Assembly (NCBI RefSeq): GCF_023023025.1
Contig: NZ_CP095481.1
Span: 620,001-684,000, forward strand
Length of the DNA stretch: 64,000 nucleotides
DNA from: Amycolatopsis sp. WQ 127309
Lineage (GTDB): Bacteria; Actinomycetota; Actinomycetes; Mycobacteriales; Pseudonocardiaceae
Reading direction: 5' to 3'
Both the position numbers and the translations under genes were made by a program. This document shows, piece after piece, positions 1 to 64,000 of this stretch (within the stretch, counting starts at the first letter, position 1; every line of letters starts with the position of its first letter). The notes beneath the pieces were generated by a model that had not been told where the DNA came from, did no database searches, and saw only the letters and a program-made list of their open reading frames with translations.

Positions 1-1
1 C

Positions 2-787
2 ACCCGGTCGCACTACCGGCGGCTGCTGGCGCAGCAGCCGGAAGACCAGCGTTACGACCCGTTCGCCGACTGGTACGAGGGCTACTGCGAGCGCTACGGC
101 TTCGAGTTCGGCGAGGACATGGTCACCGGCCAGTTCAGCGTCGACCAGTTCCCCGGTTCGCTGCGGATGGCCGCCGACGACGTCGACTACCTGCCGATGC
201 GGCACGTCCCGTACGGCGGCCCCGCGTCGGTGCCGCACTGGCTGTGGGCGGCGCCGACCCGCCCGCGCGTCGCGCTCACCCTGGGCAGCACCGCCGCCAT
301 CCGGTTCGACGGCTACACCGTGGACGTCCAGGACGTCCTCACCGCGCTCGGCGACCTCGACATCGAGGTGATCGCCACCGTCGCCGACAACGTCCGCGGC
401 CGGCTCACCGCGGTGCCGCGCAACACGCGGATCGTGCCGTACGCGCCGCTGCACGCCCTCGCGCCGACCTGCGACGTCGTGATCAACCACGCCGGCGCGG
501 GCACCTACCTGGCCGTCGCGCTGCACGGCGTCCCGCAGCTGACGCTGCCGTGGGACCTCGACGAGCCCGAGCTGGCGCGCCGCGCCACCGCGCACGGGTC
601 GGCGCTGATGATCCGCGGCGACCACGCGACCGGTAAGGACGTCGCCGACGGCGTCGCCCGCCTGCTCGCCGAGCCGCGGTTCCGCGCACGGGCCGTCGAC
701 CTGCGGGACGAGATGCTCGCGCTGCCCTCGCCCAACGACGTCGTCGGCCAGCTGGAAGAGCTGACCGTGAAGTTCCGGACGCGCTGA
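2..787 (+). CDS. GT1-family glycosyltransferase 1 (5' end outside window)
   Basis: C-terminal two thirds of a macrolide/oligosaccharide-type GT-B glycosyltransferase. The reading frame is open to the left edge, so the start is missing. The donor-binding half is intact: a CDVVINHAGAGTY segment followed by HGVPQLTLPWDLDEP, the NDP-sugar pocket of EryCIII/DesVII-like enzymes. It should transfer an NDP-deoxysugar to a cluster product in the cytoplasm. It is closely related to the five genes downstream and its TGA overlaps the next ATG by one base (TGATG), so the two are translationally coupled. Donor and acceptor cannot be read from sequence. Confidence 0.9.
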   Translation, partial: TRSHYRRLLAQQPEDQRYDPFADWYEGYCERYGFEFGEDMVTGQFSVDQFPGSLRMAADDVDYLPMRHVPYGGPASVPHWLWAAPTRPRVALTLGSTAAIRFDGYTVDVQDVLTALGDLDIEVIATVADNVRGRLTAVPRNTRIVPYAPLHALAPTCDVVINHAGAGTYLAVALHGVPQLTLPWDLDEPELARRATAHGSALMIRGDHATGKDVADGVARLLAEPRFRARAVDLRDEMLALPSPNDVVGQLEELTVKFRTR

Positions 788-2022
788 TGCGGATCCTGTT
801 CACCGTCATCGCCGAGCGGACGATCTTCTGCTCGATGGTCCCGCTGGCCTGGGCGCTGCGGACGGCCGGGCACGAGGTGCGCGTCGCCTGCCAGCCCGCG
901 TTCGCCGACGTGGTGACGCAGGCCGGGCTCACCGCCGTCCCGGTCGGGCGCGACGCGACGATCTGGCGGATGGAGAGCCTCGACCCGGCGCTGCTGGAGC
1001 AGGCGCGGGCCGGGCTGCCGAGCCCGTGGCGGGTGGTCGAGGACCCGGCCGGCGCCGACTGGGAAGACCTGCGCGAGGGCCACCGCGTCGCCGTCGACGA
1101 GGGCCACAAGCTGGAGAACTTCCCGCTGATCAACGGCCTCGCCGAGTTCGCCAGGGCGTGGGAGCCGGACCTGGTGATCTGGGAGCCGCTGACCTACGCG
1201 GGCCCGATCGCCGCGAAGGCGTGCGGCGCCGCGCACGCCCGGCTGCTCTGGAGCCTCGACGTCTTCGGCGCGACCCGCGAGATCTACCGGCGGACGGCGA
1301 ACGGCGCCCCCGAGGATCCGCTCGCGGACTGGCTCGGCGGCTACGGGCGCAAGTACGGCTTCGAGTTCGGCGAGGACATGACGACCGGGCAGTTCAGCAT
1401 CGACCAGGTACCGCCGTCGATCGGCCTGCGCGCGGGCGACCTGGACTACCGGCCGATGCAGTACGTCCCCTACGGCGGCCCGGCCGCCACCCCGGACTGG
1501 CTGCCCACCCAGCGTCCGCGCATCGGCCTCACCCTGGGCACCACGGCGACCGAGCACTTCGGCGGCTACGTCGTCAACGTCGCGGACACCCTGGCCGAGC
1601 TGTCCACTTTGGACGTCGACGTGGTGGCGACGGTCAAGGATCCCGCGTTCCCGATCCCGGCCAACGCGCGCGTGGTGCCCTTCGTCCCCCTGGACGCGCT
1701 GGCCCCGACCTGCGACGTCGTCATCGACCACGCCGGGCCGGGCACGTTCCTGACGGTGGCCCGCCACGGCGTCCCGCAGCTGACGGTCCCGTGGGACTTC
1801 GACGAGCCCGAGCTGGCCCGCCGCGCGGCCGCGCAGGGCGGGTCGCTCACCATCCGCGGCGACCGGGCGACCGGCGCCCGGATCCGCGAGGGCGTCGAAC
1901 GGCTGCTGGCCGAACCCTCGTTCAAGACTCGCGCCGCGGACCTGCGCGACGAGCTGCGCGGCCTGCCGTCCCCCAACGACGTCGCCGACGAGATCGAAGC
2001 CCTCGTCGAGAAGAACCGGTGA
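787..2022 (+). CDS. GT1-family glycosyltransferase 2
   Basis: Complete 411-aa GT-B glycosyltransferase. The N-terminal acceptor domain begins MRILFTVIAE and contains PLAWALRTAGHEVR, the signature shared by the whole array. The C-terminal donor domain carries DHAGPGTFLTVARHGVPQL. The DHAGPGT donor loop is shared only with the next gene, which suggests the pair uses related NDP-sugars. No DesVIII-type auxiliary protein is visible in the window. The start overlaps the previous stop; the next gene begins after a 5-nt gap. Specificity is unknown. Confidence 0.93.
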   Translation: MRILFTVIAERTIFCSMVPLAWALRTAGHEVRVACQPAFADVVTQAGLTAVPVGRDATIWRMESLDPALLEQARAGLPSPWRVVEDPAGADWEDLREGHRVAVDEGHKLENFPLINGLAEFARAWEPDLVIWEPLTYAGPIAAKACGAAHARLLWSLDVFGATREIYRRTANGAPEDPLADWLGGYGRKYGFEFGEDMTTGQFSIDQVPPSIGLRAGDLDYRPMQYVPYGGPAATPDWLPTQRPRIGLTLGTTATEHFGGYVVNVADTLAELSTLDVDVVATVKDPAFPIPANARVVPFVPLDALAPTCDVVIDHAGPGTFLTVARHGVPQLTVPWDFDEPELARRAAAQGGSLTIRGDRATGARIREGVERLLAEPSFKTRAADLRDELRGLPSPNDVADEIEALVEKNR

Positions 2023-2027
2023 GGCCG

Positions 2028-3236
2028 ATGCGCGTCCTGTTCGCCACCTACCCCGAGTCCACGGTCTTCCAGCCGATGGTCCCGCTGGCCTGGGCGTTGC
2101 GCACGGCCGGGCACGAGGTCCGCGTCGCCGCGCCCCCGGTCTTCGCCGACACGATCACCGCGGCCGGGCTCACCGCCGTCCCGGTCGGACGGGAGCGCAC
2201 GAACACCTGGCGGCGGCTGCTTTCCCTGGACCCGGCCGAAGCCGAAGCCGACCGCGCGGGCCTGCCGTCGCCGTACGACGCCGCGTTGCGGCCGGTCGGC
2301 GTCGAGGAGATGCGGGCCGGGTACGCGCGGATGATCGAGCACGGCCACAAGCTGAACAACTTCGCGCTCGTCCCCGGGCTCGTCGAGTTCGCCCGCGCGT
2401 GGCGGCCCGACCTGGTGATCTGGGAAGCCACGACGTACGCCGGCGCGATCGCGGCGAAGGCGTGCGGCGCGGCCCACGCGCGGTTCCTGTGGAGCCTCGA
2501 CGTCTTCGGCGTGACGCGCGAACGTTTCCTCGCTCTCTCACCCGACGCCGACCCCTTGCGGGACTGGCTCAGCGGGTACGGCCGCAAGTACGGCTTCGAC
2601 TTCGACGAAAGCCTGGTCACCGGCGAGTTCACGCTCGACGCGCTGCCCGCGTCCCTGCGCCTGGACGCCGATCTGGACTACCGCTCGATGCAGTACGTCC
2701 CCTACAACGGCCCGTCGACGGTCCCGGACTGGCTGCAACGGCCGCGGGACCGCCCCCGGATCGGCCTCACCCTCGGCACGTCGGCCACCGAGCAGTTCGC
2801 CGGGTACACCGTGAGCGTCAAGGACATCCTGGCCGAGCTGTCCACTTTGGACGCCGAGGTGGTCGCCACCGTGGCGGAGGACCTGGGCCCGGTCGACGCG
2901 CGCGTCGTCCCGTTCGTCCCGCTCGACGTCCTGGCCCCGACCTGCGACGTCGTCATCGACCACGCCGGACCCGGCACCTTCCTGACCGTCGCGCGCCACG
3001 GCGTCCCGCAGCTGACCGTGCCGTGGACGTTCGACGAGCCCGCGCTCGCCGCCCGCGCGGCCGGCCAGGGCGGCTCGCTCACCCTCCCCGGCGACCAGGC
3101 CACCCCCAAGGCCATCCGGGAGCACGTCGCACGGCTGCTGACCGAACCGGAGTTCCGCGAGCGCGCCGCCGCGCTGCGCAAGGAGATCCGCGCCCTGCCC
3201 ACCCCGAACGAACTCGCCCACGAACTCGCCCGCTGA
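2028..3236 (+). CDS. GT1-family glycosyltransferase 3
   Basis: 402-aa GT-B glycosyltransferase with N-terminus MRVLFATYPESTVFQPMVPLAWALRTAGHEVR. The frame stays open upstream through the previous gene in another frame, but the ATG at 2028 aligns with its paralogues and sits just after their stop. The donor loop DHAGPGTF and the phrase AELSTLDAEVVATV nearly copy gene 2, pointing to a recent duplication. One basic/acidic change (PWDFDEPELARR to PWTFDEPALAAR) lies next to the sugar site and could alter donor choice. It is followed by GAGGAG and an 8-nt gap to the next ATG. Confidence 0.93.
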   Translation: MRVLFATYPESTVFQPMVPLAWALRTAGHEVRVAAPPVFADTITAAGLTAVPVGRERTNTWRRLLSLDPAEAEADRAGLPSPYDAALRPVGVEEMRAGYARMIEHGHKLNNFALVPGLVEFARAWRPDLVIWEATTYAGAIAAKACGAAHARFLWSLDVFGVTRERFLALSPDADPLRDWLSGYGRKYGFDFDESLVTGEFTLDALPASLRLDADLDYRSMQYVPYNGPSTVPDWLQRPRDRPRIGLTLGTSATEQFAGYTVSVKDILAELSTLDAEVVATVAEDLGPVDARVVPFVPLDVLAPTCDVVIDHAGPGTFLTVARHGVPQLTVPWTFDEPALAARAAGQGGSLTLPGDQATPKAIREHVARLLTEPEFRERAAALRKEIRALPTPNELAHELAR

Positions 3237-3244
3237 GGAGCACC

Positions 3245-4507
3245 ATGCGCATCCTGTTGACCACCGCCAACCAGGGCAGCATGTTCCAGCCGATGGTGCC
3301 GCTGGCCTGGGCCCTGCGCACGGCCGGGCACGAGGTCGTCGTCGCCACGCAGCCCGACTTCGTCGAGGAGGTGACGCAGGCCGGCCTCACCGCGGTCCCG
3401 GCGGGTCGCCAAGTCGACCCGCGGCGCCTCCTCGTGGCCATGCAGGTCACCGAGGACATGCTCGAAGAGGCCCGTGAAGGCCTGCACCCGCCGTACGACG
3501 CCGTCGAGGACCCGTCGAGCGCCGACTGGGACAGCATGCTCACCGGGTACGTCGACGACGTCGAGCGCTGCCGCTACGAGATCTTCTCGATGATCGGCGG
3601 GCTCGTCGAGTTCGCCCGCTCGTGGCAGCCGGACCTGGTCATCTGGGAGCCGTTCACCTACGCCGGGGCCATCGCCGCGAAGGCGTGCGGCGCGGCGCAC
3701 GCGCGTCTCCTGTTCGGCGCCGACGTCTACGGCCGCGCCCGCGAGATCTTCCGCGGCTTCGGCCAGACCGAAGACCCGCTGGCCAAGTGGTTCGCCTCCT
3801 ACGGCCGCAAGTACGGCTTCGACTTCACCGAGGACCTGATCACCGGCGACTTCACGATCGACCCGATGCCGGCCAGCCTGCAGTGCGAAGCCGACCTCAA
3901 CTACCTGCACATGCGCAACGTCCCCTACGGCGGCGTCGCGATCGCGCCGTGGTGGCTGGAGATCAAGCCCGAGAAGCCGCGCGTCGCGCTCACCATGGGC
4001 CTCACCGCGACCGGCCACTTCGCCGGCTACACGATCGACATCCAGGACGTCCTCGACGCGCTCGCCGACCTCGACGTCGAGCTGTACGCGACCGTCCCGG
4101 AGGACGAACAGGAGAAGCTGCGCAGCATCCCGGAGAACGCGCTGCTGATGCCGTACATCCCGCTGCACGCGCTCGCGTCGACGTGCTCGGTCGCGATCAA
4201 CCACGCCGGCGTCGGCACGCTTTCGACGTTCGCGCTGCACGGCGTCCCGCAGCTGACCCTGCCGTACCACTTCGACGAGCCGCTGATCGGCCGCCGCTTC
4301 GCCGCCACCGGCGCCGGCCTGACCATGCACGGCATCCCGATCGACGCGGACACGATCCGCGCGAACGTGCTGCGGCTGCTGGAAGAACCGTCGTTCACCG
4401 AAGGGGCGGCGCGGCTGCGCGACGAGATGCACGCGCTGCCGACGCCGAACCAGCTGGTCGGCGAGCTGGAAGCGCTGACCGTCAAGCACCGCGGCGGTGC
4501 CTCGTGA
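3245..4507 (+). CDS. GT1-family glycosyltransferase 4
   Basis: 420-aa GT-B glycosyltransferase with a strong GAGGAG Shine-Dalgarno just before ATG 3245. It is the most divergent copy in the donor half: the loop reads NHAGVGTLSTFALHGVPQL and is followed by PYHFDEP rather than PWDFDEP. This resembles gene 1 (NHAGAGT) more than its immediate neighbours. The acceptor half has an insertion-like RRLLVAMQVTEDMLEEA stretch. Its last codons overlap the GTG of the next gene by 4 nt, so translation is coupled. It probably adds a different sugar from genes 2 and 3. Confidence 0.93.
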   Translation: MRILLTTANQGSMFQPMVPLAWALRTAGHEVVVATQPDFVEEVTQAGLTAVPAGRQVDPRRLLVAMQVTEDMLEEAREGLHPPYDAVEDPSSADWDSMLTGYVDDVERCRYEIFSMIGGLVEFARSWQPDLVIWEPFTYAGAIAAKACGAAHARLLFGADVYGRAREIFRGFGQTEDPLAKWFASYGRKYGFDFTEDLITGDFTIDPMPASLQCEADLNYLHMRNVPYGGVAIAPWWLEIKPEKPRVALTMGLTATGHFAGYTIDIQDVLDALADLDVELYATVPEDEQEKLRSIPENALLMPYIPLHALASTCSVAINHAGVGTLSTFALHGVPQLTLPYHFDEPLIGRRFAATGAGLTMHGIPIDADTIRANVLRLLEEPSFTEGAARLRDEMHALPTPNQLVGELEALTVKHRGGAS

Positions 4508-5721
4508 AGGTCCTGTTCTGCGCGTTGCCGCAGCTGACGCACTTCTACGCCACGGTCCCGCTGGCCTGGGCACTGCGCACGGCCGGGCACGAGGTGCGGT
4601 ACGCGACCTCGCCCGACTTCGCCGAAGCCGTGACGGACGCCGGGCTCACCGCCGTCGCGGTCGGCCCGGCCGACGCCGGGGACGACGAGGAGATCGCCGA
4701 GGAGGCCCCGTCCGGGCTGCCCGCGCCGTACGACCTCGCGGAGTCGGGCGCGGACTGGACGGACGGCCACGCCGAGGCGTTCGACGCGATGGTCACCTAC
4801 GCCTTCGGCGAGTTCAACGCGCCGATCCTCGACGCCCTGGTCGCGTTCGCCCGCTCCTGGCAGCCGGACCTGGTGCTGTGGGAGCCGTTCACCTACGCGG
4901 GCGCGTTCGCCGCGGCGGCGTGCGGGGCGGCACACGGCCGGGTGCTGTTCGGCACGGACTTCCTCGGCGTGACGCACGAGTGGATCCACACGCACGTCCC
5001 GGACGACCGGCTCACCGGGTGGCTGACTTCGACGGCCGCTTCGTTGGGTGTTCCCTACACCGATGACCTGCGGTCCGGGCACTTCACCGTCGACCAGCTG
5101 CCGTCACCGCTGCGGCTGTCGTCGCCGGAGCTGGAGTACGTCCCGACGCGGTACGTCGCCTACGGCGGCCCGGCGGAAGTGCCCGCCTGGCTGCGGGAAA
5201 CCCCGTCACGCCCGCGGATCGCGCTCACCTTGGGCACCTCCGCGACGCTGGAGTACGGCGGCTACACCGTGCAGGTGACCGACCTGCTCGCCGCGTTGTC
5301 CACAATGGACGTCGAGGTCGTGGCGACGGTCGATGGGCCGGTGCCGGACAACGTGCGAGCGGTGCCGTACGTGCCGCTCGACGCCCTCGCCCCGACGTGC
5401 GCGGCGGCGATCCACCACGGCGGCTTCGGCACGCTCCTGACGTTCGCCCGCCACGGCGTCCCCCAGCTGACCCTGCCGCACGACTTCGACGCGCCCCTGC
5501 TGGGCCGCAAGCTCGCGGCCCAGGGCGCCGGGCTGACGATCGACCCGGCCCAGGCCAGCGGCCGCCGGATCCGGTGGAGCGTCGAACAACTGCTGGGCAA
5601 CAAGGGCATCCGAGCGTCCGCAACCGCGCTGGCCGGGGAGATCGCGGCGATGCCCAGTCCCAACGACGTCGTCGCGCGGCTCGAGGAACTGACCACGAAA
5701 CACCGCGGAGGCCGGCCGTGA
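4504..5721 (+). CDS. GT1-family glycosyltransferase 5
   Basis: 405-aa GT-B glycosyltransferase starting at GTG 4504, inside the stop of gene 4 (GTGA overlap). The N-terminus MKVLFCALPQLTHFYA differs from genes 1-4 and is nearly shared by gene 6. The donor loop is HHGGFGTLLTFARHGVPQL, the classical HHGG form of macrolide glycosyltransferases, followed by DFDAPLLGRKL. Genes 5 and 6 therefore form a third subgroup. A cytoplasmic NDP-sugar transferase acting in the same glycoside pathway is the expected role. Confidence 0.93.
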   Translation: MKVLFCALPQLTHFYATVPLAWALRTAGHEVRYATSPDFAEAVTDAGLTAVAVGPADAGDDEEIAEEAPSGLPAPYDLAESGADWTDGHAEAFDAMVTYAFGEFNAPILDALVAFARSWQPDLVLWEPFTYAGAFAAAACGAAHGRVLFGTDFLGVTHEWIHTHVPDDRLTGWLTSTAASLGVPYTDDLRSGHFTVDQLPSPLRLSSPELEYVPTRYVAYGGPAEVPAWLRETPSRPRIALTLGTSATLEYGGYTVQVTDLLAALSTMDVEVVATVDGPVPDNVRAVPYVPLDALAPTCAAAIHHGGFGTLLTFARHGVPQLTLPHDFDAPLLGRKLAAQGAGLTIDPAQASGRRIRWSVEQLLGNKGIRASATALAGEIAAMPSPNDVVARLEELTTKHRGGRP

Positions 5722-6959
5722 AGGTCCTGTGCTGCGTCCTGCCTCAGCTGACGCACTTCTACGCGCTCGCGCCGATCGCGTGGGCGCTGCGCACCGCCGG
5801 GCACGAAGTCCGGGTGGCGAGCACGCCGGGGTTCACCGACGCGATCACCCGCGCCGGCCTCACCGCCGTCCCGCTCGGTCACGACCCGGAGCCCGACCCC
5901 GAGGACGACACGCCGGAGGCGCAGGAGGCGCGCGACGCGTTGCGGCGCGGCTTGCCGAAGCCGTACGACCTCGCGGAGTTCACGCCGACGCCGGCCGACT
6001 GGACCGACGAGCGCGCCGAGGCGTTCGAGATGATGGTGACGTACGCGTTCGGCGAGGACAACGAGCCGCTGCTGGACGGCGCCGTCGAGTTCGCCCGCGC
6101 GTGGCGGCCGGACCTGGTGCTGTGGGAGCCGTTCACCTACAGCGGCGCGCTGGCGGCCCACGCGTGCGGCGCCGCGCACGGCCGGGTGCTGTTCGGCACG
6201 GACTTCCTGGGCGTCACGCACGACTGGATCCGGCGCTTCGCCGCCGCCGACCGCCTCACCGAATGGCTCACCGAAACCGCGTCCCGCCACGGCCTCCCGT
6301 ACGAGGATCACTTGCGTGCCGGGCACTTCACCCTCGACCCGCTCCCGCCGAGCCTCGCCGTTTCCCTGGACGCGCTCCCGGTCCGCTACACCCCGTACGG
6401 CGGCGCCGCGGTGGTCCCGCCCTGGGTGACCAAGCCGCTCGACCGCCCCCGCGTCGCGCTGACGCTGGGCACGTCGGCGACGGAGTACTCGGGCTACACG
6501 GTGAACGTCCGCGACATCCTGGCCGCATTGTCCACAATGGACATCGAGGTGGTGGCGACGATCGCGGACCCGGAGTCGCTGGGCCCGATCCCGTCGAACG
6601 CGCGAGTGGTCCCGTACGTCCCCCTGGACGCCCTGGCGGCGACGTGCACCGCGGCCATCCACCACGGCGGTTTCGGCACCCTGGCGACGTTCTCCCGCCA
6701 CGGCGTCCCCCAGCTGACCCTCCCGTACGACTTCGACGCCCCCCTGCTGGCCCGCAAGCTGGCGGAGCAGGGAACGGGCCTGACAGTCCACTCGGACGAC
6801 GCCACCGGCCCCGCCGTCCGCAATGCCCTACAACGACTCCTGACAGAACCGGGCTTCCGCACCCGAGGCCAGGCGCTATGCGCCGAAATCGAGGCCCAGC
6901 CGGGCCCGAACGACCTGGTGACCCAGCTGGAACAGCTCACCCGCAAGCACACCCCGTAA
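5718..6959 (+). CDS. GT1-family glycosyltransferase 6 (last of array)
   Basis: 413-aa GT-B glycosyltransferase. GTG 5718 overlaps the previous stop (GTGA). N-terminus MKVLCCVLPQLTHFYALAPIAWALRTAGHEVR and donor loop HHGGFGTLATFSRHGVPQL make it the sister of gene 5. It has a short acidic insertion (EPDPEDDTPEAQEA) near residue 60 that the sister lacks. It ends the polycistron: the TAA at 6957-6959 touches a long perfect hairpin. No other gene type interrupts the six copies, so chain extension by successive glycosylation is the natural reading. Confidence 0.93.
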   Translation: MKVLCCVLPQLTHFYALAPIAWALRTAGHEVRVASTPGFTDAITRAGLTAVPLGHDPEPDPEDDTPEAQEARDALRRGLPKPYDLAEFTPTPADWTDERAEAFEMMVTYAFGEDNEPLLDGAVEFARAWRPDLVLWEPFTYSGALAAHACGAAHGRVLFGTDFLGVTHDWIRRFAAADRLTEWLTETASRHGLPYEDHLRAGHFTLDPLPPSLAVSLDALPVRYTPYGGAAVVPPWVTKPLDRPRVALTLGTSATEYSGYTVNVRDILAALSTMDIEVVATIADPESLGPIPSNARVVPYVPLDALAATCTAAIHHGGFGTLATFSRHGVPQLTLPYDFDAPLLARKLAEQGTGLTVHSDDATGPAVRNALQRLLTEPGFRTRGQALCAEIEAQPGPNDLVTQLEQLTRKHTP

Positions 6960-7016
6960 AGCCGTGAAGGCCTCCTTACCGGCCATAAGAGCCGGTAAGG
7001 AGGCCTTCACGGCTTT
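6958..7016. terminator. Bidirectional hairpin terminator, 26-bp arms
   Basis: Perfect inverted repeat: arm 6958-6983, 7-nt loop, arm 6991-7016, with A and T runs at the outer ends so it works on either strand. It lies between the convergent glycosyltransferase array and the rmlA-TAL operon and overlaps the TAA of the last glycosyltransferase. Core GTGAAGGCCTCCTTA. Confidence 0.9.
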
Positions 7017-7035
7017 GGGCGGAGCCGCGGGAGGA

Positions 7036-7650
7036 TCAGTTGTACTGCAGGGCGTCCAGGCCGATCGCCAGGCCGAGCGCGAGGCGGCGGTCGATCTCGT
7101 CGTCTTCCAGGCGCAGCAGGTAGTTGTCCGACAGCCGCGCGGTCTTCTCCACCGCGCCGACGACCCGGTCCTCGCCGCGGGTGAAGTCGAAGTGGTACTT
7201 CCAGAAGAACGGGACCTCTACGTCGCCGGGCCACGGGACCAGCTTCCAGATCCGGCGGAACGCCGCCATGCCCTGGCTGCGCTCGCTGACCGTCAGGCGG
7301 TCGCGGCCGTCCTGGTCGAGCACCCAGGTCGAGCGGTAGAAGGACTTGCCGAACTTCTTGCCGAACAGACCGAGCACCTCTTCGTCGCCGTCGGCGCCCA
7401 GCACCTGGTACGCGCTGGACAGCTCTTCCACCTTGTGGGAACGGAACTTCGCGAGCACCGTTTCCTTGCTCTCGTCGGTGTAGAACGTCGCGTGTTCCTT
7501 GAACGTGAGGCGCTTCTCCTCGATGAAGGCGACCAGGTCACCCGGCTGGCCCTGACCGTCGTCCGCGTAGACGTGGTAGCGGATGACCATCAGCTTCTGC
7601 TTCTGCCGGATGTGGAACCGATCGTGCTTCTGCAGCTGGTGAATTTCCAT
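7036..7650 (-). CDS. LURP-one-related (tubby-like fold) protein
   Basis: 204 aa, no signal peptide or membrane span. The pattern (HDRFHIRQKQKLMVIRYHVYADD, repeated short basic beta strands, a hydrophobic C-terminal helix ending in IGLDALQY) resembles the LURP-one-related/tubby C-terminal superfamily, whose bacterial members have no settled function and may bind lipid. A GGGGGA Shine-Dalgarno precedes ATG 7650. It is 26 nt downstream of the glycosidase-like gene on the same strand and is the last gene of the operon before the terminator. Its role in the cluster is unknown and it may be unrelated to biosynthesis. Confidence 0.75.
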   Translation of the reverse strand: MEIHQLQKHDRFHIRQKQKLMVIRYHVYADDGQGQPGDLVAFIEEKRLTFKEHATFYTDESKETVLAKFRSHKVEELSSAYQVLGADGDEEVLGLFGKKFGKSFYRSTWVLDQDGRDRLTVSERSQGMAAFRRIWKLVPWPGDVEVPFFWKYHFDFTRGEDRVVGAVEKTARLSDNYLLRLEDDEIDRRLALGLAIGLDALQYN

Positions 7651-7676
7651 GGGTCCCCCGTAAGCGGTCTAACCGA

Positions 7677-8690
7677 TCATGGTTGCTCGATGCTAGCGCG
7701 GCCACCCCCGGCGAGCTGAACCGCGGGAACGGCGTACCGGCGCGCGATCTCGTGGAACACGTCCTTCGGTTCCCACCGATCGAGGTTGTCCGGATCGATC
7801 TTGACGACGCTGAACGACGCCATGTCCAGGTCCCGCAAGGGATCCGCGAAGTGCGGGTAGTCGCGCAACGCGAACGTGTAGACGAACGCACCGTGGACGT
7901 CGTTGCGCGCGTAGACGTCGATCATGTCGCCGACGTAGGCGGCCTGCACCCGCTCGCTGCGGATGTTGCCCTTGCGGATCTTGGGCGGCACCGAGAGCCA
8001 GTTGACGATCTTGAACGATCCCGGCCCGCGCTGCGCGCCGCCGACGTAGGCCCCGCAGCCGAACTCCGTGATGAGCAGCGGTTTCCCGGCGCGCGCGAGC
8101 CGTTCCCTCAGCCGCACCTCGAACTGCGCGGAGTTCGACGCCGTGCGGTAGAGGTTCACCCCGGCGTAGTCGAAACCGGACCAGTCGACGTCCTCCCACG
8201 ACGCCGCCGCGTAGGTGACCGGGCCGCCGAAGACCGGCTTGACCCGGCCCAGCGCCCGCGCCAGCAGCCGGTTCACCTTGCGGTTGATCCGCTTTTCGAA
8301 CCGCCGCCGCCAATGGATGGTGAGCAGCAGCCGCATCGCCTCCGGCCTGCCGGGGATCATCCCGGCCAGGTGCAGGGAGAACTCGCAGCCGACGACCAGG
8401 TTGACGCGGCCGGGGAAGCCGCGCCGCAGCTGCTCGGCGGCCAGCGCGGCGACCTCGAGGGTGCGCAGCACCTTGCGCCGCCCGATGTCCACCGGGTGCG
8501 GCTCGATCCAGACGTCGAGGCCGGCCGCCAGGGCGTTGTGCGCCGCGGTGAACAGCTTCGGCAGGTCCATCCCGATCAGGATGACGTCGGTGCAGTGGAG
8601 CTGCTCCTTGATGGCCCGCAGGTCGTGCGCGGCGACCTCCTCGGACACCTCGTCGACCTGCAGCGAGATCCCCTTGATCCGCAGGCTCAT
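7677..8690 (-). CDS. TIM-barrel glycoside-hydrolase-like protein
   Basis: 337 aa, cytoplasmic. VGCEFSLHLAG near residue 122 and LLITEFGCGAYVGG near 220 place two Glu at the ends of beta strands as in clan A retaining glycosidases (acid/base and nucleophile). The NLYR and WEDVDWSGFDYAGVN segments fit such a barrel. I cannot assign a GH family. ATG 8690 overlaps the ammonia-lyase stop (ATGA), so the two are translationally coupled, which argues for a job in the same pathway: trimming or activating a glycosylated intermediate, or self-protection. That role is inference. Similar proteins are sometimes mislabelled as abortive-infection proteins. Confidence 0.7.
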   Translation of the reverse strand: MSLRIKGISLQVDEVSEEVAAHDLRAIKEQLHCTDVILIGMDLPKLFTAAHNALAAGLDVWIEPHPVDIGRRKVLRTLEVAALAAEQLRRGFPGRVNLVVGCEFSLHLAGMIPGRPEAMRLLLTIHWRRRFEKRINRKVNRLLARALGRVKPVFGGPVTYAAASWEDVDWSGFDYAGVNLYRTASNSAQFEVRLRERLARAGKPLLITEFGCGAYVGGAQRGPGSFKIVNWLSVPPKIRKGNIRSERVQAAYVGDMIDVYARNDVHGAFVYTFALRDYPHFADPLRDLDMASFSVVKIDPDNLDRWEPKDVFHEIARRYAVPAVQLAGGGRASIEQP

Positions 8691-10213
8691 CCCGCGTCGC
8701 CGTTGGCCAGGGCGTCGGTGGCGTAGCGGTTGAGCAGGTCGCGCGCGGCCCGCACCTCGGCCGCCATCGGCCGGTCCTCGGCCAGCGGCGGGGAGATTCC
8801 GGCGAGCTCGGCCCAGATCCCGCCGTCGGGCGGCGGCGCGTCGGTCATCACGGCCAGCTGCGCGACGCCGAGAGCGAGCGAGCCGATCACCAGCCAGCCC
8901 AGCTCCAGGGCCTCGGCCACGGAGTTGGCGCCGTTGAGCGCCATCGGGACGTGGTCCTGGTTCCAGCCGTTGGTCGGCAACGTCGTCAGCGACGACGGGT
9001 AGACCAGCTGCCGGATCCGCGACACGAACGACGTCGCGCTGATGTGCACGCCCGCCAGCCCGCAGCCGCGGCCGGCGCGCGGGGTCAGCATCGGCGGCAG
9101 GTCGCCGTTGGTGGCCGGGGACAGCAGCAGCCCCAGCTGCCGTTCGGCCAGGTAGACCGCCATGTGCATGGCGAGCCCGGTCTGGTCGGAGGCGAGCCCG
9201 ACCGGCATCGCGTGGAAGTTGCCGCCGTGCAGCAGCCGCCCCTCGAAGGTGATCGGGTTGTCCTGGCAGCCGTCGACCTCCAGGGCCAGCACGTTGCCGA
9301 CGTTGTCGAGCTGGTCGAGCACCGCGCCGAGCACCTGCGGCGCGCAGCGCAGGCTGTAGGGCTCCTGCAGCGGCCGCTTCGGGTCGCGGGTCTGGCTGTC
9401 GGGCAGCTCACGCCGGATCCACTCGGCCGCGGTGAGCTGGCCGAGCTGGCCGCGCGCGATGCCGTGCCCGGCGTCGTAGTGCTCCGGGTTGGCACCCAGC
9501 AGCGTCGCGAGCCGGCCGGTCAGCATCGCGGCGGCCTGGACCAGCCGCAGCGACGACTGGTGGTTGACGATCGACTGGGCGAGGCTCGCGCCGGTGCCGT
9601 TGACGAACGCCAGCGCCTCCCGCACCGGCCAGTCGACCGGCTCGTGGCCCAGCGCGGCCAGCGCGTCCTTCGCGGGCACCGTGATCCACCGGCCGCCGCC
9701 GTCGCGGCGCCACGCCCGGCCCTGCCCGCCGAACGCCAGCGCGGCGTGCGCGAGCGGCTGCAGGTCCCCGCTGGCGCTGACCGTGCCGTGGCGCGGGATC
9801 ACCGGCGTGAAGCCCTTGTTCCACAGGTCGGCGAGGATCTGCCAGAACCGCGGCGTGACGGCGGAGTAGCCCTTGCGCATGTTCTGGATGCGCAGCCACA
9901 GGATCAGCCGCGAGACGTCGGGCGAGAGCGGTGCGCCCTGGCCGGTGCCGAGGTGGGAGATGAGCGAGCTGCCCTGCTCCATCTCGGAGTCGGCGTCGAA
10001 CACCACCAGCGGCCCGAAGCCCTGGGTGAGCCCGTACACCGGCTTGTCGGCGGTGAGGTGCTCCTCGATGGTGCGCGCGCTCGCCCGCATCCGGGCGATG
10101 TCCGCGTCGTCGCACGGGTCGATCTTCGCGTCCCAGTCGGCGCTCCAGACGATCTCGCCCAGGTACAGGGAACTGGTCAGCTCGCGGCCCTGGCTTTCGG
10201 CGATCGGTGTCAC
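8687..10213 (-). CDS. Tyrosine ammonia-lyase (MIO enzyme), Sam8-like
   Basis: 508-aa histidine/phenylalanine ammonia-lyase-family enzyme. The Ala-Ser-Gly triad that cyclises to the MIO cofactor is at 147-149 (TVSASGDLQPLAHAA). The catalytic Tyr is Y60 in YGLTQGFGP. The HL pair at 87-88 (SLISHLGTG) is the selectivity switch that in known TALs favours tyrosine over phenylalanine, so the product should be 4-coumarate. The sequence follows, almost throughout, that of Saccharothrix espanaensis Sam8 as I remember it. Sam8 makes 4-coumarate for the saccharomicin aglycone. Start and stop overlap both neighbours by 4 nt. An aminomutase activity cannot be excluded but is less likely. Confidence 0.93.
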   Translation of the reverse strand: MTPIAESQGRELTSSLYLGEIVWSADWDAKIDPCDDADIARMRASARTIEEHLTADKPVYGLTQGFGPLVVFDADSEMEQGSSLISHLGTGQGAPLSPDVSRLILWLRIQNMRKGYSAVTPRFWQILADLWNKGFTPVIPRHGTVSASGDLQPLAHAALAFGGQGRAWRRDGGGRWITVPAKDALAALGHEPVDWPVREALAFVNGTGASLAQSIVNHQSSLRLVQAAAMLTGRLATLLGANPEHYDAGHGIARGQLGQLTAAEWIRRELPDSQTRDPKRPLQEPYSLRCAPQVLGAVLDQLDNVGNVLALEVDGCQDNPITFEGRLLHGGNFHAMPVGLASDQTGLAMHMAVYLAERQLGLLLSPATNGDLPPMLTPRAGRGCGLAGVHISATSFVSRIRQLVYPSSLTTLPTNGWNQDHVPMALNGANSVAEALELGWLVIGSLALGVAQLAVMTDAPPPDGGIWAELAGISPPLAEDRPMAAEVRAARDLLNRYATDALANGDAG

Positions 10214-11316
10214 CTCGCTGCGACCTCCTCGTCGGGTGTGGTGGGGGCGGGAACGTGCCGCAGCTTGCCCAGGGCGGACCGGTCGATCCGGGGCACGACG
10301 TGCAGCTTGCGCGGCCGGACGCCCAGGCGGGCGAACGCGGCCGCGAGGTCGAGGTCGGCGACCTCGGTGCCGGGCGCGAGGGCGACGAGCAGCTCGACGT
10401 GCTCGCCGATCTTCGGGTCGGTGACCGGCAGCAGCGCGAGGTCGGCGCAGTCGAGCACGGCCCGCAGGGCGTACTCGGCGTCGTCCAGGTTGATCCGGCG
10501 GCCGTTGACCTTGACCAGGCGCCCGGCCCGGCCGGCGTGCCGGAACGAGCGCTCGCCGAGCGGCACGACCCGGTCGTCGGCCTCCCAGGACGCCGGCTCC
10601 GGTTCACCGGGCCGGAACGCCAGCCGCGGGCTGGTGACGGCCAGCGGCCCCTCGGCACCCGGCGTCACCGCACCCGCGAACCCGACGTCGGGGAACAGCT
10701 GCCACTCCGGCGGTTCGCCCTCGCGCCAGGTGCGCGTCGCGATGCCGCCCGCTTCGGTGGAGCCGAGCACCTCGACCAGCAGAGCCCGCTCCGGACCGAG
10801 CTCGCGCAGCAGGTCACCCGCGGTGCCCGGCAGCATGGCGCCGCCGTAGAGCACGGTGAGGTGGTCGAGCCCGCGCACCCAGTCCAGGTGACGCAGCAGC
10901 AGCTCGAAGATCCACGGCGTCGCCATCACCACCGGGCGCCCGCCGATGTCGGGCAGGGTGCCGTAGAAGCCGTCGCGGTACCACGCCGGCACGCGCAGGC
11001 GGGCCGGGACGAGCACCGTGGCCAGCGCGCCGAACAGGTGGACCGGCGGCACGAACGAGACGACGGCGTCCGGCCGTCCGGGCGCCACGAGGTCGGCGAG
11101 CATCCCCGCCTCGGCCCACACCTTCGGCCCGTACCGCCGCCACTGCCGGCGCGGCCCGGTGGTGCCCGAGGTGTGAAAGTCGACGACGGCGGGCAGCGCG
11201 TCCGGCCCGATCGCCGGCTCGCGGTCCCACCGGACGTGCCAGGCGCGCCCGGTCACCTCCGGCGCCGCGAACCCGGGCGTGAGCAGCTCGTGCGGGGTCA
11301 GCTCCGCGTATCCCAT
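10210..11316 (-). CDS. Short acyl-CoA ligase of the ANL family (cinnamate-type)
   Basis: 368 aa. It has the ATP-binding loop HTSGTTGPRRQ at 48-58, GSTEAGG at 185-191, and the C-terminal catalytic Lys (K351 in ALGKLRH). The P-loop lies about 100 residues closer to the N-terminus than in ordinary 500-aa ligases, and the gene cannot extend upstream because rmlA ends 4 nt before it, so the short form is genuine. It is coupled to the ammonia-lyase by an ATGA overlap. The likely reaction is adenylation and thioesterification of a coumarate/caffeate. Saccharomicin biosynthesis uses a comparable ligase (Sam7, from memory). Confidence 0.85.
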   Translation of the reverse strand: MGYAELTPHELLTPGFAAPEVTGRAWHVRWDREPAIGPDALPAVVDFHTSGTTGPRRQWRRYGPKVWAEAGMLADLVAPGRPDAVVSFVPPVHLFGALATVLVPARLRVPAWYRDGFYGTLPDIGGRPVVMATPWIFELLLRHLDWVRGLDHLTVLYGGAMLPGTAGDLLRELGPERALLVEVLGSTEAGGIATRTWREGEPPEWQLFPDVGFAGAVTPGAEGPLAVTSPRLAFRPGEPEPASWEADDRVVPLGERSFRHAGRAGRLVKVNGRRINLDDAEYALRAVLDCADLALLPVTDPKIGEHVELLVALAPGTEVADLDLAAAFARLGVRPRKLHVVPRIDRSALGKLRHVPAPTTPDEEVAAR

Positions 11317-11320
11317 CGCC

Positions 11321-12205
11321 CTAGCCCAGCGTCTCGGCGAGCTGGATCAGGTACTTGCCGTATTCGGAGCTCTTCATCGCCTCGCCGGAGGCGCGGCACC
11401 GCTCGGCGTCGATGTAGCCCATGCGCAGCGCGATCTCCTCCAGGCAGGCGACCCGCACGCTCTGGCGCTTTTCGATCACCTGAACGTATTGGCTGGCGGC
11501 GAGCAGGGAGTCGTGCGTCCCGGCGTCGAGCCAGGTGAACCCGCGGCCGAGCCGGCACAGCTGCGCGCGGCCCTCCTTGAGGTAGGCCTTGTTGACGTCG
11601 GTGATCTCCAGCTCGCCCCGCGCCGACGGCTCGATGCCGCGGGCGATCTCGACGGCGTCGGAGTCGTAGAGGTACAGCCCGGTGATCGCGTTGTCGGAAC
11701 GCGGGCGCAGCGGTTTCTCCTCGATCGACACGAGGGAGCCGCGCTCGTCCGTTTCGCCGATGCCGTAGCGCTCGGGATCGGAGACCGGGTAACCGAACAG
11801 CGTGCAGCCGTCGAGGCGCTCACGCGCGGCGCGCAGGATTCGGGAAAACCCGGCACCGTGGAAGATGTTGTCGCCGAGGATCAACGCGGACGGATTCCCG
11901 TCGATGTGGTCCGCGCCGATCAGGAGCGCCTCGGCGATGCCGCGCGGCTGGTCCTGCTCGGCGTAGCTGATGTCGAGCCCCAGGTCGGAGCCGTCACCGA
12001 GCAGCGCGCGCAGGGCCGGGATGCTGTCGGGGGTCGAGATGACCAGGATCTCCCGGATGCCGGCGAGCATCAGCACCGAAAGCGGGTAATAGACCATCGG
12101 CTTGTCGTAGACCGCGAGCAGCTGCTTAGACGTCGCCTTCGTCAGGGGGTACAACCGCGAACCGGTTCCGCCGGCGAGAACGATTCCTTTCATGGCCTTG
12201 TTCAT
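11321..12205 (-). CDS. rmlA: Glucose-1-phosphate thymidylyltransferase
   Basis: 294 aa, the full family length. KGIVLAGGTGSRLYPLT is the nucleotide-binding signature; LILGDNIFHG, EEKPLRPRSDNAITGLYLYD and GFTWLDAGTHDSL are further RmlA blocks. It joins glucose-1-phosphate and dTTP to give dTDP-glucose, the entry point to all dTDP-deoxysugars, and so feeds the glycosyltransferase array. It is the first gene of the operon, 4 nt before the ligase. An internal ATG at 12193 (MKGIVLAGG) is an equally plausible start. No rmlB/C/D is in the window. Confidence 0.95.
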   Translation of the reverse strand: MNKAMKGIVLAGGTGSRLYPLTKATSKQLLAVYDKPMVYYPLSVLMLAGIREILVISTPDSIPALRALLGDGSDLGLDISYAEQDQPRGIAEALLIGADHIDGNPSALILGDNIFHGAGFSRILRAARERLDGCTLFGYPVSDPERYGIGETDERGSLVSIEEKPLRPRSDNAITGLYLYDSDAVEIARGIEPSARGELEITDVNKAYLKEGRAQLCRLGRGFTWLDAGTHDSLLAASQYVQVIEKRQSVRVACLEEIALRMGYIDAERCRASGEAMKSSEYGKYLIQLAETLG

Positions 12206-12277
12206 TTTCTGGGTCCATTCGTCGATATACGTCGACCGCGAGGCGAGAATGAGAATGCCGCGATGTGGATATCGGGA

Positions 12278-12307
12278 ACACTAGGCAAGGCGACGCGGGG
12301 GCGTCAA
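12278..12307 (-). promoter_or_regulatory. Candidate promoter of the rmlA-TAL operon
   Basis: Read on the minus strand: TTGACG (12302-12307), 18-nt spacer, TAGTGT (12278-12283). This is a good sigma-70/HrdB-type match and gives a leader of about 65 nt before the rmlA start. Confidence 0.6.
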
Positions 12308-12409
12308 TGGTGCGGGCACCGCATCGAAGCGCTTCTCCCCGATGGCCGCGCGGCGGCGATTTCCGGTCGCGCTCCCAGCCGGGCCGGGAACGCGCCGTCG
12401 CGGGCCGGA

Positions 12410-12427
12410 CGTCCCGCCGGCGGGACG
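12410..12427. promoter_or_regulatory. 18-bp perfect palindrome, candidate regulator site
   Basis: CGTCCCGCCGGCGGGACG, perfect dyad with centre CGCCGGCG at 12415-12422. I recall CGCCGGCG being reported as the core of the LmbU target in Streptomyces lincolnensis. The site lies about 100 bp upstream of the putative rmlA -35 box and the adjacent regulator is LmbU-like. The octamer is common in high-GC DNA, but its extension to 18 bp is not. Confidence 0.5.
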
Positions 12428-12752
12428 CCGGGCCCGCGCGCGGCACCCGGCGGACCGGCGCGGAACCGGTGCCGAGTCCGACGTGGACACAGCCCGCCCA
12501 GCTTGTCAAAGGCCTACAGCGGTGCCAGAATCCACCTGGTCACCGAGGTGGTCCGCCTCTGCGCGGCGCCGCCCGCGCACCCGGACCGCTTTCGGCCGGA
12601 CGCGGGCCCCGAAGAGGCCCGTACCACTGGGGCACCTGGGGGCGCTTTGGACACGACCGTTTCGGCACGAGGCTCGTGCACGACCGGCAGCGGCGGACGC
12701 GGACGCGCGCGCCGGGCCGGGGAGCCAACGGACAAACCCGAATGACCTTCAT

Positions 12753-12773
12753 TTAGTCCACGGCGTGGACTAA
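12753..12773. promoter_or_regulatory. Palindrome with TTAGTCCACG arms
   Basis: Two 10-bp arms around a single G, perfect match. It sits in the divergent region about 300 nt before the small ORF and looks like an operator for a dimeric regulator. The cognate protein is unknown. Confidence 0.45.
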
Positions 12774-13049
12774 CCGGCAGGACCCCGCCCGGGCGGCGGG
12801 ACGTGTGCCCGGGATCACTTTTCCAATCCACCACACCGTTGTGGTGCTATCCCGGAATGGGACGGCGAGGGCGGCCGCGCGCCGTTCCGATCCCCGCGGC
12901 CGGGCACCCCGGTGAGCGGCACCGCCCGCATTCCGGAACGGCGCGCGAAGCCGCCCCGCGGAATCCCGGAAAACCCGCCCCGCACCAGGCCCGCGTGTAG
13001 GGTGCTGACACCAAGGAATTCACCCGATCGTGGAAGGAGGAGAAGGCCA

Positions 13050-13121
13050 ATGGGGAGGAGTACAGGGCGGCCCGGCGATCACGTTCGCCGGGCCGAGGTC
13101 GTCTACGTCGATGACGCCTAG
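13050..13121 (+). CDS. Small upstream ORF (23 aa) before the LmbU-like gene
   Basis: ATG 13050 follows an excellent GGAGGAG at 13034-13040, better than that of the regulator itself. It codes for a 23-aa basic-then-acidic peptide (MGRSTGRPGD..., ending VVYVDDA). The TAG at 13119-13121 merges with the GGAGA preceding the regulator, so ribosomes ending here can re-initiate on it. It is probably a translational-coupling or attenuation leader. It could also be a small protein in its own right. Confidence 0.5.
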   Translation: MGRSTGRPGDHVRRAEVVYVDDA

Positions 13122-13128
13122 GAGACGA

Positions 13129-13854
13129 ATGGTGATGATGACGAGCAAAGAGGGCAGGATTCCGCGGCACGCCGAACCGGCCGGCAGCCCGCGGGACACC
13201 GACCGGTCACCGGTCGCGTCGCCCCCGGGCCGGCTGACCGGCCGGCCGTTCACCGACGGGATGCTGACCAGGCGGACCAGCCTCAACCTGCCACCCCAGA
13301 TCCCGCTCGACGAGTGGAGCAGGATCGGCCACGAGATCTTCGTGATCTCGGAGTCCTCGACGTGGTGGCTGGGCGACTGGCTGATCTACGGGCAGGCGCA
13401 GTACCCCGACCGCTACATGCACGCGATCGCGAAGACGTCGCTGGACTACCAGACGCTCCGCAACTACGCGTGGGTGGCGCGGCGGTACTCGGTGACCCGC
13501 CGCCGGCCGGCGCTCAGCTTCCAGCACCACGCGGAGCTGGCGAGCCTGCCGGAGGAACAGCAGGAGAACTGGCTCGATCGGGCGGAGAAGTTCAGCTGGT
13601 CCCGCAACGAGCTGCGCAACCGGGTCCGGGCCAGCCGCAAGGCGGCGCGGGCGGCGGACGACGAGGGCGGCAGCGACGTCCTCAGCATCGAGATGAACGT
13701 GCCGGCGGACCGGAAGCAGCGATGGCTCGAGGCCGCCAGCACGACGAAGCAGGACCTGCTCTCGTGGATCGTGTCCATTTTGGACAACGCGGCGGACACC
13801 GTGATCGGGCTGCCGGGCGACGACCACGCGATATCGGGGAAGAAGGAAGGCTGA
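13129..13854 (+). CDS. LmbU-family cluster-situated transcriptional regulator
   Basis: About 241 aa. The core from residue 45 ([75 protein letters not shown]) is the LmbU signature, with the helix-turn-helix in the [14 protein letters not shown] region. The C-terminal tail after residue 190 is charged and probably flexible. LmbU relatives activate lincomycin, novobiocin-type and other clusters. ATG codons at 13129, 13135 and 13138 are all possible; the GGAGA at 13121 favours 13129 or 13135. It is the likely pathway switch for the divergent operon and perhaps the glycosyltransferases. A hairpin terminator follows. Confidence 0.9.
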
Positions 13855-13939
13855 CCGCCTCCCGACGCACCACCGGGGAAACCGAGTTCGACCGAAGTTC
13901 ACTGGGGACTGGGGAAAGACTTTAACTCGGGTTCACCAC

Positions 13940-13977
13940 CAGCGGCAGGCATTCCTTGCGGGGAATGCCTGCCGCTG
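13940..13977 (+). terminator. Hairpin terminator after the LmbU-like gene
   Basis: Perfect 16-bp arms at 13940-13955 and 13962-13977 with a 6-nt loop, 85 nt after the regulator stop and 43 nt before metK. It separates the two transcripts. A SAM riboswitch was looked for here and not seen. Confidence 0.75.
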
Positions 13978-14020
13978 TCTGTTACTCCCGACAAAAACTC
14001 AATGGAAGCGAGGACCCGCC

Positions 14021-15217
14021 ATGTCCGGCAGCAGGTTGTTCACCTCGGAGTCGGTGACCGAAGGGCACCCCGACAAGATTTGCGACGCCATCAGCGACTC
14101 GATCCTGGACGGGCTGCTGTCGAAGGACCCGCGCAGCCGCGTGGCGGTCGAGACCCTGATCACCACCGGGCAGGTTCAAGTCGCCGGTGAGGTGACGACC
14201 GAGGCCTACGCCGACATCCCGACGATCGTGCGGGATGTGATCCTGCGGATCGGGTACGACTCGTCGGCGAAGGGGTTCGACGGCAATTCGTGTGGCGTCA
14301 ACGTGGCGATCGGGTCGCAGTCGGCCGACATCGCCCAGGGCGTCGACACCGCGTACGAGTCGCGGGTCGAGTCGGATGAGGACGAGATCAACCGCCAGGG
14401 TGCGGGTGACCAGGGCCTGATGTTCGGGTACGCCTGCTCCGACACGCCCGAGCTGATGCCCTTGCCGATCGCGCTCGCCCACCGGCTTTCCCGTCGCCTG
14501 ACCGCGGTCCGGAACGACGGCGTGCTGCCCTACCTGCGCCCCGACGGCAAGACGCAGGTGACCATCGAGTACGCGGGCGACCGGCCCGTCCGGCTGGACA
14601 CGGTCGTGGTCTCGTCGCAGCACGCGGACGGCATCGACCTCGACCGCATGCTGGGCGTCGACGTGAAGGACCACGTCGTCGAGCCGGAGCTGGCGGGCCT
14701 CGGGATCGACACGTCCGGCGCGCGGCTGCTGGTCAACCCCACGGGCCGGTTCGTGATCGGCGGCCCGATGGGTGACGCGGGGCTGACCGGCCGGAAGATC
14801 ATCGTCGACACCTACGGCGGCATGGCCCGCCACGGTGGTGGCGCGTTCTCGGGCAAGGACCCGTCCAAAGTGGACCGTTCGGCGGCGTATGCGATGCGGT
14901 GGGTGGCGAAGAACGTCGTCGCGGCCGGGTTGGCGACGCGGACCGAGGTGCAGGTCGCGTACGCGATCGGCAAGGCGGCGCCGGTGGGCTTGTTCGTGGA
15001 GACGTTCGGGACGGAGACGGTGGACCCGTCGAAGATCCAGCAGGCCATCACCGAGGTTTTCGACCTGCGGCCGGCCGCGATCATCCGTGATCTGGACCTG
15101 CTGCGCCCGATCTACGCCCCGACCGCCGCGTACGGCCACTTCGGCCGCCCCGAGCTGGACCTCCCGTGGGAGAACACCGCCCGCGCCGCGGACCTGAAGG
15201 CCGCCACCGGCGCCTGA
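14021..15217 (+). CDS. metK: S-adenosylmethionine synthetase
   Basis: 398 aa, full length. [45 protein letters not shown], and [22 protein letters not shown] contain the ATP, Mg and methionine contacts of MetK. It makes SAM from ATP and methionine. Its place beside a pathway regulator suggests a cluster-dedicated copy serving sugar or aglycone methylation, a habit of methylation-heavy antibiotic clusters. It could equally be the housekeeping copy at the cluster border; the window does not show a second one. Its stop is followed immediately by a convergent hairpin. Confidence 0.95.
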
Positions 15218-15220
15218 CCT

Positions 15221-15273
15221 GTCGTGAGGGGCACCTTCAGGGACATCTAAGCCCTGAAGGTGCCCTTCACGAC
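15221..15273. terminator. Hairpin terminator metK / GNAT
   Basis: 22-bp arms at 15221-15242 and 15252-15273 with a single G-T wobble. The outer base reads GTCGTGA. The convergent acetyltransferase uses the TGA inside the right arm as its stop codon. Confidence 0.85.
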
Positions 15274-15830
15274 GTTCGGTTGGCCCAGTCCGAGGCGAGG
15301 ATGGCCCAGATTTCCTTGTCGTAGCGGGCGCCGTCGTACGGCCAGTACTCGCGCAGGACGCCTTCGCGGACCATGCCGAGGCGTTCGGCCACCGCCGAGC
15401 TGCGGACGTTGTCCGCGCGGCAACGCCACTCCGCGCGGTGCAGGCCGCGGGTGGTGAACGCCCAGCCGAGCAGGACCTCGCACGCCCGCGTCACCAGGCC
15501 GTGGCCCTCGGCGCCCGGTTCCAGCCAGCAGCCGATCTCGCACGAGCCCACGCCCGCGTCGAACTCCACGAACATCACGCCACCGACCAGCCGGCCGTCG
15601 AGCCGGATCCCGAGGAGCCGGCCGCCGCCGGTGGCCTGGCGCTCGGCGTACCGGCGCAGGGTCGCCCGCGCGCCCTCGACGTCGTCGGTGACGAACGCCG
15701 GCCCGACCCACGGCCGGATGTGCTCGCGCGCCCGCTCGAGGTGCCCGGCGAACTCCTCGGCCTGCCACGGCTCCAACGGCTCGAGCCGGGCGTTTTCCGT
15801 CAACGATCTGAAGAACACAGCTGCCCCCAT
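15267..15830 (-). CDS. GNAT-family N-acetyltransferase (RimJ/RimL type)
   Basis: 187 aa. EPWQAEEFAGHLERAREHIRPWVG is the RimJ/RimL-like N-terminus. GSCEIGCWLEPGAEGHGLVTRACEVLLGWAFTTRGLHRAEWRCRADN is the acetyl-CoA fold, though the pyrophosphate loop is GAEGHGL rather than the canonical Q/RxxGxG/A. It probably acetylates a protein N-terminus or an amine. It is divergent from the TetR regulator with only 16 nt between starts, so a common operator may control both. The substrate is unknown. Confidence 0.85.
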   Translation of the reverse strand: MGAAVFFRSLTENARLEPLEPWQAEEFAGHLERAREHIRPWVGPAFVTDDVEGARATLRRYAERQATGGGRLLGIRLDGRLVGGVMFVEFDAGVGSCEIGCWLEPGAEGHGLVTRACEVLLGWAFTTRGLHRAEWRCRADNVRSSAVAERLGMVREGVLREYWPYDGARYDKEIWAILASDWANRTS

Positions 15831-15843
15831 TCACACAACGACT

Positions 15844-15856
15844 GTTATGCTAACAC
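15844..15856. promoter_or_regulatory. TGTTATGCTAACA operator overlapping a leaderless promoter
   Basis: TGTTA-TGC-TAACA perfect dyad in the GNAT/TetR gap. The TATGCT at 15846-15851 lies 7 nt before GTG 15859, matching the leaderless -10 pattern found elsewhere in this window. A bound TetR protein would block both divergent promoters. Confidence 0.5.
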
Positions 15857-15858
15857 GC

Positions 15859-16464
15859 GTGCCGCGCCCCAGGGGAGACCACGAAGCCCGCCGCCGCGAC
15901 GTCTCCGAAGCGGTCTGGCGCGTCCTGACCGCGCACGGGTTCGGCGGCCTGACGATGCGCGCCGTCGCGGCCGAGCTGGGCGCCACCACCGGCCTGCTCA
16001 CCCACTACTTCAGCGGCAAACAGGAGCTGCTGGCGCACGCGCTCGACCTGCTGGACGAGCGCACGAGCACCCGCGCCCGCCGGACCACCGGCCCGGGCCT
16101 CGCCGCGGTGCGCGCGAGGCTCCTGGACATCCTGCCGCTGACCGCCGACGCGACCACGGGCAACCGGATCTGGGTGTCCTCCTGGGACACCGCACTGGCC
16201 GACCCGGCGCTGAGCGTCGCGTACGCACGGAAGTACGGCGAGAGCCGCGACCGGCTGCGCGACCTCGTCGTCGAGGCACAACACCTAGGCGAGCTGCGCC
16301 CGGGAGACCCCGAGCGCATCGCCGCGAGCGCGCTCGCGTTCACGCTCGGGCTGGTCGTCCAAGCGCTGTTCGACCCGCTCGCGTTCCCGCCGGACCGGCA
16401 GGCCGACCTGCTCGACGACCACCTCGCGCCCCTGGTGGACCCGCATTTCCCGGCGAACGGGTGA
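15859..16464 (+). CDS. TetR/AcrR-family regulator (BetI-like)
   Basis: 201 aa from GTG 15859 (an in-frame ATG at 15847 lies inside the putative -10 box, so GTG is preferred). The N-terminal HTH is ARRRDVSEAVWRVLTAHGFGGLTMRAVAAELGATTGLLTHYFSGKQELLAHAL. The C-terminal domain (NRIWVSSWDTALADPALSVAYARKY) is of the BetI_C type. It is probably an autorepressor also controlling the divergent acetyltransferase. The ligand is unknown. Confidence 0.9.
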   Translation: MPRPRGDHEARRRDVSEAVWRVLTAHGFGGLTMRAVAAELGATTGLLTHYFSGKQELLAHALDLLDERTSTRARRTTGPGLAAVRARLLDILPLTADATTGNRIWVSSWDTALADPALSVAYARKYGESRDRLRDLVVEAQHLGELRPGDPERIAASALAFTLGLVVQALFDPLAFPPDRQADLLDDHLAPLVDPHFPANG

Positions 16465-16484
16465 GTCCGTGTTAGCCTGTCGCC

Positions 16485-16535
16485 GTGCAGCGCCTGATGA
16501 CGTCCTCGCGACTCGTAACCCGGCGCGCCGGCTGA
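16485..16535 (+). CDS. Putative leader peptide (16 aa) upstream of the ACT-like gene
   Basis: GTG 16485 encodes MQRLMTSSRLVTRRAG and a TGA. A TAGCCT box at 16473-16478 sits 6 nt before the GTG, so the transcript is probably leaderless. The last codons of the ORF form the left arm of a GC-rich stem (GCGCGCCGGC near 16523-16532) that pairs with GCCGGCGCGC about 10 nt further on. Ribosome position on the leader could thus decide whether the stem forms. The codon mix does not point clearly to one amino acid. Confidence 0.5.
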   Translation: MQRLMTSSRLVTRRAG

Positions 16536-16626
16536 ACCAGGTCGCCGGCGCGCAGCGCTGACGACCCAGTTTCGCCCCCGGGGCCTGGCCCGGATCCCCT
16601 GAGAACCCGACTTCCGGAGATCCGTC

Positions 16627-16890
16627 ATGGCCCCCACGTCCTTCGCCAGTTCCCTGCTGGTCCGCCGCCGCATCGCCACGTACTTCACCGGCGGCGCCGC
16701 GGGAATCCCCGCCCTGGTCGGCACCCTCACCCAGCAGGCAAGCATGATCCACGAACTCTCGGTCGACATCCGCGACGGCGTCCGCGAGAGCTCCCTGGCC
16801 TGCGCACTGCTGCTCCCGGACGAGGAGACGGACCACCTGCTGAACCGCCTGCGCGAACTCCCGACGGTGGTCTCGGCCGAACTCGCCTGA
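16627..16890 (+). CDS. Small ACT-domain-like protein
   Basis: 87 aa. After a 25-residue N-terminus, AAGIPALVGTLTQQASMIHELSVDI and EETDHLLNRLRELPTVVSAELA follow the beta-alpha-beta-beta-alpha-beta layout of ACT regulatory domains such as IlvN, although conservation is loose. Such domains bind amino acids and regulate enzymes allosterically. No catalytic partner is adjacent. A GGAG lies 10 nt before ATG 16627. The upstream leader ORF suggests amino-acid-responsive expression. The function is unproven. Confidence 0.6.
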   Translation: MAPTSFASSLLVRRRIATYFTGGAAGIPALVGTLTQQASMIHELSVDIRDGVRESSLACALLLPDEETDHLLNRLRELPTVVSAELA

Positions 16891-16994
16891 CACCCCGGCC
16901 ACAACGGACCCCGCTGACTGGACTTGCCGGTCCAAAAAAGTCTCGGCACCCTGGAGGAGTCCACCAGATTTCCGTTGCACAGGAGCACTTCCCC

Positions 16995-18067
16995 ATGGCA
17001 CTCGACCAGTACTACCTCCTCGGCCGCTCGGGGCTGCGCGTCAGCCGGCTCGCGTTGGGGACGATGAACTTCGGCACCGGCGGCTTCCACGCCGCCTACG
17101 GGAAGACCGAGGACGAGGCCCGCCCGATCTTCCGCGGTTACCTCGACGGCGGCGGCAACTTCATCGACACCGCCGACTTCTACACCGCCGGCGAGAGCGA
17201 AACCATCCTCGGCAAGCTCATCGCCGAGGCGAACGTCCGGGACAAGGTGGTGCTCACCACCAAGTTCACCAACAGCGTCGCGGACGGCGACCCGAACGCG
17301 GGCGGCAACGGGCGCAAGCACATGGTCCGCGCCCTCGAGGCGTCGCTGCGCCGGCTCGGCACCGACTACGTCGACCTCTTCCTGCTGCACACCTGGGACC
17401 GGCTCACCCCGGTCGAAGAGGTCATGCGGACGTTCGACGACCTCGTCCGCGCGGGCAAGATCCGCTACGCCGGCCTGTCCGACGTGCCCGCCTGGTACGC
17501 CTCGCGCGCCCAGACCTACGCCGAGGCGAACGCGCTCACGCCCGTGATCAACCTGCAGCTGCCGTACTCCCTGGTGCAGCGCCAGATCGAGACCGAGCAC
17601 GTCCCGCTGGGCCAGACACTCGGCCTCGGCGTCACGGCGTGGAGCCCACTGGCGGGCGGCTTCCTCACCGGCAAGTACCGCGACGCCGGCACCGGCCGCT
17701 ACACCGCCACGACCGGCCCGGCCTGGACCGAACGGGACTGGGCGCTGCTCAAGCCCTGGAAGAGGTCGCGGGCAAGCTCGGCGTGACGATGGCCCAGGTC
17801 GCGCTCAACTGGGTCGCCACCCAGCCGGGCATCGCATCCGCAATCGTCGGCGCGAGCAGCGCCGATCAGCTCGGCGCGAGCATGGCCGCCCTCGACTTCG
17901 AGATCCCCGCCGAGCTGCGCACCCTCCTCGACGAGGCGAGCGCGGTCCCGCCCGCGTCGGTCTACCAGATGTTCACCCCGGGCTACCAGAACTGGATCGT
18001 CACGCCGGGCCTGAAGGTCGGCGACAAGCCCGAGGGCTACGCGCCGAGCGTGCGGAACTGGGTCTAG
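16995..18067 (+). pseudogene. Aldo/keto reductase, interrupted by a frameshift near 17755
   Basis: Frame 1 from ATG 16995 encodes MALDQYYLLGRSGLRVSRLALGTMNFGTG through the (beta/alpha)8 core, including the cofactor-site aspartate-tyrosine region (FIDTADFYTAGESE), LFLLHTW and ITAWSP-like VTAWSPLAGG. It runs off at 17786 after WALLKPWKRSR. The rest (ALEEVAGKLGVTMAQVALNWVATQPGI, ending PSVRNWV) continues in another frame to 18067. A single-base indel around 17745-17765, in CTGCTCAAGCCCTGG, would restore about 357 aa, the normal length. Either a recent pseudogene or a sequencing error. Its TAG is shared with the convergent gene. Confidence 0.85.
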
Positions 18068-19275
18068 GCCACCACTTCCCCGCCCTGCACCACGTGCCGG
18101 AACGGCCGGGTCAGCACCCCGATGTCGGCGAGCGGGTCGCCGTCCACCACCACGAGGTCCGCGTGCGCGCCGATGGCGAGGGTGCCGATCTCGCCCGTCA
18201 GGTTCAGCAGGTCCGCCGCCGTGGACGTCGCCGCGCGGATCACCTCCAGGGGTGACTGGACTTCGGCTCGCAGGCGGAACTCGTGGTTCTGGTGGCGGTG
18301 CATGCCGCCCAGGAGATCCGTGCCGTAGACCAGCTTGACGCCGCCGCGGGCCGCGCGGTCCAGGGCGGCGAGGCCCGCGTCGAGGACCTCGTCCACCTTG
18401 CGCCAGCTCGATTCCGGCAGGCCGTGCTCGCGGCCTTCCTCTTTCAGCGCCCAGTACGTCACGAGCGTCGGCACCAGGTACGCGTCCCGCTCGACGAACA
18501 GCTCGACACTGCGGTCGTCGAGGAGGTTGCCGTGTTCGATCGACCGGACGCCCAGCTCCAGCGCCCGGTTGACGGCGCGGGCGGTGTACGCGTGCGCGGC
18601 GACGTACCGGTTCGCCGCCTCCGCCTCCTCGACGATCGCGCGCAGCTCGTCGGCCGAATACTGCGTCGAGTCGATCCGGTCGGTCGGGGACGCGACGCCG
18701 CCCGAGGCCATCACCTTGAGGTGGTGGGCGCCCTTGCGCAGCTCGTCGCGCGCCGCGGCGCGGACCGCGTCGACGCCGTCGGCGATCCGGTTGAGGCCCG
18801 CGCAGCACGGGTGGTCGTCCCGGACGTGGGTGCCGCGGGTGCGGCTGTCGCCGTGCCCGCCGGTCTGGCTCAGCGCCTTGCCGCAGAACAGCAGCCGCGG
18901 GCCGCGGAACAGCCCCTCGGCCTGCGCGTCGGCGAGGCCGTAGTCGGCGCCCGCGACGTCGCGGACCGTGGTGAAACCGCGGTCGAGCATCGCGCTCATG
19001 ATGCGCGCGGCCTGAGCGGCCGCGTAGGCCGGTGACTGCGCCGGCAGCGAGCCGAGGTCCGCGGTCGACGCGGCGACGTGCACGTGCGCGTCGATCAGCC
19101 CGGGCAGCACGACGGCACCGCGCAGGTCGAGCGTCCGCACGTCGGCGGCGGCGGCCGGCCCCGGCCCGGCCTCGGCGATCCGGCCGTCGGCGCACCGCAG
19201 GTCCCCTTCGGTGTACTCCCCCGTCAGCGGGTCGAGCAGGCGGGCGTTGCGCAGGAGCAGCGAAGAGGTCACCAC
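18064..19275 (-). CDS. Metal-dependent amidohydrolase (imidazolonepropionase/prolidase-like)
   Basis: 403 aa. The first metal-ligand motif is DAHVHVA near 60. HHLKVMASGG supplies the probable carboxylated Lys, AHAYTARAVNRAL and SIEHGNLLDD the two His ligands, and YGTDLLGG the catalytic Asp. The N- and C-terminal beta-sandwich strands are present. This is the layout of the prolidase/Sgx9260-type and hydantoinase-like subfamilies, so it probably cleaves an amide or peptide bond in the cytoplasm. No signal peptide is present. The substrate is unknown. Confidence 0.88.
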   Translation of the reverse strand: MVTSSLLLRNARLLDPLTGEYTEGDLRCADGRIAEAGPGPAAAADVRTLDLRGAVVLPGLIDAHVHVAASTADLGSLPAQSPAYAAAQAARIMSAMLDRGFTTVRDVAGADYGLADAQAEGLFRGPRLLFCGKALSQTGGHGDSRTRGTHVRDDHPCCAGLNRIADGVDAVRAAARDELRKGAHHLKVMASGGVASPTDRIDSTQYSADELRAIVEEAEAANRYVAAHAYTARAVNRALELGVRSIEHGNLLDDRSVELFVERDAYLVPTLVTYWALKEEGREHGLPESSWRKVDEVLDAGLAALDRAARGGVKLVYGTDLLGGMHRHQNHEFRLRAEVQSPLEVIRAATSTAADLLNLTGEIGTLAIGAHADLVVVDGDPLADIGVLTRPFRHVVQGGEVVA

Positions 19276-19398
19276 GCCATTGGATCGGGCCGCCGCCCCG
19301 GATTCAACTGTGACTCAGCTCACGCCGCTGTCGCGACGGTTTCCGGCGCTCCCGCCGGTCTTGATCCGGACCGCACCGCACCACCCCCGGAGGACCCG

Positions 19399-19821
19399 AT
19401 GTCCCACCCCAGCCAGACCGCCGTCGCCACCGGAGCCGGCCGCGGCTTCGGACGCGCGATCGCCACCGCGCTCGTCGCCGACGGCCACACCGTCGTCGGC
19501 ATCGCGCGCGGCGAAGCCGACCTCGACGCGGCCCGGGACGAGCTCGGCGAGCGCTTCGTGCCCGTCGCCGCCGACGCGACCGACGACACGCTCGCGCGAG
19601 ACGTCATCCACGAGCACCGACCGGCGCTGCTCGTGCTCAACGCCGGGGCCGTGCCGCCCATGGCGCCGATCCACGAACAGACCTGGGAGACCTTCAGCCG
19701 CAACTGGCCGGACGCGGGTGACAGCGGCCGCCGCAGCGCGGAGGACATCGCGCGCGAGGACGGCCGGGAAGCCGCGGGCCACAAGGGTGCCGCCCAGCGG
19801 CCCTTCGGCACGGTGGACTGA
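19399..19821 (+). pseudogene. N-terminal fragment of a short-chain dehydrogenase
   Basis: 140 aa. TAVATGAGRGFGRAIATALVADGHTVVGIARGE is a clean TGxxxGxG Rossmann start, and LLVLNAGAVPPMAPIHEQTWETFSRNW is the usual NAG strand and helix. Thereafter similarity stops and a low-complexity tail ends at 19821. The catalytic Ser-Tyr-Lys half is missing, so it cannot be an active reductase. The break coincides with the start of a degenerate repeat region, suggesting deletion or recombination removed the 3' half. Confidence 0.75.
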
Positions 19822-20148
19822 CCACGCACGACCAGGGTGCTCAGGCTTGGCGGGGCCGAACGGCCTCGCCGGACCCGGCATCCGGCGAGGCCGGAAGCCC
19901 ACCCCGGTCAGGCGCCCGGCCACCCCGAACACCCCCGCACGGCGAACCGACCGACTCGCACGGCGCGGCCGAACAGCCTGCACCGCGCGGCCGACCGGCT
20001 CGAAGGAACAGCCCGCGCGGCGCAGCCGACCGACTCGCACGGCCCGAACGAACAACCCGCACCGCGCGACCGACCGGCGCGGACGAACACCACGCACGGC
20101 ACAGCCGACCGACCCGCACGGCGCGGCCGAACAGCCCGTCGGCGCTGC
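19822..20148. repeat. Degenerate tandem-repeat tract downstream of the broken SDR
   Basis: About 300 nt without a plausible gene, composed of imperfect copies of blocks such as CCGACCGACTCGCACGGC and CGGCCGAACAGCC that recur at intervals of roughly 40-60 nt. The composition differs from the surrounding coding DNA. It separates the truncated SDR from the convergent GH35 gene. No terminator hairpin is obvious. Confidence 0.65.
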
Positions 20149-21885
20149 TCAGGCCTCCGTGTGGCCCAGCAGCGGGCGCGGCACGAACCGGACCGCCGGG
20201 TCCAGCAGCGTGTCCAGCTCCAGGACCGCTAGTTCGTTGGCCCCGCTCCGGACCACCGGACGTGGCACGTACAGCGTCCGCTGCGGCCCGCGCCGCCAAT
20301 ACCGGCCGAGCAGGAAACCGTTGCACCACACCATTCCCTTGCCCCACTCGGCCGTGTCCAGGAACAGGTCGGCCGGTGCGGGGACGTCGAAGGACGCGCG
20401 CAGCAGCACCGGCCCGGCCACCGGACCCGCACCATGAGCGGACGGCTCCGAAGAGCCCGGCAGCGCGGCCAGGTCGATCGGCAGCACTTCCCAGCCCAGC
20501 ACCGGCGAACCGGCCACCGAGGCGCCGCCGATGATGCCCTTCGGCTCGCCGATCCGCGGGCCGTAGTCGACGCGGCCCTGGTCCTCGACCAGCACCAGCA
20601 GTTTCCCCGACGCCGGCAGCCGCACCGCGCGGTCGTGGTGCTCCCGCAGCAGCGTGCCGACGCGGACGCCGTCCAGGAACACCGTCGCCCGGTCGCGGAC
20701 CTCGCCGAACACCAGCACCCCCGGCCCGTCGACCCAGGTCCGCAGCAGCGCCAGCCGCGGCACCGGGGACAGCTCGTCGAACACCGGCAGCTCTTCGCGC
20801 CACTGCCACGTGCCCCAGCGCTCCGGGGCGTCGAGCAGGGACACCGGGTCGCCCAGCACCGCCGACGGCGTCGGGGCGGCCCGCGCCGGGGGCGGCGCCG
20901 CGTCGGGAACGTCGTGGTAGCGGGCGATCACGTCCCGGAACGCGTGGTACTTCGGCGTCGGGTCGCCGGCTTCGTCGAGCGGCGCGTCGTAGTCGTACGA
21001 CGTGACGATCGGCCGGTAGACGCCCTTGTCGTTGGCGCCGCTGGTGAGCCCGAAGTTGGTGCCGCCGTGGAACATGTAGAGGTTGACCGACGCGCCCGCG
21101 GCGAGCAGCGCGTCCAGTTCGGCCGCCGCGTCCGGGGCGGACGTCGTGTGGTGGTGGGTGCCCCAGTCGTCGAACCAGCCGTTCCAGAACTCGGCGCACA
21201 TCAGCGGCCCGGCCGGCTGGTGCGCGCGCAGGACCGCCAGCCGGGCCACCGCGCCGGAACCGAACGACGCGGTCCGGTGCAGCCCGTCCAGGCCGCCCGC
21301 TTCGAGCATGTCCGGCTGGTCCACTGTGGTCAGTGGCACCGTGATGCCCGCCTCGCGGGTGTACTCGGCCAGCGCCTTCAGGTACCGCTTGTCGTCGCCG
21401 AACGCGCCGTACTCGTTCTCGACCTGGACGAGCAGCACCGGCCCGCCGCGGTCGACCTGGTGCGGCGCCACGACTTCGAACACCCGCGTCAGGTACTCGT
21501 GCACGGCCGCGAGGTACCGCGGCTCGAACCGGCGCACGCCCACCGCGGGGTCGCGGAACAGCCACGCCGGCAGCCCGCCGTTGTCCCACTCCGCGCAGAT
21601 GTACGGGCCGGGCCGGACGATCGCGTACATCCCGGCGTCGGCGATCAGGCGCAGGAACCGGTCGAGGTCGAGACCGCCGGTGACGTCGAAGGTGCCGGGC
21701 TCGGGCGCGTGCGCGTTCCACGGCACGTACGTCTCGATGGTGTTGAGCCCCATCCGCCGCGCCTTGTCGATCCGGTCGGCCCACAGGTCCGGGTGCACCC
21801 GGAAGTAGTGCAGGGCGCCGGACAGGATCCGGAACGGCCGGCCGTCGAGCAGGAAGTCCGTGTCCCCGATGGCGAACTCAGGCAT
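20149..21885 (-). CDS. Beta-galactosidase, glycoside hydrolase family 35
   Basis: 578 aa. The N-terminal TIM barrel begins FLLDGRPFRILSGALHYFRVHP. ETYVPWNAHAPEPG, RPGPYICAEWDNGGLPAWL and LVQVENEYG (acid/base E158) and MCAEFWNGWFDDWG (nucleophile E232) are diagnostic for GH35. The C-terminal half is a jelly roll (WCNGFLLGRYWRRGPQRTLYVP). No signal peptide is present, so it acts on imported galacto-oligosaccharides in the cytoplasm. It is the last gene of the sugar operon; its start overlaps the GH51 stop by 8 nt. Confidence 0.95.
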   Translation of the reverse strand: MPEFAIGDTDFLLDGRPFRILSGALHYFRVHPDLWADRIDKARRMGLNTIETYVPWNAHAPEPGTFDVTGGLDLDRFLRLIADAGMYAIVRPGPYICAEWDNGGLPAWLFRDPAVGVRRFEPRYLAAVHEYLTRVFEVVAPHQVDRGGPVLLVQVENEYGAFGDDKRYLKALAEYTREAGITVPLTTVDQPDMLEAGGLDGLHRTASFGSGAVARLAVLRAHQPAGPLMCAEFWNGWFDDWGTHHHTTSAPDAAAELDALLAAGASVNLYMFHGGTNFGLTSGANDKGVYRPIVTSYDYDAPLDEAGDPTPKYHAFRDVIARYHDVPDAAPPPARAAPTPSAVLGDPVSLLDAPERWGTWQWREELPVFDELSPVPRLALLRTWVDGPGVLVFGEVRDRATVFLDGVRVGTLLREHHDRAVRLPASGKLLVLVEDQGRVDYGPRIGEPKGIIGGASVAGSPVLGWEVLPIDLAALPGSSEPSAHGAGPVAGPVLLRASFDVPAPADLFLDTAEWGKGMVWCNGFLLGRYWRRGPQRTLYVPRPVVRSGANELAVLELDTLLDPAVRFVPRPLLGHTEA

Positions 21886-23338
21886 CCGCGCCCGCCAGCC
21901 GGAGCACGGTCCAGGACAGGGGCGGCAGCGTCGCGGTGATGACGGTTCCCTTCGCGTCGGACGTCGCTGCCGGCCCGGGCAGCGGCACCGGGCCCGCGGC
22001 GCCGAGGGTTTCGGCGGCGGCGACCGCGAACCGCCCGCCGCGGAGCCGGATCTCGACGTCGGTGCTCGTCTTCGTGGCGCGATTCGTCAGGAACACCGCA
22101 CCGGTGGACCCGTCGAGGGTCGCGGCGACGTCGACAAGATCGACCTCGCCGTGCTGGGCGGTCCGGATCCGGTCGCCCCCGGCGGACAACCGCAGGCTCA
22201 CGCCCCGGGCCAGCGACGAGACGAGCCGGAACGGGTGGAACGTCGGCTGCCGCCAGGCCGGGCCGCCGGGCTCGGTGCGGATCGGCGCGATGGCGTTCAC
22301 CAGCTGCGCCTGACTGGCCATGGTGACGCGGTCGACGTTGCGCAGCAACGAACCCAGCAGCGAGCCGACGACCACCGCGTCCGTGTGAGAGTAGTTGTCT
22401 TCGAGCAGCGGCGGGTGCTCCCGCCAGCCCCCGGCGACGAGCCGCGGCTGGTCGGTCTCGGTCCAGCGGCGCAGGTCCCAGACGTTCCACTCGTCGACGC
22501 TGATCCCGACGGGACTGCCGACCTCGTCGATGATCCCGGCCGCCGTCCGGATGTAGGCGTCCAGCGCCGACGCGCTCGCGAGGTAGCTGTCGGTGTCGCC
22601 GTCGAGCTCCTGGTAGTAGGCGTGCAGCGAGATGTGGTCGACCAGCCCGGCGGTGTGGCGCAGCACCGTGCGTTCCCACGCGCCGAACGTCGGCATGCCG
22701 GCGTGGGAGCTGCCCGCGACCACCAGCTCGACGTCCGGGTCGATCATGCGCATGACCCGCGCGGTCTCGGCGGCCAGCCTGCCGTACTCGTCGGCCGTCT
22801 TGTGCCCGATCTGCCAGGGGCCGTCCATCTCGTTGCCCAGGCACCACAGCCGGAAGCCGAACGGGCGGTCGGCGCCGTTCGCGCGCCGCCGCTCGCTCAG
22901 CTCGGTGCCGCCGGGGTGGTTGCAGTACTCCAGGACGTCGGCGGCGTCGGAGATCCCGCGGGTGCCGAGGTTGACCGCGTACATCACCTCGACGCCCGCG
23001 GCTTCGGCCCACGCCGCGAACTCGTGCAGCCCGAACCGGTTCGGTTCGACGCTGTGCCACGCGGGGTCGAGCCGGACCGGCCGGTCGGGCCCGACGCCGT
23101 CCTCCCAGCGGTACGCCGAGACGAAGTTCCCGCCGGGGTAGCGCACCACCGTCGGGCCCAGCTCCCGGACCAGCTCCAGGACGTCGCCGCGGAATCCACG
23201 GCTGTCCGAAGTGGAGTGTCCCGGCTCGTGGATCCCGGTGTACACGGCCCGGCCCAGGTGCTCGACGAACGAGCCGAAGAGGCGACGCGGGACCGGACCG
23301 ACCGCCTCGCGCACGTCACCTTCGATCCGGACGCTCAT
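21878..23338 (-). CDS. Alpha-L-arabinofuranosidase, glycoside hydrolase family 51
   Basis: 486 aa from ATG 23338, chosen because it overlaps the preceding stop (ATGA) and starts the conserved sequence MSVRIEGDVREAVGPVPRRLFGSFVEHLGR. RYPGGNFVSAYRWEDGVGP, LWCLGNEMDGPW (acid/base E170) and VDEWNVW (nucleophile E283) are GH51 hallmarks. It is cytoplasmic and releases arabinofuranose from arabino-oligosaccharides. Paired with a GH35 it suits side chains of type I/II arabinogalactan. Confidence 0.95.
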   Translation of the reverse strand: MSVRIEGDVREAVGPVPRRLFGSFVEHLGRAVYTGIHEPGHSTSDSRGFRGDVLELVRELGPTVVRYPGGNFVSAYRWEDGVGPDRPVRLDPAWHSVEPNRFGLHEFAAWAEAAGVEVMYAVNLGTRGISDAADVLEYCNHPGGTELSERRRANGADRPFGFRLWCLGNEMDGPWQIGHKTADEYGRLAAETARVMRMIDPDVELVVAGSSHAGMPTFGAWERTVLRHTAGLVDHISLHAYYQELDGDTDSYLASASALDAYIRTAAGIIDEVGSPVGISVDEWNVWDLRRWTETDQPRLVAGGWREHPPLLEDNYSHTDAVVVGSLLGSLLRNVDRVTMASQAQLVNAIAPIRTEPGGPAWRQPTFHPFRLVSSLARGVSLRLSAGGDRIRTAQHGEVDLVDVAATLDGSTGAVFLTNRATKTSTDVEIRLRGGRFAVAAAETLGAAGPVPLPGPAATSDAKGTVITATLPPLSWTVLRLAGADA

Positions 23339-24672
23339 CCCGCGGTGACCGTGAAACCCTGCTGGTTGCCGTAGTCGACCAGCGCCTTCTGCCACGCGGC
23401 CAGCCCGGCGTCGAGGCTCGTGCCGTTGAGGTAGGCCTGACCCACGGTGTCGGTGAAGACGCTGTTCGCGTAGGTCTGGTAGGGCAGGTACGTCCAGCCC
23501 TTCGCGACGTCCTTCGACGCCTGCGTCAGCACCTGGTTGACCTTCTGGCCACCGAAGTACGGCACGGCCTGGTCGACGAACGCGGGCGAGGTCAGGTCCG
23601 CCGTGGTGGCCGGGAACCCGCCGCTCTCGATGAACGGCTTGACGCCGTTGCCGTGGTTGAGCCAGCGCACGAACGCCGCGCCCAGCGCCGGGTTCTTGCT
23701 CTGCTTGAGCACCGACTGCGTGCTGCCGCCGTTCTCCGCGGTGACCGGCTGCCCGTCGTAGGTCGGCATCGGCGCCACCGCCCACTTGCCGGTGCCGCCG
23801 GGGACCGAGGACTTGAAGTTGCCGGGCATCCAGGCCCCGGTGACCAGCGAGGAGACGGTGCCGTCGCCGAGCGCGCGGAACCAGTCGTCGGACCACTCCT
23901 TGACCGGGGCGAGCAGCTTGCCCGCGATCAGCTGGTCCCACAGCGCGGTCCACTTCTTCGCGCCCGCGTCCGCCAGGTCGATCTTCACGTTCCGGCCGTC
24001 GGTGGTGAACGGGTGCCCGCCCGCCTGCCAGATCATGCTCAGCGCGAAGCCGGGGTCACCGGTGTCGGAGGTGATGTACTTCGTCGGGTCGGCCGCGTGC
24101 AGCTTCTTCGCCGCCGCGACGTACTCCTCCCAGGTCTTCGGCACGGTGATGCCGAACTTGTCGAAGACCTCCTTGTTGTAGAACAAGGCCATCGGGCCGG
24201 AGTCCTGCGGCAGGCCGTACAGCCCGTTGTCGTTCTTCACCTGGGCCCAGGTCGACGCGCTGTAGTCCTTTTCGAACGCCTGGAAGCCGAACTGGCCGAG
24301 GTCGGCGAGCGAGTCGGTCAGCGCGAACTGCGGCAGCGCGTAGTACTCGACCTGCGCGACGTCCGGGGCGCCGGAGCCGGCCTTGATCGCGTTCTGCAGC
24401 TTGGTGTACTCGTCCTTGTTCGTGCCCGCGTTGACGTAGTTGACCTTGACGTTGGGGAACTCCTTCTCGAACGCGGCGACCTGGTCCTTCGCCGACGGCG
24501 TCCAGCTCCAGTAGGTGATCTCGCCGCCGGCCTTCAGCGCGGCGTCGACGGAGTCCTGGGTACCGGTGGCGCCGGCCGGCCCGGACGAGCTTCCGGACGA
24601 GCAGCCGACGGCCAGCAGTGCGGCCAGCGCGACGGCGCCGAACGCCTTGGCGCGACTACGGGTGCGTGACAT
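23335..24672 (-). CDS. ABC transporter sugar-binding lipoprotein
   Basis: 445 aa from ATG 24672, preceded by AAGGGA; the open frame extends 17 codons further but lacks a site. A lipoprotein signal ends in LAVGC (lipidated C24), followed by a Ser/Gly-rich tether. ITYWSWTPSAKDQVAAFEKEFPNVKVNYV and the YGLPQDSGPMALFYNKEVFDKFG region are typical of family 1 solute-binding proteins for oligosaccharides. It delivers sugar to the two permeases downstream in numbering (upstream in the operon). The ATPase is not encoded here and is probably a shared MsiK-type protein. Confidence 0.93.
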   Translation of the reverse strand: MSRTRSRAKAFGAVALAALLAVGCSSGSSSGPAGATGTQDSVDAALKAGGEITYWSWTPSAKDQVAAFEKEFPNVKVNYVNAGTNKDEYTKLQNAIKAGSGAPDVAQVEYYALPQFALTDSLADLGQFGFQAFEKDYSASTWAQVKNDNGLYGLPQDSGPMALFYNKEVFDKFGITVPKTWEEYVAAAKKLHAADPTKYITSDTGDPGFALSMIWQAGGHPFTTDGRNVKIDLADAGAKKWTALWDQLIAGKLLAPVKEWSDDWFRALGDGTVSSLVTGAWMPGNFKSSVPGGTGKWAVAPMPTYDGQPVTAENGGSTQSVLKQSKNPALGAAFVRWLNHGNGVKPFIESGGFPATTADLTSPAFVDQAVPYFGGQKVNQVLTQASKDVAKGWTYLPYQTYANSVFTDTVGQAYLNGTSLDAGLAAWQKALVDYGNQQGFTVTAG

Positions 24673-24700
24673 CGAGTGTCCCTTCACGACGGTGTGACGG

Positions 24701-25564
24701 TTATTGCTTGACGCTGCCCGCACTGAGCCCGGACTGCCAGAAGCGTTGCAGGAGAAGGAAAGCGACGACGAGCGGGATGATCGTGAGCAGTGAGCCGGTG
24801 AGCACCAGGTTGAACACCGGCTGCGCGCCGGCGCCGGAGGCCTGCGCGCTCCACTGGTTCAGCCCGACGGTCAGCGGGTACCACTTCGGCTCGCTGAGCA
24901 TGATCAGGGGCAGGAAGTAGTTGTTCCAGGTGGACACCATGGTGAACAGCGCGACCGTCACGACGCCGGGGATCAGCTGGCGCAGCGTCACGGTGAAGAA
25001 GATCCGGAGCTCGCCCGCGCCGTCGATCCGCGCCGCCTCCATCAGCTCGTCGGGGATGGCTTCGCTGGCGTACACCCAGATCAGGTAGAGCCCGAACGGG
25101 CTGATCAGCGACGGGATGATGATGGCCAGCGGGGTGTTGGTCAGGCTGAGCTTGCTGAACATCAGGAACGTCGGCACGGCGAGCGCTGTCCCGGGCACGG
25201 CTACCGCGCCGAGGACGACGGCGAAGACCGCTTTGCGGCCGGGGAAGCGGTACTTGGCCATCCCGTACCCCGCCGCGGTGGCGAGGATCGTCGCGCCGCC
25301 GGCCCCGGCGCCGACGTAGAGCAGCGTGTTCCCCAGCCAGCGCAGGAAGATCCCGTTGTCGTAGGTGAACGTCTGCCCGATGTTGTCGAACAGCGCGAAC
25401 GGGCCGCCGAACGACAGGCCCGAGCTGGTGAACAGCGCGGCCTGCGTCTTGGTCGCGTTGATCACCAGCCACACCAGCGGGACGAGGGTGTAGAGCAGGT
25501 ACAGCGCCATGACCGTGGTGAGCACGCGGGACCGGCGCGGCCGCGTCACGGAGATCGCCGTCAT
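24701..25564 (-). CDS. ABC sugar transporter permease, MalG-like
   Basis: 287 aa with six predicted membrane helices. The cytoplasmic EAA loop is EAARIDGAGELRIFFTVTLRQLIPG, the contact for the ATPase. ATG 25564 overlaps the stop of the partner permease by one base. It imports oligosaccharides together with the binding protein, to which it is separated by a 28-nt gap. Confidence 0.94.
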   Translation of the reverse strand: MTAISVTRPRRSRVLTTVMALYLLYTLVPLVWLVINATKTQAALFTSSGLSFGGPFALFDNIGQTFTYDNGIFLRWLGNTLLYVGAGAGGATILATAAGYGMAKYRFPGRKAVFAVVLGAVAVPGTALAVPTFLMFSKLSLTNTPLAIIIPSLISPFGLYLIWVYASEAIPDELMEAARIDGAGELRIFFTVTLRQLIPGVVTVALFTMVSTWNNYFLPLIMLSEPKWYPLTVGLNQWSAQASGAGAQPVFNLVLTGSLLTIIPLVVAFLLLQRFWQSGLSAGSVKQ

Positions 25565-26481
25565 CACATCCCCTTCCGGGCGCCGCGCAGCTGGACGACG
25601 TAGGCGATGACGGCGGTGATCGCGCCCATCACGATCGCGACCGTGGCGGAGTAGTTGTACTGCTGGCCGCCGAAGGAGAGGTTGTAGGCGTACATGTTCG
25701 GCGTGTAGAACGTGCCGATCACGTTGGGCGCCAGCGTCCGCATGATGTTCGGCTCGTTGAACAGCTGGAAGCTGCCGATGATCGAGAAGATCGTGGCGAT
25801 CACGATGGCGCCCCGCAGCGCCGGGAGCTTGATGCTCGCGATGGTGCGGAACGCGCCCGCGCCGTCGATCGCCGCCGCCTCGAACAGCTCCTTCGGGATC
25901 ACCTTCAGCGCGGAGTAGAAGATGAGCATGTTGTAGCCCACGAACTCCCACGTGACGACGTTGCCGATCGAGGCGAGCATCCAGTGGTCCGACAACGGTT
26001 TCACGACGTCGCGGCCGAGCAGGTGGTTCAGGTCCGCCGCGAGTCCGAAGTGGTCGCCGTAGATGAAGCCCCACATCAGCGCGGCGACCACCGCGGGCAC
26101 GGCGTAGGGCAGGAAGATCACGATCCGGAAGAAGCCGGCCGCGTGCAGCCGGGCGCTGTCGATCGCCAGCGCCGCGACCAGCGCGAGCAGCAGCATCACC
26201 GGCACCTGGACGGCGAGGAACAGCAGCACCTGCAGGAAGGACGCCCAGAACTTCGCGTCGGCGAGCACGTCGGCGTAGTTGGCGGCGCCGACGAACGTCG
26301 TCCCGCCGAAGAAGGCCTGGTCGCGGAAGAGGCTGAGGCCGAACGCGTAGCCGATCGGCGCGAGGAACGTCAGCGCGAACACGACCATGAACGGGGCGAC
26401 GAAGAGCCAGCCACGCCACTGCCGCCTCGATCCGCGGGTCGGTGGAGCCACGGGAGCCTCGGGAGCCACTGTGGACGTCAT
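25564..26481 (-). CDS. ABC sugar transporter permease, MalF-like
   Basis: 305 aa from ATG 26481, which has GGAGGGACG just before it; longer in-frame starts would run through the operators. Six membrane helices start at WRGWLFVAPFMVVFALTFLAPIGYAFGLS. The EAA loop is EAAAIDGAGAFRTIASIKLPALRG. First gene of the arabino-galacto-oligosaccharide operon, divergent from the LacI regulator. Confidence 0.94.
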   Translation of the reverse strand: MTSTVAPEAPVAPPTRGSRRQWRGWLFVAPFMVVFALTFLAPIGYAFGLSLFRDQAFFGGTTFVGAANYADVLADAKFWASFLQVLLFLAVQVPVMLLLALVAALAIDSARLHAAGFFRIVIFLPYAVPAVVAALMWGFIYGDHFGLAADLNHLLGRDVVKPLSDHWMLASIGNVVTWEFVGYNMLIFYSALKVIPKELFEAAAIDGAGAFRTIASIKLPALRGAIVIATIFSIIGSFQLFNEPNIMRTLAPNVIGTFYTPNMYAYNLSFGGQQYNYSATVAIVMGAITAVIAYVVQLRGARKGM

Positions 26482-26505
26482 CGTCCCTCCGGCGGTTCGA
26501 GCTGA

Positions 26506-26519
26506 TGTTAACGTCAACA
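26506..26519. promoter_or_regulatory. LacI-type operator O1
   Basis: TGTTAACGTCAACA, an imperfect dyad around a central CG as in LacI/GalR operators, 25 nt before the permease start. Its twin lies 34 bp away. Confidence 0.75.
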
Positions 26520-26539
26520 TGGACGACCGGAGGGTAACG

Positions 26540-26553
26540 TGTTGACGTAAACA
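26540..26553. promoter_or_regulatory. LacI-type operator O2
   Basis: TGTTGACGTAAACA, the same pattern as O1 with outer TGTT and AACA kept, 26 nt before the regulator start. Spacing between centres is 34 bp, about three helical turns, allowing cooperative binding to both divergent promoters. Confidence 0.75.
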
Positions 26554-26579
26554 TGTCCAGGACACCCGAGGAGTCATCT

Positions 26580-27599
26580 GTGTCGGCTGCACCCGCCCGC
26601 CGTGGACCGTCGATGGCGGACGTGGCCCGCGAGGCCGGCGTCTCGGGCCAGACGGTCTCGCGGGTGGCGAACGGCCGGACGAACGTCGACGACGCCACGC
26701 GCGAACGCGTCCTGGCCGCGATGCGCCGGATCGGCTACCGGCCCAACAGCGCGGCCCGCGCGCTGCGCAACGGGACGTTCCGCAGCATCGGCGTGATCAT
26801 CTCGGCGCTGCCGACCTTCGGGAACAGCCGCACGCTCGACGCCATCGCGGCGGCGGTCGTCGCGGAAGGGTTCTCGATCATCCTGATGCCGGTGACGCGC
26901 CCGACGCAGGGCGAGGTCACCGGCGCGTTCAGCAAGCTCAACGAGCAGGCCGTCGACGGCGTCGTCATCCTCATCGAGCAGCACCAGCTCGACCAGAGCG
27001 AGATCGAGCTGCCGCACGGACTCCCGGTCGTGGTGATCGACTCCAGCGCCCGCTACGACTACCCGGTCGTCGACACCGACCAGGCCGACGGCGCGGCGAG
27101 GGCGACCCGGCACCTGCTCGACCTCGGGCACCGCACGGTGTGGCACATCGCGGGCCCGCCGCAGTCGTACGCGGCCGAGCGGCGCCGGAAGTCGTGGCAG
27201 GCCACCTTGGAGCGCGCCGGGCGCGAGGTGCCGCCGGCGTTGACCGGCGACTGGTCCCCGGAGTCGGGCTACCGCGCGGGCCAGTGGCTCGCCACGGACC
27301 CGGCGGTGACGGCGGTGTTCGCGGCGAACGACCAGATGGCGCTCGGCCTGCTGCGCGCGTTGCACGAAGCCGGCCGGAGCGTGCCGGGCGAGGTGAGCGT
27401 CGTGGGCTTCGACGACATGGACGAGTCCGCCCACTTCTGGCCGCCGCTCACGACGATCCGCCAGTCGTTCGAGGCGGTCGGCCGCCACGCGGTGGCGGCC
27501 CTGCTCGCCGAGATCGCGGCGGACGTCGAAGCGGGCGCGCCGGTGACCGTCCCGACCGAACTGGTCGTCCGCGCCAGCACGGCACCACCGCCGGAATAG
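26580..27599 (+). CDS. LacI/GalR-family repressor of the oligosaccharide operon
   Basis: 339 aa from GTG 26580. This start is preferred over ATG 26553 because CGAGGAG stands 6 nt before it and because 26553 lies in an operator. HTH: SMADVAREAGVSGQTVSRVANGRTNVDDATRERVLAAMRRIGYRPNSAARALR, with the hinge helix intact. The sugar-binding domain has FAANDQMALGLLRALHEAGRSVPGEVSVVGFDD. It should release the operators when it binds an arabino/galacto-sugar and so control both itself and the divergent permease-binding protein-hydrolase operon. Confidence 0.93.
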   Translation: MSAAPARRGPSMADVAREAGVSGQTVSRVANGRTNVDDATRERVLAAMRRIGYRPNSAARALRNGTFRSIGVIISALPTFGNSRTLDAIAAAVVAEGFSIILMPVTRPTQGEVTGAFSKLNEQAVDGVVILIEQHQLDQSEIELPHGLPVVVIDSSARYDYPVVDTDQADGAARATRHLLDLGHRTVWHIAGPPQSYAAERRRKSWQATLERAGREVPPALTGDWSPESGYRAGQWLATDPAVTAVFAANDQMALGLLRALHEAGRSVPGEVSVVGFDDMDESAHFWPPLTTIRQSFEAVGRHAVAALLAEIAADVEAGAPVTVPTELVVRASTAPPPE

Positions 27600-27727
27600 C
27601 CGGTTTCACCCCGCGTCCCAGGGGGAACTACTGGCCACCAGCCGGACGGCGAATTTGTTGCCCGGTAACGCAAATGCCGTAGTGGTGTGGACCATTCAGC
27701 CGTGTCCACCAAGGAAACGAGGACGTC

Positions 27728-27913
27728 ATGCTCGCCATCGTCGCCGCAGTGCTGTTCGGGATCGCCCTGATCATGGAGCTCGCCGGGTTCAGCCTCGGCC
27801 CGGTCATCACCACGAGCACCCTGACCACGGCCGGGCTCCTGTGCGTCGCGCTGCACCTGGCCGGTGTCGCCACCGACCGCTCGCGCTTCAGCCGGAGCCG
27901 TCGCCGCCGCTGA
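27728..27913 (+). CDS. Small two-span membrane protein
   Basis: 61 aa: MLAIVAAVLFGIALIMELAG, a short turn, then TLTTAGLLCVALHLAGV, ending in a basic tail. GAGGACGTC precedes the ATG. It looks like a widespread actinomycete small membrane protein of unknown role. The 128 nt before it contain nothing else recognisable. Confidence 0.65.
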   Translation: MLAIVAAVLFGIALIMELAGFSLGPVITTSTLTTAGLLCVALHLAGVATDRSRFSRSRRRR

Positions 27914-27920
27914 CCCGCCG

Positions 27921-28556
27921 CTAGCTCGCCGCGGGCTCCAGCGCCCGGCGCAGCACCTGGGCGAACACCTCGGGTGTCTGCGCGCCGGCGACCCCGAACC
28001 GGCTGTCGATCACGAAGAACGGCACGCCGGTCGCCCCGAGGGCCCGCGCCTGCTCGCCGTCCGCCTCGACTTCGGCTTCGTAGGTGTCGGACGCCAGCAC
28101 GGCGCGGGCCTCGTCGGCGTCCAGGCCGGCTTCGGCGGCCAGCTCGACCAGCGAGTCGCGGTCGAACAGCGACCGCCGCTCGGTGAAGTGCGCGCGGTAG
28201 AAGCGGTCGACGACCTCGTCGGCCAAGCCGCGGTCGGCGGCGAGGTGGACCAGCCGGTGCCCGTCGACGGTGTTTCCCATGTGGACACCGTCGAGGTGGT
28301 ACTCGAGCCCGTCGGCCGCGGCGCGCTGTTCCATCTGCGCCTCCATCTCGTCGGCCTCTTCGAGCGTCCGGCCGTACTTCTCCGAGAGCAGCTCGCGCGT
28401 CGGCCGCGACGTCCCGCGAGGGAACGACGGGTCGAGCTGGAACGAGTGGTGCACCACCTCGACGTCCACGCCGAGCTCGGCCACGGCCTGCTCGAACCGG
28501 CGCTTGCCGAGGTAGCACCACGGGCAGACGAGATCGGACCAGATGTCGACGCGCAC
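27921..28556 (-). CDS. DsbA-family oxidoreductase, FrnE-like
   Basis: 211 aa from GTG 28556, which has AAGGAG before it. MRVDIWSDLVCPWCYLGKRRFEQAV places the CPWC redox motif at residues 11-14, and ATGVPFFVIDSRFGVAGAQ carries the cis-Pro loop of the thioredoxin fold. The helical insertion is as in FrnE and 2-hydroxychromene-2-carboxylate isomerase relatives. Cytoplasmic, no signal. Likely a thiol-disulphide oxidoreductase or isomerase. It is convergent with the small membrane gene, 7 nt apart. Confidence 0.93.
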   Translation of the reverse strand: MRVDIWSDLVCPWCYLGKRRFEQAVAELGVDVEVVHHSFQLDPSFPRGTSRPTRELLSEKYGRTLEEADEMEAQMEQRAAADGLEYHLDGVHMGNTVDGHRLVHLAADRGLADEVVDRFYRAHFTERRSLFDRDSLVELAAEAGLDADEARAVLASDTYEAEVEADGEQARALGATGVPFFVIDSRFGVAGAQTPEVFAQVLRRALEPAAS

Positions 28557-28686
28557 GACGTACTCCTTGATCGGGAACTCCCACCACCGTAACCACGGGG
28601 CACCACGCACTTCAACGTAACCGTCGGCGACCTGCGGGGAATTCCCTGCGCTCAGCGGGATCCGGGCGGGTACTAGGCTGCGCCCG

Positions 28687-29274
28687 GTGACTGTCTCGAC
28701 CGACGACATCGTCCGGCACGCGGCCCGGCTGCTGTTCGCCGGCACCCGCCTCGACCTCGGCCGGATGGCCGCCGAGCTGGGGATCTCGCGCACGACGTTC
28801 TTCCGCCGCGTCGGCAACCGCGACGACCTGATGGGCGCCGGGCTCCTGCTGCTGTCCGACCGCACCTGGCAGCAGGCGCTGGAGCGCTGGCACGCGAAGC
28901 ACGGCGACGACGTCCGCGGCCCGGACGGGCGGCTGCGCTGCCTGTGGGTGATGGAGGAGTACCGCCGCGAGGTCGCCGGCAACGCGGGCATGCGCAAGCT
29001 GTTCGCGACCGAGTCGACGGTCGCGCTGCGGGTCCTGACCGACCCGCGCGGCGGCGTCCAGCCCGCCCTGGTCGACGCGCACGTCGACCTGTTCCGCGCC
29101 GACGCCGAGGCCGCCGGGCTGACCCCGCTGGTCCCGCTGCCCGACCTGGCGTTCGCCGTGGTCCGCCTGGGCGAGTCGTTCCTCTACTCCGACGTCCTGG
29201 CCGCGCGCGCGGTCGACCTGGCGGTGGCGACGACGCTGCTCGACAAACTCGTCCAAGGCGCCCTCGAGCGCTAG
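28687..29274 (+). CDS. QsdR-type TetR-family regulator
   Basis: 195 aa. The HTH is compressed: DDIVRHAARLLFAGTRLDLGRMAAELGISRTTFFRRVGNRDDLMGAGLLLLSDR, with FFRRVG in place of the usual YYHF. C-terminal helices follow the QsdR ligand-binding type. GTG 28687 lies 7 nt after a TAGGCT box (28674-28679), so the mRNA is probably leaderless. Regulates an unknown target. It is divergent from the FrnE-like gene. Confidence 0.85.
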   Translation: MTVSTDDIVRHAARLLFAGTRLDLGRMAAELGISRTTFFRRVGNRDDLMGAGLLLLSDRTWQQALERWHAKHGDDVRGPDGRLRCLWVMEEYRREVAGNAGMRKLFATESTVALRVLTDPRGGVQPALVDAHVDLFRADAEAAGLTPLVPLPDLAFAVVRLGESFLYSDVLAARAVDLAVATTLLDKLVQGALER

Positions 29275-29481
29275 GTCTGGTCCTCATTCACCAACAACCG
29301 GACAATTCCTCACCCGTTCGGCCGTTGTGGAACATTTCGACGAAGTGTTTCATGGGTCGACGGGAGCGGCCCACTCCGCCTCCTCGCACGCGGCATGCGT
29401 TCCCCTGCCGTGCAACGGTTCCATCGATCCGCCGTCCGTATCCGGGCGCACTTTCGCCTGCCCGGGGAAAGAGAGCGATCC

Positions 29482-30408
29482 ATGTCCGTACTCACCAGCC
29501 CGCCGACGTCGTCTGGCTCGGGTGAGAAAACCCGCCGCCTCGGCTGGCGCAGCAAGACCGCCGGTGTCGTGGTGGCCGCGCTGGCGCTGACCACCGGTGT
29601 CGTCGCGCCGGCCCCGGCCGCCGCGAACCCCTACGAACGGGGTCCGGCACCGACCACGTCCAGCATCGAAGCCAGCCGCGGCAGCTTCGCGACCAGCACC
29701 ACCACGGTGTCCCGGCTGGCCGTCTCCGGCTTCGGCGGCGGCACCATCTACTACCCGACCAGCACGGCCTCCGGCACGTTCGGCGCGGTCTCGATCGCGC
29801 CGGGCTTCACGGCCACCCAGTCGAGCATGGCCTGGCTGGGCCCGAGGCTCGCGTCCCAGGGCTTCGTGGTGTTCACGATCGACACGATCACCACGAGCGA
29901 CCAGCCCGACAGCCGGGGCAGGCAGCTACTGTCCTCATTGGACTACCTGACCCAGCAGAGCTCGGTGCGGTCGCGGATCGACAGCAGCAGGCTCGGCGTC
30001 GTCGGGCACTCGATGGGCGGCGGCGGCACCCTGGAGGCGGCGCGCTCACGGCCGTCCCTGCAGGCGGCCGTCCCGCTGACCGGCTGGAACCTGACGAAGA
30101 GCTGGTCGACCGTGCGGGTGCCGACGCTGGTCGTCGGGGCCCAGGCGGACACCGTCGCCCCGGTGGCGTCGCACTCGATCCCGTTCTACACGAGCCTGCC
30201 GTCCTCTTTGGACAAGGCGTACCTGGAACTGCGCGGTGCCAGCCACTTCGCGCCGAACTCGGCGAACACGACGATCGCGAAGTACACGCTGTCCTGGCTC
30301 AAGCGGTTCATCGACGACGACACCCGGTACGAGCAGTTCCTCTGCCCGATCCCGGGCACCAGCACGACGATCTCCGACTACCGGGGCAACTGCCCGCACG
30401 CCGGCTGA
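29482..30408 (+). CDS. Secreted cutinase / polyester-hydrolase-like lipase
   Basis: 308 aa. The signal peptide ([31 protein letters not shown]) is probably cut near residue 48. The mature alpha/beta hydrolase follows the Thermobifida cutinase / LCC pattern: [46 protein letters not shown] (S177), GAQADTVAP (D223), GASHFAPNS (H255). C288 and C304 should form the conserved C-terminal disulphide. The oxyanion/aromatic residue is Phe (PGFTA) where LCC has Tyr, and the Trp of the substrate groove is kept (LTGW). Substrates may include cutin, triacylglycerols and aromatic polyesters; activity on PET is inference. Confidence 0.92.
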
Positions 30409-30429
30409 CCGGTCCGCCGGGCCCGCGCT

Positions 30430-31275
30430 TCACCGCCGCGCGGGCTCGGTGGCCCACTGCAACAGGAACCGCAACGCGGATTCGGAGTCGGACCCGGGCT
30501 CGGCGGTGTAGGCCACCAGCCGCTGACCCGGGTGCGTCTCCACCGAGAACTGCTGGACGTCCAGCGTGACCGCGCCCGCCACCGGGTGCACGTAGGTCTT
30601 GGTCAGCTCCCGCGGCCCGCGCACCTGGTGGCTGCTCCACCACGACCGGAACTCCGCGTCCTTCAGCACCAGCTCGCCGACCAGCGCGGCCAGCACCGGG
30701 TCGGCGGGGTCCCGGCCGGCCTCCATCCGCAGCACCTCGACGCACGCGCGTGCCGCCCGCGGCCAGTCCGCGTAGCGGGAGCGGTAACCGGCGTCGAGGA
30801 ACGTCAGCCGGATCAGGTTGCGCTCGGCCGGCGCCAGCGCGCCGAAGTCGATCAGCAGCGCGACGGCCGCGCGGTTCCACGCCAGCACGTCCTGCCGGCG
30901 GTTCAGCACCAGCGCCGGGATGTCGGGCATGCCGTCGAGCAGCCGCCGCAACGGGCCCGCGACCCGATCCGCCGCAGGCGGCCGGGGCGAGGTGCGCGGC
31001 GCGACGTCGGCGAGGGTGAACAGGTACGCGCGCTCGTCCGGGGCCAGCCGGAGGGCGTCCGCGAGCGCGTCCAGGATCGTGCGGGACACGCGCCGGGTGC
31101 GGCCCTGCTCCAGCCGGATCACGTAGTCCGTGCTCACGTGCGCGAGCTGCGCCAGCTCCTCCCGCCGCAGGCCGGGCACCCGCCGCGGCCGGCCGTCGTC
31201 GGGCAGCCCCGCCCGGCGCGGGTCGAGCGCGGCGCGGCGGGCCCGCAGGAACTCGCCCAGTTCGGTGCCACCCAT
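30430..31275 (-). CDS. XRE-type HTH regulator with MmyB-like domain
   Basis: 281 aa from ATG 31275 (MGGTELGEFLRARRAALDP). HTH_31: GLRREELAQLAHVSTDYVIRLEQGRTRRVSRTILDALADALRL. The C-terminal MmyB-like ligand-binding domain has PALVLNRRQDVLAWNRAAVALLIDFG and YVHPVAGAVTLDVQQF. Such regulators usually sit divergent from a dehydrogenase gene, as here (aldo/keto reductase 100 nt away), and repress it in response to a ligand. Confidence 0.92.
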   Translation of the reverse strand: MGGTELGEFLRARRAALDPRRAGLPDDGRPRRVPGLRREELAQLAHVSTDYVIRLEQGRTRRVSRTILDALADALRLAPDERAYLFTLADVAPRTSPRPPAADRVAGPLRRLLDGMPDIPALVLNRRQDVLAWNRAAVALLIDFGALAPAERNLIRLTFLDAGYRSRYADWPRAARACVEVLRMEAGRDPADPVLAALVGELVLKDAEFRSWWSSHQVRGPRELTKTYVHPVAGAVTLDVQQFSVETHPGQRLVAYTAEPGSDSESALRFLLQWATEPARR

Positions 31276-31376
31276 GCCTCCAGTGTCGCACCGGTCGGCG
31301 GCCGGCTGCCTGGTACGCGCGTGCACAGGCAACACCCTCCCTGGTCCGGGGCCCGCGGAAGGCCGACGGTGGGGTC

Positions 31377-32213
31377 ATGACCACTCCACGAATCGGTTAC
31401 GGCGCGATGCGGCTCACCGGGCCGGGCCACTGGGGCGACTACCCCGACCGCGAAGGCGGCGTCAAGCTGCTGCGTCAGGTCGCCGACGCCGGCGTGACGC
31501 TGATCGACACCGCCGACGTCTACGGCCCGCACACCAACGAGCTGCTGATCCGCGACGCGCTCCACCCGTACCCGGAGCACCTGCGGATCGCGACCAAGGG
31601 CGGGTTCGTCCGCAGCGGCCCGGAGATCTCGACGATCGCCGCGCTCGGCCACCGCCAGTACCTCCGCCAGTCCGCGAAGCTGAGCGCGCGCCGTCTGGGC
31701 GTCGAGCGGATCGACCTCTACTACCTGCACAGCGGCTGGGCGCGGGACGCGTCGTTCGAGGAGCAGGTCGGCACCCTCGCCGAGCTGCGGGAGGAGGGCG
31801 TGATCGGCGACATCGGCCTGTCGAACGTGACGCTCGAGCAGCTCCGCACCGCACAGGCCATCGTCGAGGTCGCCGCCGTCACCGCGCACTACAACGTCGC
31901 GGACCGCCACGAGCAGCCGCTGCTGGACGCCGCCACCGAGGCCGGCGCGATCTTCGTCCCGTGGCAGCCGGTGTCGCTGGCCGTCCCGGGCGCACCGACG
32001 GACACCGCCGGGCCGGACGCGGTCCGCCGCGTGCTCGAGCCCATCGCCGCGCGGCACGGCGCGACCGTCTCCCAGGTCGCGCTGGCCTGGCTGCTCGGCC
32101 GCTCCCCCGCCGTCCTGCCGATCCCCGGCACGACGTCCATCGCGCACGTGCGGGAGAACCTGGCCGCCGCGGACCTCGTCCTGAGCCCCGAGGAGCACAC
32201 GGCGATCACCTGA
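31377..32213 (+). CDS. Aldo/keto reductase
   Basis: 278 aa. IGYGAMRLTGPGHWGDYPDR, LIDTADVYGPHTNELLIRDAL (Asp and Tyr of the catalytic tetrad), IATKGGFVRSG (Lys), IDLYYLHSGW and GDIGLSNVTLEQL are intact. The C-terminal LPIPGTTSIAHVRENLAA binds NADPH phosphate. Probably reduces an aldehyde or ketone, under the divergent MmyB-like regulator. A second, broken aldo/keto reductase lies at 16995. Confidence 0.93.
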   Translation: MTTPRIGYGAMRLTGPGHWGDYPDREGGVKLLRQVADAGVTLIDTADVYGPHTNELLIRDALHPYPEHLRIATKGGFVRSGPEISTIAALGHRQYLRQSAKLSARRLGVERIDLYYLHSGWARDASFEEQVGTLAELREEGVIGDIGLSNVTLEQLRTAQAIVEVAAVTAHYNVADRHEQPLLDAATEAGAIFVPWQPVSLAVPGAPTDTAGPDAVRRVLEPIAARHGATVSQVALAWLLGRSPAVLPIPGTTSIAHVRENLAAADLVLSPEEHTAIT

Positions 32214-32295
32214 CCGGCGTTCAGCAGGTGGGACGACGACGTCCGAGGGGCAGAATCGAGAGCGTCATCCCGTCCCGGATCGTGGAGGAACACCG

Positions 32296-33300
32296 GTGTC
32301 GCGACCCCTGCGGAAGCTCGGCTTCCTGACCATCGGCCTGTTCGACGCGGCCGACCCGCGCCGCGGCCACGAATCGACCCTCGAGATCATCGAGCTCGGG
32401 GAACAGCTCGGCTTCGACAGCGCCTGGGTGCGGCACCGCCACCTGCAGTACGGCATCTCGTCGCCGGTCGCCGTGCTGGCCGCGGCGTCGCAGCGCACCA
32501 GCCGGATCCACCTCGGCACCGCGGTGATCCCGCTGGGCTGGGAGAACCCGCTGCGGCTGGCCGAGGACCTCGCCACGGTCGACCTGCTCTCGGGCGGGCG
32601 GCTCAACCCGGGCCTGAGCGTCGGGCCGCCGATGCGCTGGGACGAGGTCAAGCCGGCCCTCTACCCGGACACCGCGGACGTCGAAGACTTCAGCTACGAG
32701 CGCGTCCAGCGGCTGCTGGACTTCGTGCGCGGCGAGCCGGCGACGGAGTTCAGCGGCACCGCGGGCTTCGAGGTGTTCTCCGACCGCGTCCAGCCGCAGG
32801 CGCCCGGGCTCGGCGACCGCCTCTGGTACGGCGGCGCGAGCCTGCGCTCGGCGGAGTGGGCCGGCAAGCACCGGATGAACTTCCTGACCAGCAGCGTCGT
32901 CAAGGCCGAAGAGGCGGACGACTTCGCGGACATCCAGCTGTCCCACATCCGGACCTTCCGCGCCGCCCACCCCGACGGCGAGAACGCGCGGGTATCGCAG
33001 GGGCTCGTCGTCGTCCCGACCGACAGCGCCACGCCGGAACAGCGCGCCAAATACGAGGCGTTCGCCGCGAAACGGCTGCCGCGCACGGAAACCCCGCAGG
33101 GCCCGGCGCGAATGCTGTTTTCCCCCGATTTCGTCGGCACTTCCGCGGAAATCGCCGAGCGGCTGCACGCCCACGCCGCATTCCGGGAAATCGACGAGGT
33201 CGCGTTCGCGCTGCCGTTCACCTTCGAGCACGAGGACTACGTCCAGATCCTCACGGACATCGCGACGAAGCTCGGCCCGGAGCTCGGCCGGCACCCCTGA
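32296..33300 (+). CDS. LLM-class flavin-dependent oxidoreductase
   Basis: 334 aa from GTG 32296 with GGAGGA upstream. A bacterial-luciferase-like barrel: TLEIIELGEQLGFDSAWVRHRHLQYGISSPVAVLAAASQRTSRIHLGTAVIPLGWENPLRLAEDLATVDLLSGGRLNPGLSVG. FMN or F420 is the probable cofactor. It may be a monooxygenase or reductase of the CE1758-like subfamily. The gene stands alone and ends at a 13-bp hairpin. Confidence 0.9.
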   Translation: MSRPLRKLGFLTIGLFDAADPRRGHESTLEIIELGEQLGFDSAWVRHRHLQYGISSPVAVLAAASQRTSRIHLGTAVIPLGWENPLRLAEDLATVDLLSGGRLNPGLSVGPPMRWDEVKPALYPDTADVEDFSYERVQRLLDFVRGEPATEFSGTAGFEVFSDRVQPQAPGLGDRLWYGGASLRSAEWAGKHRMNFLTSSVVKAEEADDFADIQLSHIRTFRAAHPDGENARVSQGLVVVPTDSATPEQRAKYEAFAAKRLPRTETPQGPARMLFSPDFVGTSAEIAERLHAHAAFREIDEVAFALPFTFEHEDYVQILTDIATKLGPELGRHP

Positions 33301-33310
33301 GACGCGGAAA

Positions 33311-33343
33311 GTCCACAGTGGCCTCGATAAGGCCACTGTGGAC
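33311..33343. terminator. Hairpin terminator LLM / FAS1 genes
   Basis: Perfect 13-bp arms (GTCCACAGTGGCC at 33311-33323 and its complement at 33331-33343), between two convergent genes. Confidence 0.8.
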
Positions 33344-33358
33344 TGATCCGGGGAATGC

Positions 33359-34030
33359 TTACTTGTTGGTGCCCGGGGTCAGCACCTTGTCGATCACGAA
33401 GACGGTGGCGTTCTTGGTGGGGATGTTGCCGCAGAGGATCTTCGCGCCGTTGACGGTCATGTTGTCGCCGGTGCCCTCGATCTTCAGCGGGCCACCGGCG
33501 GCGTTGAGCGAGTCGAGCGTGCCGGCGGACGCGAGGCCCTTGGCGTCGTAACGCTTGCCGACGACGTGGTACTGCAGGATCGGCGACAGCTCGGCCGGCT
33601 TGCCCGCCAGCTCGTTGAACTTGGCGTCACCCAACGCGGCGAAGGCCGGGTCGGCCGGCGCGAACACCGTGATGGCGGGGGCGCTGTTGAGGGTGTCGAC
33701 CAGGTTGGTGGCCTTGACCGCGGCGACCAGCTTGGTCAGCAGCGGGTTGGTCGACGCGGCGGAGGCGACGGGCTGCGGGCCCATCGAGTCCAGCGAACCG
33801 GGCGCGGAACCCTGCGGCAGCTGCGAGCAGGCCGGACCGAAGACGTCGGCGTTGGTCGTCATGCCATCGGAAGCACCCGCGGCGGCGCTGGAGGACGGGG
33901 CGGCCATCGAGGACGACGGGGCCGGGGCGCTGGAGCTGCCCGACGACGCGGTGTCGCTGCCGCTGCACGCGGTCAGGGTGAGCGCGGCGGCCGCCGTCAG
34001 ACCGATACCGGCGATACGAAGGTTACGCAC
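33359..34030 (-). CDS. FAS1-domain lipoprotein (MPT83/MPT70-like)
   Basis: 223 aa from GTG 34030. The signal peptide ends in LTAC (lipidated C22), then a Ser/Ala/Pro tether and one fasciclin domain (NTLNSAPAITVFAPADPAFAALGDAKFNELAG, LQYHVVGKRYDAKGLASAG, VNGAKILCGNIPTKNATVFVIDKVLTPG). In mycobacteria the homologous mpt83/mpt70 genes neighbour sigK-rskA and are SigK targets. The same arrangement here, with a matching promoter, argues that this protein is the output of the envelope-stress switch. Surface adhesion or envelope role. Confidence 0.93.
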   Translation of the reverse strand: MRNLRIAGIGLTAAAALTLTACSGSDTASSGSSSAPAPSSSMAAPSSSAAAGASDGMTTNADVFGPACSQLPQGSAPGSLDSMGPQPVASAASTNPLLTKLVAAVKATNLVDTLNSAPAITVFAPADPAFAALGDAKFNELAGKPAELSPILQYHVVGKRYDAKGLASAGTLDSLNAAGGPLKIEGTGDNMTVNGAKILCGNIPTKNATVFVIDKVLTPGTNK

Positions 34031-34088
34031 GAAAAATCACTCCATTAAGCGGCTTGGACAGTTCACTCGGAACTGTTTGTTGTGGGTC

Positions 34089-34116
34089 ATTCGGGGCTGC
34101 GGCGAAAACGGATTGG
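34089..34116 (-). promoter_or_regulatory. Candidate SigK promoter of the FAS1 gene
   Basis: On the minus strand: CCAATC (34111-34116), 16-nt spacer, CCGAAT (34089-34094). I recall the mycobacterial SigK consensus as CCATCC-N16/17-CCGAAT, so the -10 is exact and the -35 is partial. It lies about 60 nt before the start codon. Confidence 0.6.
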
Positions 34117-34192
34117 GTCCGATCGGGTGACACGGCTCACTGCGCGGTGAAAGCGAAACCGTGTCACCCTGCCGGCGTTTCGGCGAAACTGG

Positions 34193-34918
34193 TCAAGAAA
34201 GCGAAATCGTGCTGACCGGCGCGGTCGTCGGGCCGGCGGAACCGCCCGCGGGCTCGACGGTGATCCCGATGTGGTCGGTGCCCGGCGGGATCGCGGCGAG
34301 CATCGGGCGCATCTGGTGCGGCGACTCGGGTTGCATCAGCCCCGCCGACCGCGTGCCGCCGGTGCCGGTGAACCACACCTGGTAGGCGTGGCCCGCGTCG
34401 AGCGCCGGGAACCCGGAGGCGAGCAGGACGGCCTTGCCCTGGCCGCGCGACACCACGAGCGTGGCGCCGCTCTGGCCGGAGCCCTTGAGCGTCGAGGCGT
34501 CCGGCGCGGTCAGCACCGAGTTGAGCGACGCCTGTTCCTGCTGGGCGGTGTCGAGCTGCCGGTCACTGGAGGCGGTGTGCACGCCGAACGCGACCGCCAC
34601 GACGGCCGCGGCGGCGGCGCCGAGCAGCGCGACGCGCACCTGCCAGGTCCGCGCCCGGCCGGGCGCGGCGCCGATGGCGGTCACCTTGGGCGGCACCTGC
34701 CGGGTCCGGGTCACCTCGGCCAGCACGCGGGCCCGCAGCTCCGCCGGCGGGTCGACCGCCACGGCGACGGCGAGCCGCGAGCCGGTCGCCCGCAGCTCTT
34801 CGACCTCCTGGCGGCAGGCGGCGCACTCCCCGAGGTGCCGTTCGAACTCGGCACGTTCCGCATCGGACACCGCGTCGAGCGCGTAAGCGCCGGTCAGCGT
34901 GTGCAGTTCGGCAGTCAT
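34193..34918 (-). CDS. rskA: Anti-sigma-K factor
   Basis: 241 aa from ATG 34918. The cytoplasmic zinc-type anti-sigma segment is HLGECAACRQEVEEL (HxxxCxxC), then one membrane helix (VRVALLGAAAAAVVAVAFGVH) and an extracytoplasmic RskA domain (GHAYQVWFTGTGGTRSAGLM). It holds SigK inactive at the membrane until proteolysed. ATGA overlap with sigK. The 162 nt downstream to the FAS1 start hold that gene's promoter. Confidence 0.94.
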   Translation of the reverse strand: MTAELHTLTGAYALDAVSDAERAEFERHLGECAACRQEVEELRATGSRLAVAVAVDPPAELRARVLAEVTRTRQVPPKVTAIGAAPGRARTWQVRVALLGAAAAAVVAVAFGVHTASSDRQLDTAQQEQASLNSVLTAPDASTLKGSGQSGATLVVSRGQGKAVLLASGFPALDAGHAYQVWFTGTGGTRSAGLMQPESPHQMRPMLAAIPPGTDHIGITVEPAGGSAGPTTAPVSTISLS

Positions 34919-35511
34919 CGTTCCACCCCCAAGCAGTCGCGCAGCCGGATGAGCCCGTCCCGGATCCGGGTCTTGACGGTGCCGGGTGCCACCTTCAGCA
35001 CCTCGGCCACTTCCGGGTAGGTGTAGCCGTTGTAGTAGGCCAGCACGATGGACTCGCGCTGCAGGTCGGTCAGCGCGGACAGGCACTGGCGCACCCGCTC
35101 CTGGTCCAGGCTGGCCATGGTGGACTCGGTGACCTCGTCGAACGGCCGTTGCACGTCCATCCGGCCGACCTTGTCCTCGCGGTCGAGCACGGCCTGGTGG
35201 GAGCGCACGCGGTCGACGGCCCGGCGGTGGGCGATCATCAGCACCCACGACAGCGCGCTGCCGCGCTCCGGGGCGAACCTCGTGGCCTTGCGCCACACCT
35301 CCACCAGTACCTCCTGCGCCACTTCCTCGGCCTGGGCGTGGTTGCGCAGCACGCGCATCGCCAGACCCAGCACCGGACCGGCGATGAGGTCGTAGAGCGC
35401 CGAAAAAGCGCTCTCGTCCCCGGCCCCGACCCGCTGCAGCAGTTCCTCGGCACTGGCCACGGTCACCGGAGCCTCGTCCGTATGCAGCCGCAGCCGCCCA
35501 CGCTCACCCAT
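34915..35511 (-). CDS. sigK: ECF sigma factor SigK
   Basis: 198 aa from ATG 35511 (MGERGRLRLHTD). Region 2: FSALYDLIAGPVLGLAMRVLRNHAQAEEVAQEVLVEVWRKATRFAPERGSALSWVLMIAHRRAVDRVRSH. Region 4: LTDLQRESIVLAYYNGYTYPEVAEVLKVAPGTVKTRIRDGLIRLRD. Directs RNA polymerase to its own promoter and probably the FAS1 promoter; it is released from RskA by envelope or redox signals in the mycobacterial homologue. Confidence 0.94.
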   Translation of the reverse strand: MGERGRLRLHTDEAPVTVASAEELLQRVGAGDESAFSALYDLIAGPVLGLAMRVLRNHAQAEEVAQEVLVEVWRKATRFAPERGSALSWVLMIAHRRAVDRVRSHQAVLDREDKVGRMDVQRPFDEVTESTMASLDQERVRQCLSALTDLQRESIVLAYYNGYTYPEVAEVLKVAPGTVKTRIRDGLIRLRDCLGVER

Positions 35512-35560
35512 CCCCGGCAACCTCCACGTCACCCACGACGCCCTCCGGCATCTGCGGGGG

Positions 35561-35589
35561 ATTCGCGACCGGCGGGCGCGGCGGACTGG
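35561..35589 (-). promoter_or_regulatory. Candidate autoregulated SigK promoter
   Basis: On the minus strand: CCAGTC (35584-35589), 17-nt spacer, GCGAAT (35561-35566), 50 nt before the sigK start. It resembles the FAS1 promoter at 34089-34116. Confidence 0.45.
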
Positions 35590-35901
35590 TCTGTGCGGCG
35601 ATGAGGTGGCGTGTCCCACCCTGACGGGGCAAGTTCGGCAGCCGGACCCATCCGTCCGGTCAGCGGCTCCGAAGACCTGGTGTCGCGGACTCGGTCCGGT
35701 CCGGCCGCTTCGTGAAAGTCGCGACGAATCCTTCACGTTCGAGGCTGCGCGTTGCCCGTTTGTTCGCGCTCACGGTGACCTTTAGCACTTCTCGGTCCCC
35801 CTATGGAGTGAAACGCTTTCGCATTGAGAAGGCATTGACCTCACTATGGGTTATCTCCAGAGCAAGATCGACAGAACCGACGAGACGTGAGGGGCCACCC
35901 C
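35590..35901. other. Non-coding gap between sigK and the SsgA-like gene
   Basis: About 310 nt without a gene. The right half (35760-35880) is unusually AT-rich for this window, with TCGCATTGAGAAGG and TTGACCTCACTATGGG, and probably contains the developmental promoter of the SsgA-like gene. I cannot set a clear -35/-10 pair. Confidence 0.5.
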
Positions 35902-36315
35902 ATGGCCGAGCCGCACAGCCTGACCAGCACCAGCGTCGACTTCGCCCTCCGCACTTTCGGCGCGGAGCCGAAGCCGGTGCCGGCCGAGCTCGAGTACGAC
36001 ACCCGCGACCCGTACGCGGTCGCCGTCGTGCTCCACGCGGGCGCGAACGCCGTCCGGTGGCTGTTCGGGCGCGACCTGCTCGCCGACGGCCTGCTCGCCC
36101 GCTGCGGCGACGGTGACGTGCGCATCGGCCCCGCCGGCAACCCGGAGCTGGTGATCGTCGAGCTGACCTCCCCGGACGGCGCCGCCGTGCTCGAGGCGCC
36201 CGCGAAGGAGCTCGCCGCCTTCCTGGACACGACGTACGAGGTCATCCCGGCCGGCAGCGAGAGCGACTGGTTCGACTTCGACACCGAACTCGAGAAGCTC
36301 TCCTACCAGGACTGA
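35902..36315 (+). CDS. SsgA/SsgB-like sporulation and cell-division regulator
   Basis: 137 aa from ATG 35902 (GAGGGG upstream). PVPAELEYDTRDPYAVAVVLHAGANAVRWLFGRDLLADGLLARCGDGDVRIGP, LTSPDGAAVLEAPAKELAAFLDTTY and FDFDTELEKL follow the SsgA-like protein consensus. These proteins position FtsZ or steer peptidoglycan remodelling during sporulation in filamentous actinomycetes. Its presence supports a mycelial organism. The next gene starts 17 nt later but has its own leaderless-type box. Confidence 0.92.
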   Translation: MAEPHSLTSTSVDFALRTFGAEPKPVPAELEYDTRDPYAVAVVLHAGANAVRWLFGRDLLADGLLARCGDGDVRIGPAGNPELVIVELTSPDGAAVLEAPAKELAAFLDTTYEVIPAGSESDWFDFDTELEKLSYQD

Positions 36316-36331
36316 GCAGTACCGTCGGCGG

Positions 36332-37702
36332 GTGAGCTTCTTCCTGACGACCGTCCTGGCCGCCCTCGACGACGGCGGCGACCGCGTCCTGTTCCACCAG
36401 GACGGCGTCACGACCTACCACCAGGCCCGGAACCGCCTGCGCCGGCTGCACGGCGGCCTGGGCGAGGTGGACGTCGTCGCCATCGACGTCCGGAACCGGC
36501 CGGAGACCCTGCTCGTGCAGCTCGCGGCGCTTCTGCGCGGGGCGACCGTGCTGCTGGTCGCCGCTTCGGCGCCGCGGCAGGACCGGCTCGCCGCGGCCAC
36601 CGCGGCGGGGGTCACCACCGTCGTCACCGACCGGCCGGACGACTGGCCCGGCGACGACGTCCGCACCCTCGACGACCTCGACGGCGAGCTCCGGGACCGG
36701 CACCTGCCCGGCGCCGTCCGCGTCCTCTTCCCCACCGGTGGCACCACCGGCACCCCGAAGCTCATCCGGCACAGCGGCATCTACGACGGCATGGCTTACA
36801 TCTTCGCGCCGTCGCCGGACGGCCCCGGCCGCACGCTGCTCGTCGCGCCGATGACGCACATGACCGGCAACGCCACCGTGTTCGGCGCGCTCCTGCGCCG
36901 CGACACCCTCGTGCTCCAGGACGGCTTCGACGCGGGCGCCGTCCTCGAAGCGATCCAGCAGCACCGGATCGACACGCTCTCCCTGACGCCACCGCGTCTC
37001 GCCGCGGTCCTGGACCACCCGGCGTTGACGAGCACCGACGTCAGCAGCGTCCGCTCACTCTCCCTGGGCGCCGCGCCGCTGCCGCCGCACCGGCTCGCGC
37101 AGGCGCTCGACGTCTTCGGCCCGGTCGTCGGCCAGGGTTACGGCCTCACCGAAGCCCCGATGATCGCGAGCATCTCCGCCGCCGAGCTGATCGGGCACCC
37201 CGAGCGGCTCGGCTCCGTCGGCCGGATCGTGCCCGGGATGGAGGCGCGGCTCGCCGACGGCGAGGTCGAGGTGCGCGGACTGTCCATGATGGACGGTTAC
37301 CTCGGCGGCCCGGAGGTCGGCGCCGGCTGGCTGCGCACCGGCGACCTCGGCCGCTTCGACGACGAGGGCTACCTCTACCTGCTCGACCGCGTGGACGACG
37401 TCGTCGTGGTCGGCGAGCACGGCACGAAGGTGCCCTCGACCGTCGTCGAGCACGCCCTCGCGACGCACCCCGCCGTCCGCGCGGCCGCCGTCTTCGGGAG
37501 GCACACCGTGGACGGCCAGGTGCTGCACGCCGTCGTCGTCGCCGACGGGGTCACCGTCGAAGAACTGCAGGCCCACGCCCGAAAGGCGTTCGGTCAGGAG
37601 CACTACGTCCCGGCGAGCGTGTCCTTCGCCGACGCGCTGCCGCACACCGAAGTCGGCAAGGTCGACAAGCGCGCGCTCGCTCAGGTCGTGACGGCGCCGT
37701 AG
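36332..37702 (+). CDS. AMP-dependent acyl-CoA synthetase (FadD-like)
   Basis: 456 aa from GTG 36332, 6 nt after a TACCGT box (36320-36325). ANL motifs: [57 protein letters not shown] and the catalytic Lys in [11 protein letters not shown]. It activates a carboxylic acid as acyl-AMP and then probably acyl-CoA. No operon partner indicates the substrate. Its 3' end overlaps convergent ilvD by 22 nt. Confidence 0.9.
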
Positions 37703-39372
37703 GACGACGACCGGACCAGCTTCGCGTACTTGCCGAGCACGCCCTCCGGGAACTTGTTCGGCAGCGGCTCCCAGCCCTCGCGACGGCGGGCCAGCTCGGC
37801 CGCGTCGACCAGCAGGTCGATGCTGCGGGCCTTGATGTCGACGGCGATCCGGTCGCCGGTGCGGACGAAGGCGATCGGCCCGCCGTCCACGGCTTCGGGC
37901 GCGACGTGCCCGATGCACAGGCCGGTGGTGCCGCCGGAGAACCGGCCGTCGGTCAGCAGCAGGACGTCCTTGCCGAGCCCCGCGCCCTTGATCGCCGCGG
38001 TGATCGCCAGCATCTCGCGCATCCCCGGCCCGCCCTTGGGGCCTTCGTAGCGGATGACGACGACGTCGCCGGCTTCGATCTGGCCCTCGTTCAGCGCGGC
38101 CATCGCCTCCTGCTCGCGCTCGAACACGCGCGCCGGGCCCTCGAAGCCGGCCGTGTCGAAGCCCGCGGACTTCACGACGGCGCCTTCGGGCGCGAGCGAG
38201 CCGCGCAGGATGGTGATGCCGCCGGTCGGGTGCAGCGGGTTGTCCAGCTTGCGCAGGACCTCGCCGTCGATCGGCTCGGGGTTCAGCTCGGCCAGGTTTT
38301 CGGCCACCGTGCGACCGGTGACGGTGAGCGCGTCGCCGTGGATCAGGCCCTCGTCGAGCAGGGCCTTCATCAGCACCGGGATGCCGCCGTGGCGGTCGAT
38401 GTCGTTCATGACGTACTTGCCGAACGGCTTCAGGTCGCCCAGGTGCGGGACGCGGTCGCCGACGCGGTTGAAGTCGTCGAGGTCGAGCGCGACCTTCGCC
38501 TCGTGCGCGATGGCCAGCAGGTGCAGCACGGCGTTGGTCGAGCCGCCGAGGGCCATGACGACGGTGATGGCGTTCTCGAACGCCTCCCGCGTGAGGATGT
38601 CGCGTGCGGTGATGCCCTGTTCGAGCAACCCGACCACGGCCTCGCCGGACAGGTGCGCGTAGTTGTCACGACGCCGGTCCGCGGACGGCGGCGCGGCCGA
38701 TCCCGGCATGCTCATCCCCATCGCCTCGGCCGCCGACGCCATCGTGTTGGCCGTGTACATCCCGCCGCAGGCGCCCTCACCGGGGCAGATGGCGCGTTCG
38801 ATGCGGTCCAGGTCGGCGGTCTTCAGCCGGCCCGCCCGGCACGCGCCGACGGCTTCGAAGGCGTCGATCAGCGTGACGTCCTTCTCGGTGCCGTCGGTCA
38901 GCTTCACCCAGCCGGGGGCGATCGAGCCGGCGTAGAGGAAGACCGACGCGAGGTCGAGCCGTGCGGCGGCCATCAGCATCCCGGGCAGCGACTTGTCGCA
39001 GCCGGCCAGCAGGATCGAGCCGTCGAGGCGTTCGGCCTGCATCACCGTCTCGACCGAGTCCGCGATGACCTCCCGCGACACCAGCGAGAAGTGCATCCCG
39101 TCGTGGCCCATCGAAATGCCGTCGGAGACGGAGATCGTGCCGAACTGCAGCGGGTAGCCGCCGGCCGCGTGCACGCCTTCCTTCGACGCCTGCGCCAGCC
39201 GGTCCAGCGACAGGTTGCAGGGCGTGATCTCGTTCCAGGAGCTGGCGACGCCGATGATCGGCTTGCGCCAGTCGTCGTCGCCCATCCCGACGGCGCGGAG
39301 CATGCCCCGGGCGGGTGCGGCCTCGATCCCGTCGGTGACCGTGCGGCTGCGGGGCTTCGGGTCGATCGTCAT
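37681..39372 (-). CDS. ilvD: Dihydroxy-acid dehydratase
   Basis: 563 aa from ATG 39372 ([15 protein letters not shown]). Iron-sulphur and Mg motifs: [36 protein letters not shown]; also [16 protein letters not shown] and [20 protein letters not shown]. It converts 2,3-dihydroxy-isovalerate and -methylvalerate to the 2-oxo acids of valine and isoleucine synthesis. Standalone gene of normal length. The longer open frame upstream lacks homology. Confidence 0.96.
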
Positions 39373-39487
39373 GACGCGCCTTCCGATACGACGTTCGGAC
39401 GCACTGGATGCTACCCGCGTCCGCGCGGTCCGCTCACCGGAACGGTTCCCTTCCCGGACCCGGGCGAACGGGCGAAAACTCGGCGAA

Positions 39488-40564
39488 ATGATCGCCACAG
39501 TGGTGTGGGGCACGGGCAACGTCGGCCGGGCCGCAATCCGGGCCGTCGAGGCCCATCCCGCGTTGGAGCTGACCGCGGTGCTGGTGCACAACCCGGACAA
39601 GGTCGGCAAGGACGCGGGCGCGCTCGCCGGTGTCGGCGACCTGGGTGTCACCGCGACCGACGACGTCGAGGCGGTGCTGGGCGCGAGTCCGCGCGCGATC
39701 GTCTACGCCGCTTCCGGCGACGTCCGCTTCGACGACGCGCTGGCCGACATCGTGCGCGCGATCCGCTCGGGCGCGATCGTCGTGACGCCGGCCCTCTACC
39801 CGCTCTACGACCAGCGCAACGCGCCCCCGGAGCTGCGGGACCCGGTCCTGGCGGCGATCACCGACGGCGGCGGCTCGCTGTTCGTCTCCGGCGTCGACCC
39901 CGGCTGGGGCAACGACGTGCTGCCGCTGCTGATCAGCGGGCTCGGCACCGACGTCGACGTCATCCGCTGCCAGGAGATCTTCGACTACTCGACCTACGAG
40001 CAGCCCGACTCCGTCCGGTACCTGGTCGGCATGGGCCAGCCGATGGACTACGACCCGCCGATGCTGATGACCGGCGTGCCGTCGATGGTGTGGGGCGGGC
40101 AGGTCCGGCTGATCGCGCGCGGCCTCGGCGTCGAGGTCGACGAGCTGCGCGAGACGCTGCACCGGCGTCCGCTCGAGGAAACCGTGTCCACGCGGACCAT
40201 GGGCGAGTTCGAGAAGGGCACCCAGGGCGCGGTGCGGTTCGAGGTCCAGGGCATCGTCGGCGGCGAGCCGCGGATCGTCATCGAGCACGTCACCCGCATC
40301 CACCCGGCGTGCGCGCCGGACTGGCCCACGCCGCCCAGCGGCGACGGCGCCCACCGCGTGATCATCGAAGGCCGGCCGCGCATCGAGGTCAGCGTCGAAG
40401 CGAGCGACGAAGGCGAAAACCGGTCCGCGGGCGGCAACGCCACCGCGGTCGGCCGCCTCGTCGGCGCGATCGACTGGCTGGCCGACGCGAAACCCGGCCT
40501 CTACGACGCACTCGACGTCCCGCTGCGCCCGGCAGCCGGCAAGCTCGGAAGGAGGCGCTCGTGA
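39488..40564 (+). CDS. NAD(P)-dependent amine/amino-acid dehydrogenase-like (DAP-reductase fold)
   Basis: 358 aa from ATG 39488. Rossmann start [38 protein letters not shown]; the fold matches dihydrodipicolinate reductase-like proteins, among which 2,4-diaminopentanoate dehydrogenase is the best characterised. [21 protein letters not shown] and [19 protein letters not shown] are typical. Overlaps the AhpD-like gene by 4 nt (GTGA), so the two form an operon. Substrate unknown. Confidence 0.8.
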
Positions 40565-41046
40565 ACATCGACATCCCCGAGGGCAAGGACCCGATCGGGT
40601 ACGTGTGGGGCGAAATGGTGCCCGGTATCGGGGTCGCCGCCTCGAAGTTCTCGCTGGCGGTCTATTCGCACACCACGTTGGGGCTGCGGGAGTTCGAGGC
40701 CGCGCGGCTGCGGATCGCGCAGATCAACGGCTGCGTCTTCTGCCTCGACTGGCGCACCGAACGCGACGGCGTCAAGGTCGAAGAGGAGTTCGCCGACGCC
40801 GTCTCGGAGTGGCGCACGACGGACCTGTTCGACGAGCGGACGCGCCTGGCGGCCGAGTACGCCGAGCGGTACGCGCTCGACCACCACAGCATCGACGACG
40901 AGTTCTGGAAGCGGATGGCCGAGCACTACACGCAGAAGGAGGTCGTCGAGCTGAGCATGAGCCTCGGTTCGTGGCTGGCCTTCGGGCGGCTCAACCACGT
41001 CCTGGGTCTCGACGTCGCCTGCGTCCTCCCGTCCCATCGGTCGTGA
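40561..41046 (+). CDS. Carboxymuconolactone-decarboxylase/AhpD-like protein
   Basis: 161 aa, all helical. LREFEAARLRIAQINGCVFCLDWRTERDG contains the CxxC redox pair of AhpD-like proteins and EFWKRMAEHYTQKEVVELSMSLGSWLAFGRLNHVLGLD the second helical hairpin. It is likely a peroxidase or peroxidase-reductant, possibly protecting or serving the coupled dehydrogenase. Its TGA lies within the following hairpin. Confidence 0.88.
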   Translation: MNIDIPEGKDPIGYVWGEMVPGIGVAASKFSLAVYSHTTLGLREFEAARLRIAQINGCVFCLDWRTERDGVKVEEEFADAVSEWRTTDLFDERTRLAAEYAERYALDHHSIDDEFWKRMAEHYTQKEVVELSMSLGSWLAFGRLNHVLGLDVACVLPSHRS

Positions 41047-41070
41047 GGGGCCCGCGAGCCCCTCACGACC
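41039..41070. terminator. Hairpin terminator AhpD-like / cholesterol oxidase
   Basis: Perfect 13-bp arms (GGTCGTGAGGGGC and complement) with a 6-nt loop. The upstream gene's stop TGA is inside the left arm. Confidence 0.88.
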
Positions 41071-41076
41071 TTCGGG

Positions 41077-42753
<1,677 letters not shown>

Positions 42754-42840
42754 TCACTGGTACAGACAAGTCGACATATACTCGCGAGTAACCTCCAGGC
42801 ACGGCGCAGCATTGGCGCGAATGGGCCATGATGGACGACT

Positions 42841-43206
42841 GTGGAGTCGACCCGTGTGGACCGCTGGCTGTGGGCGGTCCGGCTGATGAAGACCCGCCCG
42901 GACGCCGCGGCGGCGTGCCGGGGCGGCCACGTGCGCGTCAACGACAAGCCGGCGAAGCCCGCGACGACCGTCGTGCCGGGCGACGAGGTCCGCGTCCGCG
43001 TCGGCGGCACGACCAGGATCCTCGACGTGGTACGGGTGATCCAGAAACGCGTGGGCGCGCCGGACGCCGCGACGTGCTTCCTGGACCGGACGCCGAAGCC
43101 GACCCCGGAGTCCGTGATCCCGGTCGCCCGCCGCGACCGCGGCGCGGGCCGACCGACCAAAAGGGAGCGCCGCGTGCTGGACGCGTTCCGCTCCCCGGAC
43201 CTCTAG
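42841..43206 (+). CDS. S4-domain RNA-binding protein (Hsp15-like)
   Basis: 121 aa from GTG 42841. VDRWLWAVRLMKTRPDAAAACRGGHVRVNDKPAKPATTVVPGDEVRVRVG is a complete S4 domain, with a basic C-terminal extension (RPTKRERR). Hsp15 relatives bind stalled 50S subunits carrying peptidyl-tRNA. Single gene, followed by a 28-bp-arm hairpin. Confidence 0.93.
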   Translation: MESTRVDRWLWAVRLMKTRPDAAAACRGGHVRVNDKPAKPATTVVPGDEVRVRVGGTTRILDVVRVIQKRVGAPDAATCFLDRTPKPTPESVIPVARRDRGAGRPTKRERRVLDAFRSPDL

Positions 43207-43222
43207 CCACACCTCCACCGCT

Positions 43223-43283
43223 GAAAGCCGTGAATGCCACATCGAGGGACCTAGCGTCCCTCGATGTGGCATTCACGGCTTTC
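43223..43283. terminator. Hairpin terminator, 28-bp arms
   Basis: Perfect arms at 43223-43250 and 43256-43283 with a 5-nt loop. The 18-base core CCGTGAATGCCACATCGA recurs exactly in the hairpin at 61988-62042. Confidence 0.92.
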
Positions 43284-43286
43284 GGG

Positions 43287-43658
43287 TCAGGTGGGCGGTG
43301 GGACCGGCGTCAGGAATTCCAGGCGGTTGCCGAGGCAGTCGCTTGTGTAGAACCGGCGGTGGCCGGGGAAACCGTCGTCCCATTCCACCGGGCTGCCGTG
43401 CGCTTCGAGACGGGCCGCCAGCGCGTCGAGGTCGTCGGTGAGGATTCCCGGGTGCGCCTTGCGGGCGGGCCGGAAGCCCGTCTCGACGCCGAGGTGGAGT
43501 TCCAGCCCGCCGGCTCGCAACCACAGCCCGCCGCGGGCGGCCAGCTCCGGCGGCTTCGGGATCTCGGTCAGCCCGAGCACGCCGACGTAGAACGCGCGGC
43601 AGCGGTCCTCGCTGCCCGGCTCGATGGCCAGCTGGACGTGGTGCACGCCGAAGGTCAT
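43287..43658 (-). CDS. VOC-superfamily (glyoxalase-like) protein
   Basis: 123 aa. [57 protein letters not shown], then GFPGHRRFYTSDCLGNRLEFLT: two beta-alpha-beta-beta-beta modules. His, His and Glu positions for a metal are present (VHHVQL, LHLGVE, NRLEF). Dioxygenase, lyase or resistance-type function cannot be told apart. Four nt after the hydrolase stop, same strand, so cotranscribed. Confidence 0.88.
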   Translation of the reverse strand: MTFGVHHVQLAIEPGSEDRCRAFYVGVLGLTEIPKPPELAARGGLWLRAGGLELHLGVETGFRPARKAHPGILTDDLDALAARLEAHGSPVEWDDGFPGHRRFYTSDCLGNRLEFLTPVPPPT

Positions 43659-43662
43659 GCCC

Positions 43663-44532
43663 TCAGCGTGCCACCAGCTCCCGCAGTTCCTTCACGACCT
43701 CGGCGGGCGCCTCCTCGGCCATGAAGTGCCCGGACGACACCGTGCGGTGGCGCAGATCGGCCGTCCACGGGCGCCACAGCGCCGTCGCGTCGTAGCCGAG
43801 TGCGGCGCCCCAGTCCTGCTGCAGCACGGTGACCGGCATGCCGAGCCGGTCGCCCGCCGCCCTTGACGCCGTGTCGTGCTCGACGTCCACCGTCGCGCTC
43901 GCCCGGTAGTCCGCGACGATCGACGGCACGGCTTCGCGGCAGGCCCGCAGGTACTCGGCGCGGACGTCGGCCGGGATCGCGTCCGGCGCCAGCGTCCAGG
44001 CGTCGAGGAAGTACCCGAAGAACGCGTCGGGCGCGCCGGCGATGAGCGTCTCGGGCAGGCCCGGCGGCTGGGCCATCAGGTACAGGTGGAAGCCGACCGC
44101 CGCGCTCACGCCGTGCAGCACGTCCCACATGTCGAGGGTCGGCAGGACGTCGAGGATCGCCAGGTGGGAGACGGCATCCGGGTGGTCGAGGCCGGCCCGG
44201 ATGGCGACCAGCGCGCCGCGGTCGTGCCCGGCGAGGGCGAACCGCTCGTGCCCGAACGCGCGGGCGACGGCCACGACGTCGGCGGCCATCGTGCGCTTCG
44301 AGTACGTCTCGCCGGTGTCGGCCGGCTTGTCGCTGGCGCCGTAGCCGCGCAGGTCGGGGACGAGCACGGTGTGGTCGGCGGCGAGGTCGGCGGCCACGTG
44401 CCGCCACATTAGGTGGGTCTGCGGGAAGCCGTGCAGCAGCACGATCGGGGCGCCGGAGCCGCCGACGGCGACGTTGAGAGCTACGTCGTCACCGACCGTG
44501 ACGCGCTGGTAGTCGAACCCGGGGATCTGCAT
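43663..44532 (-). CDS. Alpha/beta hydrolase, haloacetate-dehalogenase-like
   Basis: 289 aa. HGFPQTHLMWRHVA (oxyanion region), ALAGHDRGALVAIRAGLDHP (Asp nucleophile), LAILDVLPT, DYRASATVDVEHD and SSGHFMAEEAP (catalytic His) follow fluoroacetate dehalogenase closely. Two substrate residues differ: the second Arg of the carboxylate clamp (DRGAR in the dehalogenase) is Leu (DRGAL), and the halide-pocket HW pair reads HL. True fluoroacetate defluorination is therefore doubtful; an epoxide or another halo-acid may be the substrate. Divergent from the SARP gene. Confidence 0.88.
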   Translation of the reverse strand: MQIPGFDYQRVTVGDDVALNVAVGGSGAPIVLLHGFPQTHLMWRHVAADLAADHTVLVPDLRGYGASDKPADTGETYSKRTMAADVVAVARAFGHERFALAGHDRGALVAIRAGLDHPDAVSHLAILDVLPTLDMWDVLHGVSAAVGFHLYLMAQPPGLPETLIAGAPDAFFGYFLDAWTLAPDAIPADVRAEYLRACREAVPSIVADYRASATVDVEHDTASRAAGDRLGMPVTVLQQDWGAALGYDATALWRPWTADLRHRTVSSGHFMAEEAPAEVVKELRELVAR

Positions 44533-44621
44533 GGACGTCCTTTCGCGGTGGTTGCCCGGCGAGCCTGCGTCAAGCCGATCAGCGCAGGGTCAGCGCCGGC
44601 TGAGCGCGTTACAGTGCGTGC

Positions 44622-47612
44622 ATGGTCCGGTTCGGCGTGCTCGGTCCGCTCGTGGCCGAGGACGAGCGGGGTCCCTTGGCGCTCAAGGGCCCGCGGCACC
44701 GGGCGGTCCTGGCGCGGCTGCTGATCGCGCGCGGCCGGGTCGTGCCGGTGGACGTCCTGGTCGACGACCTCTGGCCGGACCCGCCCGCGGGCGCGGTCGG
44801 CGCACTCCAGACGTTCGTGTCCGCGTTGCGCCGCGCGCTGGAACCCGATCGGGCGCCGCGGACCCCGGCCCGGCTGCTCGTCACCTCGGGACCCGGGTAC
44901 GCGTTGCGCGCGGAGTCCGTCGACGCCTGGAGTTTCGAGGCGGCGGTGACCACGCCCGGCGCGGCACTGTCCCCAGTGGACGAAGCCCTGGCGCTGTGGC
45001 GCGGGCCCGCGTACGCCGAGTTCGCCGACGAGCCCTGGGCCCGCGGTGAGATCAACCGCCTCGACGAGCTGCGCCGGCTGGGCGTCGAGCGGCGGGCGGC
45101 GGCGCTGCTGGAGCTGGGCCGCGCGGCCGAGGCGGTGCCGGACCTGGCGGCGCACGTCGAGGCGTGGCCGTTGCGGGAGGACGGCTGGCGGCTGCTCGCG
45201 CTGGCCCTCTACCGGGCCGGGCGCCAGGGTGACGCGCTGGGCGCGTTGCGGCAGGCGCGGCACGTCCTGGCGGCGGAGCTGGGCGTCGACCCCGGCCCGG
45301 GGCTGCGCCAGGCGGAGGCGGACATCCTGGCGGCGGCTCCGGCCGTCTCGCCCCTGGTGGGACGCGCGGACGAACTGGCCCGGCTGGCCGCGGAGGCAAC
45401 CACCGCCCGCACCGGCCGGCTGCGGCTGGCGCTGATCTCCGGCGAGGCGGGTGCGGGCAAAACCGCGTTGGCGGAGGCGTTCTCGGCGCGCCTGGCCGCC
45501 AACGGCTGGACGACGGCGTGGGGCGCCAGCCCGGACGACGAAGGCCTGCCCGCGGTGTGGCCGTGGACCCGCATTCTGGGCGAGGCGGTGCCGCTCGATC
45601 CCGAACCGGGTGGCGACCCCGTGGCCGCGCGGTTCCGGCGTCATCGCGCTGTCGCCGCCCACCTCGCCGCGCTCGGCCGCAAGGCGCCGCTGCTGCTCGT
45701 GTTCGACGACCTGCAGTGGGCCGGCGCGGAAACCCTCACGCTGCTGGCCTCCGTCGTCGCGGATCCGTCGGTGCGGCGCGTGCTCGTCGTCGGGACGCAC
45801 CGCAGCACCGACCTGCCCGCCACCCTGGCCGGCTTCCTCGGCCGCGTCGCGCGGGCCGAACCCGCCCGCGTCTACCTGGGCGGCCTCGGGGCCACCGAAG
45901 TGCGTGACCTCGTCCGCGCGACGCTCGGCCACGACGTCCCCGCGCCCACCGCGGCGGCGATCCACCGGCGCAGCGGCGGCAACCCGTTCTTCGTGCGGGA
46001 GCTCGCGCGGCTCTTCGACGCCGACTCCGACGCCGTCGTGCCGCCCGGGGTCCGCGACGTCGTCCGCCACCGCACGTCGCGGCTGCCCGCCGGCACGCGG
46101 GAAGTGCTGCGCCGCGCGGCGGTGCTCGGCCGCGACGTCGACCTCGGGCTGCTCGGCTCGCTGTGCGGCACCGACGTCCTCGACGACGTCGAAGCCGCGG
46201 TCCGGGCCGGGTTCCTGGTCGAGCCCGCGCCCGGGCGGGTCCGGTTCGCGCACGACCTGGTGCGGGACACGCTGTACGACGATCTTTCGCGCACGCGCCG
46301 CGCCCGCTGGCACGCCGACGCCGGCGCCGCGCTGGAGCGGCTGCGCCCCGACGACGTCGACGCGCTGGCCCACCACTTCCTGCTCGCGGAAAGCCCGGCC
46401 GCCGTGCGGTACGCGCGGCTGGCGGCGGAGCGCGCCGAGCGCCGGGTGGCCCCGCACGAGGCGGCGCGGCTGTGGCGGGCCGCGCTCGACCGGGCCGGCG
46501 ACGACGTCCGGGAGCGGCTGGACCTGATCATGGGGCTGGTGCGGGCGCTGGCGGTCACGGGTGCGCTGGCCCAAGCACGCGAGCACCGCGCGGAAGCCGT
46601 GACGCTGGCGGAGTCCCTCGGCGACCCGGTGCTGACCGCGTCCGTGCTGGGCGCGTTCGACGTCCCGGCGGTCTGGACGGCCAACGACGACCCGGAACTG
46701 GCCGCGCGGATCGTCACGGTCGTCGAGAAGACCCTGGTCGCGCTGCCGCCGGAGCGCCGCGCCGAGCGCGCGCGGCTGCTGGCGACGCTCGCGCTGGAGC
46801 TGCGCAACACCGGTGGCGACCGCGGCCGGGAGGCGGCCTTCGAAGCCGAAGCCCTGGCGCGGGGACTGGGTGAGCCGGCGCTGCTCGCGTTCGCGCTCAA
46901 CGCGCGGTTCATGCAGGCGTTCGACCGGGCCGGGCTGGCCCCGGAGCGGGCGCGCATCGGCCGTGAACTGGTCGACGTCGCCGCGGCGCACGGCCTGGTG
47001 ACGTTCGAAGTGCTGGGTCATCTGGTGCTGGTCCAGGCGTTTTCGGCACTGGCCGACCTGCCCGCGGCCGACGTCCACGCCGAGGCGGCCGACCGCCTGG
47101 CCGCCGACCACGACCTGCCGCTGGTCGGCGTGTTCACGCAGTGGTACCGCGCGTTGCGGGCGAGCATCACGGACGACCCGGCGGCGGAGGCGCTGTTCCG
47201 CGCGGCGGCCGCCCGCCTCCCGGGGACGGGCATGACCGGCCTGGAGGACGGCATCCTCGACTTCGCCCTGCGGTGTCACCGGACGCAACGAGGAGCGTCC
47301 ACAGTGGACTACACGGGCGACGCCCCGCACGACCTCCTGTACGAGGCCCACCTGTCCCTCCAAGCCCTGACGGCCATCAACACCGGCGACGTCCCCGCCA
47401 TGACCCGCCTGTACGACGCGCTCCTCCCGGCGGCGGCCGAGCTGGCCGGCGCGGGCAGCGGCCTGCTGACACTCCGCCCGGTGGCGTTCTACCTGGCCGA
47501 ACTCGCGACGGCTCTGAACCTTCCTGCGGCTTCGCACTACCGCCAGGCCCGGGAACTGGCCCACCGCTGCAAGGCCCCCCACTGGATCGCCGCCCTGGAG
47601 TCCCACGCCTGA
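44622..47612 (+). CDS. SARP/AfsR-type transcriptional activator with AAA ATPase and TPR
   Basis: 996 aa. Residues 1-95: OmpR-type winged helix (VRFGVLGPLVAEDERGPLALKGPRHRAVLARLLIARGRVVPVDVLVDDLWPDPP). About 96-245: bacterial transcriptional activation domain. P-loop GEAGAGKT at 274-281 and LLLVFDDLQWAG as Walker B. The C-terminal 400 residues are TPR-like helices. ATG 44622 is 6 nt after a TACAGT box. Such LAL/AfsR-like proteins control secondary metabolism or the neighbouring genes; the target here is unknown. It is divergent from the dehalogenase-like gene, which it may regulate. Confidence 0.92.
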   Translation: MVRFGVLGPLVAEDERGPLALKGPRHRAVLARLLIARGRVVPVDVLVDDLWPDPPAGAVGALQTFVSALRRALEPDRAPRTPARLLVTSGPGYALRAESVDAWSFEAAVTTPGAALSPVDEALALWRGPAYAEFADEPWARGEINRLDELRRLGVERRAAALLELGRAAEAVPDLAAHVEAWPLREDGWRLLALALYRAGRQGDALGALRQARHVLAAELGVDPGPGLRQAEADILAAAPAVSPLVGRADELARLAAEATTARTGRLRLALISGEAGAGKTALAEAFSARLAANGWTTAWGASPDDEGLPAVWPWTRILGEAVPLDPEPGGDPVAARFRRHRAVAAHLAALGRKAPLLLVFDDLQWAGAETLTLLASVVADPSVRRVLVVGTHRSTDLPATLAGFLGRVARAEPARVYLGGLGATEVRDLVRATLGHDVPAPTAAAIHRRSGGNPFFVRELARLFDADSDAVVPPGVRDVVRHRTSRLPAGTREVLRRAAVLGRDVDLGLLGSLCGTDVLDDVEAAVRAGFLVEPAPGRVRFAHDLVRDTLYDDLSRTRRARWHADAGAALERLRPDDVDALAHHFLLAESPAAVRYARLAAERAERRVAPHEAARLWRAALDRAGDDVRERLDLIMGLVRALAVTGALAQAREHRAEAVTLAESLGDPVLTASVLGAFDVPAVWTANDDPELAARIVTVVEKTLVALPPERRAERARLLATLALELRNTGGDRGREAAFEAEALARGLGEPALLAFALNARFMQAFDRAGLAPERARIGRELVDVAAAHGLVTFEVLGHLVLVQAFSALADLPAADVHAEAADRLAADHDLPLVGVFTQWYRALRASITDDPAAEALFRAAAARLPGTGMTGLEDGILDFALRCHRTQRGASTVDYTGDAPHDLLYEAHLSLQALTAINTGDVPAMTRLYDALLPAAAELAGAGSGLLTLRPVAFYLAELATALNLPAASHYRQARELAHRCKAPHWIAALESHA

Positions 47613-47621
47613 CGCCGTGTC

Positions 47622-47816
47622 GACCCCCCAATCACACGAGATCCGCCTTCAATCACGCGAGACACGCCTTCAATCACGCGAGACACGCCTTCAATCACGC
47701 GAGACACGCGGCTGATCACGCGAGTTCGGCGTACCGGACCGGCGAACTCGCGTGATTGGAGGGTCAGTTCACGTGATTGGGAGGTCGACACGCGTGATTG
47801 GGGGGTCGACACGGGC
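47622..47816. repeat. Repeat-built cruciform (AATCACGCGAG array)
   Basis: Left half: the unit AATCACGCGAGACACGCC occurs in three head-to-tail near-identical copies about 21 nt apart (roughly 47653-47715), preceded by a variant (AATCACACGAGATCCGCC at 47631). Right half: three inverted copies (CGCGTGATTGGAGGGTC and similar, 47750-47805). The ends GTCGACCCCCCAATCAC and its complement close the structure. It lies after the SARP stop and before the cupin. Confidence 0.8.
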
Positions 47817-47866
47817 CGCGCGAAAACCGGCACCGCGGGCTGCGTGGGGCGCCTACGCTGGAGCGG

Positions 47867-48169
47867 GTGAGCGACAGCGAGAACTTCGAGGGGCGCGACG
47901 TCGGGTCCGGGATCTCCGTCATCCGGGAAAGCAGCGACGTCGTCGGGTCCGGGCCGCGGCTGCACCGGCATCCCTACGCCGAAACGTTCGTCATCATCCG
48001 GGGGCGGGCGCGGTTCACCATCGGTGCCGCGGAGCGTGACGGCGGTGCCGGGGACGTGCTCGTCGTCCCGGCCGGCACCGCGCACAAGTTCGCGGTGCTC
48101 GGCCCCGGGGTCTACGAGGCCGTGCACATCCACGAAAGCGACCACTTCATCACCGAGTACCTGGAGTGA
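47867..48169 (+). CDS. Small cupin-domain protein
   Basis: 100 aa from GTG 47867, 7 nt after a TACGCT box, so leaderless. GPRLHRHPYAETFVIIRGRARFTIGAAERDGGAGDVLVVPAGTAHKFAVLG holds both cupin motifs with His, His, Glu and His metal ligands. A single-domain metal cupin; enzyme or binding protein unknown. The open frame upstream to 47798 lies in the repeat tract and is not credible as coding. Ends 4 nt from the convergent sigma gene. Confidence 0.9.
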   Translation: MSDSENFEGRDVGSGISVIRESSDVVGSGPRLHRHPYAETFVIIRGRARFTIGAAERDGGAGDVLVVPAGTAHKFAVLGPGVYEAVHIHESDHFITEYLE

Positions 48170-48173
48170 CGCG

Positions 48174-48824
48174 CTAGACCTCGTTTTCGCCGATCATCGC
48201 GCGCAGCTTCTGGAGGGCGCGGTACTGCGTGATGCGGACGTTGCCCGGCGAAATGCCCAGGGACTCCGCCGTCTCGTTCGCCGACAGGCCGACGACGATC
48301 CGCAGTGACAGGATCGCCTGGTGCAGCGGCGGCAACGTCGCCATCAGCCGGCCCAGCCGGGCGCCGAGGTCCAGTTCCAGCACGTGGTTCTCCGGCTCGT
48401 TGCCGCCCAGCGGGCGGTCCGGCAGCTCCGACACCGGCTTCGAGCGGTCGCGCGCCACCGAGCGGAACGCGTCGGCGACCTTGTTCGCCGCGATCGCCCG
48501 CACCAGGTACAGGAACGAGCCGCCGCGGTCCTGGTAGCCCGGCAGCACCTTCAGCACCGCGAGCAGCACCTCCTGCGCGACGTCGTCGGCCGAGAGGTAC
48601 GACAGGTCGCGGCCGCCGATCCGGGCGCGGCAGTAGCGGGCGACCGTCGGCTTGATCAGCCGCAGCAGCGCCTGGATCGCCGCCGGGTCACCGGTGCGCG
48701 CCGCCGCGACCACCGGGTCGAGGTCCTCTTTGGTCAGCCGGCCTTCCGGTCGCGGCAGCTCCTTCAGCACGGTGTAGCCGTCGACCTCTTCGGCCGGAAC
48801 CGTGTCCAACGCCATGGTCTCCAT
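48174..48824 (-). CDS. ECF sigma factor, SigD/ShbA-like
   Basis: 216 aa from ATG 48824 with GAGGAGGGAAC before it. Region 2: AAIQALLRLIKPTVARYCRARIGGRDLSYLSADDVAQEVLLAVLKVLPGYQDRGGSFLYLVRAIAANKVADAFRSVARDRSKP. Region 4: LPPLHQAILSLRIVVGLSANETAESLGISPGNVRITQYRALQKLR. This matches Mycobacterium SigD and Streptomyces ShbA, which drives transcription of the principal sigma gene. No rsdA-type anti-sigma gene is adjacent in the window. Confidence 0.9.
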   Translation of the reverse strand: METMALDTVPAEEVDGYTVLKELPRPEGRLTKEDLDPVVAAARTGDPAAIQALLRLIKPTVARYCRARIGGRDLSYLSADDVAQEVLLAVLKVLPGYQDRGGSFLYLVRAIAANKVADAFRSVARDRSKPVSELPDRPLGGNEPENHVLELDLGARLGRLMATLPPLHQAILSLRIVVGLSANETAESLGISPGNVRITQYRALQKLRAMIGENEV

Positions 48825-49152
48825 GGGGTTCCCTCCTCGTTCCGGCCACCCGGAAATACCTACTCCGCAGGAACTCCTTTTCTGTTCCCGCATTCGATTA
48901 TCGAGGCGCTGACCAGCAACGTTGCAGCAAAGTGGTTCTTGTCCACATATTGTCCGTTAACGAGAAACGGCCCACTCGGCATACCTGGCGGTCGGCCCCG
49001 CCCGGCTGGTCAGATTCTTGACAGTAATCGCCACACCGCGGGAACCGGTAGCGAAATCGCGCCGCGCACCGATGCTTCGCCCGTGACCGCCCCCTACCCC
49101 CAGGACCTCCACCGATGATCACCCATTGAACGCCACCGGAGAGTGTGCCCCG
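48825..49152. other. Divergent promoter region, sigma factor / TIR-STAND gene
   Basis: 328 nt without a gene. The stretch 48870-48975 is AT-rich for this genome and includes GCAACGTTGC (48916-48925, perfect palindrome) and CATATTGTCCGTTAAC. Probably the sigma-factor promoter. GGAGAG at 49138 is the Shine-Dalgarno of the TIR-STAND gene. Confidence 0.55.
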
Positions 49153-51813
49153 ATGACGGATTCCGATCCCGGCCCGCACGGTTACCCCGTGACGGACCGG
49201 TTCGACGTCTTCCTGTGTTCCCCGCGAGCCGACCCGGCGGTGGAACGGGTCGAAGAAGCGCTCGAAGCCGACGGGCTGCGCGTATTCCGGGCCCGATTCG
49301 ACGATTTCGACGCACCTGTCGACGCCCTCGCCGGATCACGCGTCCTGCTCGCCTGCTATTCACGCGCCTTACCGGCGGAATACGCGTGCCAATGGCAGCT
49401 GACGGCCGCGCTGGCCGCCGCCTGGCGCCACGGCGACCCGGCGGACCGCGTCCTGGTGCTCAACCCCGAACCCGACACGGCGCACCTCGAGCCGGCCGAA
49501 CTCCGGGACGCGAGGTTCGCCGTGACCTCGGCGAACGTCGTCGCCCGGGTCCGCGCGAAGGTCGCCGCGACCGACGTCCCCCTGGGCCGGCCGGGCCCGC
49601 CGGCCGGCCGCTACCCGGCGCTCTGGGCCGTCCACAGCGCGCTCTTCCCGGGCGCCACCGCGGATCCGCGGCCGGTGGTGGTGCGCGGCCTGCCCGGCAT
49701 CGGCAAGACGGCGCTCACCGAGCGGTACGCCTGCCTGTTCGCCGGCGCCTTCCCCGGCGGGGTGCTCCGGACCGGCCCGTTCGGGCACCTCGACCCGGAC
49801 GACTTCCTCGCGCAGTTCCCCCTCGCCCTGGCGCGCGCCGCCGCGGACCGGCTCGGCACCGACGTCTCCGGGCTCGACCTCGACTGCCTGCGCGCGCTGC
49901 TCACCGACCGGATCGACGCCGCTCGCGAGCGGGTGCTGGTGCTCGTCGACGACGTCCCGGCCGGGCTGCCGCCCGCGGTCCTCGACCGGCTCGTGCTGCC
50001 GGGCGACCACGTCCGCACCCTGGTCACCAGCCGGTCGGGCCGCTGGGACGCGGCGACCGTGGACCTGGCCGGCCTCACCGGCGAGGAGAGCCTGCGGCTG
50101 TTCCGGACGCCCACCGGCGACGCCGAGCGCGCGGCCGTGCTGCGCTTCGCCGACCGCTGCGACGGCCACCCGGTCACCCTGCGCGCCGCGGCGCTCCGGC
50201 CGCCGGCCGGCGAGGTGCTCGACGCCCTGCCGGACACCGCGCCGGAAGCCGTCCGGGATCTGCTCGCCGGACTCGGCGCCACGGCCCGGGAGCTGGTCCG
50301 GCTGGGCGCGGTGCTCGCGCCCGTGCCGGTCCCGCCGGAGTTCGCCGCCGAGGTGCTGGGCTCTCGTGCGGAAGCGGCGCTCGTCAGCCGCGGGCTCGCC
50401 ACCGAAGCGGACGGCGACCTGCGGTTCCTGGGTCTCGCCCTCGACGTCGCCCGCACCGGCCTCGACCCGGGCGACCTGCCCGGCCGCGCCGCCGACGTCC
50501 TGCTCGCCTGGCTGGCGGGCCGGCGCGGACGTCGTGACTTCCTGCTCCAGCACGCCCGCGCCCTCGCCGAAACCGCGCCGGCGCACCGGGTGCGGCTGCT
50601 GCGGCCGGTCGCGGCGGCGTTCGAAGCCCAGGGCGATCCGACGACGGCCGGCGAGATCCACGCCGTGATCCTCGCGAGCGGCGAGGCGACGTCAGCGGAC
50701 CACACCCGCGCGGCCCGCGTCGAAATCGCCTGCGGCCTGTACCCGGAGGCCGTCGGGCACGCGCGTGAGGCGCTCGTGCTGGCGGACAGCGAGGCCGAGC
50801 GGTACGCGGCCGGCCTGACCGCGGCGCAGGCCCTGGACTGCCAGGGCGACTACGCCGAAGCCGACCGGACGTTCTGGCGGCGCGTCGGTGACCGGCTGCC
50901 CGACGACGGCGACGAGCGCTACCGGGCCGCCGTCGTCGCGGCGCAGGCCCACCGGCTGCGCGGCCGGCCGCGGGACGCCGTCGCGCTCCTCGAACCGGTG
51001 CTCGCGGAACTGCGGGACGCCCCACCGGATCGCGACGACCCGGCGGCCGTCCGGCTCGAACACGCGCGCAGCCTGCAGCTGTCCGGGCAGCCGCGGCGGG
51101 CGCGGGAGGTCGCCGGCGAGGTCGTCGCGGCCTACCACGCGGCGGGCCGGGAGCGGCACGTCCGCTGCGGTGAAGCGGAACTCGTCCGCGCCGACGCGAT
51201 GCTGGCGCTCGACCTGGCCGACCTGCGGGCTGCCCCCGCCGACTGGGAGCGCTCGGCGGCCGAACTGCGCGAGCTGGAGGAGAGCTACGCGCGCCGCTAC
51301 GGCTCGGAGAACCCGCTGACCCTGACGGCCGCGGCGCACGCCGACCGCGCGCTATTGGCGCTGGGCCAGCCCAAACGCGCGCTGGCCGTGCTGTCCGCGA
51401 CCGAGCGGGTGGTGCTGCGGGTGCTGGGCGGGGACCACCGGCTGCGGTACCGGATCCGGCACGGCATGGGCCTGGCGCACGGCCAGCTGCGCGAGTTCGG
51501 CCGCCAGGCCGAGCTGCTGGAAGGCATTGTGGAGCCGCAGATCCGGCTGCTCGGCCGGACCCACCCGGAGACCATCGAAAGCCGCCTCGACCTCGGGATC
51601 GCGCTCGCGCTGAGCGGCCACGGCCCGCGTGACCGGGCGACCGGGCTGGTCGACGGCGCCGCGCTGGACGTCGTCGACGCGCTCGGCGTCAGCACCGAAC
51701 TGGCGGCCAAGGCCCAGGCCGCCCGGCAGGTCGTGCGGCTGCCCCAGCCGTTCGTGTCGGCGTTGTTCACCGTCGAACGGCTGATCTGGCCCGGCCGGGC
51801 CGGGGTCAGTTGA
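49153..51813 (+). CDS. TIR-STAND NTPase with TPR-like repeats
   Basis: 886 aa. Residues 14-130 are TIR-like: DRFDVFLCSPRADPAVERVEEALEADGLRVFRARFDDFDAPVDALAGSRVLLACYSRALPAEYACQWQLTAAL. Then an NB-ARC-type NTPase: GLPGIGKTALTERYA (P-loop about 179-186), VLVLVDDVPAG (Walker B), LVTSRSGRWD. From about 470 on, TPR-like helices. The architecture is that of bacterial TIR-STAND sensors used in phage defence or signalling. In the catalytic-helix motif, homologues as I recall read CQWEL; here it is CQWQL (Q82, codon 49396-49398). Convergent with the next gene, 8-nt overlap. Confidence 0.85.
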   Translation: MTDSDPGPHGYPVTDRFDVFLCSPRADPAVERVEEALEADGLRVFRARFDDFDAPVDALAGSRVLLACYSRALPAEYACQWQLTAALAAAWRHGDPADRVLVLNPEPDTAHLEPAELRDARFAVTSANVVARVRAKVAATDVPLGRPGPPAGRYPALWAVHSALFPGATADPRPVVVRGLPGIGKTALTERYACLFAGAFPGGVLRTGPFGHLDPDDFLAQFPLALARAAADRLGTDVSGLDLDCLRALLTDRIDAARERVLVLVDDVPAGLPPAVLDRLVLPGDHVRTLVTSRSGRWDAATVDLAGLTGEESLRLFRTPTGDAERAAVLRFADRCDGHPVTLRAAALRPPAGEVLDALPDTAPEAVRDLLAGLGATARELVRLGAVLAPVPVPPEFAAEVLGSRAEAALVSRGLATEADGDLRFLGLALDVARTGLDPGDLPGRAADVLLAWLAGRRGRRDFLLQHARALAETAPAHRVRLLRPVAAAFEAQGDPTTAGEIHAVILASGEATSADHTRAARVEIACGLYPEAVGHAREALVLADSEAERYAAGLTAAQALDCQGDYAEADRTFWRRVGDRLPDDGDERYRAAVVAAQAHRLRGRPRDAVALLEPVLAELRDAPPDRDDPAAVRLEHARSLQLSGQPRRAREVAGEVVAAYHAAGRERHVRCGEAELVRADAMLALDLADLRAAPADWERSAAELRELEESYARRYGSENPLTLTAAAHADRALLALGQPKRALAVLSATERVVLRVLGGDHRLRYRIRHGMGLAHGQLREFGRQAELLEGIVEPQIRLLGRTHPETIESRLDLGIALALSGHGPRDRATGLVDGAALDVVDALGVSTELAAKAQAARQVVRLPQPFVSALFTVERLIWPGRAGVS

Positions 51814-52771
51814 CGTCCGCGGACCCCCAGCGGATGCCGTAGGCGAAGCCGGGGGCGAGGTGCCGGAACCGGACGTGCACCTCGCCGGAGTCGTCGGCCG
51901 TGAGCAGCGGCCCGCGCCGGGACGTGTCGCGCGCGTCCTCCTGGAAAGCCTTTTCCAGGAGGACGATGTGCTCCGGTACCCGGTCGCCGAACTTGACGTG
52001 CAGGTCGAACAGATCGCACGGGTGCCGCGGCACGCACACGTAGTGCGGTTCCCGGATGCTCGCCCGGAACCGCAACGCGATTTCGTGCTGTTCCCCGCGC
52101 CGCAACGGTTCCGGCAACCGCAACGCCAGCCCGATCCGGTCGCTCGACTCCATCGCCCGGCTGGTCAGCACACCGCCGTGGAAGACGTCCACTTCCAGAT
52201 CCGACTCGTGCACGGATTCGCCTGACTTCGCGGCCGCGCTCAGCGTCAGCGCCAGATCCAGCTCGGTGATTTCGTCGGCGTCCGCGACGACCCGCCGGAA
52301 TTCGAACGCCTCGGCCGACGGGTCGCCCAACGTCAGCGCGACCCGCAGTTCTTCGGTGTGCCAACTGCGGCTCGGATACCGCGGTCCGGGATCCGGCTCG
52401 GTCACCTTGACCGCCATTGCCGCGATCTGTTCGATGCCTTCGTCGATACGACGGCGCACCGTCCGGTCGTCACGCTGCAGCGTGATCGCCGCCCAGTGCA
52501 CCCGTTCCTGGTAGAAGGGCTTGCGGGCGCTCTCGTGCAGCGCGAACGCGGCGAGCAGGACGATCTTCAGATCCTCCGGCAGCGCCCCGACCAGCGGCAG
52601 CAAACGGCCGGACAGTTTACGCTGCACCTCGGCCTGGTCGTCATCTTCGAGAATGCCGCATATCTCGCGCAGCGCCGGCCCGACCCGTTCCCCCAGCGGT
52701 GTGGTGAAAATTCCCCTCCCCTTGCGGAGAATCTTCAGCTCGCCGACCACATCCGCCGCTTTGAGGACCAC
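51806..52771 (-). CDS. Uncharacterised actinomycete protein convergent with the TIR-STAND gene
   Basis: 321 aa from GTG 52771 (GGGGAGGAAC upstream; an ATG at 52807 is the alternative). The N-terminal half is helical (VVGELKILRKGRGIFTTPLGERVGPALREICGILEDDDQAEVQRKL, RDDRTVRRRIDEGIEQIAAMAVKV) and could bind DNA or protein. The C-terminal half is beta-rich with VRFRHLAPGFAYGIRWG at the end. I recognise the N-terminal pattern from other actinomycetes but know no function. No signal or membrane span. The tail-to-tail overlap with the TIR-STAND gene hints at a linked function. Confidence 0.7.
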   Translation of the reverse strand: MVLKAADVVGELKILRKGRGIFTTPLGERVGPALREICGILEDDDQAEVQRKLSGRLLPLVGALPEDLKIVLLAAFALHESARKPFYQERVHWAAITLQRDDRTVRRRIDEGIEQIAAMAVKVTEPDPGPRYPSRSWHTEELRVALTLGDPSAEAFEFRRVVADADEITELDLALTLSAAAKSGESVHESDLEVDVFHGGVLTSRAMESSDRIGLALRLPEPLRRGEQHEIALRFRASIREPHYVCVPRHPCDLFDLHVKFGDRVPEHIVLLEKAFQEDARDTSRRGPLLTADDSGEVHVRFRHLAPGFAYGIRWGSADVN

Positions 52772-53034
52772 CGTTCCTCCCCTCGCCGTTCCGCGCACGG
52801 TCGTCAATACTCGTCAGCCCCGCGGCCGCTGTCCAGTCGATCATGGCACGACATACGGATCGTTATGCCGCGGTTTCCTTTCCTCTCCTTGTGGGAAACG
52901 GGAAACTCCTTGCCGGGCCGTTCCGGGCGGCCGCATTCTTGGCGGACCGCGGCGATTCCGCGGCAAAAACCGAAGACCACGGGGTGAACCCCGCGCCGAG
53001 TGCTGCCCTGGTGCGCACTGTCGAAGGAGTCGAA

Positions 53035-53175
53035 ATGACGGTTGCCGGTGCGTTTTCGCCACTCCGGTGGCCGGGCCGCCTCCCTGGTCTTCGCCCGCCG
53101 AGAGGAGGTGCGCCAACCATGCAGACCCACGCGATCGGGCTGATCATCGCCCTGCTGACCGTCGTCTTCGGCTGA
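53035..53175 (+). CDS. Small single-span membrane peptide
   Basis: 46 aa from ATG 53035, with GAAGGAG 5 nt before it. The C-terminus MQTHAIGLIIALLTVVFG is a membrane span; a second in-frame ATG at 53119 has its own GAGGAGG, so an 18-aa form may also be made. No homologue recognised. It could be a membrane-active toxin, a leader or a chance ORF. Two good ribosome-binding sites make expression likely. Confidence 0.45.
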   Translation: MTVAGAFSPLRWPGRLPGLRPPRGGAPTMQTHAIGLIIALLTVVFG

Positions 53176-53355
53176 GGACGGGGCCATGCGTGACGAACAC
53201 GGGCTGTGCGCACAGCGGCCGGCCGGGCCCCGGGACCCGGCCGGCCACCCCGCGGACAGCGCTTCCCCGCGGCAAGTGCTGTCCGAGCAAAGTGGAAACC
53301 GACGTGACCACAATGAACTCCGCACGGTTCGCGCCCGTGAAGCTGAGACGAGGCG

Positions 53356-53988
53356 CTAGCCGGCCACGATTCGGGTCAGCACCGACGGGACGGCGCTTTC
53401 CAGCTCCTCCGGGACGTCGGGCGCGCCGGCCAGGTGTCGCAGCAGGGCCTGCTGGAACAGGCCGTCGAACAGGGCGTACGCGACCGGGGCCGGGACCTCC
53501 ACCGGGGTCGCCGCGAGGTCCGCGTAGCGCGTCACCACGTGCCAGATCATCTCTTCGCGGCGGCGGTCGATCTCGAGGACGTCCGCGCGGAACGACTCTT
53601 CGAACAGGCTCTGGTTGCGCAGGTCGTACCAGAGGCGGTGCATCTTCGCGTCCGCGCGCAGGGTGGCGGCCATCGCCGCCGCGAAGTCGCGCTTCAGCTC
53701 TTCGGCCGTGCGGGCGCGGGCCACGATCTCGTCGTAGCGGGTGACGCAGACTTCCTCGAACTGGCGGACGCAGTGGGTGAGCAGGTCCACCTTGTCGGCG
53801 AAGTAGTAGTGCAGCACGCCGTGCGAGAACTCCGAGTTCTGGGCGATCTCCCGCAGGCTCGTGCGCGCGTAACCGAGCTCGGCCAGCGTCCGCAGCGCCG
53901 ACCCGGCCAGCTGCGCCCGCCGCTCGGTGAACTTGTCCACCCCGCTGCGGGAGATGCGCTCCCGGGTCCGCTCCTTCGCCTGCGTCAC
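53356..53988 (-). CDS. TetR-family regulator
   Basis: About 210 aa from GTG 53988 (GTG 53994 and 53997 also possible). HTH: RRAQLAGSALRTLAELGYARTSLREIAQNSEFSHGVLHYYFADKVDLLTHCV. The C-terminal domain has MHRLWYDLRNQSLFEESFRADVLEIDRRREEMIW and is of the TetR_C type. It is divergent from the DUF2269/ABC operon and probably represses it. Confidence 0.9.
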   Translation of the reverse strand: MTQAKERTRERISRSGVDKFTERRAQLAGSALRTLAELGYARTSLREIAQNSEFSHGVLHYYFADKVDLLTHCVRQFEEVCVTRYDEIVARARTAEELKRDFAAAMAATLRADAKMHRLWYDLRNQSLFEESFRADVLEIDRRREEMIWHVVTRYADLAATPVEVPAPVAYALFDGLFQQALLRHLAGAPDVPEELESAVPSVLTRIVAG

Positions 53989-54175
53989 CTGCACCACCTG
54001 CCGGTTCGTCCTGCGTGCCGGGTTCAAGTCTATCGGGGGACCCGGGGAGGCGGCCCGCACACCACACCGGACGTACCCGGGTACGCGCGCTGCCGTAGGC
54101 CCAAGTGCCGTCCGCCGGGGGACGCTCCCGGCGGCCCGGATCCCGAGGATGGGAGGCAGCGAAAAGGAGGGACCC

Positions 54176-54769
54176 ATGACACGCCGTCTCGGCGCCCGGG
54201 CCCGCAAGTGGTACCTGGTGGCCCACATCGTCTCGGGGGGCGCGTGGATCGGAATCGACGCGGTCCTCGGCATCCTCGTCGCCACCGCGCTGATCTCCGG
54301 CGACCCCGCCGTCGTCGCCACGAGCCTGCAGGCGCTGGAGCTGTTCGCCGTGTGGCCGATGCTGATCGCCGCGCTCCTCACGCTCGGCACCGGCGTCGTG
54401 CTCGGGCTCGGCACGAAGTACGGCCTCGTCCGCTACTGGTGGGTGGCCGTGAAGCTGGCCGTGAACGTCGTGATGGCGCTGCTGATCCTCTTCGCGTTGC
54501 GCCCGGGGCTCTATGACGCCGCCGGGTACGGCCGTCAGCTCGCCGCCGGGCAGACCCCGCAGGGCGACCCGGCCGGCCTGCTCTACCCCGTGATCGTCGC
54601 CCCCAGCCTGTTGCTGTTCGCCAGCGTCCTCTCGGTCTTCAAGCCGTGGGGCCTCATCCGGAAAGGCAAGGAGACCCGTGAACCTGCCCGTCGAAACGAT
54701 CGCCCTGACCAAACGCTACGGACCGGCCGCCGCGGTGGCGGAGCTGAACCTGTCGGTGCGCGCCGGTGA
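54176..54769 (+). CDS. DUF2269-like integral membrane protein
   Basis: 197 aa. Four hydrophobic helices: KWYLVAHIVSGGAWIGIDAVLGILVAT, LFAVWPMLIAALLTLGTGVVLGLG, WWVAVKLAVNVVMALLILFAL, LLYPVIVAPSLLLFASVLSVF. The His in the first helix is typical of DUF2269/YshB-type proteins. AAGGAGGGACCC precedes ATG 54176. Its hydrophilic tail overlaps the ABC ATPase start by 92 nt in another frame, so the two are cotranscribed. Role unknown. Confidence 0.85.
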   Translation: MTRRLGARARKWYLVAHIVSGGAWIGIDAVLGILVATALISGDPAVVATSLQALELFAVWPMLIAALLTLGTGVVLGLGTKYGLVRYWWVAVKLAVNVVMALLILFALRPGLYDAAGYGRQLAAGQTPQGDPAGLLYPVIVAPSLLLFASVLSVFKPWGLIRKGKETREPARRNDRPDQTLRTGRRGGGAEPVGARR

Positions 54770-55577
54770 GGTGTACGGCTTCCTCGGCCCGAACGGCGCC
54801 GGCAAGACGACGACGCTGCGGATGCTGCTCGGCCTGATCCGGCCGACGGCCGGCCGCGTCCGGCTCTTCGGCGCCGAACCGGGCCCGGCCAGCCTCGCCC
54901 GCGTCGGCGCGCTCATCGAAGGCCCCGCCTTCTACCCGTACCTGTCGGGCCGGGCGAACCTGCGGGTCCTCGCCGACCACGCCGGCGTCCCGCGCACCCG
55001 CGTCGACGCCGTGCTCGACGTCGTCGCCCTCACCGACCGGGCGAAGGACAAGTACGCGACGTACTCGCTCGGCATGAAGCAGCGGCTCGGCCTCGCCGCC
55101 GCGCTGCTGAAGGAGCCCGAGCTGGTGGTGCTCGACGAGCCGACCAACGGCCTCGACCCGGCCGGGATGGCCGACATGCGCGTCACGCTGCGCAAGCTCG
55201 CCGCGGACGGTTGCACCGTGCTGCTCTCGAGCCACCTGCTGGCCGAGGTCGAGCTGATCTGCGACCGCGTCGGCGTGCTCGACCACGGCCGGCTCGTCGC
55301 CGAGACGTCGGTACCGGACCTGCGGGCGGGTGGCGCGCTGCGCGTCGTCGCCGGGCCGCTCGACCAGGCCCGCGCGCACCTCGGCCGGCTGCTAGGCGCG
55401 GACCGCGTGCACGCCGACGGCGCCGCGCTCGAGCTCGACGTCGACCCCGGCGAGGCCGGGCGGATCAACGCGGCGCTCGTCGGCGCCGGCCTCGACGTCA
55501 GCGAGCTGCGCTGGCGCGAACCCGACCTGGAACAGACGTTCCTCGCCCTGACCGGAGGTACCCCCGATGCCGCGTGA
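54678..55577 (+). CDS. ABC transporter ATP-binding protein (ABC-2/bacitracin type)
   Basis: 299 aa from GTG 54678 (AAGGAG upstream). Walker A GPNGAGKTTTLRMLLG, signature YSLGMKQRLGLAAALLKEPELVVLDEPTNGLDPAG with Walker B, and the switch His in LLSSHLLAEVELICDRVG. The C-terminal regulatory domain is as in DrrA/BcrA-type exporters. It powers the permease encoded downstream, which overlaps by 11 nt. Substrate may be a drug, lipid or peptide. Confidence 0.94.
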   Translation: MNLPVETIALTKRYGPAAAVAELNLSVRAGEVYGFLGPNGAGKTTTLRMLLGLIRPTAGRVRLFGAEPGPASLARVGALIEGPAFYPYLSGRANLRVLADHAGVPRTRVDAVLDVVALTDRAKDKYATYSLGMKQRLGLAAALLKEPELVVLDEPTNGLDPAGMADMRVTLRKLAADGCTVLLSSHLLAEVELICDRVGVLDHGRLVAETSVPDLRAGGALRVVAGPLDQARAHLGRLLGADRVHADGAALELDVDPGEAGRINAALVGAGLDVSELRWREPDLEQTFLALTGGTPDAA

Positions 55578-56388
55578 CATCCGAGCCGAGCTCCTGAAGC
55601 AGGCGCGCCGGCCGGCGAGCTGGCTGCTGCTGGCCGTCGCCATTGTGCTGACGCTGACCTTCGGCTACGCCGTCCCCTACGCCGGCCTGGGCGGCGCTCC
55701 GGCGGCCAGCGGGCCCGGCGCCGGCCGCGGGCTGAGCGCGATGCTGCCGGACGCGTTCGTCGGCAGCGCGCTGGGCGGGCTGCCGATCTTCGTCGGCGCG
55801 CTCGCGCTGATCTTCGGCGTGCTCGTCGCGGGCAGCGAATACGGCTTCGGCACGTGGAAGACCGTGCTGGTGCAGAACCCTTCGCGTGTCACGGTCTTCG
55901 GCGCGAAGCTGGTCGTCGTGACGATGGCGGCGCTCGCCACGGTGCTCACGCTGTTCGCGGCGACCGCGGGCGCGAGTGCGCTCGTCGCGTCGCTGCAGGG
56001 CCAGGCGCTCCTCTGGCCGAGCGCGTCCGACGTCCTGCTGGGCCTCGGCGCCGGCTGGCTGGTGACGGCCATGTGGGGCGCGCTCGGCGTGCTGCTGGCC
56101 ATCGGCCTGCGCTCGGTCGCGCTGCCGATCGGGCTGGGCCTGGTGTGGCTGCTGGCCGTGCAGAACCTGCTCGCCTCGGTCGCCGCGCCGTTGCTGACGT
56201 GGGTCGCCGAGCTGCAGAAGGTGCTGCCGGGGCCGAACGCCGGCGCGCTCGCGGCGTCGTTCGGGGCGAGCGCCCCCGGGGTCGGGCCGATCGTCGGGTC
56301 CGGGCAGGCCACCGTGGTGCTCGCGGGGTACCTGATCGGGTTCGCCGTGCTCGGCGGGTGGCTGCTCCACCGGCGTGACATCGCCTGA
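55567..56388 (+). CDS. ABC-2-type transporter permease
   Basis: 273 aa with six predicted membrane helices. N-terminal DIRAELLKQARRPASWLLLAVAIVLTLTFGYAV, then SEYGFGTWKTVLVQNPSRVTVFGAKLVVVTMAALATVLTLFA, the hallmark of ABC-2 permeases. Partner of the ATPase upstream; together with DUF2269 it forms a three-gene operon under the divergent TetR. Confidence 0.92.
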   Translation: MPRDIRAELLKQARRPASWLLLAVAIVLTLTFGYAVPYAGLGGAPAASGPGAGRGLSAMLPDAFVGSALGGLPIFVGALALIFGVLVAGSEYGFGTWKTVLVQNPSRVTVFGAKLVVVTMAALATVLTLFAATAGASALVASLQGQALLWPSASDVLLGLGAGWLVTAMWGALGVLLAIGLRSVALPIGLGLVWLLAVQNLLASVAAPLLTWVAELQKVLPGPNAGALAASFGASAPGVGPIVGSGQATVVLAGYLIGFAVLGGWLLHRRDIA

Positions 56389-56475
56389 TGGTGCCGGTGC
56401 GGTGAGCCGGTTCCCGGTCGTGCCCGGTGTAGTGTTTCTCAGTTCGACGGACCGGGTTTGACCACGTGAGGTGCC

Positions 56476-58809
56476 ATGACAGTGCGGCGGTACCCGGTGG
56501 CGATCGCGCTCGTCGTCGTCACGGCGGCGCTGATCGCCGGCAACGGGTTCGCGTTCTGGGGCGACACCTTCGCGTTGTGGATCGACGACGCCATGCAGCT
56601 GAGCGCCGGGGTCGCCGCGGTCGTCTGCGGCTGTCTGGTCGCCCGCCGCTTCCGCGGGCACCAGCGCTGGTGGCGGCTGCTGATCGCGCTCGGCATGGCC
56701 GGCTGGTCGCTCGGGCAGTGCGTCTGGTCCTGGTTCCAGCTGGTCGACGGCCGGGGCCTGCCGTCGCCGTCGCTGGCCGACGTCGGCTACCTGAGCTTCC
56801 CGGTCTTCGCGCTCGCGGCGTTGTTCACGCTGGCCCGGGCGCGGATCCGGCCGGACCGCGAGCGCTGGCAGCCCGCGCAGTGGACCGCGCACTTCGGGAT
56901 CGCGGTGGTGCTCGACGGCCTGGTCGTCACCGGCTCGCTGTTCATCCTGACCTGGACCGCGGCGCTCGGGCAGCTGGTCCGGGCCACCGCGCCGGACGCG
57001 GGCTCGTGGGCCGTGGCCATCGCCTACCCGCTGTCGGACCTGGTCATCGTGGTCGTCGCGGTGCTGCTGGTGGTGTTCGACCGGGTGGACCGGCCCTACC
57101 GCGCGAACCTGCTGCTGCTGGCCGTCGGGATCGTCGCGCTCGCCTGCTCCGACAGCGTGTTCGCCTACCTCGTCAGCATCGGCGCCGAGAGCATGAAGCC
57201 GTGGGCCGACGCGGGGTTCGTGCTCGGCCCGATGTTCATCGCGTTCGCCCTGCTGGCGACGCCGAACGCGCGCCGGCGCGACGACGCCGGCCAGTCCGGC
57301 GGCGTCGACTGGTGGCAGCTGGCGCTGCCGTACATCCCGGTCACGGCCGTGGCGCTGCTGATCACCGCGCAGCTGGTGGCCGGGGCCGGGCCGGACGGCG
57401 TCGAGGTGTTCGTCGGCGTGCTCGTGGTGTTCCTCGTGCTCGCCCGGCAGCTGCTTTCCGTGCTGGACAACCGGTTGCTGCTGCGGCGGGTGTACGAGGG
57501 CCAGCAGCAGCTGACCCACCAGGCCTACCACGACCCGCTCACCGGGCTGGCCAACCGCGCGTTGTTCGGCGACCGGCTCGACCGGGCCGTCGCCGACGGC
57601 GCGGAAGCCACCGGGGACCACCGCCCGCTCGTGCTGATCTTCGTCGACCTCGACGACTTCAAGGAGGTCAACGACCGGTTCGGGCACGCCGGCGGTGACC
57701 TCCTGCTGCACGGCGTCGCGCAGCGGCTGCTGAGCTGCGTCCGCTCGACCGACACCGTCGCGCGCCTCGGCGGCGACGAGTTCGCGATCCTGCTCGAAGG
57801 CGAGGTCGAGGCGCCGCAGGCGGTCGCGGACCGGATCCGCGGCGCGCTGCGCCGGCCGTTCTCGGTGCACGGCACGCTGGTCGTGGTGCGGGCGAGCATG
57901 GGCCTGGTCGTGCCGGACCCGGCCGAGCCGCTGGTCACCTCCGACGTGCTGCTGGGCCGCGCGGACACGTCGATGTACGCGGGCAAGCGCCTCGGCAAGG
58001 ACACCACCGTGGTCTACCGGCCGTCACAGGACGGCCCGCCGGACTTCCCGGCGGCGCTGCGCCGCGCGGCCGGTGGTGTCCCGGAGGGCTTCGGGCTGGT
58101 TTTCCAGCCGATCGTGCGGCTCGCCGACGAGACGCCGGTGGCCGTCGAAGCACTGGCCCGCTGGAGCGCCCCGGACGGCACGCCGGTCTCGCCCGAGACG
58201 TTCGTCCGCGCGGTCGAAGGCGCCGGCCTCGGGGCCGAGCTGGACGCGCTGGTGCTGGACCTGGCCTGCCGCGAGATCACCGCGGCCGGGCTGGACCTGA
58301 CGGTGCACGTCAACGTCTGCGCCAGCCGGCTCGGCGCGGCCACGCTCGAACAGAGCGTCAGCGCGAGCCTGGCCCGGTACGGCCTGCCGGCGGACCGGCT
58401 CGTCGTCGAGATCACCGAGACGGTGCCGGTGCCGGACCTCGCGGCCGGCGCCGACGCGATCCGGCGGCTGCAGGCCCTCGGCGTCCGGGTGGCGCTCGAC
58501 GACTTCGGGGCCGGGTACAGCTCGCTGACCGTGCTGCACGCGCTGCCGGTCGACCTGATCAAGCTGGACCGCGCGCTGACGACGGGCATCCAGCCGGAGC
58601 GCGACGCGGCCCTGTGCCGCTCGCTGGTCGGGCTGTGCGCCGACCTCGACCTCGCGGTGGTCGCGGAAGGCATCGAGACGGCCGAGCAGGCCGAGCTGAT
58701 CACCCGCGCGGGCTGCACGACGGCCCAGGGCTACCGCTTCGGCCGCCCGGCCCCGCTGTCGGCGTTGAACCTGCCGGAACGGCTGAGCGGTCTGCCGCAG
58801 CCCTCGTGA
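56476..58809 (+). CDS. GGDEF-EAL cyclic-di-GMP protein with membrane sensor
   Basis: 777 aa. Residues 1-325 contain about nine hydrophobic helices forming a membrane sensor. GGDEF at 432-436 (RLGGDEFAIL) in a full diguanylate cyclase domain; EAL at 558-560 (VAVEALARWSAPDG) followed by VEITE and ALDDFGAGYSSL in a full phosphodiesterase domain. Both active sites look intact, so it could make and degrade c-di-GMP, which in Streptomyces controls development through BldD. Its TGA is in the following hairpin. The ATG has only a weak ribosome-binding site (GTGAGGTGCC). Confidence 0.94.
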   Translation: MTVRRYPVAIALVVVTAALIAGNGFAFWGDTFALWIDDAMQLSAGVAAVVCGCLVARRFRGHQRWWRLLIALGMAGWSLGQCVWSWFQLVDGRGLPSPSLADVGYLSFPVFALAALFTLARARIRPDRERWQPAQWTAHFGIAVVLDGLVVTGSLFILTWTAALGQLVRATAPDAGSWAVAIAYPLSDLVIVVVAVLLVVFDRVDRPYRANLLLLAVGIVALACSDSVFAYLVSIGAESMKPWADAGFVLGPMFIAFALLATPNARRRDDAGQSGGVDWWQLALPYIPVTAVALLITAQLVAGAGPDGVEVFVGVLVVFLVLARQLLSVLDNRLLLRRVYEGQQQLTHQAYHDPLTGLANRALFGDRLDRAVADGAEATGDHRPLVLIFVDLDDFKEVNDRFGHAGGDLLLHGVAQRLLSCVRSTDTVARLGGDEFAILLEGEVEAPQAVADRIRGALRRPFSVHGTLVVVRASMGLVVPDPAEPLVTSDVLLGRADTSMYAGKRLGKDTTVVYRPSQDGPPDFPAALRRAAGGVPEGFGLVFQPIVRLADETPVAVEALARWSAPDGTPVSPETFVRAVEGAGLGAELDALVLDLACREITAAGLDLTVHVNVCASRLGAATLEQSVSASLARYGLPADRLVVEITETVPVPDLAAGADAIRRLQALGVRVALDDFGAGYSSLTVLHALPVDLIKLDRALTTGIQPERDAALCRSLVGLCADLDLAVVAEGIETAEQAELITRAGCTTAQGYRFGRPAPLSALNLPERLSGLPQPS

Positions 58810-58847
58810 GTGTTCAGGGCGGTTCCAGCCGCCCTGAACACTCACGA
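58804..58847. terminator. Hairpin terminator GGDEF-EAL / cyclase
   Basis: Perfect 19-bp arms at 58804-58822 and 58829-58847. The GGDEF-EAL stop TGA is part of the left arm (TCGTGAGTG). Confidence 0.9.
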
Positions 58848-58852
58848 CCGGC

Positions 58853-59683
58853 TCAGTCCGCGTGCACGCCCGGCGGCAGGACGCCGAAGATCGTCGCCGT
58901 CGAGCCCGCGCCCCTGCGGTTGATCGGGCCGCCCGCCAGCACCCACGCGCCCGTCGTCGGCAAGGCCTTCAGGTTCGCCAGGATCTCCAGGCTGATCCGG
59001 TGGCGCTGGTAGACCAGCTTGGACACGGTGTACGTCTCGTCGGTGCCGACGTCCGGGCTGAACGTGTCGGTGCCCGTGCCGCCCTGCCGGCCCAGCCGTC
59101 CGGTGTCGATCAGCCACTTCACCGCCGGGATCGAGAAGCCGGGCTGGTGCAGCACGCCGTCGGCGCCGGTGTTCGGGTAGGCCGGGGTGCCCCACTTGGC
59201 GTCCCAGCCGGTCCAGAGCACGACGACGGCGTCGTCGGGGATCCGGCCGTGGCGCTTCTCCCAGGCCTTGAGGTCGTCGATCGTGACGCCGTAGTCCGCG
59301 TTGGCCGCGGCCTTCGCTCTTATGTCGATCTTGACGGCGGGCCGGAATAGATCCGCCGGGTCCATCGCGTCGGCGAGGGGCTGACCGGTGTTGAAGTGGC
59401 CGGGCGCGCCCCAGTGCGTGCCCGTGTGCTCGCCTTCGCGGACGAACTGCAGGTAGTAGCCGTCGTCCGGGATGGTCGCGATGGTCTCCAGCGAGAACGC
59501 CGGATCGCCGGGGAACACGTTGGTCTTGGCGGGGTCGTTGACGTGCGACAGGTTGACCAGGTTCAGCTGGTCGAGCCGCACCGGCGGGGTCGTCGCCGTC
59601 GCTGCCTGCGCGGTCCGCCCGGACACGGCGGCGCCGAACACCCCGGCCAGCCCCGCGGCCAGCACCCTGCGTCTCATCGGCAT
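58853..59683 (-). CDS. Secreted cyclase-family (KynB-like) metallohydrolase
   Basis: 276 aa. A twin-Arg-like signal MRRRVLAAGLAGVFGAAVSGRTAQA. GEHTGTHWGAPGHFNTG matches the HxGTHxDxPxHF metal-binding motif of the cyclase/kynurenine formamidase family, with Gly-Ala for Asp; DAVVVLWTGWDAKWG and ATIFGVLPPGVH are family features. It probably hydrolyses an amide or lactone outside the cell. The substrate is not deducible. Confidence 0.88.
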   Translation of the reverse strand: MPMRRRVLAAGLAGVFGAAVSGRTAQAATATTPPVRLDQLNLVNLSHVNDPAKTNVFPGDPAFSLETIATIPDDGYYLQFVREGEHTGTHWGAPGHFNTGQPLADAMDPADLFRPAVKIDIRAKAAANADYGVTIDDLKAWEKRHGRIPDDAVVVLWTGWDAKWGTPAYPNTGADGVLHQPGFSIPAVKWLIDTGRLGRQGGTGTDTFSPDVGTDETYTVSKLVYQRHRISLEILANLKALPTTGAWVLAGGPINRRGAGSTATIFGVLPPGVHAD

Positions 59684-59782
59684 GGGGAATCACCTTTCAC
59701 CGGAACACCGCCCGTGCGGCGGCCTGCACGTGATATCACCCGGACCGGGTGCGGCCCAAGGAGCTGGGCGAAGATGGGGTCC

Positions 59783-60208
59783 ATGGACGACGACATCGAA
59801 GACAACGCCGACAACGGCGTGCTCGACCCCGAGGACACCCTGCTCGACCGCGACGAGCTGGCGGAGGGCTACTCGCCGCCGGAGCACACGCGCGCGACCG
59901 AGGATTGGGGCACGACCGCGCGGGAGACGGCGGAGGGCGAAAGCCTCGACGGCCGGCTCGCCCGCGAGGTCCCCGACCTGGCCGACGACGCCGACGATGA
60001 CGGCCTGGGTGACAGCGAGGACACCGACGGCGAACTGGTCGACGACGAGGTCGGCGACGTCCGCGCGGGCCGGCTGGTCGCTTCGGACGAGGGCTTCGGC
60101 GCGGACACCGATGAAGAGCTGTACGCCTCCGACGCGGGCGTCGACGGCGGCGCGGCTTCGGCGGAGGAAGCCGCCGTCCACGTGATCGACCCGTCCCGCC
60201 GCTGGTGA
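59783..60208 (+). CDS. Acidic DUF5709-like protein
   Basis: 141 aa, about a third Asp and Glu. LDPEDTLLDRDELAEGYSPPEHTRATEDWGTTARETAEGESLDGRLAREVPDL is the DUF5709 pattern: a short family of actinomycete proteins, largely disordered, linked to stress. Ends VHVIDPSRRW. ATG 59783 preferred; an in-frame ATG lies 9 nt upstream. Function unknown. Confidence 0.85.
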   Translation: MDDDIEDNADNGVLDPEDTLLDRDELAEGYSPPEHTRATEDWGTTARETAEGESLDGRLAREVPDLADDADDDGLGDSEDTDGELVDDEVGDVRAGRLVASDEGFGADTDEELYASDAGVDGGAASAEEAAVHVIDPSRRW

Positions 60209-60534
60209 GGCGGCGGGGCCGGCCCGGCCCCGCCACTCGCCGGACCTCGACGGTCCGGCCCGCGGTCGTCGCGCTGGGGAACACGACCCGCCCCCTCGGC
60301 GGTTCGTGCCGGCCACGACGGCGTCACCGTGCCGCAGTCCCCTTGCACGACGCTGTCCGACTCCTGTCGGCTCCGCTCGGGTCCGCCGCCGGATCCGACC
60401 CCTCGACGGGTCCGGCGGCGAATTCCCGACCGGCCTAATCCTTTCCGCCGTCCGGCGCGTGGGGTAGGTGGCAGAGCGGACACCGGCCGGATCCGGCCGT
60501 CCACGTCCCCGCCGCTGCCGGAGGAGGGGCACGG
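60209..60534. other. Gap upstream of the LuxR-family gene
   Basis: 326 nt without a gene. It contains one 10-bp stem (CGCCGCCGGA at 60384-60393 with its complement at 60411-60420) and, at its right end, GGAGGAGG serving the next gene. No further signal seen. Confidence 0.5.
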
Positions 60535-61491
60535 ATGCTCGAGGGCTTGCTGACGCCCGGCGCGGGCGCGCTGTACGACGCGATGGTGCGCACCGGGCCG
60601 TTGCCGCTGGACGATCCGCGGGCCGAGAGCCCGGAGATGCGGGAGCTGTTCGACCAGGGTTTCGTGCGCCGCGACTACCGCGACGACCCGGTGATCGCGC
60701 CGATGGAGCCGGTGCGCGCCGTCGACCACGCGATCCTGGGCGCGCAGCAGCGGCTCGTGGAGCAGCAGCGCCAGATCGTCGCGGCGCGCCAGCAGCTGGA
60801 CATGCTGCAGGCGGTGTACCGCGCGGCGCACGGCAGCGGCGGCGACCCGGGTGTCGAGGTGCTGACGGACCCGCAGCGCATCGGCTCGCTGTCGCTGGAG
60901 CTGTGCCTGTCCGCGCGTGAGGAGTTCCTGACCTTCACCACGCGGCACTTCAAGCGGAAACCGGACGCGGGCACGGTGCTGCGGCTGCCGGACGCGGTGA
61001 CCGAACGCGGGGTGCGGCTGCGCAACGTCTACGAGCGCGCGGCCCTGGAGTTCGACGGCGCCAAGGAGGTCGTGGCGGCCAGCGTCGCGGCCGGGTGGGC
61101 CATGCGGGTGGCGCCGGAGCTGCCGATGAAGATGGTCGTCGCCGACCACCACTCCGCGCTGGTCCCGCTCGACCCGAGCGGCATGGACGGCGCGCTGTTC
61201 GTCCGCAGCCCGACGATCGTCGCGGCCCTGCGGATGCTGTTCGAGCTGGTCTGGAGCCAGGCGGTCGCGGTGGACGGCGGCGGCGCGCAGCCCCGTCACG
61301 GCCTCACCCCGACCCAGGCGAAGGTGCTGGACCTGCTGGCCACCGGCATGACGGACGGCGCGATCGCGCGGCACCTCGACGTCAGCGAGCGCACGGTCCG
61401 GCGGCACGTCCAGGGGTTGCTGGAGGCGCTGCAGGCGGACAACCGGGTGGCCGCGGTGTTCGCGGCGACCCGGCTGGGCTGGCTCGGGTGA
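60535..61491 (+). CDS. LuxR-family regulator with N-terminal TrmB-like region
   Basis: 318 aa. The C-terminal HTH is LTPTQAKVLDLLATGMTDGAIARHLDVSERTVRRHVQGLLEALQADNRVAAVFAATRLGWL. The N-terminal 90 residues (LTPGAGALYDAMVRTGPLPLDD, EQQRQIVAARQQLDML) resemble the helical start of TrmB-like actinomycete regulators, with a middle PLD-like sensing fold. Strong GGAGGAGG before ATG 60535. Target unknown. Confidence 0.9.
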   Translation: MLEGLLTPGAGALYDAMVRTGPLPLDDPRAESPEMRELFDQGFVRRDYRDDPVIAPMEPVRAVDHAILGAQQRLVEQQRQIVAARQQLDMLQAVYRAAHGSGGDPGVEVLTDPQRIGSLSLELCLSAREEFLTFTTRHFKRKPDAGTVLRLPDAVTERGVRLRNVYERAALEFDGAKEVVAASVAAGWAMRVAPELPMKMVVADHHSALVPLDPSGMDGALFVRSPTIVAALRMLFELVWSQAVAVDGGGAQPRHGLTPTQAKVLDLLATGMTDGAIARHLDVSERTVRRHVQGLLEALQADNRVAAVFAATRLGWLG

Positions 61492-61498
61492 GCCGGCG

Positions 61499-61669
61499 CT
61501 ACTCGAGCTTCCGGCACTCCGGCGGGCCCTGGGTCCAGATCCAGACGCAGTCCGTCCCGGGCGGTTTGACCGCCGGGGTGCCGTTTCCCGGCGCCGCGGC
61601 GGCCGCCGGGACGGCGAGGGTGCCGATGGCCGCCGCGGCGAGCAGGCCGGCCAGCACTCGCTTGATCAT
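61499..61669 (-). CDS. Small secreted protein with two cysteines
   Basis: 56 aa. MIKRVLAGLLAAAAIGTLAVPAAAAAPGNG is a signal peptide cut near AAA-AP. The mature peptide is about 30 residues with CVWIWTQGPPEC, two Cys ten apart able to form a disulphide loop. GGAAGACC precedes the ATG. No known family recognised. Convergent with the LuxR gene and downstream of a large palindrome. Confidence 0.7.
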   Translation of the reverse strand: MIKRVLAGLLAAAAIGTLAVPAAAAAPGNGTPAVKPPGTDCVWIWTQGPPECRKLE

Positions 61670-61748
61670 GGTCTTCCTTCCGGAGCGGGGATCTCCCGGC
61701 CAAGTTAGGCCAGGCCGGCCGGCAGCGGCAGGGGCGGTTTCGGTCAGT

Positions 61749-61787
61749 GTCCGGTACCGGCCACCGGCCGGCTGGCCGGTACCGGAC
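61749..61787. promoter_or_regulatory. Large palindrome with paired CCGGTACCGG sites
   Basis: Perfect 15-bp arms (GTCCGGTACCGGCCA at 61749-61763, complement at 61773-61787) around a GC-rich 9-nt centre. Each arm is itself built on the palindrome CCGGTACCGG. It lies 80 nt upstream of the small secreted gene and 56 nt before the Trp-rich gene, so it is a candidate shared operator. Confidence 0.6.
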
Positions 61788-61842
61788 GTTGGCCGCACCC
61801 GACCGGTGCGCGGGCCGGCGCGGCTCTCCTACGGTCGGGGAC

Positions 61843-61995
61843 ATGGGTGACGAGGCGCCCCCGCGCTGGTGGGGTGAGGAGGGCGCCCGTCCCCGCCCGG
61901 ACCCGGCCGGCTGGTGGCCGGAAGCCGACACACTGCACTGGGTCGCGGCGACGACCCCCGCCCCGGCCGACCCGGCTGCCGTCGCGGGTCCGTGA
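61843..61995 (+). CDS. Small Trp/Pro-rich protein
   Basis: 50 aa from ATG 61843, 7 nt after a TACGGT box, so leaderless. MGDEAPPRWWGEEGARPRPD, then GWWPEADTLHWV: five Trp in 50 residues, no signal peptide or membrane span. Function unknown; a small protein-binding or regulatory peptide is possible. It ends just upstream of a hairpin shared in sequence with the one at 43223. Confidence 0.5.
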   Translation: MGDEAPPRWWGEEGARPRPDPAGWWPEADTLHWVAATTPAPADPAAVAGP

Positions 61996-62042
61996 ATGCC
62001 ACATCGACGGACACCATGGCCCTCGATGTGGCATTCACGGAC
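61988..62042. terminator. Hairpin terminator, 20-bp arms
   Basis: Perfect arms at 61988-62007 and 62023-62042, 15-nt loop. The core CCGTGAATGCCACATCGA is identical to that in the hairpin at 43223-43283. The upstream ORF stop TGA is inside the left arm. Confidence 0.9.
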
Positions 62043-62055
62043 TTCAGCGGGCGGG

Positions 62056-62424
62056 TCAGGCGCGGTTGTACTCGCGGACCGCGTCCAGGTAGCCGGAAAT
62101 CGCGTCGCGGTTGCGCAGCAGGCACTCCGCGCGACGCGCCATGCGGTCGCGTTCCGCTTCCAGCGTGGCCAGCATCTCCGGGGTCGCGTCCGGGAAGTAG
62201 ATCGCCCGGGGTTTGTCCAGGCACGGCAGGACCTGCTTGATGATCCGCGTCGGCAACCCGGCGTCCAGCAGCCCGCGGACCTGGATCACGCGGTCGACCG
62301 TCGCCTCGTCGTAGTCGCGGTAGCCGTTCGGGCCGCGGGAGGCGATGATGAGGCCCTGCTCCTCGTAGTACCGCAGCAGCCGCCGGGACGTGCCGGTGCG
62401 CTCGGACAGCTCGCCGATCCGCAT
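62056..62424 (-). CDS. MerR-family regulator
   Basis: 122 aa from ATG 62424. MRIGELSERTGTSRRLLRYYEEQGLIIASRGPNGYRDYDEATVDRVIQVRGLLDAGL is a complete MerR DNA-binding domain; the remainder is the dimerisation coiled coil (LATLEAERDRMARRAECLLRNRDAI). No metal-binding Cys cluster, so it senses an organic ligand or drug. It is divergent from the MFS exporter and probably activates it. Confidence 0.92.
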   Translation of the reverse strand: MRIGELSERTGTSRRLLRYYEEQGLIIASRGPNGYRDYDEATVDRVIQVRGLLDAGLPTRIIKQVLPCLDKPRAIYFPDATPEMLATLEAERDRMARRAECLLRNRDAISGYLDAVREYNRA

Positions 62425-62453
62425 GTGCGCCACCTCACGTCCGCCGGGCTGGA

Positions 62454-62473
62454 CCTTCACATCCATGTGAGGG
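62454..62473. promoter_or_regulatory. Dyad operator for the MerR/MFS pair
   Basis: CCTTCACAT / ATGTGAGGG around CC, an imperfect dyad within the 64-nt divergent gap, as MerR proteins bind between promoter elements. CATATC at 62480 is a possible -10 for the MFS gene, though close to its ATG. Confidence 0.55.
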
Positions 62474-62488
62474 TTCGAGCATATCCCC

Positions 62489-63628
62489 ATGAGGACTCCC
62501 GCTCTGCTCGCCCTGACCACCGCCGCCTTCGTCACGGTGCTCACCGAGGCCCTGCCCGCGGGCGTGCTGCCCGGCATGAGCGCCGGCCTGCGCGTCGGCG
62601 AGTCCGCGGCCGGGCAGGCCGTGACGATCTACGCGCTCGGCACCGCCCTCACCGCGATCCCGCTGGCCGCGGCGACGTCGACCTGGCGCCGCAAACGTTT
62701 GCTGCTCACCGGGGTGGCCGGGTTCGCCGTCGCCAACACCGTGACGGCGCTGTCCGCGGACTACGCGCTGACGATGGTGGCCCGGTTCGTCGCCGGGGTC
62801 GCGGCGGGCGTCGTCTGGGCGCTGCTGGCCGGGTACGCGCGACGGCTGGCGCCCGCCGGTCGGGAGGGCAAGGCCATCGCGATCGTGATGGCCGGCATCC
62901 CGCTCGCGCTGTCGCTCGGCATCCCGGCCGGGACGTTCCTGGGCGGCCTGTTCGGCTGGCGCTCGGCGTTCGGCGTGATGTCCGCGATCGCCGTCGTGCT
63001 GCTGGCCTGGATCGCCGTCGGCGTGCCGGACCACCCGGGGCAGGCCCGCGGCGGCCGGCTGCCGGTGCTGCGCACGCTCACCGTGCCGGGCGTCGCGCCC
63101 GTCCTGGTCGTGACGCTCGTGTTCGTGCTGGCGCACACCGTGCTCTACACCTACGTCGCCGCGTTCCTCGGCCACGCCGGGCTGGGCGGTTCGGTGGACG
63201 TCGTCCTGCTGGTGTTCGGCGTCGCGTCGCTGGCGGGCATCGGGATCGTCGGCGCCCGGATCGACCGCGCGCTGCGCCGGCTCACGATCCTCAGCACGAT
63301 CCTGGTCGCCGTGGCCGCCGCGCTCCTGATCGCGGACCGTCCCGCGCTGATCCACGTCGCCGTCGCGCTGTGGGGCCTCGGCTGGGGCGGCGTCCCGACG
63401 CTGCTGCAGACCGCCGCCGGCAACGCGGGCGGCGAGGCGGCGGACAACGCGCAGGCCATGCTCGTCACGTTGTGGAACGCCGCGATGGCCGCGGGCGGGG
63501 TGGCCGGCGGTGTCCTGCTCGACGCCGCCGGCCCGACGGCGTTCCCGTGGACGCTGCTCGTGCTCCTGGTGCCGGTGCTCGCTGTGGTGCTCGGCGCCCG
63601 GCGGCACGGCTTCCCCCAGCCGTCTTGA
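62489..63628 (+). CDS. MFS transporter (drug/arabinose-efflux type)
   Basis: 379 aa, twelve predicted helices. Motif A-like WRRKRLLLTGVAGFAVANTVTALS between helices 2 and 3; FLGGLFGWRSAFGVMSAIAVVLLAWI in helix 5-6. It resembles the YdhP/AraJ-type proton-driven efflux subfamily. Under control of the divergent MerR, suggesting an inducible drug pump. Confidence 0.93.
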   Translation: MRTPALLALTTAAFVTVLTEALPAGVLPGMSAGLRVGESAAGQAVTIYALGTALTAIPLAAATSTWRRKRLLLTGVAGFAVANTVTALSADYALTMVARFVAGVAAGVVWALLAGYARRLAPAGREGKAIAIVMAGIPLALSLGIPAGTFLGGLFGWRSAFGVMSAIAVVLLAWIAVGVPDHPGQARGGRLPVLRTLTVPGVAPVLVVTLVFVLAHTVLYTYVAAFLGHAGLGGSVDVVLLVFGVASLAGIGIVGARIDRALRRLTILSTILVAVAAALLIADRPALIHVAVALWGLGWGGVPTLLQTAAGNAGGEAADNAQAMLVTLWNAAMAAGGVAGGVLLDAAGPTAFPWTLLVLLVPVLAVVLGARRHGFPQPS

Positions 63629-63713
63629 GCGCAGCAGTCTCGGGTGCGGCCGTCTTGAGCGGTCTTGCGTGGACGAAGGACCCGGGCGGGCTCGCGCCCG
63701 GGCCCTCCAGCTT

Positions 63714-64000
63714 TCAGCAGCGGCCGGACGAGATGGCCCGCAGCAGTTCCGCGTTGGTGGTGTCACCCGACAGCTCCCAGGCGAACACCCCGCCGAGGCC
63801 CTGCGACTTCGCGTACCCCGCCTTGGCCGACGCGGTCTCGGGGGTGTCATAGCTCCACCACTGCGAACCGCACTTGGCGTACGCGGTGCCCGCGACCTTC
63901 CCGTTCGCCGGGCAGGTCGTCTTGAGGACCTTGTAGTTCTCGACGCCGTCCTCGCCCGTCGTCGTGCCGGTCACCGGACCGGTGGCCGTGCCGCCCGGCT
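63714..64000 (-). CDS. GH18 chitinase, C-terminal part (5' end outside window)
   Basis: At least 95 residues; the frame is open to the window end. After a Gly/Thr linker, NYKVLKTTCPANGKVAGTAYAKCGSQWWSYDTPETASAKAGYAKSQGLGGVFAWELSGDTTNAELLRAISSGRC is the last strands and helices of a family 18 chitinase (YDTPET substrate region, GGVFAWELSGD). The catalytic DxxDxDxE motif would lie beyond the window. Three Cys suggest a secreted enzyme. Confidence 0.88.
   Translation of the reverse strand, partial: PGGTATGPVTGTTTGEDGVENYKVLKTTCPANGKVAGTAYAKCGSQWWSYDTPETASAKAGYAKSQGLGGVFAWELSGDTTNAELLRAISSGRC

Follow-up and report, generated by a model that had tools for sequence, protein, structure and literature searches.

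A predicted saccharomicin-type oligosaccharide-antibiotic gene cluster with sixteen tandem glycosyltransferases in Amycolatopsis sp. WQ 127309

Saccharomicins A and B, produced by Saccharothrix espanaensis, are the only two members of their kind according to a 2021 review, which also describes their action on multiply resistant staphylococci and a mechanism that is not settled (PMC8234114). The 2012 genome paper states that no other cluster was known with as many glycosyltransferase (GT) genes as the ten of the saccharomicin (sam) cluster (PMC3469384). At the left edge of the window (the whole stretch of DNA analyzed here, 64,000 nucleotides, positions 620,001 to 684,000 of contig NZ_CP095481.1), a tyrosine ammonia-lyase (TAL) gene lies close to a run of GT genes, raising the question of whether a compound of this type is encoded in Amycolatopsis. 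Glycocinnamoylspermidines are other antibiotics that combine cinnamate and sugars. We consider it quite probable that window positions 1-13854 belong to a cluster for a saccharomicin-type oligosaccharide antibiotic, of which they form the right-hand part; the product, as predicted from sequence, is very probably an antibiotic with a long sugar chain, akin to saccharomicin.

Extent and gene content of the cluster

The original prediction had recognized the edge of a saccharomicin-like cluster from six GT1 genes, a lyase, a ligase, rmlA, a regulator and metK. All of these genes are present (Table 1), the first GT1 being cut by the window edge and the regulator belonging to the LmbU family, and the assignment is borne out by comparison with the sam cluster of S. 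espanaensis DSM 44229, with which 14 non-GT genes are shared and whose block order is followed. Two further window genes, at 7036-7650 and 7677-8690 on the reverse strand, had not been named. Left of position 1, where deoxysugar genes, additional GTs and a Sam5-like hydroxylase were expected, the sugar genes and ten further GTs were found (contig 592828-619436), while no such hydroxylase occurs in the 80 kb read. Altogether 16 GT1 genes stand in tandem at contig 606663-626959, accompanied by one detached GT, and a genome of the same genus (G340) keeps the whole gene order, including the 16 GTs.

A polyketide or enediyne assembly line, the alternative named at the outset for the left flank, was not seen between 586171 and the array, where the genes were read and most of them scanned. 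Ten proteins scanned from 540-586 kb likewise contained no PKS domain; what they showed were GH95, GH31, GH1, P450, kinase and comparable domains. The longest product of any gene called in the 66 kb to the left of the array has 1162 aa. A search of 30 relatives with both flanks revealed no intact empty site among the matches listed, the flank matches being scattered paralogues; the cluster boundaries were therefore drawn from conservation. Gene calls come from a hexamer-based caller, so that starts are approximate and some genes may have been called in pieces in other genomes (as for one GT in G053). An Rfam scan of the window gave no match.

In a lyase scan, all 20 named loci had TAL and ligase side by side; this set leaves aside the neighborhoods of family matches at 49-52% (G292, G127, G066 and G016) and of the genus matches G300, G339 and G327. 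This core also occurs in other Amycolatopsis and in many other genera. The open literature searched held no earlier report of such a cluster in Amycolatopsis, in line with the novelty first claimed for it.

Table 1. Positions of the cluster and its features (window numbering unless marked contig)
Feature	Position	Strand	Basis or class
Putative oligosaccharide-antibiotic cluster	contig ~592828-633854 (~41 kb)		window 1-13854 is the right-hand part
Putative MppJ-type keto-acid C-methyltransferase	contig 593845-594873		57.5% identity to MppJ over 318 residues
Small carrier-like protein	contig 601965-602321		69% identity to sam counterpart
own_11 (C-terminal part)	~1-787; whole gene contig 619453-620787	+	saccharosamine-type by tree and motif
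own_12, EryCIII-like GT1	787-2022	+	saccharosamine-type
own_13	2028-3236	+	saccharosamine-type; clade with Sam18, 86/93
own_14	3245-4507	+	Sam13 clade; epivancosamine-type by residue counting
own_15	4504-5721	+	own subclade with own_16 and A. suaedae GT15; no donor class
own_16	5718-6959	+	own subclade; no donor class
204-aa conserved protein	7036-7650	-	kept in A. suaedae, K. banguiense and G340 clusters
Predicted AcvX-like/GH113-like clan GH-A-type glycosidase	7677-8690	-	sequence and fold match; two conserved Glu
Predicted tyrosine ammonia-lyase, Sam8 orthologue	8687-10213	-	Lyase_aromatic E=4.3e-107; 79-80% identity to S. espanaensis Sam8
Short AMP-forming coumarate ligase, Sam7 orthologue	10210-11316	-	65% identity to Sam7
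rmlA, glucose-1-phosphate thymidylyltransferase	11321-12205	-	NCBIfam 422.4 vs 360.65 cut-off
LmbU-family regulator	~13129-13854, start codon uncertain	+	NF038070, 228.7 vs 125 bits
metK	14021-15217	+	539.2 vs 309.4 bits

Core, sugar-supply and accessory genes

The lyase aligns with Sam8 as closely as the original prediction held (Table 1), and both its ASG motif (residues 147-149) and His87, which we take to be the TAL-type position, are invariant in 12 of 12 aligned sequences. An aminomutase function was rejected, as the scores fall far under the cut-offs (tyrosine 2,3-mutase, 234 vs 501 bits; phenylalanine D-beta-mutase, 179 vs 800). From its 80% identity to Sam8, itself assayed by others, the enzyme would convert tyrosine to p-coumarate. 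The ligase narrowly misses the Pfam threshold (29.8 vs 29.9 bits), lies far below that for 4-coumarate-CoA ligase (49.6 vs 334.7), and has no PDB match by sequence; it would activate p-coumarate and load it onto the carrier-like protein, in which the serine of a DSF motif is invariant in 14 of 14 rows (13 distinct) and which matched no carrier family in Pfam or NCBIfam. By its likeness to MppJ, the methyltransferase may methylate the aglycone precursor at its beta carbon: both histidines, presumably the iron ligands, are kept in the five homologues aligned. Such a beta-methylation would need a TAL that accepts beta-methyltyrosine.

The eight sugar-supply genes of sam, as we understand them from a review, are all represented (66-84% identity). 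Identities of the shared proteins are 84% for RmlA, 81% for the 3-aminotransferase, 80% for TAL, 77% for the 2,3-dehydratase, 75% each for the 5-epimerase and the C-methyltransferase, 71% for the 4-ketoreductase, 69% for the carrier-like protein, 68% for the aldo-keto reductase, 66% for the 3-ketoreductase, 65% for the ligase and 41% for the LmbU regulator. Together, RmlA, RmlB, the 2,3-dehydratase, 3-aminotransferase, 3-C-methyltransferase, epimerase and ketoreductases would, in all likelihood, furnish the dTDP-deoxysugar set of sam.

Two bPH2 membrane proteins, 67 and 47% identical to their sam counterparts, may serve self-protection or editing along with the glycosidase. In the latter, E103 and E209 are invariant in 5/5 sequences; it matched no Pfam family, and its structural model reaches a mean pLDDT of only 66.5. 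The 204-aa protein yielded no Pfam domain over cut-off, no NCBIfam or PHROG match and no significant PDB match, and its model (mean pLDDT 43.6) is too poor for use. Three metK genes occur in this genome. The one at 5719380, with 92% DNA identity to the window copy, is likely the housekeeping gene, so that the window copy was rejected for that role and counts as an extra one. The window metK adjoins the cluster in G340 and was not seen beside the A. suaedae, Kibdelosporangium banguiense or sam clusters, leaving its membership uncertain; possibly it supplies SAM to the cluster.

Donor classes and chain length in the glycosyltransferase array

All six GT1s of the window match sam GTs in sequence comparison. 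The two scanned, own_12 and own_16, pass the EryCIII-like Pfam cut-offs (PF21036/PF06722), whereas against the activator-dependent family TIGR04516 the two array GTs scanned reach 430 and 419.3 bits, narrowly short of its cut-off of 440; the array GTs are thus filed as EryCIII-like GT1 only. By tree and donor motifs, the 16 comprise five fucose-, four saccharosamine-, one rhamnose-, one digitoxose- and three epivancosamine-type enzymes and two without class, the Sam donor roles behind these classes being second-hand, from a review. In the tree, own_06 groups with Sam16 (99/100), own_07 with Sam15 (99/100), own_08 with Sam14 (100/100), own_09 and own_14 with Sam13 (97/94), and own_01, own_02, own_03, own_05 and own_10 with Sam17 and Sam20 (97/95); the saccharosamine clade is weak (84/85, and 77 in a quick tree without three GTx rows). 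Donor-loop motifs track these classes, the best single Sam match agrees with the class for 13 of the 14 assigned GTs (the exception is own_11, for which Sam13 leads by 2 bits), and own_04 to own_09 repeat Sam18 to Sam13 in order, class by class.

Such a tandem array could stem from duplication now in decay, with only a few copies still functional, and the neighboring sister genes own_15 and own_16 (100/97) would fit that. We regard this as very unlikely, since all 16 genes are open and stand in the same order in G340, the donor motifs are distinct by class, and dN/dS is at most 0.192 for every member (range 0.018-0.192, compared with 0.116-0.456 for 21 left-flank genes).

The class counts bear on how the chain is built. 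Saccharomicin, with 17 sugars, contains five fucose and four saccharosamine residues (PMC8234114); two sam GTs serve each of these sugars, and Sam GTs are reported to iterate. The five fucose-type and four saccharosamine-type GTs counted here equal those residue numbers, as they do in the arrays of A. suaedae and K. banguiense; because the three arrays share ancestry, this match counts as one evolutionary observation and could be of chance origin. The single rhamnose-type and digitoxose-type GTs would have to iterate or get help to reach a 17-mer. Hypothetically, the 16 GTs would extend the chain outwards from the phenol, fucose-type first, with many forming one bond each, as against the ten iterating enzymes of sam, and a further sugar may come from GTx370.

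Instead, several of the 16 may still iterate as in sam and build a chain longer than 17 sugars, a possibility of some weight that we nonetheless lean against: the reported iteration of the Sam GTs, the two single-copy classes and purifying selection on all 16 enzymes are compatible with it, but the agreement of the fucose- and saccharosamine-type counts with the residues of the 17-mer would then be a coincidence. Our best reading is a saccharomicin-type oligosaccharide, predicted to be built on a p-coumaroyl core that lacks taurine and may carry a beta-methyl group, with iterative GTs largely swapped for dedicated ones. Its fullest form is tentative and rather doubtful: a nearly one-enzyme-one-bond glycan assembly line, arisen by duplications that replaced iterative GTs with dedicated ones (five fucose-type, four saccharosamine-type and so on), making a chain of ~17 sugars on a beta-methyl-p-coumaroyl core unlike that of saccharomicin, with the longest array found here in a TAL-ligase-GT family across many actinobacterial genera, where each of the 20 named loci has at least the number of GTs counted (at most 10 kb viewed per side).

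Relation to saccharomicin and to other clusters

With sam the cluster has in common the TAL-ligase-rmlA unit, the LmbU regulator, the carrier-like protein, the two bPH2 proteins, the eight sugar genes and the tandem EryCIII-like GTs in block order, with 16 GTs here and ten in sam. The Sam5 hydroxylase, Sam9 methyltransferase, Sam10 sulfotransferase, Sam35 APS kinase, Sam36 amidase and Sam26-29 (including cysteate synthase Sam27 and the PanD-type decarboxylase Sam29) are without counterpart in the cluster; in the S. espanaensis reference, Sam5, Sam29, Sam36 and the ten GTs are at the places given by the published numbering. Neither a Sam5 homologue nor a match to the sulfation genes Sam10 and Sam35 was found in 540-684 kb. 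RmlB, the MppJ-like methyltransferase, GTx370, the AcvX-like glycosidase and the 204-aa protein are extra. Of the features of saccharomicin, the catechol, the taurine and the sulfate would be expected to be missing from the product.

The strain might still be a plain saccharomicin producer if the functions of hydroxylation, taurine supply and sulfation were encoded at other genomic sites. The genome does contain two Sam5 relatives of the HpaB type (64-66%), unlinked to the cluster, and two aspartate decarboxylase relatives (50-53% to Sam29); given these hydroxylases, a catechol in the product is possible. We judge saccharomicin production improbable, as HpaB relatives at that level occur in 47 of 80 genomes of the genus and one of the strain's own copies sits in a phenazine-like locus (genes identified by eye), a genome-wide search for cysteate synthase stayed below the cut-off (86.7 vs 324.9 bits), and the GT set differs and a methyltransferase is added. 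Moreover, Sam5, Sam27, Sam29, Sam35 and Sam36 also have no counterpart in the stretches examined of A. suaedae and K. banguiense.

The latter two relatives (G254 and G163), for which no report was seen in the literature searched, carry the same extras: the MppJ-like methyltransferase, GTx370, the AcvX-like glycosidase and the 204-aa protein. Their arrays hold 15 GTs in A. suaedae, which has one more detached GT, and 14 in K. banguiense, among which the Sam16-type (rhamnose) GT is missing and whose ligase, lyase and glycosidase genes are oriented the same way as the GTs. More GTs than in sam, along with a different predicted small core, suggest that antibiotics of this kind form a wider family, and the cluster and its relatives turn the saccharomicin singleton into a family whose members vary in how many GTs they have, in the core and in accessory genes; ten iterative GTs in sam against 16 here open the question of how a GT set fixes the rounds per enzyme. 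The carrier-like and bPH2 proteins, common to both clusters and given no role in the literature consulted, may be the ones that act in core steps and in self-resistance.

Beyond sam, the methyltransferase is close to JomM and to MppJ, the phenylpyruvate beta-C-methyltransferase of mannopeptimycin (PDB 4kib), and keeps the metal-ligand histidines; MppJ belongs to an NRPS cluster, whereas the present enzyme lies in a predicted TAL-oligosaccharide cluster. The glycosidase resembles AcvX (PDB 7y4h), which deglycosylates lobophorins according to its PDB entry title and comes from a different cluster type. Judged by its gene content, the cluster is related to sam and no copy of it, because linked Sam5, taurine-route, sulfation and amidase genes are replaced by an MppJ-type methyltransferase, an AcvX-like glycosidase and the 204-aa protein.

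Layout and borders of the cluster

The window (G000:C1:620001-684000, G000 being the strain's own genome) is carried by a single 11.13-Mb contig, whose left flank (540001-620000) was taken as four stretches, with genes called by script. All genes named in the original prediction were recovered by gene calls and profile scans, and the sugar genes and additional glycosyltransferases (GTs) expected left of position 1 were located as well. A polyketide left flank, which would speak against a saccharomicin-like cluster, was not encountered, as none of ten proteins scanned further left carries a PKS domain. With the right-hand genes up to LmbU, the cluster measures 41,027 bp, and its G+C content (71.8%) equals that of its flanks (71.9 and 72.2%).

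Features of the cluster and related loci (positions on G000:C1 unless stated; L-numbers denote stretches read, L008 and L009 being left flank)
Feature	Position	Remark
RmlB	within 592828-606652	left flank
MppJ-like methyltransferase	within 592828-606652	left flank
3-C-methyltransferase	within 592828-606652	left flank
Gfo/Idh 3-ketoreductase	within 592828-606652	left flank
RmlC-type epimerase	within 592828-606652	left flank
GTx370, detached GT	within 592828-606652	closest solved structure SsfS6
NDP-hexose 2,3-dehydratase	within 592828-606652	left flank
DegT aminotransferase	within 592828-606652	left flank
Small carrier-like protein	within 592828-606652	left flank
Two bPH2 membrane proteins	within 592828-606652	left flank
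Aldo/keto reductase	within 592828-606652	left flank
SDR ketoreductase	within 592828-606652	left flank
Sixteen GTs	606663-626959	all same strand
First GT	606663-607931 (L008)	TTA codon
ThiG-like protein	589540-590280 (L009 9540-10280)	E=6.7e-49
Repeat, ~65 bp	about 591367-591432 (L009 11367-11432)	
metK, cluster copy	window 14021-15217	
metK, other copies	5719380-5720634; 9070199-9071370	
Palindromic element, ~50 bp	window about 15221-15273	directly after metK
Phenazine-like locus	8281591-8288184 (L091)	named by eye
Sam27 and PanD-like Sam29	G110 6582201-6584585 (L049)	S. espanaensis

The ThiG-like protein at the left cluster border is kept in the same-genus genome G340 and has no match in the compared stretches of the saccharomicin (sam) cluster, S. 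tamanrassetensis, Amycolatopsis suaedae or Kibdelosporangium banguiense, and the nearby repeat is matched at 91-97% by several sequences elsewhere in the genome. TTA codons can serve as bldA-type control points, and the first GT gene, the only one called between 592800 and 635300 with such a codon, may be controlled in this way. Among the three metK copies of the genome, that of the cluster shares 92% DNA identity with the likely housekeeping copy; an extra SAM supply would make sense, since the sugar 3-C-methyltransferase needs SAM. In this genome and in related ones, the palindromic element occurs at many further sites, on either strand.

In the small carrier-like protein, the serine of a DSF motif is invariant in all 14 rows (13 distinct), as in carrier proteins, but Pfam gave no carrier match. 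YdbS/YdbT-type bPH2 proteins protect Bacillus against antimicrobials, and the two bPH2 proteins of the cluster may have a self-protective role. Two extra genes between the GTs and the lyase encode a 204-aa protein, for which no family gave a significant match, and a 337-aa protein, in which E103 and E209, presumably the catalytic glutamates by analogy to clan GH-A, are invariant in five of five homologues. The latter is likened by sequence match to AcvX (PDB 7y4h), whose entry title refers to lobophorin deglycosylation.

Proposed donor classes of the glycosyltransferases

To sort the GTs, 71 sequences drawn from five clusters were placed in a tree, and donor-loop motifs were compared. Tree and motifs assign the tandem genes (own_01 to own_16, left to right) to fucose-type (Sam17, Sam20; own_01, 02, 03, 05, 10), rhamnose-type (Sam16; own_06), digitoxose-type (Sam15; own_07) and epivancosamine-type enzymes (Sam14, Sam13; own_08, 09, 14), and leave own_15 and own_16 without a donor class; the saccharosamine type (Sam18, Sam19; own_04, 11, 12, 13) is a weak clade with a common loop pattern. 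Donor roles of the Sam GTs follow the accessible part of the review PMC8234114, except that Sam13 was taken as an epivancosamine enzyme from a residue count made here. The best single Sam hit matches the assigned class in 13 of the 14 assigned GTs, the exception being own_11 (Sam13, 456 bits vs Sam19, 454).

In the sam cluster, fucose and saccharosamine residues are attached by two GTs each, whereas the present cluster has five and four. These counts equal the five fucoses and four saccharosamines of saccharomicin (PMC8234114, accessible part), so we propose that dedicated enzymes have largely replaced the iterative ones. The arrays of A. suaedae and K. banguiense likewise contain five fucose-type and four saccharosamine-type GTs, but because the three arrays share ancestry, the match constitutes one observation, not three. 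All 16 GTs are kept in the same order in G340, with dN/dS against that genome of 0.018-0.192, compared with 0.116-0.456 for 21 left-flank genes.

Distribution of lyase-ligase clusters

A scan of genome contigs for the tyrosine ammonia-lyase (TAL) yielded 20 loci from 19 genomes, belonging to Kibdelosporangium, Saccharothrix, Amycolatopsis, Herbidospora, Salinispora, Prauserella, Streptomyces, Actinosynnema, Nocardiopsis and Actinoplanes. TAL adjoins the ligase in all 20; within 10 kb, RmlA is present at 18 of the loci, and a GT-like gene, in some cases a weak or partial match, also at 18. At E at or below 1e-100, the lyase occurs in 17/297 genomes of the family search and 8/80 of the genus search, own genome included in both. 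For 15 clusters, namely the own one, that of G340 and 13 regions, at least 40 kb was read. Array GTs number 16 in the own cluster, 16 in G340, 15 in A. suaedae, 14 in K. banguiense, 12 in S. tamanrassetensis and 10 in S. espanaensis; the other nine hold at least 11, 11, 9, 8, 7, 7, 4, 4 and 1 GT-like genes per whole stretch.

K. banguiense carries two different TAL-ligase-GT clusters (L071, L090). Three Streptomyces loci (L080, L081, L083) combine RmlA-ligase-TAL and a C-methyltransferase with proteins of ~1400 aa, have no GT array within the stretch, and probably represent a different product class. In Herbidospora galbida (L088), RmlA-ligase-TAL adjoins a 2300-aa protein, with no matching GTs within 10 kb. 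No description of the own cluster was found in the accessible parts of open papers on saccharomicin (including PMC3469384, PMC8234114 and PMC7765855), and further searches of open papers gave no report of such a cluster among the listed matches.

Comparison with saccharomicin biosynthesis

Counted outward from the lyase (Sam8) in S. espanaensis (G110), the ten GTs correspond to Sam11-20, PanD to Sam29 and the penicillin amidase to Sam36, in agreement with the accessible part of PMC3469384. Fourteen non-GT genes of the own cluster have sam matches; Sam5, Sam9, Sam10, Sam26, Sam27, Sam28, Sam29, Sam35 and Sam36 have no counterpart in 540-684 kb. The Sam5-like coumarate hydroxylase predicted left of position 1 was thus not borne out, the two Sam5 relatives of the genome being unlinked; such relatives (E at or below 1e-150) occur in 47/80 genus genomes, own included. 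An HpaB-type hydroxylase encoded in the phenazine-like locus shares 64% identity with Sam5.

Sam27 reaches 378.5 bits with a cysteate synthase model (cut-off 324.9), and together with Sam29 suggests a plausible bacterial cysteate-to-taurine route for saccharomicin, in which the origin of taurine was left unexplained by the 2012 genome paper (PMC3469384, accessible part). No cysteate synthase exceeds the cut-off in the own genome (best 86.7 bits). Because the Sam5 relatives are unlinked and the taurine and other sam genes are absent from 540-684 kb, the gene content leads us to expect a product core without catechol and taurine, and probably without sulfate.

Over 318 residues, the own methyltransferase shares 57.5% identity with MppJ, and the histidines at the positions we take to be MppJ metal ligands are kept in five of five aligned homologues. 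According to the accessible part of PMC6117699, the benzylic carbon of phenylpyruvate is the site methylated by MppJ, and a deletion confirmed the function of JomM (55%). Beside a tyrosine lyase, the simplest use of such an enzyme would be to provide a beta-methylated hydroxycinnamoyl core.
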